This document shows positions 1-64,000 of a stretch of 64,000 bases of DNA, piece by piece; the stretch's first letter is position 1, and every line of letters starts with the position of its first letter. Location: assembly GCF_000003605.2 (NCBI RefSeq), contig NW_003150096.1, positions 1 through 64,000 of the forward strand, read 5' to 3'. The stretch is from Saccoglossus kowalevskii. Lineage: Eukaryota > Hemichordata > Enteropneusta > Harrimaniidae. Position numbers and translations under genes: made by a program. The notes under the pieces were generated by a model. The model was not told the origin of the DNA and made no database searches. It worked only from the letters and a program-made list of their open reading frames with translations.

Positions 1-634
1 TCTAACATGTTACAGTCTGTCTTGTGAACATATATAGGCTGCTTTCAACTGGCTTTTATTAAATTTGTCGACTTTACAACTGCGCGTTTCAACATGCCAA
101 CAACTTAGGTCATATATACCAATACATCTACCAACATTTCTATCATTTGGACAACTGTGCAATCACTTTGAACAACTTTGCACGTTGTGTTAACAGCTTA
201 AAACCCATTACGTGTCGACAGCATCAACAACTTGTTCTGGAAAATTAGAAGGGATTTTAAAACTTTGCATTAATTAAAAAAAATACGAAAACTTCACGAT
301 TCTCTACTATAAATGAATGGCATCACAGTTAGAAAGAATGCAAAAACGTTGCATATATCATTTCCATTTGCGTGAAGAAACAAAAAGAAAGAAAACATCC
401 AACAACTCTTTTATTTAGTGAGTCTCTCATGCAAGTACTAACCACAACCGATTGTGCTTTACTTTAGACATTGTTCGGACACCTAACCACACGGCTGCAT
501 GGATTATTTAAATTTGAGCCGAATTGACGGCTATTTCTTGTTTTGAATGTTCTAAAATTGATATCGCTGGCACAAGTACATTCTAATATTGACCTATGAC
601 CTCCTCATAACTCGAGTAACACTTCGCTAATTTA
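1..634 (+). repeat. Satellite unit 0, 5'-truncated by window edge, T2 tail
   Basis: This is the last two-thirds of a unit, starting at the TAACATGTTA dyad. It carries the T2 tail (CAACCGATT, GGACACC, ATAACTCGAG) and leads into an N head. Its own variants are a one-base loss in the TGTTC dyad near 20, CATTTGGACAACTGTGC near 145, and an extra GTCGAC at about 214 where other units read GTGCCGAC. Confidence 0.95.
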
Positions 635-1581
635 ATGGCTAATTACGAAATATTAGGTGACATTTTCGAACTTTTAACTATGGGACGTGTTAATATGATA
701 TCACAGGTAACTATCCCGAGTGAATCTATGAACTTTGCAATCGCTTTTTACAACTTTGTAAGCAGTTTGTCGCCGATTTCTCGGTTCGCTATTGTGATAA
801 CCAGCTTATATTTGAGGCATTTTCGAGATATTCACTTAACATTTTCCAAATTTAACTGCGGGGTCGTCATGCCAATGACTTAGGTTAAATACACGATCAA
901 CGCCGTCAACATTTCAATAATTTGTTTGCTACTTTGCACGCTGTGTTCTAACATGTTACAGTCTGTTCTTGTGAACAAATATAGGCTGCTTTCAACTGGC
1001 TTTTATTAAATTTGTCGACTTTACAACTGCGCGTTTCAACATGCCAACAACGTAGGTCATATATACCAATACATCTACCAACATTTCTATCATTTTGCAC
1101 AACTTTGCAATCACTTTGAACAACTTTGCACGTTGTGTTAACAGCTTAAAACCCATTACGTGCCGACAGCATCAACAACTTGTTCTTGAAAATTAGAAGG
1201 GATTTTAAAACTTTGCATTAATTAAAAAAATACGAAAACTTCATGATTCTCTACTATAAATGAATGGCATCACAGTTAGAAAGAATGCAAAAACGTTGCA
1301 TATATCATTTCGATTTGCGTGAAGAAACAAAAAGAAAAAAAACATCCAACAACTCTTTTATTCAGGGAGTCTCCCATGCAAGTACTAACCACGACCGATT
1401 GTGCTTTACTTTAGACATGGTTCGGTCACCTAACCATACGGCTGCGTGGATTATTTAAATTTGAGCCGAATTGACGGCTATTTCTTGTTTTGAATGTTCT
1501 AAAATTGATATCGCTGGCACAAGTACATTCTAATATTGTCCTATGACCTCCTCATATCTCGAGTAACACTTCGCTAATTTA
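635..1581 (+). repeat. Satellite unit 1, N head / T1 tail
   Basis: A 947-bp unit with a full 82-codon frame and a full 64-codon frame. It carries GAACAAATATAGG after the dyad, a marker of N units. The tail has the rare pair ATTTCGATTTGCG and ACATGGTTCGG, shared with unit 60 about 56 kb away. Confidence 0.96.
1464..1479. other. Inverted repeat AGCCG-AATTGA-CGGCT in the unit tail
   Basis: A perfect 5-bp stem around six bases, found in the tail of most units. Several O units break it (GACAGCT in units 6, 7, 22 and 30; GAGCAGAATTG in units 16 and 45). It is therefore not strictly kept. Confidence 0.7.
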
Positions 1582-1830
1582 ATGGCTATTTACGAAATAT
1601 TAGGTGACATTTTCGAACTTTTAACTATGGGACGTGTTAATATGATATCACAGGTAACTATCACGAGTAAATCTATCAACTTTGCAATCGCTTTTTACAA
1701 CTTTGTAAGCAGTTTGTCGCCGATTTCACGGTTCGCTATTGTGATAACCAGCTTATATGTGAGGCATTTTCGAGATATTCACTTAACATTTTCCAAATTT
1801 AACTGCGGGGTCGTCATGCCAATGACTTAG
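1582..1830 (+). other. Recurrent 82-codon ORF (reference copy), probably not a gene
   Basis: An open frame starting MAIYEILGDIFELL and ending NCGVVMPMT lies at the head of the unit and is complete, or nearly so, in 45 of 67 anchored units. I recognise no family or domain; it has a mildly hydrophobic middle. Differences between copies mostly change amino acids (I/N, T/A, P/T, E/K, M/I/T, A/V), with few silent ones. Twenty-two units have stops, frame shifts or no start. That pattern fits an open frame carried passively by a young repeat. The frame spans sub-repeat A and part of its predecessor. Confidence 0.75.
1653..1829 (+). repeat. Internal sub-repeat A (177 bp) in reference unit 2
   Basis: It starts GGTAACTAT and ends AACTGCGGGGTCGTCATGCC followed by AATGACTTA. 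It aligns along its length with the next 172 bp. Shared blocks are the GGT start, TCAAC.TT.CAAT, ACTTTG.A.GC.GT, TTGTGA, and the end AACTGCG with CATGCCAA..AC.TA. The same segments recur in every intact unit. Confidence 0.8.
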
Positions 1831-2001
1831 GTTAAATACACGATCAACGCCTTCAACATTTCAATAATTTGTTTGCTACTTTGCACGCAGTGTTCTAACA
1901 TGTTACAGTCTGTTCTTGTGAACATATATAGGCTGCTTTCAACTGGCTTTTATTAAATTTGTCGACTTTACAACTGCGCGTTTCAACATGCCAACAACGT
2001 A
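1830..2001 (+). repeat. Internal sub-repeat B (172 bp) in reference unit 2
   Basis: It starts GGTTAAATACACGATC and ends AACTGCGCGTTTCAACATGCC followed by AACAACGTA. It is a diverged copy of sub-repeat A; by eye a little over half of aligned positions agree. It contains the dyad cluster at 1896-1924. Length near 172 bp is close to one nucleosome repeat. Confidence 0.8.
1896..1924. other. Paired dyads TAACATGTTA and TGTTC-TTGT-GAACA
   Basis: In unit 2, 1896-1905 is a perfect 10-bp palindrome and 1911-1924 is a perfect 5-bp inverted repeat around four bases. The same pair sits at this place in most N and I units (for example 949-977 in unit 1). In many O units the first reads TAACATTTTA, and in units with the 12-bp deletion the second reads TGTTTTTGTGAACA, so the dyads are lost. 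Confidence 0.8.
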
Positions 2002-2226
2002 GGTCATATATACCAATACATCTACCAACATTTCTATCATTTTGCACAACTTTGCAATCACTTTGAACAACTTTGCACGTTGTGTTAACAGCTTAAAACC
2101 CATTACGTGCCGACAGCATCAACAACTTGTTCTTGAAAATTAGAAGGGATTTTAAAACTTTGCATTAATTAAAAAAATACGAAAACTTCATGATTCTCTA
2201 CTATAAATGAATGGCATCACAGTTAG
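2002..2226 (+). repeat. Internal sub-repeat C (~225 bp, end uncertain) in reference unit 2
   Basis: It starts GGTCATATATACC and shares CCAACATTTCTAT and GCACGTTGTGTTAACA with sub-repeat B. It appears longer because a ~21-bp piece (AACTTTGCAATCACTTTG / AACTTTGCACG) is doubled inside it. The end at ATCACAGTTAG resembles the A/B ends only loosely. Confidence 0.55.
2154..2185 (+). other. A-tract cluster, possible intrinsic bend
   Basis: A runs of 4, 7 and 4 bases are centred near 2155, 2174 and 2183, spaced close to two and one helical turns. A second A-rich stretch follows at 2276-2289. Both recur in every unit and vary in length between copies (6-9 bases in the first), the main source of one-base length differences. 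Confidence 0.6.
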
Positions 2227-2405
2227 AAAGAATGCAAAAACGTTGCATATATCATTTCCATTTGCGTGATGTAACAAAAAGAAAAAAAACATCCAACAAC
2301 TCTTTTATTCAGGGAGTCTCCCATGCAAGTACTAACCACGACCGATTGTACTTTACTTTAGACATTGTTCGGTCACCTAACCATACGGCTGCGTGGATTA
2401 TTTAA
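2211..2405 (+). other. Recurrent 64-codon ORF (reference copy), probably not a gene
   Basis: A second open frame (MASQLERMQKRC at the start, NHTAAWII at the end) lies in the second half of many N and I units. It includes the A-rich slippage stretch, so its frame is lost whenever the A run changes length, as in most O units. It starts 380 bp after the end of the first frame. No family is recognisable. A TATAAAT sequence sits just before its ATG, but at a distance of a few bases that does not suit a promoter. Confidence 0.75.
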
Positions 2406-2528
2406 ATTTTATCCGAATTGACGGCTATTTCTTGTTTTGAATGTTCTAAAATTGATATCGCTGGCACAAGTACATTCTAATATTGTCCTATGACCTCCTC
2501 ATATCTCGAGTAACACTTCACTAATTTA

Positions 2529-3475
2529 ATGGCTATTTATGAAATATTAGGTGACATTTTCGAACTTTTAACTATGGGACGTGTTAATATGATATCACAG
2601 GTAACTATCACGAGTAAATCTATCAACTTTGCAATCGCTTTTTACAACTTTGTAAGCAGTTTGTCGCCGATTTCACGGTTCGCTATTGTGATAACCAGCT
2701 TATATGTGAGGCATTTTCGAGATATTCACTTAACATTTTACAAATTTAACTGCGGGGTCGTCATGCCAATGACTTAGGTCAAATACACGATCAACGCCTT
2801 CAACATTTCAATAATTTGTTTGCTACTTTGCACGCAGTGTTCTAACATGTTACAGTCTGTTCTTGTGAACATATATAGGCTGCTTTCAACTGGCTTTTAT
2901 TAAATTTGTCGACTTTACAACTGCGCGTTTCAACATGCCAACAACGTAGGTCATATATACCAATACATCTACCAACATTTCTATCATTTTGCACAACTTT
3001 GCAATCACTTTGAACAACTTTGCACGTTGTGTTAACAGCTTAAAACCCATTACGTGCCGACAGCATCAACAACTTGTTCTTGAAAATTAGAAGGGATTTT
3101 AAAACTTTGCATTAATTAAAAAAATACGAAAACTTCATGATTCTCTACTATAAATGAATGGCATCACAGTTAGAAAGAATGCAAAAACGTTGCATATATC
3201 ATTTCCATTTGCGTGATGTGACAAAAAGAAAAAAAACATCCAACAACTCTTTTATTCAGGGAGTCTCCCATGCAAGTACTAACCACGACCGATTGTGCTT
3301 TACTTTAGACATTGTTCGGTCACCTAACCATACGGCTGCGTGGATTATTTAAATTTGAGCCGAATTGACGGCTATTTCTTGTTTTGAATGTTCTAAAATT
3401 GATATCGCTGGCACAAGTACATTCTAATATTGTCCTATGACCTCCTCATATCTCGAGTAACACTTCACTAATTTA
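2529..3475 (+). repeat. Satellite unit 3, I head / T1 tail
   Basis: A 947-bp unit. It is marked by ATGGCTATTTATG at the anchor, TTTTACAAATTT near 2740 and AGGTCAAATAC after the ORF stop. Unit 4 shares these, so the two are adjacent sister copies. Confidence 0.96.
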
Positions 3476-4422
3476 ATGGCTATTTATGAAATATTAGGTG
3501 ACATTTTCGAACTTTTAACTATGGGACGTGTTAATATGATATCACAGGTAACTATCACGAGTAAATCTATCAACTTTGCAATCGCTTTTTACAACTTTGT
3601 AAGCAGTTTGTGGCCGATTTCACGGTTCGCTATTGTGATAACCAGCTTATATGTGAGGCATTTTCGAGATATTCACTTAACATTTTACAAATTTAACTGC
3701 GGGGTCGTCATGCCAATGACTTAGGTCAAATACACGATCAACGCCTTCAACATTTCAATAATTTGTTTGCTACTTTGCACGCTGTGTTCTAACATGTTAC
3801 AGTCTGTTCTTGTGAACATATATAGGCTGCTTTCAACTGGCTTTTATTAAATTTGTCGACTTTACAACTGCGCGTTTCAACATGCCAACAACGTAGGTTA
3901 TATATACCAATACATCTACCAACATTTCTATCATTTGCACAACTTTGCAATCACTTTGAACAACTTTGCACGTTGTGTTAACAGCTTAAAACCCATTACG
4001 TGCCGACAGCATCAACAACTTGTTCTTGAAAATTAGAAGGGATTTTAAAACTTTGCATTAGTTAAAAGAAATACGAACACTTCACGATTCTCTACTATAA
4101 ATGAGTGGCATCACAGATAGAAAGAATGCAAAAACGTTGCCTATATCATTTCCATTTGCGTGATGTAACAAAAAGAACAAAACATCCTACAATTTTTTTT
4201 ATTTAGGGAGTCTCCCATGCAAGTACTAACCACGACCGATTGTGCTTTACTTTAGACATTGTTCGGTCACCTAACCACATGGCTGCGTGGATTATTTAAA
4301 TTTGAGCCGAATTGACGGCTATTTCTTGTTTTCAATGTTCTAAAATTGATATCGCTGGCACAAGTACATTCTAAAATTGACCTATGACCTCCTCATATCT
4401 CGAGTAACACTTCGCTAATTTA
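3476..4422 (+). repeat. Satellite unit 4, I head / O tail (chimera)
   Basis: A 947-bp unit. The head matches unit 3 (TTTATG, TTTTACAAA) plus a private TGGCCG change. From about 4060 the sequence is the divergent class (GTTAAAAGAAATACG, GAGTGGC, no 64-codon frame). It ends the first homogenised block. Confidence 0.94.
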
Positions 4423-5368
4423 ATGGCTATTTACGAAATATTAGGTGACATTTTCGAACTTTTAGCTATGGGACTTGTTAATATGATATCACAGGTAACT
4501 ATCCCGAGTGAATCTATGAACTTTGCAATCGCTTTTTACAACTTTGTAGGCAGTTTGTCGCCGATTTCTCGGTTCGTTATTGTGATAACCAGCTTATATG
4601 TGAGGCATTTTCGAGATATTCACTTAACATTTTACAAATTTAACTGCGGGGTCGTCATGCCAATGACTTAGGTTAAATACACGATCAACGCCGTCAACAT
4701 TTCAATAATTTATTTGCTACTTTGCACGCTGTGTTCTAACATTTTACAGTCTGTTCTTGTGAACATATATAGGCTGCTTTCAACTGACTTTTATTAAATT
4801 TGTCGACTTTACAACTGCGCGTTTCAACATGCCAACAACTTAGGTCATATATACAAATACATCTACCATCATTGCTATCCCTTTGCACAACTTTGCAATC
4901 ACTTTGAACAACTTTGAACGTTGTGTTAACAGCTTAAAAACTATTACGTGCCGACAGCATCAACAACTTGTTCTGGAAAATTAGAAGGGATTTTAAAACT
5001 TTGCATTAATTAAAAAAATACGAAAACTTCACGATTCTCTATTATAAATGAGTGGCATCACAGTTCGGAAGAATGCAAAAACGTTGCCTATATCATTTCC
5101 ATTTGCGTTATGTAACAAAAAGAAAAAAACATCCAACAACTTTTTTATTCAGGGAGACTCCTATGCAAGTACTAACCACGACCGATTGTGCTTTACTTTA
5201 GACATTGTTCGGTCACCTAACCACACGGCTGCATGGATTATTTAAATTTGAGCCGAATTGACGGCTATTTCTTATTTTGAATGTTCTAAAATTGATATCG
5301 CTAGCACAAGTACATTCTAGAATTGACCTATGACCTCCTCATATCTCGAATAACACTTCGCTAATTTA
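4423..5368 (+). repeat. Satellite unit 5, O head / O tail
   Basis: A 946-bp divergent unit. It has TTTTAGCTATGGGACTT in the head, TAACATTTTAC in place of the TAACATGTTA dyad, and CCATCATTGCTATCCC in the middle. Its tail reads CTAGAATTGACC, typical of the older class. Confidence 0.95.
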
Positions 5369-6304
5369 ATGGCTATTTACGAAATATCAGGTGACATTTT
5401 CGAACTTTTAACTATGGGACGTGTTAATATGATATCACAGGTAACTATCCCGAGTAAATCTACCAACTTTGCAATCGCTTTTTACAACTTTGTAAGCAGT
5501 TTGTCGCCGATTTCTCGGTTCGCTATTGTGATAACCAGCTTATATGTGAGGCATTTTCGAGATATTCACTTAACATTTTCCAAATTTAACTGCGGTTTCG
5601 TCATGCCAATGACTTAGGTTAAATACACGATCAACGCCGTCAACATTTCAATAATTTGTTTGCTGTGTTCTAACATTTTACAGTCTGTTTTTGTGAACAT
5701 ATATAGGCTGCTTTCAACTGGCTTTTATTAAATTTGTCGACTTCACAAATGAGCGTTTCAACATGCCAACAACTTAGGTCATATATACAAATACATCTAT
5801 CATCATTGCTATCTCTTTGCGCAACTTTGCAATCACTTTGAACAACTTTGCACGTTGTGTTAACAGCTTAAAAACTATTACGTGCCGACAGCATCAACAA
5901 CTTGTTCTGGAAAATTAGAAGGGATTTTAAAACTTTGCATTAATTAAAAAAATACGAAAACTTCACGATTCTCTATTATAAATGAGTGGCATCACAGTTA
6001 CGAAGAATGCAAAAACGTTGCCTATATCATTTCCATTTGCGTGATGTAACAAAAAGAAAAAAAAACATCCAACAACTTTTTTATTCAGGGAGTCTCCTAT
6101 GCAAGTACTAACCACGACCGATTGTGCTTTACTTTAGACATTGTTCGGTCACCTAACAACACGGCTGCATGGATTATTTAAATTTGAGCCGAATTGACAG
6201 CTATTTCTTGTTTTGAATGTTCTAAAATTGATATCGCTGGCACAAGTACATTCTAGAATTGACCTATGACCTCCTCATATCTCCAGTAACACTTCGCTAA
6301 TTTA
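5369..6304 (+). repeat. Satellite unit 6, O type with 12-bp deletion
   Basis: A 936-bp unit lacking 12 bp at about 5664, where TTTGCT joins GTGTTC directly. The second half of the dyad cluster reads TGTTTTTGTGAACA. The tail ends ATCTCCAGTAAC. Confidence 0.95.
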
Positions 6305-7239
6305 ATGGCTATTTACGAAACATTAGGTGACATTTTCTAACTTTTAGCTATGGGACGTGTTAATATGATATCACAGGTAACTATCCCGAGTAAATCTACC
6401 AACTTTGCAATCGCTTTTTACAACTTTGTAAGCAGTTTGTCGCCGATTTCTCGGTTCGTTATTGTGATAACCAGCTTATATGTGAGGCATTTTCGAGATA
6501 TTCCCTTAACATTTTCCAAATTTAACTGCGGGGTCGTCATGCCAATGACTTAGGTTAAATACACGATCAACGCCGTCAACATTTCAATAATTTGTTTGCT
6601 GTGTTCTAACATTTTACAGTCTGTTTTTGTGAACATATATAGGCTGCTTTCAACTGGCTTTTATTAAATTTGTCGACTTCACAAATGAGCGTTTCAACAT
6701 GCCAACAACTTAGGTCATATATACAAATACATCTACCATCATTGCTATCTCTTTGCGCAACTTTGCAATCACTTTGAACAACTTTGCACGTTGTGTTAAC
6801 AGCTTAAAAACTATTACGTGCCTACAGCATCAACAACTTGTTCTGGAAAATTAGAAGGGATTTTAAAACTTTGCATTAATTAAAAAAATACGAAAACTTC
6901 ACGATTCTCTATTATAAATGAGTGGCATCACAGTTACGAAGAATGCAAAAACGTTGCCTATATCATTTCCATTTGCGTGATGTAACAAAAAGAAAAAAAA
7001 CGTCCAACAACTTTTTTATTCAGGGAGTCTCCTATGCAAGTACTAACCACGACCGATTGTGCTTTACTTTAGACATTGTTCGGTCACCTAACCACACGGC
7101 TGCATGGATTATTTAAATTTGAGCCGAATTGACAGCTATTTCTTGTTTTGAATGTTCTAAAATTGATATCGCTGGCACAAGTACATTCTAGAATTGACCT
7201 ATGACCTCCTCATATCTCCAGTAACACTTCGCTAATTTA
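6305..7239 (+). repeat. Satellite unit 7, O type with 12-bp deletion
   Basis: A 935-bp unit with the same 12-bp loss as unit 6 (about 6600). The 82-codon frame is interrupted early by TTCTAAC. It is close to unit 6 in its second half (CACAAATGAGCG, ATCTCCAG), so the two look like tandem sister copies. Confidence 0.95.
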
Positions 7240-8189
7240 ATGGCTATTTACGAAACATTAGGTGACATTTTCTAACTTTTAGCTATGGGACGTGTTAATA
7301 TGATATCACACGTAACTATCCCGAGTAAATCTACCAACTTTGCAATCGCTTTTTACAACTTTGTAAGCAGTTTGTCGCCGATTTCTCGGTTCGTTATTGT
7401 GATAACCAGCTTATATGTGAGGCATTTTCGAGATATTCTCTTAACATTTTCCAACTTTAACTGCGGGGTCGTCATGCCAATGACTTAGGTTAAATACACG
7501 ATCAACGCCGTCAACATTTCAATAATTTGTTTGCTACTTTGCACTTTGTGTTCTATTATGTTACAGTCCGTTCTTGTGAACATATATAGGCTGCTTTCAA
7601 CTAGCTTTTATTAAATTTGTCGACTTCACAACTGTGCGTTTCTATATGCCAACAACGTAGGTCATATATACAAATACATCTACCAACATTTCTATCATTT
7701 TGCACAACTTTGCAATCACTTTGAACAACTTTGAACGTTGTGTTAACACCTTAAAACCCATTACGTGCCGACAGCATCAACAACTTGTTCTTGAAAATTA
7801 GAAGAGATTTTAAAACTTTGCATTAATTAAAAAAAATAAGAAAACTTCACGATTCTCTAATATAAATGAGTGGCATCCCAGTTAGAAAGAATACAAAAAC
7901 GTTGCATATATCATTTCCATTTGCGTGATGTAACAAAAAGAAAAAAAAACATCCAACAACTTTTTTTATTTAGGGAGTCTCCCATGCAAGTTTTAACCAC
8001 GACAAATTGTGCTTTACTTTAGACATTGTTCGGTCACCTAACCACACGGCTGCATGGATCTTTTAAATTTGAGCCGAATTGACGGCTAGTTCTTGTTTTG
8101 AATGTTCTAAAATTGATATCGCTGGCACAAGTACATTCTAGAATTGACCTATGACCTTTTCATATTTCGAGTAACATTTCGCTAATTTA
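7240..8189 (+). repeat. Satellite unit 8, O type
   Basis: A 950-bp unit that shares the early TTCTAAC stop with unit 7 but lacks the 12-bp deletion. It carries GCACTTTGTGTTCTATTATG near 7543 and CAAGTTTTAACCACGACAAATTG near 7986. The latter is found again in unit 33. Confidence 0.95.
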
Positions 8190-9123
8190 ACGGCTGTTTA
8201 TGAAATATTTATTGACATTTTCGAACTTTTAACTATGGGACGTGTTAATATGATATCACAGGTAACAATCCCGAGTGAATCTACCAACTTTGCAATCGCT
8301 TTTTACAACTTTGTAAGCAGTTTGTCGCCGATTTCTCGGTTCGCTATTGTGATAACCAGCTTATATGCGAGGCATTTTCGAGATATTCACTTAACATTTT
8401 CCAAATTTAACTGCGGGGTCGTCATGCCAATGACTTAGGTTAAATACACGATCAACGCCGTCAACATTTCAATAATTTGTTTGCTGTGTTCTAACATTTT
8501 ACAGTCTGTTTTTGTGAACATATATAGGCTGCTTTCATCTGGCTTTTATTAAATTTGTCAACTTTACAACTGCGCGTTTCAATATGCCAACAACTTAGGT
8601 CATATATACAAATACATCTACCATCATTGCTATCCCTTTGCACAACTTTGCAATCACTTTGAACAACTTTGCACGTTGTGTTAATAGCTTAAACACCATT
8701 ACGTGCCGACAGCATCAACAACTTGTTCTTGAAAATTAGAAGGGATTTTAAAACATTGCATTAATTAAAAAAATACGAAAACTTCACGATTCACTACTAT
8801 AAATGAATGGCACCACAGTTAGAAAGAATGCAAAAACGTTGCTTATATCATTTCCATTTGCGTGATGTAACAAAAAGAAAAAAACATCCAACGAATTTAT
8901 TATTTAGGGAGTCTCCCATGCAAGTACTAACCACGACCGATTGTGCTTTACTTTAGATAGTGGTCGGTCACCTAACCACACGGCTGCATGGATTATTTAA
9001 ATTTGAGCCGAATTGACGGCTATTTCTGGTTTTGAATGTTCTAAAATTGTTATCGGTGGCACAAGTACATTCTAGAATTGACCTATGACCTTTTCATATT
9101 TCGAGTAACATTTCGCTAATTTA
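8190..9123 (+). repeat. Satellite unit 9, O type, ACG at anchor, 12-bp deletion
   Basis: A 934-bp unit, the shortest complete one. The anchor is ACGGCTGTTTATG followed by TATTTATTGAC, so the usual ATG is absent. The 12-bp loss is at about 8485. The single SalI-type GTCGAC site is changed to GTCAAC near 8558. Confidence 0.95.
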
Positions 9124-10070
9124 ACGGCTGTTTATAAAATATTTATTGACATTTTCGAACTTTTAACTATGGGACGTGTTAATATGATATCACAGGTAAC
9201 AATCCCGAGTGAATCTACCAACTTTGCAATCGCTTTTTACCACTTTGTAAGCAGTTTGTCGCCGATTTCTCGGTTCGCTATTGTGATAACCAGCTTTATA
9301 TGTGAGGCATTTTCGAGATATTCACTTAACATTTTTCCAAATTTAAATGCGGGGTCGCCATGCCAATGACTTAGGTTAAATACACAATCAACGCCGACAA
9401 CATTTCAATAATTTGTTTGCTACTTTGCACGCTGTGTTCTAACATTTTACAGTCTGTTCTTGTGAACATATATAGGCTGCTTTCAACTGGCTTTTATTAA
9501 ATTTGTCGACTTTACAACTGCGCGTTTCAACATGCCAACAACTTAGGTCATATATACATATACATCTACCATCATTGCTATCCCTTTGCACAACTTTGCA
9601 ATCACTTTGTACAACTTTGCACGTTGTGTTAACAGCTTAAAAACTATTACGTGCCGACAGCATCAACAACTTGTTCTGGAAAATTAGAAGGGATTTTAAA
9701 ACTTTGCATTAATTAAAAAATACGAAAACTTCACGATTCTCTAATGTAAATGAGTGGCATCACAGTTAGGAAGTATGCAAAAACGTTGCCTATATCATTT
9801 CCATTTGCGTGATGTAACAAAAAGAAAAAAACATCCAACAACTTTTTTATTTAGGGAGTCTCCCGTGCAAGTACTAACCACGACCGATTGTGCTTTACTT
9901 TAGACATTGTTCGGTCACCTAACCACACGTCTGCCTGGACTATTTAAATTTGAGCCTAATTGACGGCCATTTCTTGTTTTGAATGTTCTAAAATTGATAT
10001 CGCTGGCACAAGTACATTCTAATATTGACCTATGACCTCCTCATATCTCAAGTAACACTTCGCTAATTTA
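9124..10070 (+). repeat. Satellite unit 10, O type, ACG at anchor
   Basis: A 947-bp unit with an ACGGCTGTTTATAAA anchor like unit 9. One-base insertions (CAGCTTTATATG, ATTTTTCC) break the 82-codon frame. The tail returns to CTAATATTGACC. Confidence 0.95.
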
Positions 10071-11014
10071 ATGGCTATTTACGAAATATTAGGTGACATT
10101 TTCGAACTTTTAACTATGGGACGTGTTAATATGATATCACAGTTAACTATCCCGAGTGAATCTATCAACTTTGCAATCGCTTTTTACAACTTTGTAAGCA
10201 GTTTGTCGCCGATTTATTGGTTCGCTATTGTGATAAACAGCTTATATGTGAGGCATTTTCGAGATATTCACTTAACATTTTCCAAATTTAAATGCGGGGT
10301 CGTCATGCCAATGACTTAGGTTAAATACACGATCAACGCCGTCAACATTTCAACAATTTGTTTGCTACTTTGCACGCTGTGTTCTAACATTTTACAGTCT
10401 GTTCTTGTGAACATATATAGGCTGCTTTCAACTGGCTTTTATTAAATTTGTCGACTTTACAACTGCGCGTTTCAACATGCCAACAACTTAGGTCATATAT
10501 ACAAATACATCTACCATCATTGCTATCCCTTTGCACAACTTTGCAATCACTTTGAACAACTTTGCACGTTGTGTTAACAGCTTAAAAACTATTACGTGCC
10601 GACAGCATCAACAACTTGTTCTGGAAAATTAGAAGGGATTTTAAAACTTTGAATTAATTAAAAAAATACGAAAACTTCACGATTCTCTATTATAAATGAG
10701 TGGCATCACAGTTAGGAAGAATGAAAAAACGTTGCCTATATCATTTCCATTTGTGTGATGTAACAAAAAGAAAAAACATCCAACAATTTTTTATTCAGGG
10801 AGTCTCCTATGCAAGTACTAACCACTACCGATTGTGCTTTACTTTAGACGTTGTTCGGTCACCTAACCACACGGCTGCATGGATTATTTAAATTTGAGCC
10901 GAATTGACGGCTATTTCTTGTTTTGAATGTTCTAAAATTGATATCGCTGGCACAAGTACATTCTAGAATTGACCTATGACCTCCTCATAACTCGAGTAAC
11001 ACTTCGCTAATTTA
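10071..11014 (+). repeat. Satellite unit 11, O type
   Basis: A 944-bp unit with an intact 82-codon frame. It has CAGTTAACTATCCC in place of CAGGTAACTATCCC and GATTTATTGG in place of GATTTCTCGG. The A-rich stretch near 10770 is shortened. Confidence 0.95.
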
Positions 11015-11961
11015 ATGGCTATTTACGAAATATTAGGTGACATTTTCGAACTTTTAGCTCTGGGACGTGTTAATATGATATCACAGGTAACTATCCCGAG
11101 TAAATCTACCAACTTTGCAATCGCTTTTTACAACTTTGTAAGCAGTTTGTCGCCGATTTCTCGGTTCGTTATTGTGATAACCAGCTTATATGTGAGGCAT
11201 TTTCGAGATATTCACTTAACATTTTCCAAATTTAACTGCGGGGTCGTCATGCCAATGACTTAGGTTAATTACAGGATCAACGCCGTCAACATTTCAATAA
11301 TTTGTTTGCTACTTTGCACGCTGTGTTCTAACATGTTACAGTCTGTTCTTGTGAACATATATAGGCTGCTTTCAACTGGCTTTTATTAAATTTGTCGACT
11401 TTACAACTGCGCGTTTCAACATGCCAACAACTTAGGTCATATATACCAATACATCTACCAACATTTCTATCATTTTGCACAACTTTGCAATCATTTTGAA
11501 CAACTTTGCACGTTGTGTTAACAGCTTAAAACCCATTTCGTGCCGACAGCATCAACAACTTGTTCTTGAAAATTAGAAGAGATTTTAAAACTTTGCATTA
11601 ATTAAAAAAAATACGAAAACTTCACGATTCTCTAATGTAAATGAGTGGCATCACAGTTAGGAAGAATGCAAAAACGTTGCCTATATCATTTCCATTTGCG
11701 TGATGTAACAAAAAGAAAAAAACATCCAACAACTTTTTTATTTAGGGAGTCTCCCGTGCAAGTACTAAACACGACCGATTGTGCTTTACTTTAGACATTG
11801 TTCGGTCAACTAACCACACGGCTGATTGGACTATTTAAATTTGAGCCGAATTGACGGCCATTTCTTGTTTTGAATGTTCTAAAATTGATATCGCTGGCAC
11901 AAGTACATTCTAATATTGACCTATGACCTCCTCATATCTCGAGTAACACTTCGCTAATTTA
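11015..11961 (+). repeat. Satellite unit 12, O type
   Basis: A 947-bp unit. The head has TTTTAGCTCTGGG and CGTTATTGTG. It keeps the TAACATGTTA dyad. The tail has CCCGTGCAAGTACTAAACACG, a variant found again near 61070. Confidence 0.95.
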
Positions 11962-12909
11962 ATGGCTATTTACGAAATATTAGGTGACATTTTCGAACTT
12001 TTAACTATGGAACGTGTTAATATGATATCACAGGTAACTATCCCGAGTGAATCTATCAACTTTGCAATCGCTTTTTACAACTTTGTAAGCAGTTTGTCGC
12101 CGATTTCTCGGTTCGCTATTGTGATAACCAGCTTATATGTGAGGCATTTTCAAGATATTCACTTAACATTTTCCAAATTTAAATGCGGGGTCGTCATGCC
12201 AATGACTTAGGTTAAATACACAATCAACGCCGTCAACATTTCAATAATTTGTTTGCTACTTTGCACGCAGTGTTCTAACATGTTACAGTCTGTTCTTGTG
12301 AACATATATAGGCTGCTTTCAACTGGCTTTTATTAAATTTGTCGACTTCACAACTGCGCGTTTCTATATGCCATCAACTTAGGTCATATATAACAATACA
12401 TCTACCAACATTTCTATCATTTTGCACAACTTTGCAATCACTTTGAACAACTTTGCACGTTGTGTTAACAGCTTAAAACCCATTACGTGCCGACAGCATC
12501 AACAACTTGTTCTGGACAATTAGAAGGGATTTTAAAACTTTGCATTAATTAAAAAAAACGAAAACTTCACGATTCTCTAATATAAATGAGTGGCACCACA
12601 GTTAGGAAGAATGCAAAAACGTTGCCTATATCATTTCCATTTGCGTGATGTAACAAAATGAGAAAAACATCCAACAACTTTTTTTTTATTTAGGGAGTCT
12701 CCCATGCAAGTACTAACCACGACCGATTGTGCTTTGCTTTAGACATTGTTCCCTCACCTAACCACACGGCTGCATGAATTATTTAAATTTTAGCCGAATT
12801 GACGGCTATTTCTTGTTTTGAATGTTCGAAAATTGATATCGCTGGCACAAGTACATTCTAATATTGACCTATGACCTCCTCATATCTCGAATAACACTTC
12901 GCTAATTTA
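11962..12909 (+). repeat. Satellite unit 13, O type (partner of unit 66)
   Basis: A 948-bp unit. The head has CTATGGAACG, TTTTCAAGAT and TTTAAATGCGG together. This trio is repeated only in the last unit of the window, at 63595, which marks a copy about 51.6 kb away. Confidence 0.95.
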
Positions 12910-13857
12910 ATGGCTATTTACGAAATATAAGGTGACATTTTCGAACTTTTAACTATGGGACGTGTTAATATGATATCACAGGTAACTATCCCGAGTGAAT
13001 CTATCAACTTTGCAATCGCTTTTTACAACTTTGTAAGCAGTTTGTCGCCGATTTCTCGGTTCGCTATTGTGATAACCAGCTTATATGTGAGGCATTTTCG
13101 AGTTATTCACTTAACATTTTCCAAATTTAACTGCGGGGTCGTCATGCCAATGACTTAGGTTAATTACACGATCAACGCCGTCAACATTTCAATAATTTGT
13201 TTGCTACTTTGCACGCTGTGTTCTAACATTTTACAGTCTGTTCTTGTGAACATATATAAGCTGCTTTCAACTGGCTTTTATTAAATTTGTCGACTTCACA
13301 ACAGCGCGTTTCTATATGCCAACAACGTAGGTCATATATACAAATACATCTACCAACATTTCTATCATTTTGCACAACTTTGCAATCACTTTGAACAACT
13401 TTGCACGTTGTGTTAACAGCTTAAAACCCATTACGTGCCGACAGCATCAACAACTTGTTATGGAAAATTAGAAGAGATTTTAAAACTTTGCATTAATTAA
13501 AATAAATACGAAAATTTCACGATTCTCTAATATAAATGAGTGGCACCACAGTTAGAAAGAATACAAAAACGTTGCATACATCATTTCCATTTGCGTGATG
13601 TAACAAAAAGAAAAAAAACATCCAACAATTTTTTTATTTAGGGAGTCTCCTATGCAAGTACTAACCACGACCGATTGTACTTTACTTTAGACATTGTTCG
13701 GTCACCTAACCACACGGCTGCATGGATTATTTAAATTTGAGCCGAATTGACGGCTATTTCTTGTTTTGAATGTTCTAAAATTGATATCGCTGGCACAAGT
13801 ACATTCTAATATTGACCAATGACCTCCTCGTATCTCGAATAACACTTCGCTAATTTA
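12910..13857 (+). repeat. Satellite unit 14, O type (partner of unit 65b/66 region)
   Basis: A 948-bp unit with GAAATATAAGG, an early stop in the 82-codon frame. It carries CGAGTTATTC, ATATATAAGCTG, TTGTTATGGAAAATT, TTAAAATAAATACG and GCATACATC, a set repeated at 62645-63594. Confidence 0.95.
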
Positions 13858-14808
13858 ATGGCTATTTACGAAATATAAGGTGACATTTTCGAACTTTTAA
13901 CTATGGGACGTGTTAATATGATATCACAGGTAACTATCCCGAGTGAATCTATCAACTTTGCAATCGCTTTTTACAACTTTGTAAGCAGTTTGTCGCCGAT
14001 TTCTCGGTTCGCTATTGTGATAACCAGCTTATATATGAGGCATTTTCGAGATATTCACTTAACATTTTCCAAATTTAACTGCGGGGTTGTCATGCCAATG
14101 ACTTAGGTTAAATACACGGTCAACGCCGTCAACATTTCAATAATTTGTTTGCTACTTTGCACGCTGTGTTCTAACATTTTACAGTCTGTTCTTGTGAACT
14201 TATATAGGCTGCTTTCAACTGGCTTTTATTAAATTTGTCGACTTCACAACTGCGCGTTTCTATATGCCAACAACTTAGGTCATATATACCAATACATCAA
14301 CCAACATTTCTATCATTTTGCACAACTTTGCAATCACTTTGAACAACTTTGTACGTTGTGTTAACAGCTTAAAAACTATTACGTGCCGACAGCATCAACA
14401 ACTTGTTCTGGAAAATTAGAAGAGATTTTAAAACTTTGCATTAATTAAAAAAAATACGAAAATTTCACGATTCTCTAATATAAATGAGTGGCACTACAGT
14501 TAGAAAGAAAACAAAAACGTTGCATATATCATTTCCATTTGCGTGATGTAACAAAAAGAAAAAAAAAACATCCAACAATTTTTTTTATTTAGGGAGTCTC
14601 CTATGCAAGTACTAACCACGACCGATTGTGCTTTACTTTAGACATTGTTCGGTCACCTAACCACACGGCTGCATGGATTATTTAAAATTGAGCCGAATTG
14701 ACGGCTATTTCTTGTTTTGAATGTTCTAAAATTGATATCGCTGGCACAAGTACATTCTAATATTGACCTATGACCTTCTCATATCTCGAGTAACACTTCG
14801 CTAATTTA
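13858..14808 (+). repeat. Satellite unit 15, O type
   Basis: A 951-bp unit with the same GAAATATAAGG stop as unit 14. The head has TATATATGAGGC. The tail has GGCACTACAGTTAGAAAGAAAAC, shared with unit 16. Confidence 0.95.
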
Positions 14809-15756
14809 ATGGCTGTTTACGAAATATTAGGTGACATTTTCGAACTTTTAACTATGGGACGTGTTAATATGATATCACAGGTAACTATCGCGAGTGAATC
14901 TACCAACTTTGCAATCGCTTTTTACAACTTTGTATCAGTTTGTCGCCAATTTCTCGGTTCGCTATTGTGATAACCAGCTTATATGTGAGGCATTTTCGAG
15001 ATATTCACTTAACATTTTCCAAATTTAACTGCGGGGTCGTCATGCCAATGACTTAGGTTAAATTCACGATTAACGCCATCAACATTTCAATAATTTGTTT
15101 GCTACTTTGCACGCTGTGTTGTAACATTTTACAGTCTGTTCTTGTGAACATATATAGGCTGCTTTCAACTGGCTTTTATTAAATTTGTCGACTTCACAAC
15201 TGCGCGTTTCTATATGCCATCAACTTAGGTCATATATAACAATACATCTACCAACATTTCTATCATTTTGCACAACTTTGCAATCACTTTGAACAACTTT
15301 GCACGTTGTGTTAACAGCTTAAAAACTATTACGTGCCGACAGCATCAACAACTTGTTCTGGAAAATTAGAAGAGATTTTAAAACTTTGCATTAATTAAAA
15401 AAAATACGAAAATTTCACGATTTTCTAATATAAATGAGTGACACTACAGTTAGAAAGAAAACAAAATCGTTGCATATATCATTTCCATTTGCGTGATGTA
15501 ACAAAAAGAAAAAAAAACATCCAACATTTTTTTTATTTAGGGAGTCTCCTATGCAAGTACTAACCACGACCGATTGTGCTTTACTTTAGACATTGTTCGG
15601 TCACCTAACCACACGGCTGCATGGATTATTTAAAATTGAGCAGAATTGACGGCTATTTCTTGTTTTGAATGTTCTAAAATTGATATCGCTGGCACAAGTA
15701 CATTCTAATATTGACCTATGACCTCCTCATATCTCGAGTAACACTTCGCTAATTTA
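14809..15756 (+). repeat. Satellite unit 16, O type
   Basis: A 948-bp unit. The head has ATCGCGAGTGAATC and a one-base loss (TTTGTATCAGTTTG) that shifts the 82-codon frame. Unit 17 and the units at 60329 and 61279 share the one-base loss. Confidence 0.95.
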
Positions 15757-16701
15757 ATGGCTATTTACGAAATATTAGGTGACATTTTCGAACTTTTAAC
15801 TATGGGACGTGTTAATATGATATCACAGGTAACTATCGCGAGTGAATCTACCAACTTTGCAATCGCTTTTTACAACTTTGTATCAGTTTGTCGCCAATTT
15901 CTCGGTTCGCTATTGTGATAACCAGCTTATATGTGAGGCATTTTCGAGATATTCACTTAACATTTTCCAAATTTAACTGCGGGGTCGTCATGCCAATGAC
16001 TTAGGTTAAATTAACGATTAACGCCATCAACATTTCAATAATTTGTTTGCTACTTTGCACGCTGTGTTCTAACATTTTACGTCTGTTCTTGTGAACATAT
16101 ATAGGCTGCTTTCAACTGGCTTTTATTAAATTTGTCGACTTTACAACTGCGCGTTTCGACATGCCTACAACTTAGGTCATATATACAAATACATCTACCA
16201 TCATTGCTATCCCTTTGCACAACTTTGCAATCACTTTGAACAACTTTGCACGTTGTGTTAACAGCTTAAAAACTATTACGTGCCGACAGCATCAACAACT
16301 TGTTCTGGAAAATTAGAAGGGATTTTAAAACTTTGCATTAATTAAAAAAATACGAAAACTTCACGATTCTCTATTATAAATGAGTGGCATCACAGTTCGG
16401 AAGAATGCAAAAACGTTGCCTATATCATTTCCATTTGCGTGATGTAACAAAATGAAAAAAACATCCAACAACTTTTTTTATTTAGGGAGTCTCCCATGCA
16501 AGCACTAACCACGACCGATTGTGCTTTACTTTAGACATTGTTCCCCCACCTAACCACACGGCTGCATGAATTATTTAAATTTGAGCCGAATTGACGGCTA
16601 TTTCTTGTTTTGAATGTTCTAAAATTGATATCGCTGGCACAAGTACATTCTAATATTGACCTATGACCTCCTCATATCTCGAATAACACTTCGCTAATTT
16701 A
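15757..16701 (+). repeat. Satellite unit 17, O type
   Basis: A 945-bp unit whose head matches unit 16. After the ORF it carries ATTTTACGTCTG (two bases lost) and TTTCGACATGCCTAC. This pair is also found near 30260, 60650 and 62020. The tail has GTTCCCCCACC, repeated near 62490. Confidence 0.95.
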
Positions 16702-17645
16702 ATGGCTATTTACGAAATATAAGGTGACATTTTCGAACTTTTAACTATGGGACGTGTTAATATGATATCACAGGTAACTATCCCGAGTGAATCTATCAAC
16801 TTTGCAATCGCTTTTTACAACTTTGTAAGCAGTTTGTCGCCGATTTCTCGGTTCGCTATTGTGATAACCAGCTTATATGTGAGGCATTTTCGAGATATTC
16901 ACTTAACATTTTCCAAATTTAAATGCGGGGTCGTCATGCCAATGACTTAGGTTAAATACACAATCAACGCCGTCAACATTTCAATAATTTGTTTGCTACT
17001 TTGCACGCAGTGTTCTAACATGTTACAGTCTGTTCTTGTGAACATATATAGGCTGCTTTCAACTGGCTTTTATTAAATTTGTCGACTTCACAACTGCGCG
17101 TTTCTATATGCCAACAACTTAGGTCATATATACCAAATACATCTACCAACATTTCTATCATTTTGCACAACTTTGCAATCACTTTGAACAACTTTGCACG
17201 TTGTTTTAACAGCTTAAAACCCATTACGTGCAGACAGCATCAACAACTTGTTCTTGAAAATTAGAAGAGATTTTAAAACTTTGCATTAATTAAAAAAAAC
17301 GAAAACTTCACCATTCTCTAATATAAATGAGTGGCACCACAGTTAGAAAGAATACAAAAACGTTGCCTATATCATTTCCATTTGCGTAATGTAACAAAAA
17401 AAAAACATCCAACAACTTTTTTTATTTAGGGAGTCTCCCATGCAAATACTAACCACGACCGATTGTGCTTTACTTTAGACATTGTTCTGTCACCTAACCA
17501 CACGGCTGCCTGGACTATTTAAATTTGAGCCGAATTGACGGCTATTTTTTGTTTTGAATGTTCTAAAATTGATATCGCTGGCACAAGTACATTCTAATAT
17601 TGACCTATGACCTCCTCATAACTCGAGTAACACTTCGCTAATTTA
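16702..17645 (+). repeat. Satellite unit 18, O type, leads into an N head
   Basis: A 944-bp unit with the GAAATATAAGG stop and TTTAAATGCGG. Its tail is divergent but finishes ATTGACC and ATAACTCGAG, so it joins the N head of unit 19. The old/young boundary lies near 17590. Confidence 0.94.
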
Positions 17646-18592
17646 ATGGCTAATTACGAAATATTAGGTGACATTTTCGAACTTTTAACTATGGGACGTG
17701 TTAATATGATATCACAGGTAACTATCCCGAGTGAATCTATGAACTTTGCAATCGCTTTTTACAACTTTGTAAGCAGTTTGTCGCCGATTTCTAGGTTCGC
17801 TATTGTGATAACCAGCTTATATGTGAGGCATTTTCGAGATATTCACTTAACATTTTCCAAATTTAACTGCGGGGTCGTCATGCCAATGACTTAGGTTAAA
17901 TACACGATCAACGCCGTCAACATTTCAATAATTTGTTTGCTACTTTGCACGCTGTGTTCTAACATGTTACAGTCTGTTCTTGTGAACAAATATAGGCTGC
18001 TTTCAACTGGCTTTTATTAAATTTGTCGACTTTACAACTGCGCGTTTCAACATGCCAACAACGTAGGTCATATATACCAATACATCTACCAACATTTCTA
18101 TCATTTTGCACAACTTTGCAATCACTTTGAACAACTTTGCACGTTGTGTTAACAGCTTAAAACCCATTACGTGCCGACAGCATCAACAACTTGTTCTTGA
18201 AAATTAGAAGGGATTTTAAAACTTTGCATTAATTAAAAAAATACGAAAACTTCATGATTCTCTACTATAAATGAATGGCATCACAGTTAGAAAGAATGCA
18301 AAAACGTTGCATATATCATTTCCATTTGCGTGAAGAAACAAAAAGAAAAAAAACATCCAACAACTCTTTTATTCAGGGAGTCTCCCATGCAAGTACTAAC
18401 CACGACCGATTGTGCTTTACTTTAGACATTGTTCGGTCACCTAACCATACGGCTGCGTGGATTATTTAAATTTGAGCCGAATTGACGGCTATTTCTTGTT
18501 TTGAATGTTCTAAAATTGATATCGCTGGCACAAGTACATTCTAATATTGTCCTATGACCTCCTCATATCTCGAGTAACACTTCGCTAATTTA
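17646..18592 (+). repeat. Satellite unit 19, N head / T1 tail
   Basis: A 947-bp homogenised unit, nearly the same as unit 1, with both short frames intact. It carries GATTTCTAGG, a private change shared with unit 60. It opens a dimer with unit 20. Confidence 0.96.
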
Positions 18593-19537
18593 ATGGCTAT
18601 TTACGAAATATTAGGTGACATTTTCGAACTTTTAACTATGGGACGTGTTAATATGATATCACAGGTAACTATCACGAGTAAATCTATCAACTTTGCAATC
18701 GCTTTTTACAACTTTGTAAGCAGTTTGTCGCCGATTTCACGGTTCGCTATTGTGATAACCAGCTTATATGTGAGGCATTTTCGAGATATTCACTTAACAT
18801 TTTCCAAATTTAACTGCGGGGTCGTCATGCCAATGACTTAGGTTAAATACACGATCAACGCCTTCAACATTTCAATAATTTGTTTGCTACTTTGCACGCA
18901 GTGTTCTAACATGTTACAGTCTGTTCTTGTGAACATATATAGGCTGCTTTCAACTGGCTTTTATTAAATTTGTCGACTTTACAACTGCGCGTTTCAACAT
19001 GCCAACAACTTAGGTCATATATACCAATACATCTACCAACATTTCTATCATTTGCACAACTGTGCAATCACTTTGAACAACTTTGCACGTTGTGTTAACA
19101 GCTAAACCCATTACGTGCCGACAGCATCAACAACTTGTTCTTGAAAATTAGAAAGAGATTTAAAACTTTTGCATTAATTAAAAAAATACGAAATCTTCAC
19201 GATTCTCCAATATAAATGAGTGGCATCACAGTTAGGAAGAATGCAAAAACGTTGCCTATATCATTTCCATTTGCGTGATGTAACAAAAAGAAAAAAATAT
19301 TCAACAACTTTTTTTATTTAGGGAGCCTCCCGTCCAAGTACTAACCACGACCGATTGTGCTTTACTTTAGACATTGTTCGGTCACCTAACCACACGTCAG
19401 CATGGATTATTTAAATTTGAACCGAATTGACGGCAATTTCTTGTTTTGAATGTTCTAAAATTGATATCGCTGGCACAAGTACATTCTAATATTGACCTAT
19501 GACCTCCTCATATCTCGAGTAACACTTCGCTAATTTA
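18593..19537 (+). repeat. Satellite unit 20, I head / O tail (chimera)
   Basis: A 945-bp unit. The I head and following 450 bp match unit 2. From about 19100 small losses (CAGCTAAACCC) and older variants (GAGTGGC, CCTCCCGTCC) take over, so the exchange point lies near 19090. Confidence 0.95.
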
Positions 19538-20474
19538 ATGGCTATTTACGAAATATTAGGTGACATTTTCGAACTTTTAACTATGGGACGTGTTAAGATG
19601 ATATCACAGGTAACTATCCCGAGTAAATCCACCAACTTTGCAATCGCTTTTTACAACTTTGTAAGCAGTTTGTCGCCGATTTCTCGGTTCGTTATTGTGA
19701 TAACCAGCTTATATGTGAGGCATTTTCGAGATATTCACTTAACATTTTCCAAATTTAACTGCGGGGTCGTCATGCCAATGACTTAGGTTAAATACACGAT
19801 CAACGCCGTCAACATTTCAATAATTTGTTTGCTGTGTTCTAACATTTTACAGTCTGTTTTTGTGAACATATATAGGCTGCTTTCAACTGGCTTTCATTAA
19901 ATTTGTCGACTTCACAAATGAGCGTTTCAACATGCCAACAACTTAGGTCATATATACAAATACATCTATCATCATTGCTATCTCTTTGCGCAACTTTGCA
20001 ATCACTTTGAACAACTTTGCACGTTGTGTTAACAGCTTAAAAACTATTACGTGCCGACAGCATCAACAACTTGTTCTGGAAAATTAGAAGGGATTTTAAA
20101 ACTTTGCATTAATTAAAAAAATACGAAAACTTCACGATTCTCTATTATAAATGAGTGGCATCACAGTTACGAAGAATGCAAACACGTTGCCTATATCATT
20201 TCCATTTGCGTGATGTAACAAAAAGAAAAAAAAAACATCCAACAACTTTTTTATTCAGGGAGTCTCCTATGCAAGTACTAACCACGACCGATTGTGCTTT
20301 ACTTTAGACATTGCTCGGTCACCTAACAACACGGCTGCATGGATTATTTAAATTTGAGCCGAATTGACAGCTATTTCTTGTTTTGAATGTTCTAAAATTG
20401 ATATCGCTGGCACAAGTACATTCTAGAATTGACCTATGACCTCCTCATATCTCCAGTAACACTTTGCTAATTTA
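19538..20474 (+). repeat. Satellite unit 21, O type with 12-bp deletion
   Basis: A 937-bp unit. The 12-bp loss is at about 19833. It has GTTAAGATG and AAATCCACC in the head. From there to unit 24 the order of variants resembles 5369-9123. Confidence 0.95.
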
Positions 20475-21420
20475 ATGGCTATTTACGAAACATTAGGTGA
20501 CATTTTCTAACTTTTAGCTATGGGACGTGTTAATATGATATCACAGGTAACTATCCCGAGTAAATCTACCAACTTTGCAATCGCTTTTTACAACTTTGTA
20601 AGCAGTTTGTCGCCGATTTCTCGGTTCGTTATTGTGATAACCAGCTTATATGTGAGGCATTTTCGAGATATTCACTGAACATTTTCCAACTTTAACTGCG
20701 GGGTCGTCATGCCAATGACTTAGGTTAAATACACGATCAACGCCGTCAACATTTCAATAATTTGTTTGATACTTTGCACGCTGTGTTCTAACATTTTACA
20801 GTCTGTTCTTGTGAACATATATAGGCTGCTTTCATCTGGCTTTTATTAAATTTGTCAACTTTACAACTGCGCGTTTCAATATGCCAACAACTTAGGTCAT
20901 ATATACAAATACATCTACCATCATTGCTATCCCTTTGCACAACTTTGCAATCACTTTGAACAACTTTGCACGTTGTGTTAATAGCTTAAACACCATTACG
21001 TGCCGACAGCATCAACAACTTGTTCTTGAAAATTAGAAGGAATTTTAAAACATTGCATTAATTAAAAAAATACGAAAACTTCACGATTCACTACTATAAA
21101 TGAATGGCACCACAGTTAGAAAGAATGCAAAAACGTTGCTTATATCATTTCCATTTGCGTGATGTAACAAAAAGAAAAAAACATCCAACGAATTTATTAT
21201 TTAGGGAGTCTCCCATGCAAGTACTAACCACGACCGATTGTGCTTTACTTTAGATAGCGGTCGGTCACCTAACCACACGACTGCATGGATTATTTAAATT
21301 TGAGCCGAATTGACAGCTATTTCTTGTTTTGAATGTTCTAAAATTGATATCGCTGGCGCAAGTACATTCTAGAATTGACCTATGACCTCCTCATATCTCC
21401 AGTATCACTTCGCTAATTTA
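20475..21420 (+). repeat. Satellite unit 22, O type
   Basis: A 946-bp unit with the early TTCTAAC stop seen in units 7 and 8. It has ATTCACTGAAC (shared with unit 30) and GTCAACTT in place of the GTCGAC site near 20857. The tail ends ATCTCCAGTATCAC, which lets an upstream ATG at 21382 read into the next unit's frame. Confidence 0.95.
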
Positions 21421-22356
21421 ATGGCTATTTACGAAATATTAGGTGACATTTTCGAACTTTTAACTATGGGACGTGTTAATATGATATCACAGGTAACAAT
21501 CCCGAGTGAATCTACCAACTTTGCAATCGCTTTTTACAACTTTGTAAGCAGTTTGTCGCCGATTTCTCGGTTCGCTATTGTGATAACCAGCTTATATGCG
21601 AGGCATTTTCGAGATATTCACTTAACATTTTCCAAATTTAACTGCGGGGTCGTCATGCCAATGACTTAGGTTAAATACACGATCAACGCCGTCAACATTT
21701 CAATAATTTGTTTGCTGTGTTCTAACATTTTACAGTCTGTTTTTGTGAACATATATAGGCTGCTTTCATCTGGCTTTTATTAAATTTGTCAACTTAACAA
21801 CTGCGCGTTTCAATATGCCAACAACTTAGGTCATATATACAAATACATCCACCATCATTGCTATCCCTTTGCACAACTTTGCAATCACTTTGAACAACTT
21901 TGCACGTTGTGTTAATAGCTTAAACACCATTACGTGCCGACAGCATCAACAACTTGTTCTTGAAAATTAGAAGGGATTTTAAAACATTGCATTAATTAAA
22001 AAAAATACGAAAACTTCACGATTCACTACTATAAATGAGTGGCACCACAGTTAGAAAGAATGCAAAAACGTTGCTTATATCATTTGCATTTGCGTGATGT
22101 AACAAAAAGAAAAAAACAACCAACGAATTTATTATTTAGGGAGTCTCCCATGCAAGTACTAACCACGACCGATTGTGCTTTACTTTAGATAGTGGTCGGT
22201 CACCTAACCACACGGCTGCATGGATTATTTAAATTTGAGCCGAATTGACGGCTATTTCTGGTTTTGAATGTTCTAAAATTGTTATCGGTGGCACTAGTAC
22301 ATTCTAGAATTGACCTATGACCTTTTCATATTTCGAGTAAACATTTCGCTAATTTA
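21421..22356 (+). repeat. Satellite unit 23, O type with 12-bp deletion
   Basis: A 936-bp unit with the 12-bp loss at about 21715. The ORF is intact and extended upstream to 21382 by loss of a stop. The second half matches unit 9 (TTAGATAGTGGTCGG, TTATCGGTGGCAC). The GTCGAC site is GTCAAC here. Confidence 0.95.
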
Positions 22357-23303
22357 ACGGCTGTTTATGAAATATTTATTGAAATTTTCGAACTTTTAAC
22401 TATGGGACGTGTTAATATGATATCACAGGTAACTATCACGAGTAAATCTATCAACTTTGCAATCGCTTTTTACAACTTTGTAAGCAGTTTGTCGCCGATT
22501 TCACGGTTCGCTATTGTGATAACCAGCTTATATGTGAGGCATTTTCGAGATATTCACTTAACATTTTCCAAATTTAACTGCGGGGTCGTCATGCCAATGA
22601 CTTAGGTTAAATACACGATCAACGCCTTCAACATTTCAATAATTTGTTTGCTACTTTGCACGCAGTGTTCTAACATGTTACAGTCTGTTCTTGTGAACAT
22701 ATATAGGCTGCTTTCAACTGGCTTTTATTAAATTTGTCGACTTTACAACTGCGCGTTTCAACATGCCAACAACTTAGGTCATATATACCAATACATCTAC
22801 CAACATTTCTATCATTTTGCACAACTGTGCAATCACTTTGAACAACTTTGCACGTTGTGTTAACAGCTTAAAACCCATTACGTGCCGACAGCATCAACAA
22901 CTTGTTCTGGAAAATTAGAAGGGATTTTAAAACTTTGCATTAATTAAAAAAATACGAAAACTTCACGATTCTCTACTATAAATGAATGGCATCACAGTTA
23001 GAAAGAATGCAAAAACGTTGCCTATATCATTTCCATTTGCGTAATGAAACAAAAAGAAAGAAAACATCCAACAACTCTTTTATTTAGGGAGTCTCCCATG
23101 CAAGTACTAACCACAACCGATTGTGCTTTACTTCAGACATTGTTCGGACACCTAACCACACGGCTGCATGGATTATTTAAATTTGAGCCGAATTGACGGC
23201 TATTTCTTGTTTTGAATGTTCTAAAATTGATATCGCTGGCACAAGTACATTCTAATATTGACCTATGACCTCCTCATAACTCGAGTAACACTTCGCTAAT
23301 TTA
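22357..23303 (+). repeat. Satellite unit 24, chimera of O start and I core, T2 tail
   Basis: A 947-bp unit. The first ~35 bp are the rare ACGGCTGTTTATG / TTTATTG form of units 9-10. By 22437 it reads CACGAGTAAATCTATC and is a full I unit. The exchange point lies between about 22391 and 22436. The tail is T2. Confidence 0.95.
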
Positions 23304-24250
23304 ATGGCTAATTACGAAATATTAGGTGACATTTTCGAACTTTTAACTATGGGACGTGTTAATATGATATCACAGGTAACTATCCCGAGTGAATCTATGA
23401 ACTTTGCAATCGCTTTTTACAACTTTGTAAGCAGTTTGTCGCCGATTTCTCGGTTCGCTATTGTGATAACCAGCTTATATGTGAGGCATTTTCGAGATAT
23501 TCACTTAACATTTTCCAAATTTAACTGCGGGGTCGTCATGCCAATGACTTAGGTTAAATACACGATCAACGCCGTCAACATTTCAATAATTTGTTTGCTA
23601 CTTTGCACGCTGTGTTCTAACATGTTACAGTCTGTTCTTGTGAACAAATATAGGCTGCTTTCAACTGGCTTTTATTAAATTTGTCGACTTTACAACTGCG
23701 CGTTTCAACATGCCAACAACGTAGGTCATATATACCAATACATCTACCAACATTTCTATCATTTTGCACAACTTTGCAATCACTTTGAACAACTTTGCAC
23801 GTTGTGTTAACAGCTTAAAACCCATTACGTGCCGACAGCATCAACAACTTGTTCTTGAAAATTAGAAGGGATTTTAAAACTTTGCATTAATCAAAAAAAT
23901 ACGAAAACTTCATGATTCTCTACTATAAATGAATGGCATCACAGTTAGAAAGAATGCAAAAACGTTGCATATATCATTTCCATTTGCGTGAAGAAACAAA
24001 AAGAAAAAAAACATCCAACAACTCTTTTATTCAGAGAGTCTCCCATGCAAGTACTAACCACGACCGATTGTGCTTCACTTTAGACATTGTTCGGTCACCT
24101 AACCATACGGCTGCGTGGATTATTTAAATTTGAGCCGAATTGACGGCTATTTCTTGTTTTGAATGTTCTAAAATTGATATCGCTGGCACAAGTACATTCT
24201 AATATTGTCCTATGACCTCCTCATATCTCGAGTAACACTTCGCTAATTTA
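23304..24250 (+). repeat. Satellite unit 25, N head / T1 tail
   Basis: A 947-bp unit, nearly identical to units 1 and 19. A private TCAGAGAGTCTC is near 24031. With unit 26 it forms the cleanest dimer in the window (23304-25197). Confidence 0.96.
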
Positions 24251-25197
24251 ATGGCTATTTACGAAATATTAGGTGACATTTTCGAACTTTTAACTATGGG
24301 ACGTGTTAATATGATATCACAGGTAACTATCACGAGTAAATCTATCAACTTTGCAATCGCTTTTTACAACTTTGTAAGCAGTTTGTCGCCGATTTCACGG
24401 TTCGCTATTGTGATAACCAGCTTATATGTGAGGCATTTTCGAGATATTCACTTAACATTTTCCAAATTTAACTGCGGGGTCGTCATGCCAATGACTTAGG
24501 TTAAATACACGATCAACGCCTTCAACATTTCAATAATTTGTTTGCTACTTTGCACGCAGTGTTATAACATGTTACAGTCTGTTCTTGTGAACATATATAG
24601 GCTGCTTTCAACTGGCTTTTATTAAATTTGTCGACTTTACAACTGCGCGTTTCAACATGCCAACAACTTAGGTCATATATACCAATACATCTACCAACAT
24701 TTCTATCATTTTGCACAACTGTGCAATCACTTTGAACAACTTTGCACGTTGTGTTAACAGCTTAAAACCCATTACGTGCCGACAGCATCAACAACTTGTT
24801 CTGGAAAATTAGAAGGGATTTTAAAACTTTGCATTAATTAAAAAAATACGAAAACTTCACGATTCTCTACTATAAATGAATGGCATCACAGTTAGAAAGA
24901 ATGCAAAAACGTTGCATATATCATTTCCATTTGCGTGAAGAAACAAAAAGAAAGAAAACATCCAACAACTCTTTTATTTAGGGAGTCTCCCATGCAAGTA
25001 CTAACCACAACCGACTGTGCTTTACTTTAGACATTGTTCGGACACCTAACCACACGGCTGCATGGATTATTTAAATTTGAGCCGAATTGACGGCTATTTC
25101 TTGTTTTGAATGTTCTAAAATTGATATCGCTGGCACAAGTACATTCTAATATTGACCTATGACCTCCTCATAACTCGAGTAACACTTCGCTAATTTA
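24251..25197 (+). repeat. Satellite unit 26, I head / T2 tail
   Basis: A 947-bp unit. The I head is followed by CAACTGTGC and a complete T2 tail (CAACCGACTG, GGACACC, ATAACTCGAG). It leads into the N head of unit 27, as the dimer phase predicts. Confidence 0.96.
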
Positions 25198-26145
25198 ATG
25201 GCTAATTACGAAATATTAGGTGACATTTTCGAACTTTTAACTATGGGACGTGTTAATATGATATCACAGGTAACTATCCCGAGTGAATCTATGAAGTTTG
25301 CAATCGCTTTTTACAACTTTGTAAGCAGTTTGTCGCCGATTTCACGTTTCGCTATTGTGATAACCAGCTTATATGTGAGGCATTTTCGAGATATTCACTT
25401 AACATTTTCCAAATTTAACTGCGGGGTCGTCATGCCAATGACTTAGGTTAAATACACGATCAACGCCTTCAACATTTCAATAATTTGTTTGCTACTTTGC
25501 ACGCAGTGTTCTAACATGTTACAGTCTGTTCTTGTGAACATATATAGGCTGCTTTCAACTGGCTTTTATTAAATTTGTCGACTTTACAACTGCGCGTTTC
25601 AACATGCCAACAACGTAGGTCATATATACAAATACATCTACCATCATTGCTATCATTTTGCACAACTTTGCAATCACTTTGAACAACTTTGCACGTTGTG
25701 TTAACAGCTTAAAACCCATTACGTGCCGACAGCATCAACAACTTGTTCTGGAAAATTAGAAGGGATTTTAAAACTTTGCATTAATTAAAAAAAATACGAA
25801 AACTTCACGATTCTCTACTATAAATGAATGGCATCACAGTTAGAAAGAATGCAAAAACGTTGCATATATCATTTCCATTTGCGTGAAGAAACAAAAAGAA
25901 AGAAAACATCCAACAACTCTTTTATTCAGGGAGTCTCCCATGCAAGTACTAACCACGACCGATTGTGCTTTACTTTAGACATTGTTCGGTCACCTAACCA
26001 TACGGCTGCGTGGATTATTTAAATTTGAGCCGAATTGACGGCTATTTCTTGTTTTGAATGTTCTAAAATTGATATCGCTGGCACAAGTACATTCTAATAT
26101 TGTCCTATGACCTCCTCATATCTCGAGTAACACTTCGCTAATTTA
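25198..26145 (+). repeat. Satellite unit 27, N head switching to I, T1 tail
   Basis: A 948-bp unit. It starts as N with a private ATGAAGTTTGC. From about 25344 it carries I markers (TTTCACG, CGCCTTCAAC, GCACGCAGTG), then a T1 tail. It is a mosaic, with the switch between 25290 and 25345. Confidence 0.95.
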
Positions 26146-27095
26146 ATGGCTATTTACGAAATATTAGGTGACATTTTCGAACTTTTAACTATGGGACGTG
26201 TTAATATGATATCACAGGTAACTATCACGAGTAAATCTATCAACTTTGCAATCGCTTTTTACAACTTTGTAAGCAGTTTGTCGCCGATTTCACGGTTCGC
26301 TATTGTGATAACCAGCTTATATGTGAGGCATTTTCGAGATATTCACTTAACATTTTCCAAATTTAACTGCGGGGTCGTCATGCCAATGACTTAGGTTAAA
26401 TACACGATCAACGCCTTCAACATTTCAATAATTTGTTTGCTACTTTGCACGCAGTGTTCTAACATGTTACAGTCTGTTCTTGTGAACATATATAGGCTGC
26501 TTTCAACTGGCTTTTATTAAATTTGTCGACTTTACAACTGCGCGTTTCAACATGCCAACAACGTAGGTCATATATACAAATACATCTACCATCATTGCTA
26601 TCATTTTGCACAACTTTGCAATCACTTTGAACAACTTTGCACGTTGTGTTAACAGCTTAAAACCCATTACGTGCCGACAGAATCAACAACTTGTTCTGGA
26701 AAATTAGAAGGGATTTTAAAACTTTGCATTAATTAAAAAAAAATACGAAAACTTCACGATTCTCTACTATAAATGAATGGCATCACAGTTAGAAAGAATG
26801 CAAAAACGTTGCATATATCATTTCCATTTGCGTGATGAAACAAAAAGAAAAAAAAACATCCAACAACTCTTTTATTCAGGGAGTCTCCCATGCAAGTACT
26901 AACCACGACCGATTGTGCTTTACTTTAGACATTGTTCGGTCACCTAACCATACGGCTGCGTGGATTATTTAAATTTGAGCCGAATTGACGGCTATTTCTT
27001 GTTTTGAATGTTCTAATATTGATATCGCTGGCACAAGTACATTCTAATATTGTCCTATGACCTCCTCATATCTCGAGTAACACTTCGCTAATTTA
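26146..27095 (+). repeat. Satellite unit 28, I head / T1 tail
   Basis: A 950-bp unit. Its second half has GACAGAATCAAC, a nine-base A run and TTCTAATATTGATATC. The same rare combination is in unit 57, about 27.5 kb away. Confidence 0.96.
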
Positions 27096-28041
27096 ATGGC
27101 TATTTACGAAATATTAGGTGACATTTTCGAACTTTTAACTAAGGGACGTGTTAATATGATATCACAGGTAACTATCCCGAGTGAATCTATCAACTTTGCA
27201 ATCGCTTTTTACAACTTTGTAAGCAGTTTGTCGCCGATTTCTCGGTTCGCTATTGTGATAACCAGCTTATATGTGAGGCATTTTCGAGATATTCACTTAA
27301 CATTTTCCAAATTTAAATGCGGGGTCGTCATGCCAATGACTTAGGTTAAATACACGATCAACGCCGTCAACATTTCAATAATTTGTTTGCTACTTTGCAC
27401 GCTGTGTTCTAACATTTTACAGTCTGTTCTTGTGAACATATATAGGCTGCTTTCAACTGGCTTTTATTAAATTTGTCGACTTTACAACTGCGCGTTTCAA
27501 CATTCCAACAAATTAGGTCATATATACAAATACATCTACCATCATTGCTATCCCTTTGCACAACTTTGCAATTACTTTGAACAACTTTGCACGTTGTGTT
27601 AACAGCTTAAAACCTATTACGTGCCGACAGCATCAACAACTTGTTCTGGAAAATTAGAAGGGATTTTAAAACTTTGCATTAATGAAAAAAATACGAAAAC
27701 TTCACGATTCTCTATTATAAATGAGTGGCATCACAGTTAGGAAAAATGAAAAAACGTTGCCTATATCATTTCCATTTGTGTGATGTAACAAAAAGAAAAA
27801 ACATCGAACAATTTTTTTATTCAGGGAGTCTCCTATGCAAGTACTAACCACGACCGATTGTGCTTTACTTTAGACGTTGTTCGGTCACCTAACCACACGG
27901 CTGCATGGATTATTTAAATTTGAGCCGAATTGACGGCTATTTCTTGTTTTGAATGTTCTAAAATTGATATCGCTGGCACAAGTACATTCTAGAAATTGAC
28001 CTATGACCTCCTCATATCTCCAGTAACACTTTGCTAATTTA
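27096..28041 (+). repeat. Satellite unit 29, O type
   Basis: A 946-bp unit with ACTAAGGGACG in the head and TTTAAATGCGG. It begins a short divergent segment. The tail has CTAGAAATTGACC and ATCTCCAG. Confidence 0.95.
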
Positions 28042-28992
28042 ATGGCTATTTACGAAACATTAGGTGACATTTTCTAACTTTTTAGCTATGGGACGTGTTA
28101 ATATGATATCACAGGTAACTATCCCGAGTAAATCTACCAACTTTGCAATCGCTTTTTTACAACTTTGTAAGCAGTTTGTCGCCGATTTCTCGGTTCGTTA
28201 TTGTGATAACCAGCTTATATGTGAGGCATTTTCGAGATATTCACTGAACATTTTCCAACTTTAACTGCGGGGTCGTCATGCCAATGACTTAGGTTAAATA
28301 CACGATCAACGCCGTCAACATTTCAATAATTTGTTTGCTACTTTGCACTCTGTGTTCTAATATGTTACAGTCTGTTCTTGTGAACATGTATAGGCTGATT
28401 TCACCTAGCTTTTATTAAATTTGTCGACTTCACAACTGTGCGTTTCTATATGCCAAGAATGTAGGTCATATATACAAATACATCTACCAACATTTCTATC
28501 ATTTTGCACAACTTTGCAATCACTTTGAACAACTTTGCACGTTGTGTTAACAGCTTAAAACCCATTATGTGCCGACAGCATCAACAACTTATTCTGGAAA
28601 ATTAGAAGGGATTTTAAAACTTTGCATTAATTAAAAAAATACGAAAACTTCACGATTCTCTATTATAAATGAGTGGCATCACAGTTACGAAGAATGCAAA
28701 AACGTTGCCTATATCATTTCCATTTGCGTGATGTAACAAAAAGAAAAAAAAAACATCCAACAACTTTTTTATTCAGGGAGTCTCCTATGCAAGTACTAAC
28801 CACGACCGATTGTGCTTTACTTTAGACATTGTTCGGTCACCTAACAACACGGCTGCATGGATTATTTAAATTTGAGCCGAATTGACAGCTATTTCTTGTT
28901 TTGAATGTTCTAAAATTGATATCGCTGGCACAAGTACATTCTAGAATTGACCTATGACCTCCTCATATCTCCAGTAACACTTTGCTAATTTA
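28042..28992 (+). repeat. Satellite unit 30, O type
   Basis: A 951-bp unit. The TTCTAAC stop and added T bases break the 82-codon frame. ATTCACTGAAC links it to unit 22. It has TATAGGCTGATTTCACCTAGC near 28390. Confidence 0.95.
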
Positions 28993-29937
28993 ATGGCTAT
29001 TTACGAAACATTAGGTGACATTTTCTAACTTTTAACTATGGGACGTGTTAATATGATATCACAGATACTATCCCGAGTGAATCTATGACTTTGCAATCGC
29101 TTTTTACAACTTTGTAAGCAGTTTGTCGCCGATTTCTCGGTTCGCTATTGTGATAACCAGCTTATATGTGAGGCATTTTCGAGATATTCACTTAACATTT
29201 TCCAAATTTAACTGCGGGGTCGTCATGCCAATGACTTAGGTTAAATACACGATCAACGCCGTCAACATTTCAATAATTTGTTTGCTACTTTGCACGCTGT
29301 GTTCTAACATGTTACAGTCTGTTCTTGTGAACATATATAGGCTGCTTTCAACTGGCTTTTATTAAATTTGTCGACTTTACAACTGCGCGTTTCAACATGC
29401 CAACAACGTAGGTCATATATACCAATACATCTACCAACATTTCTATCATTTTGCACAACTTTGCAATCTCTTTGAACAACTTTGCACGTTGTGTTAACAG
29501 CTTAAAACCCATTACGTGCCGACAGCATCAACAACTTGTTCTTGAAAATTAGAAGGGATTTTAAAACTTTGCATTAATTAAAAAAATACGAAAACTTCAT
29601 GATTCTCTACTATAAATGAATGGCATCACAGTTAGAAAGAATGCAAAAACGTTGCATATATCATTTCCATTTGCGTGAAGAAACAGAAAGAAAAAAAACA
29701 TCCAACAACTCTTTTATTCAGGGAGTCTCCCATGCAAGTACTAACCACGACCGATTGTGCTTTACTTTAGACATTGTTCGGTCACCTAACCATACGGCTG
29801 CGTGGAATATTTAAATTTGAGCCGAATTGACGGCTATTTCTTGTTTTGAATGTTCTAAAATTGATATCGCTGGCACAAGTACATTCTAATATTGTCCTAT
29901 GACCTCCTCATATCTCGAGTAGCACTTCGCTAATTTA
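28993..29937 (+). repeat. Satellite unit 31, O start changing to N core, T1 tail
   Basis: A 945-bp unit. It opens with the TTCTAAC form, then two small losses (CACAGATACTATCC, CTATGACTTTGC) near 29064-29090, then N-class sequence (CCCGAGTGAATCTATGA) and a T1 tail. The paired losses sit at the class switch. Confidence 0.94.
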
Positions 29938-30970
29938 ATGGCTATTTACGAAATATTAGGTGACATTTTCGAACTTTTAACTATGGGACGTGTTAATATG
30001 ATATCACAGGTAACTATCCCGAGTGAATCTATCAACTTTGCAATCGCTTTTTACAACTTTGTAAGCAGTTTGTCGCCGATTTCTCGGTTCGCTATTGTGA
30101 TAACCAGCTTATATGTGAGGCATTTTCGAGATATTCACTTAACATTTTCCAAATTTAACTGCGGGGTCGTCATGCCAATGACTTAAGTTAAATTCACGAT
30201 TAACGCCATCAACATTTCAATAATTTGTTTGCTACTTTGCACGCTGTGTTCTAACATTTTACGTCTGTTCTTGTGAACATATATAGGCTGCTTTCAACTG
30301 GCTTTTATTAAATTTGTCGACTTTACAACTGCGCGTTTCGACATGCCTACAACTTAGGTCATATATACAAATACATCTACCATCATTGCTATCCCTTTGC
30401 ACAACTTTGCAATCACTTTGAACAACTTTGCACGTTGTGTTAACAGCTTTAAACCCATTACGTGCCGACAGCATCAACAACTTGTTCTGGAAAATTAGAT
30501 GGGATTTTAAAACTTCGCATTAATTAAAAAAAACGAAAACTTCACGATTCTCTAATATAAATGAGTGGCACCACAGTTAGGAAGAATGCAAAAACGTTGC
30601 CTATATCATTTCCATTTGCGTGATGTAACAAAATGAAAAAAACACCCAACAACTTTTTTTATTTAGGGAGTCTCCCATGCAAGTACTAACCACGACCGAT
30701 TGTGCTTTACTTTAGACATTGTTCCCTCACCTAACCACATGGCTGCAAGAATTATGTGTTATCTAATATAAATGAGTGGCACCACAGTTAGGAAGAATGC
30801 AAAAACGTTGCCTATATCATTTCCATTTGCGTGATGGCTTTATTTAAATTTGAGGCGAATTGACGGCTATTTCTTGTTTTGAATGTTCTAAAATTGATAT
30901 AGCTGGCACAAGTACATTCTAATATTGACCTATGACCTCCTCATATCTCGAGTAACACTTCGCTAATTTA
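29938..30970 (+). repeat. Satellite unit 32, O type, 1033 bp with templated insertion
   Basis: The longest single unit. It has an intact 82-codon frame and the ATTTTACGTCTG / TTTCGACATGCCTAC haplotype. It is about 86 bp longer than normal because a 75-base stretch from 30551-30625 is copied again at 30762-30836. Confidence 0.96.
30762..30836 (+). repeat. Exact 75-bp direct copy of 30551-30625
   Basis: The segment from TCTAATATAAATGAG to TTGCGTGATG is base-for-base the same as 30551-30625 in the same unit. Short filler bases flank it (TGTTA on the left, GCTTT on the right), and it interrupts the usual GAATTATTTAAATTTGAG. It looks like template-switch repair of a break. Confidence 0.95.
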
Positions 30971-31921
30971 ATGGCTATTTACGAAATATTAGGTGACATT
31001 TTCGAACTTTTAACTATGGGACGTGTTAATATGATATCACAGGTAACTATCCCGAGTGAATCTATCAACTTTGCAATCGCTTTTTACAACTTTGTAAGCA
31101 GTTTGTCGCCGATTTCTCGGTTCGCTATTGTGATAACCAGCTTATATGTGAGGCACTTTCGAGATATTCACTTAACATTTTCCAAATTTAAATGCGGAAT
31201 CGCCATGCCAATGACTTAGGTTAAATACACAATCAACGCCGTCAACATTTCAATAATTTGTTTGCTACTTTGCACGCAGTGTTCTAACATGTTACAGTCT
31301 GTTCTTGTGAACATATATAGGCTGCTTTCAACTGGCTTTTATTAAATTTGTCGACTTCACAACTGCGCGTTTCTATATGCCAACAACGTAGGTCATATAT
31401 ACAAATACATCTACCAACATTTTCTATCATTTTGCACAACTTTGCAATCACTTTGAACAACTTTGAACGTTGTGTTAACACATTAAAACCCATTACGTGC
31501 CGACAGCATCAACAACTTGTTCTTGAAAATTAGAAGAGATTTTAAAACTTTGCATTAATTAAAAAAAATAAGAAAACTTCACGATTCTCTAATATAAATG
31601 AGTGGCATCCCAGTTAGAAAGAATACAAAAACGTTGCATATATCATTTCCATTTGCGTGATGTAACAAAAAGAAAAAAAAACATCCAACAACTTTTTTTA
31701 TTTAGGGAGTCTCCCATGCAAGTTTTAACCACGACAAATTGTGCTTTACTTTAGACATTGTTCGGTCACCTAACCACACGGCTGCATGGATCTTTTAAAT
31801 TTGAGCCGAATTGACGGCTAGTTCTTGTTTTGAATGTTCTAAAATTGATATCGCTGGCACAAGTACATTCTAATATTGACCTATGACCTCCTCATATCTC
31901 GAGTAACACTTCGCTAATTTA
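30971..31921 (+). repeat. Satellite unit 33, O type
   Basis: A 951-bp unit. The head has AAATGCGGAATCGCC, a private change near the ORF end. The tail carries CAAGTTTTAACCACGACAAATTG and GGATCTTTTAAATT, the same as unit 8, about 23.7 kb away. Confidence 0.95.
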
Positions 31922-32868
31922 ATGGCTATTTACGAAATATTAGGTGACATTTTCGAACTTTTAACTATGGGATGCGTTAATATGATATCACAGGTAACTA
32001 TCCCGAGTGAATCTACCAACTTTGCAATCGCTTTTTACAACTTTGTAAGCAGTTTGTCTCCGATTTCTCGGTTCGCTATTGTGATAACCAGCTTATATAT
32101 GAGGCATTTTCGAGATATTCACTTAACATTTTCCAAATTTAACTGCGGGGTCGTCATGCCAATGACTTAGGTTAAATACACGATCAACGCCGTCAACATT
32201 TCAATAATTTGTTTGCTACTTTGCACGCTGTGTTCTAACATGTTACAGTCTGTTCTTGTGAACATATTTAGGCTGCTTTCAACTGGCTTTTATTAAATTT
32301 GTCGACTTTACAATTGCGCGTTTCAACATGCCAACAACTTAGGTCATATATACAAATACATCTACCATCATTGCTATCCCTTTGCACAACTTTGCAATCA
32401 CTTTGAACAACTTTGCACATTGTGTTAACAGCTTAAAAACTATTACGTGCCAACAGCATCAACAACTTGTTCTGGAAAATTAGAAGGGATTTTAAAACTT
32501 TGCATTAATTAAAAAAAATACGAAAACTTCACGATTCTTTAAAATAAATGAGTGGCACCACAGTTAGAAAGAATGCAAAAACGTTGCATATATCATTTCC
32601 ATTTGCGTGATGTAACAAAAAGAAAAAAACATCCAACAACTTTTTTATTTAGGGAGTCTCCCGTGCAAGTACTAACCACGACCGATTGTACTTTACTTTA
32701 GACATAGTTCAGTCACCTAACCACACGGCTGCCTGGACTATTTAAATTTGAGCCGAGTTGACGGCTATTTCTTGTTTTGAATGTTCTAAAATTGATATCG
32801 CTGGCAGAAGTACATTCTAGAATTGACCTATGACCTCCTCATATCTCGAGTAACACTTCGCTAATTTA
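31922..32868 (+). repeat. Satellite unit 34, O type
   Basis: A 947-bp unit with GGGATGCGTTAATATG in the head and TATATATGAGGC. The tail has GACATAGTTCAGTCACC and GGCAGAAGTAC. Confidence 0.95.
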
Positions 32869-33816
32869 ATGGCTATTTACGAAATATTAGGTGACATTTT
32901 CGAACTTTTAGCTATGGGACGTGTTAATATGATATCACAGGTAACTATCCCCAGTGAATCTATCAACTTTGCAATCGCTTTTTACAACTTTGTAAGCAGT
33001 TTGTCGCTAATTTCACGGTTCGCTATTGTGATAACCAGCTTATATGTGAGGCATTTTCGAGATATTCACTTAACATTTTTCAAATTTAACTGCGGGGTCG
33101 TCTTGCCAATGACTTAGGTTAAATACACGATCAACGCCGTCAACATTTCAATAACTTGTTTGCTACTTTGCACTCTGTGTTCTAACATGTTACAGTCTGT
33201 TCTTGTGAACATATATAGGCTGCTTTCACCTGGCTTTTATTAAATTTGTCGACTTTACAACTGCGCGTTTCAACATGCCAACAACGTAGGTCATATATAC
33301 CAATACATCTACCAACATTTCTATCATTTTGCACAACTTTGCAATCACTTTGAACAACTTTGCATGTTGTGTTAACAGCTTAAATACTATTACGTGCCGA
33401 CAGCATCAACAACTTGTTCTGGAAAATTAGAAGGGATTTTAAAACTTTGCATTAATAAAAAAATACGAAAACTTCACGATTCTCAATTATAAATGAGTGG
33501 CATCACAGGTAGGAAGAATGCAAAAACGTTGCCAATATCATTTCCATTTGCGTGATGTAACAAAAAGAAAAAACAAACATCCAACACCTTTTTTATTCAG
33601 GGGGTCTCCTATGCAAGTACTAACCACGCCCGATTGTGCTTTACTTTAGACATTGTTCGATAACCTAACCACACGGCTGCATGGATTATTTAAATTTGAG
33701 CCGAATTGACGGCTATTTCTTGTTTTGAATGTTCTAAAATTGATATCGCTGGCACAAGTACATTCTAGAATTGACCTATGACCTCCTCATATCTCGAGTA
33801 ACACTTCTCTATTTTA
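32869..33816 (+). repeat. Satellite unit 35, O type
   Basis: A 948-bp unit. The head has TTTTAGCTATGGG, CCCCAGTGAATC and GTCGCTAATTTCACGG. It ends near CTTCTCTATTTTAATGG. It is closely related to unit 36. Confidence 0.95.
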
Positions 33817-34763
33817 ATGGCTATTTACGAAATATTAGGTGACATTTTCGAACTTTTAGCTATGGGACGTGTTAATATGATATCACAGGTAACTATCCCC
33901 AGTGAATCAATCAACATTGCAATCGCTTTTTACAACTTTGTAAGCAGTTTGTCGCCGATTTCACGGTTCGCTATTGTGATAACCCAGCTTATATGTGAGG
34001 CATTTTCGAGATATTCACTTAACATTTTACAAATTTAACTGCGGGGTCGTCATGCCAATGACTTAGGTTAAATACACGATCAACGCCTTCAACGTTTGAA
34101 TAATTTGTTTGCTACTTTGCACGCTGTGTTCTAACATGTTACAGTCTGTTCTTGTGAACATATATAGGCTGCTTTCAACTGGCTTTTATTAAATGTGTCG
34201 ACTTTACAACTGCGCGTTTCAACATGCCAACAACGTAGGTCATATATACCAATACATCTACCAACATTTCTATCATTTTGCACAACTTTGCAATCACTTT
34301 GAACAACTTTGCACGTTGTGTTAACAGCTTAAAACCCATTACGTGCCGACAGCATCAACAACTTGTTCTTGAAAATTAGAAGGGATTTTAAAACTTTGCA
34401 TTAATTAAAAAAATACGAAAACTTCATGATTCTCTACTATAAATGAATGGCATCACAGTTAGAAAGAATGCAATAACGTTGCTTATATCATTTCCATTTG
34501 CGTGATGTAACAAAAAGAAAAAAAACATCCAACAACTCTTTTATTCAGGGAGTCTCCCATGCAAGTACTAACCACGACCGATTGTGCTTTACTTTAGACA
34601 TTGTTCGGTCACCTAACCATACGGCTGCGTGGATTATTTAAATTTGAGCCGAATTGACGGCTATTTCTTGTTTTGAATGTTCTAAAATTGATATCGCTGG
34701 CACAAGTACATTCTAATATTGTCCTATGACCTCCTCATATCTCGAGTACACTTCGCTAATTTA
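33817..34763 (+). repeat. Satellite unit 36, O head / T1 tail (chimera)
   Basis: A 947-bp unit. The head matches unit 35 (CCCCAGTGAATC) with one added C (AACCCAGC) that shifts the ORF. From about 34090 it is T1-class (CGCCTTCAAC, ATTGTCCT) but with GATGTAAC and CAATAACG. Confidence 0.95.
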
Positions 34764-35707
34764 ATGGCTATTTACGAAATATTAGGTGACATTTTCGAAC
34801 TTTTAACTGTGGGACGTGTTAATATGATATCACAGGTAACTATCACGAGTGAATCTATCAATTTTGCAATCGCTTTTTACAACTTTGTAAGCAGTTTGTC
34901 GCCGATTTCTCGATTCATTATTGTGATAACCAGCTTATATGTGAGGCATTTTCGAGATATTCACTTAACATTTTACAAATTTAACTGCGGGGTCGTCATG
35001 CCAATGACTTAGGTTAAATACACAATCAACGCCTTCAACATTTCAATAATTTGTTTGCTACTTTGCACGCAGTGTTCTAACATGTTACAGTCTGTTCTTG
35101 TGTACATATATAGGCTGCTTTCAACTGTCTTTTATTAAATTTGTCGACTTCACAACTGCGCGTTTCTATATGCCAACAACGTAGGTCATATATACCAATA
35201 CATCTACCAACATTTCTATCATTTTGCACAACTTTGCAATCACTTTGAACAACTTTGCACGTTGTGTTAACAGCTTAAAACCCATTACGTGCCGACAGCA
35301 TCAACAACTTGTTCTTGAAAATTAGAAGAGATTTTAAAACTTTGCATTAATTAAAAAAAATACGAAAACTTCACGATTCTCTAATATAAATGAGTGGCAT
35401 CACAGTTAGGAAGATTGCAAAAACGTTGCCTATATCATTTCCATTTGCGTGATGTAACAAAAAAAAACATCCAACAACTTTTTATATTTAGGGAGTCTCC
35501 CGTCCAAGTCCTAACCACGAACGAGTGAGCTTTACTTTAGACATTGTTCAGTCACCTAACCACACGGCTGCATGGATTATTTAAATTTGAGCCGAATTGA
35601 CGGCTATTTCTTGTTTTGAATGTTCTAAAATTGATATCGCTGGCACAAGTACATTCTAATATTGACCTATGACCTCCTCATATCTCGAGTAACACTTCGC
35701 TAATTTA
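34764..35707 (+). repeat. Satellite unit 37, distinct subtype shared with unit 62
   Basis: A 944-bp unit. ACTGTGGGACG, CTCGATTCATTATTG, TGTGTACATATA and CAACTGTCTTTTATT occur together only here and at 58437. Just upstream one base is missing (GAGTACAC), so an ATG at 34719 reads through into this frame. The tail has CCCGTCCAAGTCC. Confidence 0.96.
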
Positions 35708-36656
35708 ATGGCTATTTACGAAATATTAGGTGACATTTTAGAACTTTTAACTATGGGACGTGTTAATATGATATCACAGGTAACTATCACGAGTAAATCT
35801 ATCAACTTTGCAATCGCTTTTTACAACTTTGTAAGCAGTTTGTCGCCGATTTCACGGTTCGCTATTGTGATAACCAGCTTATATGTGAGGCATTTTCGAG
35901 ATATTCACTTAACATTTTCCAAATTTAACTGCGGGGTCGTCATGCCAATGACTTAGGTTAAATACACGATCAACGCCTTCAACATTTCCATAATTTGTTT
36001 GCTACTTTGCACGCAGTGTTCTAACATGTTACAGTCTGTTCTTGTGAACATATATAGGCTGCTTTCAACTGGCTTTTATTAAATTTGTCGACGTTACAAC
36101 TGCGCGTTTCAACATGCCAACAACTTAGGTCATATATACCAATACATCTACCAACATTTCTATCATTTGGACAACTGTGCAATCACTTTGAACAACTTTG
36201 CACGATAAGTGTTAACAGCTTAAAACCCATTTACGTGCCGACAGCATCAACAACTTGTTCTTGAAAATTAGAAGGGATTTTAAAACTTTGCATTAATTAA
36301 AAAAATACGAAAACTTCATGATTCTCTACTATAAATGAATGGCATCACAGTTAGAAAGAATGCAAAAACGTTGCATATATCATTTCCATTTGCGTGAAGA
36401 AACAAAAAGAAAAAAAACATCCAACAACTCTTTTATTCAGGGAGTCTCCCATGCAAGTACTAACCACGACCGATTGTGCTTTACTTTAGACATTGTTCGG
36501 TCACCTAACCATACGGCTGCGTGGATTATTTAAATTTGAGCCGAATTGACGGCTATTTCTTGTTTTGAATGTTCTAAAATTGATATCGCTGGCACAAGTA
36601 CATTCTAATATTGTCCTATGACCTCCTCATATCTCGAGTAACACTTCGCTAATTTA
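35708..36656 (+). repeat. Satellite unit 38, I head / T1 tail
   Basis: A 949-bp unit with a private TTTTAGAACTTTTAAC in the head, ATTTCCATAATT and GACGTTACAAC (both shared with unit 50), and a four-base insertion in CACGATAAGTGTTAAC near 36205. Confidence 0.95.
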
Positions 36657-37602
36657 ATGGCTATTTACGAAATATTAGGTGACATTTTCGAACTTTTAAC
36701 TATGGGACGTGTTAATATGATATCACAGGTAACTATCACGAGTAAATCTATCAACTTTGCAATCGCTTTTTACAACTTTGTAAGCAGTTTGTCGCCGATT
36801 TCACGGTTCGCTATTGTGATAACCAGCTTATATGTGAGGCATTTTCGAGATATTCACTTAACATTTTCCAAATTTAACTGCGGGGTCGTCATGCCAATGA
36901 CTTAGGTTAAATACACGATCAACGCCTTCAACATTTCAATAATTTGTTTGCTACTTTGCACGCAGTGTTCTAACATGTTACAGTCTGTTCTTGTGAACAT
37001 ATATAGGCTGCTTTCAACTGGCTTTTATTAAATTTGTCGACTTTACAACTGCGCGTTTCAACATGCCAACAACGTAGGTCATATATACAAATACATCTAC
37101 CATAATTGCTATCATTTTGCACAACTTTGCAATCACTTTGAACAACTTTGCACGTTGTGTTAACAGCTTAAAACCCATTACGTGCCGACAGCATCAACAA
37201 CTTGTTCTGGAAAATTAGAAGGGATTTTAAAACTTTGCATTAATTAAAAAAATACGAAAACTTCACGATTCTCTACTATAAATGAATGGCATCACAGTTA
37301 GAAAGAATGCAAAAACGTTGCATATATCATTTCCATTTGCGTGAAGAAACAAAAAGAAAAAAAACATCCAACAACTCTTTTATTCAGGGAGTCTCCCATG
37401 CAAGTACTAACCACGACCGATTGTGCTTTACTTTAGACATTGTTCGGACACCTAACCACACGGCTGCATGGATTATTTAAATTTGAGCCGAATTGACGGC
37501 TATTTCTTGTTTTGAATGTTCTAAAATTGATATCGCTGGCACAAGTACATTCTAATATTGTCCTATGACCTCCTCATATCTCGAGTACACTTCACTAATT
37601 TA
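36657..37602 (+). repeat. Satellite unit 39, I head / mixed T1-T2 tail
   Basis: A 946-bp unit. The tail is T1 until 37440, then GGACACC and CACACGGCTGCATGG (T2), then ATTGTCCT (T1) again. This short T2 patch looks like conversion. The end lacks one base (GAGTACAC). Confidence 0.95.
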
Positions 37603-38546
37603 ATGGCTATTTATGAAATATTAGTGACATTTTCGAACTTTTAACTATGGGACGTGTAATATGATATCACAGGTAACTATCACGAGTAAATCTATCAACT
37701 TTGCAATCGCTTTTACAACTTTGTAGGCAGTTTGTCGCCGATTTCACGGTTCGCTATTGTGATAACCAGCTTATATGTGAGGTATTTTCGAGATATTCAC
37801 TTAACATTTTCCAAATTTAACTGCGGGGTCGTCATGCCAATGACTTAGGTTAAATACACGATCAACGCCTTCAACATTTCAATAATTTGTTTGCTACTTT
37901 GCACGCTGTGTTCTAACATGTTACAGTCTGTTCTTGTGAACAAATATAGGCTGCTTTCAACTGGCTTTTATTAAATTTGTCGACTTTACAACTGCGCGTT
38001 TCAACATGCCAACAACGTAGGTCATATATACCAATACATCTACCAACATTTCTATCATTTTGCACAACTTTGCAATCACTTTGAACAACTTTGCACGTTG
38101 TGTTAACAGCTTAAAACCCATTACGTGCCGACAGCATCAACAACTTGTTCTTGAAAATTAGAAGGGATTTTAAAACTTTGCATTAATTAAAAAAATACGA
38201 AAACTTCATGATTCTCTACTATAAATGAATGGCATCACAGTTAGAAAGAATGCAAAAACGTTGCATATATCATTTCGATTTGCGTGAAGAAACAAAAAGA
38301 AAAAAAACATCCAACAACTCTTTTATTCAGGGAGTCTCCCATGCAAGTACTAACCACGACCGATTGTGCTTTACTTTAGACATTGTTCGGTCACCTAACC
38401 ATACGGCTGCGTGGATTATTTAAATTTGAGCCGAATTGACGGCTATTTCTTGTTTTGAATGTTCTAAAATTGATATCGCTGGCACAAGTACATTCTAATA
38501 TTGTCCTATGACCTCCTCATATCTCGAGTAACACTTCGCTAATTTA
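37603..38546 (+). repeat. Satellite unit 40, I head with several one-base losses, T1 tail
   Basis: A 944-bp unit. It lacks single bases relative to the I consensus at ATTAGTGAC, CGTGTAATATG and CGCTTTTAC, all within 90 bp, which destroys the 82-codon frame. The losses are in runs of identical bases, so an assembly error is possible. Confidence 0.94.
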
Positions 38547-39493
38547 ATGGCTATTTACGAAATATTAGGAGACATTTTCGAACTTTTAACTATGGGACGT
38601 GTTAATATGATATCACAGGTAACTATCACGAGTAAATCTATCAACTTTGCAATCGCTTTTTACAACTTTGTAAGCAGTTTGTCGCCGATTTCACGGTTCG
38701 CTATTGTGATAACCAGCTTATATGTGAGGCATTTTCGAGATATTCACTTAACATTTTCCAAATTTAACTGCGGGGTCGTCATGCCAATGACTTAGGTTAA
38801 ATACACGATCAACGCCTTCAACATTTCAATAATTTGTTTGCTACTTTGCACGCAGTGTTCTAACATGTTACAGTCTGTTCTTGTGAACATATATAGGCTG
38901 CTTTCAACTGGCTTTTATTAAATTTGTCGACTTTACAACTGCGCGTTTCAACATGCCAACAACGTAGGTCATATATACCAATACATCTACCAACATTTCT
39001 ATCATTTTGCACAACTTTGCAATCACTTTGAACATCTTTGCACGTTGTGTTAACAGCTTAAAACCCATTACGTGCCGACAGCATCAACAACTTGTTCTTG
39101 AAAATTAGAAGGGATTTTAGAACTTTGCATTAATTAAAAAAATACGAAAACTTCATGATTCTCTACTATAAATGAATGGCATCACAGTTAGAAAGAATGC
39201 AAAAACGTTGCATATATCATTTCCATTTGCGTGAAGAAACAAAAAGAAAAAAAACATCCAACAACTCTTTTATTCAGGGAGTCTCCCATGCAAGTACTAA
39301 CCACGACCGATTGTGCTTTACTTTAGACAATGTTCCCTCACCTAACCATACAGCTGCGTGGATTATTTAAATTTGAGCCGAATTGACGGCTATTTCTTGT
39401 TTTGAATGTTCTAAAATTGATATCGCTGGCACAAGTACATTCTAATATTGTCCTATGACCTCCTCATATCTCGAGTAACACTTCACTAATTTA
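38547..39493 (+). repeat. Satellite unit 41, I head / T1 tail
   Basis: A 947-bp unit. The tail has AACATCTTTGC, TTTTAGAACTTTGC and CATACAGCTGCG, shared with unit 49. It also has GTTCCCTCACC, which unit 49 lacks. Confidence 0.95.
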
Positions 39494-40440
39494 ATGGCTA
39501 TTTATGAAATATTAGGTGACATTTTCGAACTTTTAACTATGGGACGTGTTAATATGATATCACAGGTAACTATCACGAGTAAATCTATCAACTTTGCAAT
39601 CGCTTTTTACAACTTTGTAAGCAGTTTGTCGCCGATTTCACGGTTCGCTATTGTGATAACCAGCTTATATGTGAGGCATTTTCGAGATATTCACTTAACA
39701 TTTTCCAAATTTAACTGCGGGGTCGTCATGCCAATGACTTAGGTTAAATACACGATCAACGCCTTCAACATTTCAATAATTTGTTTGCTACTTTGCACGC
39801 AGTGTTCTAACATGTTACAGTCTGTTCTTGTGAACATATATAGGCTGCTTTCAACTGGCTTTTATTAAATTTGTCGACTTTACAACTGCGCGTTTCAACA
39901 TGCCAACAACTTAGGTCATATATACCAATACATCTACCAACATTTCTATCATTTTGCACAACTGTGCAATCACTTTGAACAACTTTGCACGTTGTGTTAA
40001 CAGCTTAAAACCCATTACGTGCCGACAGCATCAACAACTTGTTCTGGAAAATTAGAAGGGATTTTAAAACTTTGCATTAATTAAAAAAATACGAAAACTT
40101 CACGATTCTCTACTATAAATGAATGGCATCACAGTTAGAAAGAATGCAAAAACGTTGCATATATCATTTCCATTTGCGTGAAGAAACAAAAAGAAAGAAA
40201 ACATCCAACAACTCTTTTATTTAGGGAGTCTCCCATGCAAGTACTAACCACAACCGATTGTGCTTTACTTTAGACATTGTTCGGACACCTAACCACACGG
40301 CTGCATGGATTATTTAAATTTGAGCCGAATTGACGGCTATTTCTTGTTTTGAATGTTCTAAAATTGATATCGCTGGCACAAGTACATTCTAATATTGACC
40401 TATGACCTCCTCATAACTCGAGTAACACTTCGCTAATTTA
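39494..40440 (+). repeat. Satellite unit 42, I head / T2 tail
   Basis: A 947-bp unit with ATGGCTATTTATG at the anchor as in unit 3, CAACTGTGC in the middle and a complete T2 tail. It leads into the N head of unit 43. Confidence 0.96.
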
Positions 40441-41387
40441 ATGGCTAATTACGAAATATTAGGTGACATTTTCGAACTTTTAACTATGGGACGTGTTAAT
40501 ATGATATCACAGGTAACTATCCTGAGTGAATCTATGAACTTTGCAATCGCTTTTTACAACTTTGTAAGCAGTTTGTCGCCGATTTCTCGGTTCGCTATTG
40601 TGATAACCAGCTTATATGTGAGGCATTTTCGAGATATTCACTTAACATTTTCCAAATTTAACTGCGGGGTCGTCATGCCAATGACTTAGGTTAAATACAC
40701 GATCAACGCCTTCAACATTTCAATAATTTGTTTGCTACTTTGCACGCAGTGTTCTAACATGTTACAGTCTGTTCTTGTGAACATATATAGGCTGCTTTCA
40801 ACTGGCTTTTATTAAATTTGTCGACTTTACAACTGCGCGTTTCAACATGCCAACAACTTAGGTCATATATACCAATACATCTACCAACATTTCTATCATT
40901 TGGACAACTGTGCAATCACTTTGAACAACTTTGCACGTTGTGTTAACAGCTTAAAACCCATTACGTGCCGACAGCATCAACAACTTGTTCTGGAAAATTA
41001 GAAGGGATTTTAAAACTTTGCATTAATTAAAAAAAATACGAAAACTTCACGATTCTCTACTATAAATGAATGGCATCACAGTTAGAAAGAATGCAAAAAC
41101 GTTGCATATATCATTTCCATTTGCGTGAAGAAACAAAAAGAAAGAAAACATCCAACAACTCTTTTATTTAGTGAGTCTCCCATGCAAGTACTAACCACAA
41201 CCGATTGTGCTTTACTTTAGACATTGTTCGGACACCTAACCACACGGCTGCATGGATTATTTAAATTTGAGCCGAATTGACGGCTATTTCTTGTTTTGAA
41301 TGTTCTAAAATTGATATCGCTGGCACAAGTACATTCTAATATTGACCTATGACCTCCTCATAACTCGAGTAACACTTCGCTAATTTA
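40441..41387 (+). repeat. Satellite unit 43, N head with I 3' part, T2 tail
   Basis: A 947-bp unit. The head is N with a private ATCCTGAGTGAATC. After the ORF it shows I markers (CGCCTTCAAC, GCACGCAGTG, CATTTGGACAAC) and a T2 tail with TTAGTGAGTC. Confidence 0.95.
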
Positions 41388-42339
41388 ATGGCTAATTACG
41401 AAATATTAGGTGACATTTTCGAACTTTTAACTATGGGACGTGTTAATATGATATCACAGGTAAACTATCACGAGTAAATCTATCAACTTTGCAAATCGGC
41501 TTTTTTACAACTTTTTAAGCAGTTTGTCGCCGATTTTCACGGTTCGCTATTGTGATAACCAGCTTATATGTGAGGCATTTTCGAGATATTCACTTAACAT
41601 TTTCCAAATTTAACTGCGGGGTCGTCATGCCAATGACTTAGGTTAAATACACGATCAACGCCTTCAACATTTCAATAATTTGTTTGCTACTTTGCACGCA
41701 GTGTTCTAACATGTTACAGTCTGTTCTTGTGAACATATATAGGCTGCTTTCAACTGGCTTTTATTAAATTTGTCGACTTTACAACTGCGCGTTTCAACAT
41801 GCCAACAACGTAGGTCATATATACAAATACATCTACCATAATTGCTATCATTTTGCACAACTTTGCAATCACTTTGAACAACTTTGCACGTTGTGTTAAC
41901 AGCTTAAAACCCATTACGTGCCGACAGCATCAACAACTTGTTCTGGAAAATTAGAAGGGATTTTAAAACTTTGCATTAATTAAAAAAATACGAAAACTTC
42001 ACGATTCTCTACTATAAATGAATGGCATCACAGTTAGAAAGAATGCAAAAACGTTGCATATATCATTTCCATTTGCGTGAAGAAACAAAAAGAAAAAAAA
42101 CATCCAACAACTCTTTTATTCAGGGAGTCTCCCATGCAAGTACTAACCACGACCGATTGTGCTTTACTTTAGACATTGTTCGGTCACCTAACCATACGGC
42201 TGCGTGGATTATTTAAATTTGAGCCGAATTGACGGCTATTTCTTGTTTTGAATGTTCTAAAATTGATATCGCTGGCACAAGTACATTCTAATATTGACCT
42301 ATGACCTCCTCATAACTCGAGTAACACTTCGCTAATTTA
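41388..42339 (+). repeat. Satellite unit 44, N start then I core with clustered insertions
   Basis: A 952-bp unit. After a CTAATTAC start, GGTAAACTATCACG, GCAAATCGGC, CTTTTTTAC and GATTTTCACGG add about five bases within 80 bp (41460-41540). The frame is lost. The tail is T1 but ends ATTGACC and ATAACTCGAG. The cluster may be real or a consensus error. Confidence 0.94.
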
Positions 42340-43283
42340 ATGGCTAATTACGAAATATTAGGTGACATTTTCGAACTTTTAACTATGGGACGTGTTAATA
42401 TGATATCACAGGTAACTATCCCGAGTGAATCTATGAACTTTGCAATCGCTTTTTACAACTTTGTAAGCAGTTTGTCGCCGATTTCTCGGTTCGCTATTGT
42501 GATAACCAGCTTAGTGAGGCATTTTCGAGATATTCATTTAACATTTTCCAAATTTAACTGCGGGGTCGTCATGCCAATGACTTAGGTTAAATACACGATC
42601 AACGCCGTCAACATTTCAATAATTTGTTTGCTACTTTGCACGCTGTGTTCTAACATGTTACAGTCTGTTCTTGTGAACAAATATAGGCTGCTTTCAACTG
42701 GCTTTTATTAAATTTGTCGACTTTACAACTGCGCGTTTCAACATGCCAACAACGTAGGTCATATATACCAATACATCTACCAACATTTCTATCATTTTGC
42801 ACAACTTTGCAATCACTTTGAACAACTTTGCACGTTGTGTTAACAGCTTAAAACCCATTACGTGCCGACAGCATCAACAACTTGTTCTTGAAAATTAGAA
42901 GGGATTTTAAAACTTTGCATTAATTAAAAAAATACGAAAACTTCATGATTCTCTACTATAAATGAATGGCATCACAGTTAGAAAGAATGCAAAAACGTTG
43001 CATATATCATTTCCATTTGCGTGAAGAAACAAAAAGAAAAAAAACATCCAACAACTCTTTTATTCAGGGAGTCTCCCATGCAAGTACTAACCACGACCGA
43101 TTAAACTTTACTTTAGACATTGTTCGGTCAACTAACCACACGGCTGCATGGATTATTTAAATCTGAGCAGAATTGACGGCTATTTTTTGTTTTGAATGTT
43201 ATAAAATTGATATCGCTGGCACAAGTACATTTTAATATTGACTTATGACCTCCTCATATCTCGAATAACACTTCGCTAATTTA
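42340..43283 (+). repeat. Satellite unit 45, N head, three-base loss, T1-to-O tail
   Basis: A 944-bp unit. AGCTTAGTGAGG lacks three bases, so the frame is kept at 81 codons. The tail is T1 up to about 43098 and then divergent (ATTAAACTTTAC, CTGAGCAGAATTG), which marks the boundary of a homogenised block. Confidence 0.95.
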
Positions 43284-44231
43284 ATGGCTATTTATGAAAT
43301 ATCAGGTGACATTTTCGAACTTTAACTATGGGACGTGTTAATATGATATCACAGGTAACTATCCCGAGTGAATCTATCAACTTTGCAATCGCTTTTTACC
43401 ACTTTGTAAGCAGTGTGTCGCCGATTTCTCGGTTCGCTATTGTGATAACCAGCTTATATGTGAGGCATTTTCGAGATATCCACTTTAACATTTTCCAAAT
43501 TTAAATGCGGGGTCGTCATGCCAATGAAATAGGTTTAAATACACGATCAACGCCGACAACATTTCAATAATTTGTTTGCTACTTTGCACGCTGTGTTCTA
43601 ACATTTTACAGTCTGTTCTTGTGAACATATATCGGCTGCTTTCAACTGGCTTTTATTAAATGTGTCGACTTTACAACTGCGCGTTTCAACATGCCAACAA
43701 CTTAGGTCATATATAAAAATACATCTACCATCATTACTATCCCTTTGCACAACTTTGCAATCACTTTGAACAACTTTGCACGTTGTGTTAACAGCTTAAA
43801 AACTATTACGTGCCGACAGCATCAACAACTTGTTCTGGAAAATTAGAAGGGATTTTAAAACTTTGCATTAATTAAAAAAATTCGAAAACTTCACGATTCT
43901 CTATTATAAATGAGTGGCATCACAGTTCGGAAGAATGCAAAAACGTTGCCTATATAATTTCCATTTGCGTGATGTAACAAAAAGAAAAAAAACATCCAAC
44001 AACTTTTTTATTCAGGGAGTCTCCTATGCAAGTACTAACCACGACCGATTGCGCTTTACTTTAGACATTGTTCGGTCAACTAACCACACGGCTGCATGAA
44101 TTATTTAAATTTGAGCCGAATTGACGGCTATTTCTTGTTTTGAATGTTCTAAAATTGATATCGTTGGCACAAGTACATTCTAGAATTGACCTATGACCTC
44201 CTCATATCTCGAGTAACACTTCGCTAATTTA
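43284..44231 (+). repeat. Satellite unit 46, O type
   Basis: A 948-bp divergent unit. The 82-codon frame is broken (GAACTTTAACTATG, CCACTTTAAC). It has CAGTGTGTCG and a changed ORF-end site (GAAATAGG). Confidence 0.95.
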
Positions 44232-45178
44232 ATGGCTATTTACGAAATATTAGGTGACATTTTCGAACTTTTAGCTATGGGACGTGTTAATATGATATCA
44301 CAGGTAACTATCCTCAGTGAATCTATCAACTTTGCAATCGCTTTTTACAACTTTGTAAGCAGTTTGTCGCCGATTTCACGGTTCGCTATTGTGATAACCA
44401 GCTTATATGTGAGGCATTTTTGAGATATTCACTTAACATTTTCCAAATTTAAATGCGGGGTCGTCATGCCAATGACTTAGGTTAAATACACGATCAACGC
44501 CGTCAATATTTCAATAATTTGTTGGCTACTTTGTACGCTGTGTTCTAACATTTTACAGTCTGTTCTTGTGAACATATATAGGCTGCTTTCAACTGGCTTT
44601 TATTAAATTTGTCGACTTTACAACTGCGCGTTTCAACATGCCAACAACTTAGGTCATATATACAAATACATCTACCATCATTGCTATCCCTTTGCACAAC
44701 TTTGCAATAACTTTGAACAACTTTGCACGTTGTGTTAACAGCTTAAATACTATTACGTGCCGACAGCATCAACAACTTGTTCTGGAAAATTAGAAGGGAT
44801 TTTAAAACTTTGCATTAATAAAAAAATTCGAAAACTTCACGATTCTCTATTATAAATGAGTGGCATCACAGGTCGGAAGAATGCAAAAACGTTGCCTATA
44901 TCATTTCCATTTGCGTGATGTAACAAAAAGAAAAAAAAACATCCAACACCTTTTTTATTCAGGGGGTCATTTATGCAAGTAATAACCACGACCAATTGTG
45001 CTTTACTTTAGACATTGTTCGGTCACCTAACCACACGGCTGCATGGATTATTTAAATTTGAGCCGAATTGACGGCTATTTCTTGTTTTGAATGTTCTAAA
45101 ATTGATATTGCTGGCACAAGTACATTCTAGAATTGACCTATGACCTCCTCATATCTCGAGTAACACTTCGTTAATTTA
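44232..45178 (+). repeat. Satellite unit 47, O type
   Basis: A 947-bp unit. The head has TTTTAGCTATGGG and ATCCTCAGTG. A stop in CATTTTTGAGAT shortens the ORF to 63 codons. The tail has GGGGGTCATTTATGC near 44965. Confidence 0.95.
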
Positions 45179-46124
45179 ATGGCTATTTACGAAATATTAG
45201 GTGACATTTTCGAACTTTTAACTATGGGACGTGATAATATGATATCACAGGTAACTATCCCGAGTAAATCTATCAACTTTGCATTCGCTTTTTACAAATT
45301 TGTAGCAGTTTGTCGCCGATTTCACGGTTCGCTATTGTGATAACCAGCTTATATGTGAGGCATTTTCGAGATATTCACTTAACATTTTCCAAATTTAACT
45401 GCGGGGTCGTCATGCCAATGACTTAGGTTAAATACACGATCAACGCCGTCAACATTTCAATAATTTGTTTGCTACTTTGCACGCTGTGTTCTAACATGTT
45501 ACAGTCTATTCTTGTGAACAAATATAGGCTGCTTTCAACTGGCTTTTATTAAATTTGTCGACGTTACAACTGCGCGTTTCAACATGCCAACAACTTAGGT
45601 CATATATACCAATACATCTACCAACATTTCTATCATTTGGACAACTGTGCAATCACTTTGAACAACTTTGCACGTTGTGTTAACAGCTTAAAACCCATTA
45701 CGTGCCGACAGCATCAACAACTTGTTCTGGAAAATTAGAAGGGATTTTAAAACTTTGCATTAATTAAAAAAAATACGAAAACTTCACGATTCTCTACTAT
45801 AAATGAATGGCATCACAGTTAGAAAGAATGCAAAAACGTTGCATATATCATTTCCATTTGCGTGAAGAAACAAAAAGAAAGAAAACATCCAACAACTCTT
45901 TTATTTAGGGAGTCTCCCATGCAAGTACTAACCACAACCGATTGTGCTTTACTTTAGACATTGTTCGGACACCTAACCACACGGCTGCATGGATTATTTA
46001 AATTTGAGCCGAATTGACGGCTATTTCTTGTTTTGAATGTTCTAAAATTGATATCGCTGGCACAAGTACATTCTAATATTGACCTATGACCTCCTCATAA
46101 CTCGAGTAACACTTCGCTAATTTA
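45179..46124 (+). repeat. Satellite unit 48, O head changing to I/N sequence, T2 tail
   Basis: A 946-bp unit. It opens with CGTGATAATATG and a one-base loss (TTGTAGCAGTTTG), then becomes N/I-like (GAACAAATATAGG, CATTTGGACAAC) with a T2 tail. It reopens the homogenised block. Confidence 0.94.
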
Positions 46125-47071
46125 ATGGCTAATTACGAAATATTAGGTGACATTTTCGAACTTTTAACTATGGGACGTGTTAATATGATATCACAGGTAA
46201 CTATCCCGAGTGAATCTATGAACTTTGCAATCGCTTTTTACAACTTTGTAAGCAGTTTGTCGCCGATTTCTCGGTTCGCTATTGTGATAACCAGCTTATA
46301 TGTGAGGCATTTTCGAGATATTCACTTAACATTTTCCAAATTTAACTGCGGGGTCGTCATGCCAATGACTTAGGTTAAATACACGATCAACGCCGTCAAC
46401 ATTTCAATAATTTGTTTGCTACTTTGCACGCTGTGTTCTAACATGTTACAGTCTGTTCTTGTGAACAAATATAGGCTGCTTTCAACTGGCTTTTATTAAA
46501 TTTGTCGACTTTACAACTGCGCGTTTCAACATGCCAACAACGTAGGTCATATATACCAATACATCTACCAACATTTCTATCATTTTGCACAACTTTGCAA
46601 TCACTTTGAACATCTTTGCACGTTGTGTTAACAGCTTAAAACCCATTACGTGCCGACAGCATCAACAACTTGTTCTTGAAAATTAGAAGGGATTTTAGAA
46701 CTTTGCATTAATTAAAAAAATACGAAAACTTCATGATTCTCTACTATAAATGAATGGCATCACAGTTAGAAAGAATGCAAAAACGTTGCATATATCATTT
46801 CCATTTGCGTGAAGAAACAAAAAGAAAAAAAACATCCAACAACTCTTTTATTCAGGGAGTCTCCCATGCAAGTACTAACCACGACCGATTGTGCTTTACT
46901 TTAGACAATGTTCGGTCACCTAACCATACAGCTGCGTGGATTATTTAAATTTGAGCCGAATTGACGGCTATTTCTTGTTTTGAATGTTCTAAAATTGATA
47001 TCGCTGGCACAAGTACATTCTAATATTGTCCTATGACCTCCTCATATCTCGAGTAACACTTCGCTAATTTA
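46125..47071 (+). repeat. Satellite unit 49, N head / T1 tail
   Basis: A 947-bp unit with a standard N head. The tail has AACATCTTTGC, TTTTAGAACTTTGC, GACAATGTTCGG and CATACAGCTGCG, the same rare set as unit 41. Confidence 0.96.
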
Positions 47072-48018
47072 ATGGCTATTTACGAAATATTAGGTGACAT
47101 TTTCGAACTTTTAACTATGGGACGTGTTAATATGATATCACAGGTAACTATCACGAGTAAATCTATCAACTTTGCAATCGCTTTTTACAACTTTGTAAGC
47201 AGTTTGTCGCCGATTTCACGGTTCGCTATTGTGATAACCAGCTTATATGTGAGGCATTTTCGAGATATTCACTTAACATTTTCCAAATTTAACTGCGGGG
47301 TCGTCATGCCAATGACTTAGGTTAAATACACGATCAACGCCTTCAACATTTCCATAATTTGTTTGCTACTTTGCACGCAGTGGTCTAACATGTTACAGTC
47401 AGTTCTTGTGAACATATATAGGCTGCTTTCAACTGGCTTTTTTTAAATTTGTCGACGTTACAACTGCGCGTTTCAACATGCCAACAACTTAGGTCATATA
47501 TACCAATACATCTACCAACATTTCTATCATTTGGACAACTGTGCAATCACTTTGAACAACTTTGCACGTTGTGTTAACAGCTTAAAACCCATTACGTGCC
47601 GACAGCATCAACAACTTGTTCTGGAAAATTAGAAGGGATTTTAAAACTTTGCATTAATTAAAAAAAATACGAAAACTTCACGATTCTCTACTATAAATGA
47701 ATGGCATCACAGTTAGAAAGAATGCAAAAACGTTGCATATATCATTTCCATTTGCGTGAAGAAACAAAAAGAAAGAAAACATCCAACAACTCTTTTATTT
47801 AGGGAGTCTCCCATGCAAGTACTAACCACAACCGATTGTGCTTTACTTTAGACATTGTTCGGACACCTAACCACACGGCTGCATGGATTATTTAAATTTG
47901 AGCCGAATTGACGGCTATTTCTTGTTTTGAATGTTCTAAAATTGATATCGCTGGCACAAGTACATTCTAATATTGACCTATGACCTCCTCATAACTTGAG
48001 TAACACTTCGCTAATTTA
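47072..48018 (+). repeat. Satellite unit 50, I head / T2 tail
   Basis: A 947-bp unit with ATTTCCATAATT and GACGTTACAAC, shared with unit 38, plus private GCAGTGGTC, CAGTCAGTTC and a lost A in CTTTTTTTAAATT. It forms a dimer with unit 49. Confidence 0.96.
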
Positions 48019-48965
48019 ATGGCTAATTACGAAATATTAGGTGACATTTTCGAACTTTTAACTATGGGACGTGTTAATATGATATCACAGGTAACTATCA
48101 CGAGTAAATCTATCAACTTTGCAATCGCTTTTTACAACTTTGTAAGCAGTTTGTCGCCGATTTCACGGTTCGCTATTGTGATAACCAGCTTATATGTGAG
48201 GCATTTTCGAGATATTCACTTAACATTTTCCAAATTTAACTGCGGGGTCGTCATGCCAATGACTTAGGTTAAATACACGATCAACGCCTTCAACATTTCA
48301 ATAATTTGTTTGCTACTTTGCACGCAGTGTTCTAACATGTTACAGTCTGTTCTTGTGAACATATATAGGCTGCTTTCAACTGGCTTTTATTAAATTTGTC
48401 GACTTTACAACTGCGCGTTTCAACATGCCAACAACTTAGGTCATATATACCAATACATCTACCAACATTTCTATCATTTGGACAACTGTGCAATCACTTT
48501 GAACAACTTTGCACGTTGTGTTAACAGCTTAAAACCCATTACGTGCCGACAGCATCAACAACTTGTTCTGGAAAATTAGAAGGGATTTTAAAACTTTGCA
48601 TTAATTAAAAAAAATACGAAAACTTCACGATTCTCTACTATAAATAAATGGCATCACAGTTAGAAAGAATGCAAAAACGTTGCATATATCATTTCCATTT
48701 GCGTGAAGAAACAAAAAGAAAGAAAACATCCAACAACTCTTTTATTTAGTGAGTCTCCCATGCAAGTACTAACCACAACCGATTGTGCTTTACTTTAGAC
48801 ATTGTTCGGACACCTAACCACACGGCTGAATGGATTATTTAAATTTGAGCCGAATTGACGGCTATTTCTTGTTTTGAATGTTCTAAAATTGATATCGCTG
48901 GCACAAGTACATTCTAATATTGTCCTATGACCTCCTCATATCTCGAGTAACACTTCGCTAATTTA
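48019..48965 (+). repeat. Satellite unit 51, N start on an I core, mostly T2 tail
   Basis: A 947-bp unit. The anchor is CTAATTAC (N) but the ORF is otherwise I (CACGAGTAAATCTATC). The switch falls between 48030 and 48099. The tail has CTATAAATAAATGG, which removes the 64-codon start, and ends ATTGTCC. Confidence 0.95.
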
Positions 48966-49912
48966 ATGGCTATTTACGAAATATTAGGTGACATTTTCGA
49001 ACTTTTAACTATGGGACGTGTTAATATGATATCACAGGTAACTATCACGAGTAAATCTATCAACTTTGCAATCGCTTTTTACAACTTTGTAAGCAGTTTG
49101 TCGCCGATTTCACGGTTCGCTATTGTGATAACCAGCTTATATGTGAGGCATTTTCGAGATATTCACTTAACATTTTCCAAATTTAACTGCGGGGTCGTCA
49201 TGCCAATGACTTAGGTTAAATACACGATCAACGCCTTCAACATTTCAATAATTTGTTTGCTACTTTGCACGCAGTGTTCTAACATGTTACAGTCTGTTCT
49301 TGTGAACATATATAGGCTGCTTTCAACTGGCTTTTATTAAATTTGTCGACTTTACAACTGCGCGTTTCAACATGCCAACAACTTAGGTCATATATACCAA
49401 TACATCTACCAACATTTCTATCATTTGGACAACTGTGCAATCACTTTGAACAACTTTGCACGTTGTGTTAACAGCTTAAAACCCATTACGTGCCGACAGC
49501 ATCAACAACTTGTTCTGGAAAATTAGAAGGGATTTTAAAACTTTGCATTAATTAAAAAAAATACGAAAACTTCACGATTCTCTACTATAAATGAATGGCA
49601 TCACAGTTAGAAAGAATGCAAAAACGTTGCATATATCATTTCCATTTGCGTGAAGAAACAAAAAGAAAGAAAACATCCAACAACTCTTTTATTTAGGGAG
49701 TCTCCCATGCAAGTACTAACCACAACCGATTGTGCTTTACTTTAGACATTGTTCGGACACCTAACCACACGGCTGCATGGATTATTTAAATTTGAGCCGA
49801 ATTGACGGCTATTTCTTGTTTTGAATGTTCTAAAATTGATATCGCTGGCACAAGTACATTCTAATATTGTCCTATGACCTCCTCATATCTCGAGTAACAC
49901 TTCGCTAATTTA
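48966..49912 (+). repeat. Satellite unit 52, I head / T2 tail ending as T1
   Basis: A 947-bp unit. A standard I head is followed by CATTTGGACAACTGTGC and a T2 tail that ends ATTGTCC and ATATCTCGAG instead of the T2 ending. It is followed by another I head. Confidence 0.96.
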
Positions 49913-50860
49913 ATGGCTATTTACGAAATATTAGGTGACATTTTCGAACTTTTAACTATGGGACGTGTTAATATGATATCACAGGTAACTATCACGAGTA
50001 AATCTATCAACTTTGCAATCGCTTTTTACAACTTTTTAAGCAGTTTGTCGCCGATTTCACGGTTCGCTATTGTGATAACCAGCTTATATGTGAGGCATTT
50101 TCGAGATATTCACTTAACATTTTCCAAATTTAACTGCGGGGTCGTCATGCCAATGACTTAGGTTAAATACACGATCAACGCCTTCAACATTTCAATAATT
50201 TGTTTGCTACTTTGCACGCAGTGTTCTAACATGTTACAGTCTGTTCTTGTGAACATATATAGGCTGCTTTCAACTGGCTTTTATTAAATTTGTCGACTTT
50301 ACAACTGCGCGTTTCAACATGCCAACAACGTAGGTCATATATACAAATACATCTACCATAATTGCTATCATTTTGCACAACTTTGCAATCACTTTGAACA
50401 ACTTTGCACGTTGTGTTAACAGCTTAAAACCCATTACGTGCCGACAGCATCAACAACTTGTGCTGGAAAATTAGAAGGGATTTTAAAACTTTGCATTAAT
50501 TAAAAAAAATACGAAAACTTCACGATTCTCTACTATAAATGAATGGCATCACAGTTAGAAAGAATGCAAAAACGTTGCATATATCATTTCCATTTGCGTG
50601 AAGAAACAAAAAGAAAAAGAACATCCAACAACTCTTTTATTCAGGGAGTCTCCCATGCAAGTACTAACCACGACCGATTGTGCTTTACTTTAGACATTGT
50701 TCGGTCACCTAACCATACGGCTGCGTGGATTATTTAAATTTGAGCCGAATTGACGGCTATTTCTTGTTTTGAATGTTCTAAAATTGATATCGCTGGCACA
50801 AGTACATTCTAATATTGTCCTATGACCTCCTCATATCTCGAGTAACACTTCGCTAATTTA
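49913..50860 (+). repeat. Satellite unit 53, I head / T1 tail
   Basis: A 948-bp unit with ACTTTTTAAGC in the head, ACTTGTGCTGG near 50456 (shared with unit 54) and AAGAAAAAGAAC in the A-rich stretch. Confidence 0.96.
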
Positions 50861-51807
50861 ATGGCTATTTACGAAATATTAGGTGACATTTTCGAACTTT
50901 TAACTATGGGACGTGTTAATATGATATCACAGGTAACTATCACAAGTAAATCTATCAACTTTGCAATCGCTTTTTACAACTTTGTAAGCAGTTTGTCGCC
51001 GATTTCACGGTTCGTTATTGTGATAACCAGCTTATATGTGAGGCATTTTCGAGATATTCACTTAACATTTTCCAAATTTAACTGCGGGGTCGTCATGCCA
51101 ATGACTTAGGTTAAATACACGATCAACGCCTTCAACATTTCAATAATTTGTTTGCTACATTGCACGCAGTGTTCTAACATGTTACAGTCTGTTCTTGTGA
51201 ACATATATAGGCTGCTTTCAACTGGCTTTTATTAAATTTGTCGACTTTACAACTGCGCGTTTCAACATGCCAACAACGTAGGTCATATATACAAATACAT
51301 CTACCATAATTGCTATCATTTTGCACAACTTTGCAATCACTTTGAACAACTTTGCACGTTGTGTTAACAGCTTAAAACCCATTACGTGCCGACAGCATCA
51401 ACAACTTGTGCTGGAAAATTAGAAGGGATTTTAAAACTTTGCATTAATTAAAAAAAATACGAAAACTTCACGATTCTCTACTATAAATGAATGGCATCAC
51501 AGTTAGAAATAATGCAAAAACGTTGCATATATCATTTCCATTGCGTGAAGAAACAAAAAGAAAGAAAACATCCAACAACTCTTTTATTTAGGGAGTCTCC
51601 CATGCAAGTACTAACCACAACCGATTGTGCTTTACTTTAGACATTGTTCGGACACCTAACCACACGGCTGCATGGATTATTTAAATTTGAGCCGAATTGA
51701 CGGCTATTTCTTGTTTTGAATGTTCTAAAATTGATATCGCTGGCACAAGTACATTCTAATATTGACCTATGACCTCCTCATAACTCGAGTAACACTTCGC
51801 TAATTTA
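50861..51807 (+). repeat. Satellite unit 54, I head / T2 tail
   Basis: A 947-bp unit with CACAAGTAAATC and CGTTATTGTG in the head and ACTTGTGCTGG as in unit 53. One base is lost in TTTCCATTGCG near 51540, which breaks the 64-codon frame. Confidence 0.95.
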
Positions 51808-52753
51808 ATGGCTAATTACGAAATATTAGGTGACATTTTCGAACTTTTAACTATGGGACGTGTTAATATGATATCACAGGTAACTATCCCGAGTGAATCT
51901 ATGAACTTTGCAATCGCTTTTTACAACTTTGTAAGCAGTTTGTCGCCGATTTCTCGATTCGCTATTGTGATAACCAGCTTATATGTGAGGCATTTTCGAG
52001 ATATTCACTTAACATTTTCCAAATTTAACTGCGGGGTCGTCATGCCAATGACTTAGGTTAAATACACGATCAACGCCGTCAACATTTCAATAATTTGTTT
52101 GCTACTTTGCACGCTGTGTTCTAACATGTTACAGTCTGTTCTTGTGAACATATATAGGCTGCTTTCACCTGGCTTTTATTAAATTTGTCGACTTTACAAC
52201 TGCGCGATTCAACATGCCAACAACTTAGGTCATATATACAAATACTTCTACCATCATTGCTATCCCTTTTCACAACTTTGCAATCACTTTGAACAACTTT
52301 GCACGTTGTGTTAACAGCTTAAAAACTATTACGTGCCGACAGCATCAACAACTTGTTCTGGAAAATTAGAAGGGATTTTAAAACTTTGCATTAATTAAAA
52401 AAATACGAAAACTTCACGATTCTCTAATATAAATGAGTGGCACCACAGTTAGAAAGAATACAAAAACGTTGCATATATCATTTCCATTTGCGTGATGTAA
52501 CAAAAAGAAAAAAACATCCAACAACTGTTTTATTTAGGGTGTCTCCCATGCAAGTACTAACCACAACCGATTGTGCTTTACTTTAGACATTGTTCGGACA
52601 CCTAACCACACGGCTGCATGGATTATTTAAATTTGAGCCGAATTGACGGCTATTTCTTGTTTTGAATGTTCTAAAATTGATATCGCTGGCACAAGTACAT
52701 TCTAATATTGACCTATGACCTACTCATATCCCGGGTAACACTTCGCTAATTTA
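51808..52753 (+). repeat. Satellite unit 55, N head with O patch, T2-like tail
   Basis: A 946-bp unit. A standard N head is followed at 52165-52510 by a divergent patch (CACCTGGC, CATTGCTATCCC, CACCACAGTTAG). T2 markers then return. It ends CCTACTCATATCCCGGG, a private change. Confidence 0.95.
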
Positions 52754-53700
52754 ATGGCTATTTACGAAATATTAGGTGACATTTTCGAACTTTTAACTAT
52801 GGGACGTGTTAATATGATATCACAGGTAACTATCCCGAGTAAATCTATGAACTTTGCAATCGCTTTTTACAACTTTGTAAGCAGTTTGTCGCCGATTTCT
52901 CGGTTCGCTATTGTGATAACCAGCTTATATGTGAGGCATTTTCGAGATATTCACTTAACATTTTCCAAATTTAACTGCGGGGTCGTCATGCCAATGACTT
53001 AGGTTAAATACACGATCAACGCCTTCAACATTTCAATAATTTGTTTGCTACTTTGCACGCAGTGTTCTAACATGTTACAGTCTGTTCTTGTGAACATATA
53101 TAGGCTGCTTTCAACTGGCTTTTATTAAATTTGTCGACTTTACAACTGCGCGTTTCAACATGCCAACAACGTAGGTCATATATACAAATACATCTACCAA
53201 CATTTCTATCATTTTGCACAACTGTGCAATCACTTTGAACAACTTTGCACGTTGTGTTAACAGCTTAAAACCCATTACGTGCCGACAGCATCAACAACTT
53301 GTTCTTGAAAATTAGAAGGGATTTTAAAACTTTGCATTAATTAAAAAAATACGAAAACTTCACGATTCTCTACTATAAATGAATGGCATCACAGTTAGAA
53401 AGAATGCAAAAACGTTGCATATATCATTTCCATTTGCGTGAAGAAACAAAAAGAAAGAAAACATCCAACAACTCTTTTATTTAGGGAGTCTCCCATGCAA
53501 GTACTAACCACAACCGATTGTGCTTTACTTTAGACATTGTTTGGACACCTAACCACACGGCTGCATGGATTATTTAAATTTGAGCCGAATTGACGGCTAT
53601 TTCTTGTTTTGAATGTTCTAAAATTGATATCGCTGGCACAAGTACATTCTAATATTGTCCTATGACCTCCTCATATCTCGAGTAACACTTCGCTAATTTA
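52754..53700 (+). repeat. Satellite unit 56, N/I mosaic head, T2 tail ending as T1
   Basis: A 947-bp unit. The head mixes CTATTTAC (I), CCCGAG (N), TAAATC (I) and ATGAAC (N). A short conversion patch explains this better than one crossover. Confidence 0.94.
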
Positions 53701-54649
53701 ATGGCTATTTACGAAATATTAGGTGACATTTTCGAACTTTTAACTATGGGACGTGTTAATATGATATCACAGGTAACTATCACGAGTAAATCTATCAACT
53801 TTGCAATCGCTTTTTACAACTTTGTAAGCAGTTTGTCGCCGATTTCACGGTTCGCTATTGTGATAACCAGCTTATATGTGAGGCATTTTCGAGATATTCA
53901 CTTAACATTTTCCAAATTTAACTGCGGGGTCGTCATGCCAATGACTTAGTTAAATACACGATCAACGCCTTCAACATTTCAATAATTTGTTTGCTACTTT
54001 GCACGCTGTGTTCTAACATGTTACAGTCTGTTCTTGTGAACATATATAGGCTGCTTTCAACTGGCTTTTATTAAATTTGTCGACTTTACAACTGCGCGTT
54101 TCAACATGCCAACAACGTAGGTCATATATACAAATACATCTACCATCATTGCTATCATTTTGCACAACTTTGCAATCACTTTGAACAACTTTGCACGTTG
54201 TGTTAACAGCTTAAAACCTATTACGTGCCGACAGAATCAACAACTTGTTCTGGAAAATTAGAAGGGATTTTAAAACTTTGCATTAATTAAAAAAAAATAC
54301 GAAAACTTCACGATTCTCTACTATAAATGAATGGCATCACAGTTAGAAAGAATGCAAAAACGTTGCATATATCATTTCCATTTGCGTGAAGAAACAAAAA
54401 GAAAAAAAAACATCCAACAACTCTTTTATTCAGGGAGTCTCCCATGCAAGTACTAACCACGACCGATTGTGCTTTACTTTAGACATTGTTCGGTCACCTA
54501 ACCATACGGCTGCGTGGATTATTTAAATTTGAGCCGAATTGACGGCTATTTCTTGTTTTGAATGTTCTAATATTGATATCGCTGGCACAAGTACATTCTA
54601 ATATTGTCCTATGACCTCCTCATATCTCGAGTAACACTTCGCTAATTTA
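53701..54649 (+). repeat. Satellite unit 57, I head / T1 tail
   Basis: A 949-bp unit with one base lost after the ORF (ACTTAGTTAAAT). The tail has GACAGAATCAAC and TTCTAATATTGATATC, shared with unit 28. It ends AATTTATTGG, so the next unit starts with TTG. Confidence 0.95.
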
Positions 54650-55594
54650 TTGGCTATTTACGAAATATTAGGTGACATTTTCGAACTTTTAACTATGGGA
54701 CGTGTTAATATGATATCACAGGAAACTATCACGAGTAAATCTATCAACTTGGCAATCGCTTTTTACAACTTTGTAAGCAGTTTGTCGCCGATTTCACGGT
54801 TCGCTATTGTGATAACCAGCTTATATGTGAGGCATTTTCGAGATATTCACTTAACATTTTCCAAATTTAACTGCGGGGTCGTCATGCCAATGACTTAGTT
54901 AAATACACGATCAACGCCTTCAACATTTCAATAATTTGTTTGCTACTTTGCACGCAGTGTTCTAACATGTTACAGTCTGTTCTTGTGAACATATATAGGC
55001 TGCTTTCAACTGGCTTTTATTAAATTTGTCGACTTTACAACTGCGCGTTTCAACATGCCAACAACGTAGGTCATATATACCAATACATCTACCAACATTT
55101 CTATCATTTTGCACAACTTTGCAATCACTTTGAACAACTTTGCACGTTGTGTTAACAGCTTAAAACCCAATACGTGCCGACAGCATCAACAACTTGTTCT
55201 TGAAAATTAGAAGGGACTTTAAAACTTTGCATTAATAAAAAAATACGAAAACTTCATGATTCTCTACTATAAATGAATGGCATCACAGTTAGAAAGAATG
55301 CAAAAACGTTGCATATATCATTTCCATTTGCGTGAAGAAACAAAAAGAAAAAAAACACCCAACAAGTCTTTTATTCAGGGAGTCTCCCATGCAAGTACTA
55401 ACCACGATCGATTGTGCTTTACTTTAGACATTGTTCGGTCACCTAACCATACGGCTGCGTGGATTATTTAAATTTGAGCCGAATTGACGGCTATTTCTTG
55501 TTTTGAATGTTCTAAAATTGATATCGCTGGCACAAGTACATTCTAATATTGTCCTATGACCTCCTCATATCTCGAGTAACACTTCGCTAATTTA
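54650..55594 (+). repeat. Satellite unit 58, I type with TTG at anchor, T1 tail
   Basis: A 945-bp unit. The anchor codon is TTG instead of ATG. It has CAGGAAACTATC and AACTTGGC in the head and the same ACTTAGTTAAAT loss as unit 57. Two adjacent copies with the same loss suggest tandem duplication or local conversion. Confidence 0.95.
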
Positions 55595-56542
55595 ATGGCT
55601 ATTTACGAAATATTAGGTGACATTTTCGAACTTTTAACTATGGGACGTGTTAATATGATATCACAGGTAACTATCACGAGTAAATCTATCAACTTTGCAA
55701 TCGCTTTTTACAACTTTGTAAGCAGTTTGTCGCCGATTTCACGGTTCGCTATTGTGATAACCAGCTTATATGTGAGGCATTTTCGAGATATTCACTTAAC
55801 ATTTTCCAAATTTAACTGCGGGGTCGTCATGCCAATGACTTAGGTTAAATACACGATCAACGCCTTCAACATTTCAATAATTTGTTTGCTACTTTGCACG
55901 CAGTGTTCTAACATGTTACAGTCTGTTCTTGTGAACATATATAGGCTGCTTTCAACTGGCTTTTATTAAATTTGTCGACTTTACAACTGCGCGTTTCAAC
56001 ATGCCAACAACGTAGGTCATATATACAAATACATCTACCATCATTGCTATCATTTTGCACAACTTTGCAATCACTTTGAACAACTTTGCACGTTGTGTTA
56101 ACAGCTTAAAACCCATTACGTGCCGACAGCATCAACAACTTGTTCTGGAAAATTAGAAGGGATTTTAAAACTTTGCATTAATTAAAAAAAATACGAAAAC
56201 TTCACGATTCTCTACTATAAATGAATGGCATCACAGTTAGAAAGAATGCAAAAACGTTGCATATATCATTTCCATTTGCGTGAAGAAACAAAAAGAAAGA
56301 AAACATCCAACAACTCTTTTATTTAGGGAGTCTCCCATGCAAGTACTAACCACAACCGATTGTGCTTTACTTTAGACATTGTTCGGACACCTAACCACAC
56401 GGCTGCATGGATTATTTAAATTTGAGCCGAATTGACGGCTATTTCTTGTTTTGAATGTTCTAAAATTGATATCGCTGGCACAAGTACATTCTAATATTGA
56501 CCTATGACCTCCTCATAACTCGAGTAACACTTCGCTAATTTA
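55595..56542 (+). repeat. Satellite unit 59, I head / T2 tail
   Basis: A 948-bp unit. A standard I head is followed by CCATCATTGCTATCATT and a full T2 tail. It leads into the N head of unit 60, as the dimer phase predicts. Confidence 0.96.
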
Positions 56543-57489
56543 ATGGCTAATTACGAAATATTAGGTGACATTTTCGAACTTTTAACTATGGGACGTGTTA
56601 ATATGATATCACAGGTAACTATCCCGAGTGAATCTATGAACTTTGCAATCGCTTTTTACAACTTTGTAAGCAGTTTGTCGCCGATTTCTAGGTTCGCTAT
56701 TGTGATAACCAGCTTATATGTGAGGCATTTTCGAGATATTCACTTAACATTTTCCAAATTTAACTGCGGGGTCGTCATGCCAATGACTTAGGTTAAATAC
56801 ACGATCAACGCCGTCAACATTTCAATAATTTGTTTGCTACTTTGCACGCTGTGTTCTAACATGTTACAGTCTGTTCTTGTGAACAAATATAGGCTGCTTT
56901 CAACTGGCTTTTATTAAATTTGTCGACTTTACAACTGCGCGTTTCAACATGCCAACAACGTAGGTCATATATACCAATACATCTACCAACATTTCTATCA
57001 TTTTGCACAACTTTGCAATCACTTTGAACAACTTTGCACGTTGTGTTAACAGCTTAAAACCCATTACGTGCCGACAGCATCAACAACTTGTTCTTGAAAA
57101 TTAGAAGGGATTTTAAAACTTTGCATTAATTAAAAAAATACGAAAACTTCATGATTCTCTACTATAAATGAATGGCATCACAGTTAGAAAGAATGCAAAA
57201 ACGTTGCATATATCATTTCGATTTGCGTGAAGAAACAAAAAGAAAAAAAACATCCAACAACTCTTTTATTCAGGGAGTCTCCCATGCAAGTACTAACCAC
57301 GACCGATTGTGCTTTACTTTAGACATGGTTCGGTCACCTAACCATACGGCTGCGTGGATTATTTAAATTTTATCCGAATTGACGGATATTTCTTGTTTTG
57401 AATGTTCTAAAATTGATATCGCTGGCACAAGTACATTCTAATATTGTCCTATGACCTCCTCATATCTCGAGTAACACTTCGCTAATTTA
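56543..57489 (+). repeat. Satellite unit 60, N head / T1 tail
   Basis: A 947-bp unit. The tail has ATTTCGATTTGCG and ACATGGTTCGG, shared with unit 1. Near 57371 the stem reads TATCCG-AATTGA-CGGATA, a fully paired variant of the usual hairpin. Confidence 0.96.
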
Positions 57490-58436
57490 ATGGCTATTTA
57501 CGAAATATTAGGTGACATTTTCGAACTTTTAACTATGGGACGTGTTAATATGATATCACAGGTAACTATCACGAGTAAATCTATCAACTTTGCAATCGCT
57601 TTTTACAACTTTGTAAGCAGTTTGTCGCCGATTTCACGGTTCGCTATTGTGATAACCAGCTTATATGTGAGGCATTTTCGAGATATTCACTTAACATTTT
57701 CCAAATTTAACTGCGGGGTCGTCATGCCAATGACTTAGGTTAAATACACGATCAACGCCTTCAACATTTCAATAATTTGTTTGCTACTTTGCACGCAGTG
57801 TTCTAACATGTTACAGTCTGTTCTTGTGAACATATATAGGCTGCTTTCAACTGGCTTTTATTAAATTTGTCGACTTTACAACTGCGCGTTTCAACATGCC
57901 AACAACGTAAGTCATATATACAAATACATCTACCATAATTGCTATCATTTTGCACAACTTTGCAATCACTTTGAACAACTTTGCACGTTGTGTTAACAGC
58001 TTAAAACCCATTACGTGCCGACAGCATCAACAACTTGTTCTTGAAAATTAGAAGGGATTTTAAAACTTTGCATTAATTAAACAAATACGAAAACTTCATG
58101 ATTCTCTACTATAAATGAATGGCATCACAGTTAGAAATAATGCAAAAACGTTGCATATATCATTTCCATTTGCGTGAAGAAACAAAAAGAAAAAAAACAT
58201 CCAACAACTCTTTTATTCAGGGAGTCTCCCATGCAAGTACTAACCACGACCGATTGTGCTTTACTTTAGACATTGTTCGGTCACCTAACCATACGGCTGC
58301 GTGGATTATTTAAATTTGAGCCGAATTGACGGCTATTTCTTGTTTTGAATGTTCTAAAATTGATATCGCTGGCACAAGTACATTCTAATATTGTCCTATG
58401 ACCTCCTCATATCTCGAGTAACACTTCGCTAATTTA
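57490..58436 (+). repeat. Satellite unit 61, I head / T1 tail
   Basis: A 947-bp unit. A standard I head is followed by AACGTAAGTC, CCATAATTGC and AGAAATAATGC. It closes the large homogenised block. Confidence 0.96.
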
Positions 58437-59379
58437 ATGGCTATTTACGAAATATTAGGTGACATTTTCGAACTTTTAACTGTGGGACGTGTTAATATGA
58501 TATCACAGGTAACTATCCCGAGTGAATCTATCAATTTTGCAATCGCTTTTTACAACTTTGTAAGCAGTTTGTCGCCGATTTCTCGATTCATTATTGTGAT
58601 AACCAGCTTATATGTGAGGCATTTTCGAGATATTCACTTAACATTTTACAAATTTAACTGCGGGGTCGTCATGCCAATGACTTAGGTTAAATACACAATC
58701 AACGCCGTCAACATTTCAATAATTTGTTTGCTACTTTGCACGCAGTGTTCTAACATGTTACAGTCTGTTCTTGTGTACATATATAGGCTGCTTTCAACTG
58801 TCTTTTATTAAATTTGTCGACTTCACAACTGCGCGTTTCTATATGCCAACAACGTAGGTCATATATACCAATACATCTACCAACATTTCTATCATTTTGC
58901 ACAACTTTGCAATCACTTTGAACAACTTTGCACGTTGTGTTAACAGCTTAAAACCCATTACGTGCCGACAGCATCAACAACTTGTTCTTGAAAATTAGAA
59001 GAGATTTTAAAACTTTGCATTAATTAAAAAAATACGAAAACTTCACGATTCTCTACTATAAATGAATGGCATCACAGTTAGAAAGATTGCAAAAACGTTG
59101 CCTATATCATTTCCATTTGCGTGATGTAACAAAAAAAAACATCCAACAACTTTTTATATTTAGGGAGTCTCCCGTCCAAGTCCTAACCACGACCGAGTGA
59201 GCTTTACTTTAGACATTGTTCAGTCACCTAACCACACGGCTGCATGGATTATTTAAATTTGAGCCGAATTGACGGCTATTTCTTGTTTTGAATGTTCTAA
59301 AATTGATATCGCTGGCACAAGTACATTCTAATATTGACCTATGACCTCCTCATATCTCGAGTAACACTTCGCTAATTTA
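58437..59379 (+). repeat. Satellite unit 62, distinct subtype shared with unit 37
   Basis: A 943-bp unit. It has the same ACTGTGGGACG, CTCGATTCATTATTG, TGTGTACATATA, CTGTCTTTTATT and CCCGTCCAAGTCC set as unit 37, 23.7 kb upstream. The units that follow the two copies differ. Confidence 0.96.
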
Positions 59380-60328
59380 ATGGCTATTTACGAAATATTA
59401 GGTGACATTTTCGAACTTTTAGCTATGGGACGTGTTAATATGATATCACAGGTAACTATCCCGAGTAAATTCACCAACTTTGCAATCGCTTTTTACAACT
59501 TTGTAAGCAGTTTGTCGCCGATTTCTCGGTTCGTTATTGTGATAACCAGCTTATATGTGAGGCATTTTCGAGATATTCACTTAACATTTTCCAAATTTAA
59601 CTGCGGGGTCGTCATGCCAATGACTTAGGTTAAATACACGATCAACGCCGTCAACATTTCAATAATTTGTTTGCTACTTTGCACGCTGTGTTCTAACATG
59701 TTACAGTCTGTTCTTGTGAACATATATAGGCTGCTTTGAACTGGCTTTTATTAAATTTGTCGACTTTACAACTGCACGTTTCAACATACCAACAACTTAG
59801 GTCATATATACAAATTCATCTACCAACATTTCTATCATTTTGCTCAACTGTGCAATCACTTTGAACAACTTTGCACGTTGTGTTAACAGCTTAAAACCCA
59901 TTACGTGCCGACAGCATCAACAACTTGTTCTTGAAATTTAGAAGAGATTTTAAACTTTGCATTAATTAAAAAAAAAAATACGACACTTCACCGATTCTCC
60001 ATTATTATATGAGTGGCATCACAGTTAGGAAGAACGCAAAAACGTTGCCTATATCATTTCCATTTGCGTGATGTAACAAAAAAAAAAAACATCCAACAAC
60101 TTTTTTATTTAGGGAGTCTCCCATGCAAGTACTAACGACGACCGATTGTGCTTTACTTTAGACATTGTTCGGTCACCTAACCACACGGCTGCATGGCTTA
60201 TTTAAATTTGAGCCGAATTGACGGCTATTTCTTGTTTTGAATGTTCTAAAATTGATATCGCTGGCACAAGTACATTCTAATATTGACCTATGACCTCCTC
60301 ATATCTCGAGTAACACTTCGCTAATTTA
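59380..60328 (+). repeat. Satellite unit 63, O type
   Basis: A 949-bp unit with TTTTAGCTATGGG and TAAATTCACC in the head. The second half is unusually altered (TGCTCAACTG, a longer A run, TCCATTATTATATGAG). Confidence 0.95.
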
Positions 60329-61278
60329 ATGGCTATTTACGAAATATTAGGTGACATTTTCGAACTTTTAACTATGCGACGTGTTAATATGATATCACAG
60401 GTAACTATCCCGAGTGAATCTATCAACTTTGCAATCGCTTTTTACAACTTTGTATCAGTTTGTCGCCAATTTCTCGGTTCGCTATTGTGATAACCAGCTT
60501 ATATGTGAGGCATTTCCAAGATATTCACTTAACATTTTCCAAATTTAACTGCAGGGTCGTCATGCCAATGACTTAGGTTAAATTCACGATTAACGCCATC
60601 AACATTTCAATAATTTGTTTGCTACTTTGCACGCTGTGTTCTAACATTTTACGTCTGTTCTCGTGAACATATATAGGCTGCTTTCAACTGGCTTTTATTA
60701 AATTTGTCGACTTTACAACTGCGCGTTTCGACATGCCTACAACTTAGGTCATATATACAAATACATCTACCATCATTGCTATCCCTTTGCACAACTTTGC
60801 AATCACTTTGAACAACTTTGCACGTTGTGTTAACAGCTTAAAAACTATTACGTGCCGACAGCATCAACAACTTGTTCTGGAAAATTAGAAGGGATTTTAA
60901 AACTTTGCATTAATTAAAATAAATACGAAAATTTCACGATTCTCTAATATAAATGAGTGGCACCACAGTTAGAAAGAATACAAAAACGTTGCATATATCA
61001 TTTCCATTTGCGTGATGTAACAAAAAGAGAAAAAAAAACATCCAACAATTTTTTTTATTTAGGGAGTCTCCCGTGCAAGTACTAAACACGACCGATTGTG
61101 CTTTACTTTAGACATTGTTCGGTCACCTAACCACACGGCTGCATGGATTATTTAAATTTGAGCCGAATTGACGGCTATTTCTTGTTTTGAATGTTCTAAA
61201 ATTGATATCGCTGGCACAAGTACATTCTAATATTGACCTATGACCTTCTCATATCTCGAGTAACACTTCGCTAATTTA
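60329..61278 (+). repeat. Satellite unit 64, O type
   Basis: A 950-bp unit with TATGCGACG and the one-base loss TTTGTATCAGTTTG shared with units 16, 17 and 65. It also has the ATTTTACGTCTG / TTTCGACATGCCTAC haplotype. Confidence 0.95.
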
Positions 61279-62644
61279 ATGGCTATTTACGAAATATTAG
61301 GTGACATTTTCGAACTTTTAACTATGGGACGTGTTAATATGATATCACAGGTAACTATCGCGAGTGAATCTACCAACTTTGCAATCGCTTTTTATAACTT
61401 TGTATCAGTTTGTTGCCAATTTCTCGGTTCGCTATTGTGATAACCAGCTTATATGTGAGGCATTTTCGAGATATTCACTTAACATTTTCCGAATTTAACT
61501 GCGGGGTCGTCATGCCAATGACTTAGGTTAATTACACGATCAACGCCGTCAACATTTCAATAATTTGTTTGCTACTTTGCACGCTGTGTTCTAACATTTT
61601 ACAGTCTGTTCTTGTGAACATATATAAGCTGCTTTCAACTGGCTTTTATTAAATTTGTCGACTTCACAACTGCGCGTTTCTATATGCCAACAACGTAGGT
61701 CATATATACCAATACATCTACCAACATTTCTATCATTTTGCACAACTTTGCAATCACTTTGAACAACTTTGCACGTTGTGTTAACAGCTTAAAACCCATT
61801 ACGTGCCGACAGCATCAACAACTTGTTCTGGAAAATTAGAAGAGATTTTAAAACTTTGCATTAATTAAAAAAAATACGAAAATTTCACGATTCTCTAATA
61901 TAAATGAGTGGCACCACAGTTAGAAAGAATACAAAAACGTTGCATATATTATTTCCATTTGCGTGATGTAACAAAAAGAAAAAAACATCCAACAAATTTG
62001 CACGCTGTGTTCTAACATTTTACGTCTGTTCTTGTGAACATATATAGGCTGCTTTCAACTGGCTTTTATTAAATTTGTCGACATTACAACTGCGCGTTTC
62101 GACATGCCTACAACTTAGGTCATATATACAAATACATCTACCATCATTGCTATCCCTTTGCACAACTTTGCAATCACTTTGAACAACTTTGCACGTTGTG
62201 TTAACAGCTTAAAAACTATTAAGTGCCGACAGCATCAACAACTTGTTCTGGAAAATTAGAAGGGATTTTAAAACTTTGCATTAATTAAAAAAATACGAAA
62301 ACTTCACGATTCTCTATTATAAATGAGTGGCATCACAGTTAGGAAGAATGCAAAAACGTTGCCTATATCATTTCCATTTGCGTGATGTAACAAAATGAAA
62401 AAAACATCCAACAACTTTTTTTATTTAGGAAGTCTCCCATGCAAGTAATAACCACGACCGATTGTGCTTTACTTTAGACATCGTTCCCCCACCTAACCAC
62501 ACGGCTGCGTGGATTATTTAAATTTGAGCCGAATTGACGGCTATTTCTTGTTTTGAATGTTCTAAAATTGATATAGCTGGCACAAGTACATTCTAATATT
62601 GACCTATGACCTCCTCATATCTCGAGTAACACTTCGCTAATTTA
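61279..62644 (+). repeat. Satellite units 65a/65b fused by a ~528-bp deletion
   Basis: The interval between anchors is 1366 bp, about 528 bp short of two units. The first part runs normally to CATCCAACAA at about 61996. It then joins TTTGCACGCTGTG, a point about 300 bp into the next unit. The second copy therefore has no anchor or ORF. The rest (61997-62644) has the ATTTTACGTCTG and GTTCCCCCACC variants of unit 17. Confidence 0.96.
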
Positions 62645-63594
62645 ATGGCTATTTACGAAATATTAGGTGACATTTTCGAACTTTTAACTATGGGACGTGT
62701 TAACATGATATCCCAGATAACTATCCCGAGTGAATCTACAAACTTTGCAATCGCTTTTTAAAACTTTGTAAGCAGTTTGTCGCCGATTTCTCGGTTCGCT
62801 ATTGTGATAACCAGCTTATATGTGAGGCATTTTCGAGTTATTCACTTAACATTTTCCAAATTTAACTGCGGGGTCGTCATGCCAATGACTTAGGTTAATT
62901 ACACGATCAACGCCGTCAACATTTCAATAATTTGTTTGCTACTTTGCACGCTGTGTTCTAACATTTTACAGTCTGTTCTTGTGAACATATATAAGCTGCT
63001 TTCAACTGGCTTTTATTAAATTTGTCGACTTCACAACTGCGCGTTTCTATATGCCAACAACGTAGGTCATATATACAAATACATCTACCAACATTTCTAT
63101 CATTTTGCACAACTTTGCAATCACTTTGAACAACTTTGCACGTTGTGTTAACAGCTTAAAACCCATTACGTGCCGACAGCATCAACAACTTGTTATGGAA
63201 AATTAGAAGAGATTTTAAAACTTTGCATTAATTAAAATAAATACGAAAATTTCACGAGTCTCTAATATAAATGAGTGGCACCACAGTTAGAAAGAATACA
63301 AAAACGTTGCATACATCATTTCCATTTGCGTGATGTAACAAAAAGAAAAAAAAACATCCAACAATTTTTTTTATTTAGAGAGTCTCCTATGCAAGTACTA
63401 ACCACGACCGATTGTGCTTTACTTTAGACATTGTCCGGTCACCTAACCACACGGCTGCATGGATTATTTAAATTTGAGCCGAATTGACGGCTATTTCTTG
63501 TTTTGAATCTTCTCAAATTGATATAGCTGGCACAAGTACATTCTAATATTGACCTATGACCTCCTCATATCTCGAGTAACACTTCGCTAATTTA
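62645..63594 (+). repeat. Satellite unit 66 (950 bp), O type, copy of unit 14
   Basis: It has CGAGTTATTC, ATATATAAGCTG, TTGTTATGGAAAATT, TTAAAATAAATACG and GCATACATC as in unit 14, but no GAAATATAAGG stop. The frame is broken instead by a stop in TTTTTAAAAC. It has TTAACATGATATCCCAG in the head. Confidence 0.95.
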
Positions 63595-64000
63595 ATGGCT
63601 ATTTACGAAATATTAGGTGACATTTTCGAACTTTTAACTATGGAACGTGTTAATATGATATCACAGGTAACTATCCCGAGTGAATCTATCAACTTTGCAA
63701 TCGCTTTTTACAACTTTGTAAGCAGTTTGTCGCCGATTTCTCGGTTCGCTATTGTGATAACCAGCTTATATGTGAGGCATTTTCAAGATATTCACTTAAC
63801 ATTTTCCAAATTTAAATGCGGGGTCGTCATGCCAATGACTTAGGTTAAATACACAATCAACGCCGTCAACATTTCAATAATTTGTTTGCTACTTTGCACG
63901 CAGTGTTCTAACATGTTACAGTCTGTTCTTGTGAACATATATAGGCTGCTTTCAACTGGCTTTTATTAAATTTGTCGACTTCACAACTGCGCGTTTCTAT
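63595..64000 (+). repeat. Satellite unit 67, 3'-truncated by window edge, copy of unit 13
   Basis: The first 406 bp of a unit. CTATGGAACG, TTTTCAAGAT and TTTAAATGCGG together match unit 13 (11962). The array runs off the end of the window without any sign of stopping. Confidence 0.95.

Follow-up and report, generated by a model that had tools for sequence, protein, structure and literature searches.

Layered repeat units occur at both plant and monkey centromeres, and in switchgrass the long centromeric units measure 792 and 1,131 bp, each composed of ~175-bp monomers together with a truncated one (PMC4053949). A satellite with two related halves, known from another phylum, likewise holds an old short repeat inside a longer, younger unit. 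The literature searched contained no description of satellite DNA from a hemichordate, and none of the 947-bp unit reported below, whether looked for by its length or by its sequence words; in one satellite paper the figure '947 bp' is merely the tail of 30,947 bp. In the hemichordate genome paper (PMC11175523), the words 'satellite' and 'tandem repeat' are absent and 'centromer' occurs once, in a reference.

Here, we describe a 64-kb stretch of DNA (hereafter the window, bases 1-64,000 of the 72,085-bp contig C4018 in an assembly of 572 Mb and 4,830 contigs). The window is pure satellite DNA, with a non-coding unit repeated head to tail, and the unit joins ~413 bp of unrelated sequence to a ~178-bp repeat that is present in three diverged tandem copies. 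Judged by description, it resembles the switchgrass units in being a long unit made from diverged nucleosome-sized repeats (PMC4053949). It is unlike them in that the monomers of that plant remain recognisable variants, and the part of the switchgrass account drawn on here describes no unrelated block of ~413 bp (PMC4053949). The likeness to the two-halved satellite is also one of description, and the present unit differs from it in having three related copies and an unrelated block. We conclude that the window very probably represents a non-coding nuclear satellite family of an animal, probably a hemichordate, with a composite unit presumably kept alike by local exchange.

Results

The window contains 66 full units of ~947 bp arranged head to tail, together with a rearranged unit and two incomplete ones, all on the + strand. 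A profile built from the window's own 947-bp units matches 63,953 of the 64,000 bases in 71 rows that all lie on the + strand, so that the satellite array spans positions 1..64000; one mononucleotide shuffle of the window gave no profile matches at the same threshold. Start-to-start intervals between full units (n=65) are 947 bp in 21 cases, 948 bp in 11 and 946 bp in 9. All except two fall within 933-952 bp (63/65), and the exceptions, of 1,980 and 1,371 bp, span irregular units. These intervals bear out the 947-bp period given in the preliminary description, whose 67 regularly spaced anchors fit the 66 full units plus the rearranged one; the single orientation that it noted agrees with the strand of every profile match. 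No exact 20-mers are common to the window and its reverse strand, and G+C content lies between 34.7 and 36.3% across the window in 2-kb steps.

The same description called the array unbroken, which holds except at the irregular units. The rearranged unit (30250..31282, + strand; 1,033 bp) consists of model positions 1-509, a second copy of 302-378, and then 505-947. A cut unit (61590..62010, + strand) has the first 408 bp of the unit (61590-61997) followed by a short stretch and then by the start of the next unit; the longest part of the window with no profile match, 13 bp, is found here (61998-62010). At its 3′ end the window carries the 93-bp start of a further unit. The satellite then runs on past the window as far as the contig end at 72,085, and the 64-kb figure understates the array. 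Pairwise identity among the 66 full units averages 95.8% (range 91.6-99.8%). A mean at this level does not suit an array that is very recent or has been strongly homogenised.

Self-comparison of the consensus revealed a second, older period of ~178 bp. Unit positions 642-819, 820-997 and 998-1175 (reaching into the next unit) form a tandem series of related sequences, which we refer to as subunits A, B and C, and which share 62-69% identity in the longer local alignments. The pairs A-B, A-C and B-C score 13.4, 10.8 and 12.6 SD above shuffles, respectively, whereas the remaining 12 pairs of unit pieces lie between -1.2 and 2.4 SD. Applied along C4018, a three-subunit model yields 230 matches, every one on the + strand; 142 of their spacings are close to 180 bp and 67 are close to 590 bp. 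As an example (coordinates approximate, all + strand), subunit A, the first ~178-bp copy, lies at 641..818 (unit positions 642-819), as located by self-comparison, shuffles and model matches; subunit B, the second, lies at 819..996 and crosses the arbitrary unit start; and subunit C, the third, lies at 997..1174. Block X, the ~413 bp at unit positions 229-641, occupies 1175..1587. Comparisons of block X with the subunits, with its own other half and with its own reverse complement gave nothing above shuffles, and no terminal inverted repeat was found in it. The composite unit, together with the three subfamilies presented below, is an addition to the preliminary description.

The motif AACTTTG occurs five times per unit, against an average of 0.1 and never more than 3 in 1,000 shuffles. 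No clear conserved blocks were found along the unit: the variance between 25-bp blocks falls within that spanned by 1,000 permutations, and the longest invariant run is 11 bp. The CENP-B box is a 17-bp motif; its canonical core, in the form that we take it to have, has no exact match on either strand of the window, and the best agreement with the consensus is at 7 of 9 core letters. Across 96 subfamily I units there is no depletion of CpG (observed/expected 1.16 in the consensus) and no excess of transitions (1,072) over transversions (1,329), a combination unlike that of vertebrates and flowering plants.

Related units fall into three subfamilies that reside on different contigs as far as seen: subfamily I on C4018 and C1587, subfamily II on C2769, C4491 and C4594, and subfamily III on C1529 and C1592. 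In a set of 52 chosen units (28 of I, 16 of II, 15 of these from C2769, and 8 of III), satellite units are ~95.5% alike inside each subfamily (identities of 0.956 for I-I, 0.957 for II-II and 0.954 for III-III) versus 80-93% between subfamilies (I-II 0.926, I-III 0.799, II-III 0.798). The subfamily III consensus has three subunits at the same places as in subfamily I. Contigs C1587 (22,973 bp) and C2769 (14,675 bp) are satellite end to end, and C4594 is satellite in 10,000 of its 10,160 bases, which are all that were read. In C4491 (41,303 bp), the initial 1,000 and final 5,001 bases are satellite, and unit words occur along the whole contig. C1529 (26,113 bp) and C1592 (20,954 bp) are satellite in every stretch read, the end of C1529 lying outside those stretches. 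At none of the contig ends examined did the array give way to unique sequence. The satellite contigs may contain assembly errors.

Short words from the unit were counted across the assembly. A subfamily II 24-mer, allowing up to three mismatches, has 66 places, 15 on C2769, 40 on C4491 and 11 on C4594, so that all 66 are on three contigs, and a subfamily I/II 22-mer has 140 exact copies. A 28-mer from block X, also with up to three mismatches, has 447 places (257 forward and 190 reverse), and its reversed control has none; 447 units correspond to about 0.42 Mb. This number is a floor, because some subfamily III units, compared by eye, have more than three mismatches to the 28-mer. C4018, C1587, C2769 and the read bases of C4594 account for 126 of the 447, and a further ~43 are expected on C4491 from its extent, which leaves ~278 elsewhere. 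The contigs with these remaining places are presumably also subfamily III, two such contigs having been seen.

A second 28-mer, taken from unit positions 791-818, was located 185 times (129 forward and 56 reverse), and the five subfamily I and II contigs cover nearly all of the forward places and about 41 of the reverse ones. The imbalance between 447 and 185 suggested that block X could be a dispersed transposon, a candidate that was rejected on finding whole tandem units on two more contigs. Since these further contigs carry whole tandem units that are ~80% identical (subfamily III), the difference fits uneven divergence.

Neighbouring units in the window are 96.4% alike, compared with a mean of 95.8% and a best value of 96.2% in 2,000 shuffled orders. 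Along C4018, one very similar unit type alternates with more divergent types in short blocks; mean identity is highest between neighbours and flat at lags 2-39, and thus there is no higher-order period on this contig. Short and full units alternate on C4594, where the best lag is 3,594 bp and others are 1,699 and 2,648 bp, so that this contig may have a longer period. Five junctions in the 10,000 bases read of C4594 join model position 837 to 87 or 88 and give units of ~750 bp; the two junctions that were compared letter by letter are identical. These are not a plain B/C exchange, because they join places that are not exactly homologous in the two subunits. In a unit of C4491, subunit A switches to subunit C inside their shared AACTTTGCAATC, and in the window's cut unit position ~408 is joined to ~933 at a word similar to AACTTTGCAATC. 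The likeness of neighbours and the placement of some junctions in shared AACTTTG-like motifs together fit local unequal exchange. Array-specific subfamilies, and neighbours more alike than random pairs, are the signs of a homogenised satellite, as the window had been supposed to be.

The satellite is non-coding and gives no sign of a product. Over the whole window there are no Rfam matches at the gathering score and no tRNA; below the threshold, the first 2,000 bases give three Rfam matches, to unrelated families, with E values of 1.3-3.8. Stop-to-stop frames of at least 100 aa number one in 64 kb, and it is 106 aa long. The three frames of the consensus have one Pfam match below the cut-off (E 0.09) and otherwise none, and a plasmid collection contains no match to the satellite. 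An RNA gene in every unit was considered and is rejected by the Rfam results, both at gathering score and sub-threshold, and by the tRNA result. The earlier view of the window as a satellite in which no gene or mobile element is recognisable is supported.

The mitochondrial contig of the assembly bears on the identity of the organism. Among five candidates scored, the sole COX1 match is on C4830 (17,037 bp), and it has seven in-frame TGA codons. In the parts read, the gene order of C4830 includes G-nd3-R-nd4l-nd4-H-S-nd5-cob, and cox1 and cox2 are on opposite strands. AAA is found where we take Lys to be conserved, and ATA at several sites presumably conserved for Ile and also at sites where we assume Met to be usual. 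ATA encodes Ile in echinoderms and hemichordates, AAA encodes Lys in Saccoglossus, nd4l adjoins nd4, and nd5 adjoins cob in hemichordates and Xenoturbella, according to the portion of the published comparison used here (PMC2697986). Xenoturbella has both the nd5-cob adjacency and AAA as Lys in common with hemichordates, according to the same portion (PMC2697986). The code and gene order of C4830 thus appear hemichordate-like. Echinoderms and lancelets were set aside as hosts because of their mitochondrial gene order, and Xenoturbella solely through ATA at the presumed Ile sites; the best candidate is a hemichordate, probably an acorn worm. An 18S rRNA 30-mer has no exact place in the assembly.

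Discussion

Long and regular units could also be those of a tandem gene array, such as one of RNA genes, but this reading has next to no chance of being correct: the window is devoid of tRNA and of Rfam matches at the gathering score, the three weaker Rfam matches in its first 2,000 bases are to unrelated families, and the three consensus frames offer a single Pfam match below the cut-off. The length or the order of the array could instead have been produced by the assembly, in keeping with a contig that starts and ends inside satellite, as is usual where assembly fails. We consider this very unlikely. The units differ from each other, with identities of 91.6-99.8%, and therefore are not one stretch copied; C4018 and C1587 reach a best mean identity of 97.2% over 12 successive units, and are therefore not near-identical duplicates.

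The chromosomal setting of the arrays allows two readings. The satellite could belong to functional centromeres, with CenH3 nucleosomes on the arrays and with the subfamilies as the arrays of different chromosomes. Long arrays in which no insertions were detected, an ancestral period of ~178 bp that is nucleosome-sized, array-specific subfamilies, and the presence of satellite at each contig end examined are all consistent with this, and by analogy so are the layered units of such sort at plant and monkey centromeres (PMC4053949). However, the 447 places of one 28-mer make up about 0.4 Mb, even if the assembly may hide most copies; moreover, the unit has no clear conserved block, with a longest invariant run of 11 bp, and the canonical CENP-B box is absent from the window. 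Going by sequence, we regard a kinetochore role as possible but doubtful, and a centromeric or pericentromeric place for the window array is suggested just as tentatively. The fuller proposal – that this would be a hemichordate centromere satellite, with one subfamily per chromosome group and with the 178-bp ancestor replaced by a unit that is about five nucleosome lengths long and contains foreign sequence – seems to us rather improbable. A subtelomeric, interstitial, sex-chromosome or B-chromosome satellite, homogenised without a kinetochore, is reasonably likely. Subfamily II was found on just three contigs, which carry all 66 places of its 24-mer, and the I/II 22-mer has only 140 exact copies, so a location at few loci rather than on all chromosomes would fit; on the other side, neither a telomere repeat nor a unique flank was seen, and contig counts say nothing about the number of chromosomes.

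Whatever its chromosomal place, a composite satellite family kept alike by local exchange could have formed in a small number of steps. A ~178-bp tandem repeat would have decayed into three diverged copies, A, B and C, which would have come to stand beside a different sequence, X, of ~413 bp, and the combined ~947 bp would then have become the new repeating unit. We infer this order of steps; the layout itself comes from the consensus units of subfamilies I and III. Subsequent changes would reflect local unequal exchange and gene conversion, for which the old subunits presumably serve as further targets. These processes would keep units alike inside arrays, and because they act there, each group of arrays would have its own variant. 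In its role the satellite would amount to a block of repeated DNA that is presumably heterochromatic.

The satellite is of an ordinary sort: it is tandem, its units are alike, and it is non-coding. The composite family is probably undescribed when set against the literature alone, and the earlier suggestion that the unit is new may well be right, the literature searched giving nothing on it. If the host is an acorn worm, the family would provide a marker for the evolution of repeats, and perhaps of centromeres, in a deuterostome group for which no satellite was found in print. Its 947-bp unit encloses older 178-bp repeats, and its three subfamilies are 80-96% alike, so that a single genome appears to preserve more than one step of satellite turnover. 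The consensus could be used to probe chromosomes by FISH and to map CenH3.

Variant units within the window

In five units of the window the match to the satellite profile stops at position 931 of 947 (4735-5664, 5669-6600, 7553-8485, 18905-19833 and 20787-21716). These units fall into two clusters, the placing expected under local spread of a variant. The sole stop-to-stop reading frame of at least 100 amino acids in the window (34692-35012, 106 amino acids) lies within one unit and is probably due to chance.

Search for 18S rRNA and the mitochondrial contig

A 30-mer of 18S rRNA that is usually conserved has no exact match anywhere in the assembly, and ribosomal DNA may be missing from it or different in sequence. 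The mitochondrial contig C4830 is 17,037 bp in size; its genetic code and its nd5-cob order are hemichordate-like, cox1 and cox2 are located on opposite strands, and its gene arrangement is unusual.

Satellite units elsewhere in the genome

The 28-mer at unit positions 791-818 has 56 reverse-strand places genome-wide, of which the five contigs that carry subfamily I or II units account for approximately 41; about 15 surplus places lie outside these contigs. At the subfamily II locus C4594:1-10000, short units of approximately 750 bp alternate with full units, a pattern generated by a recurring junction at which model position 837 is followed directly by position 87 or 88, and this alternation perhaps represents a longer period in the making.
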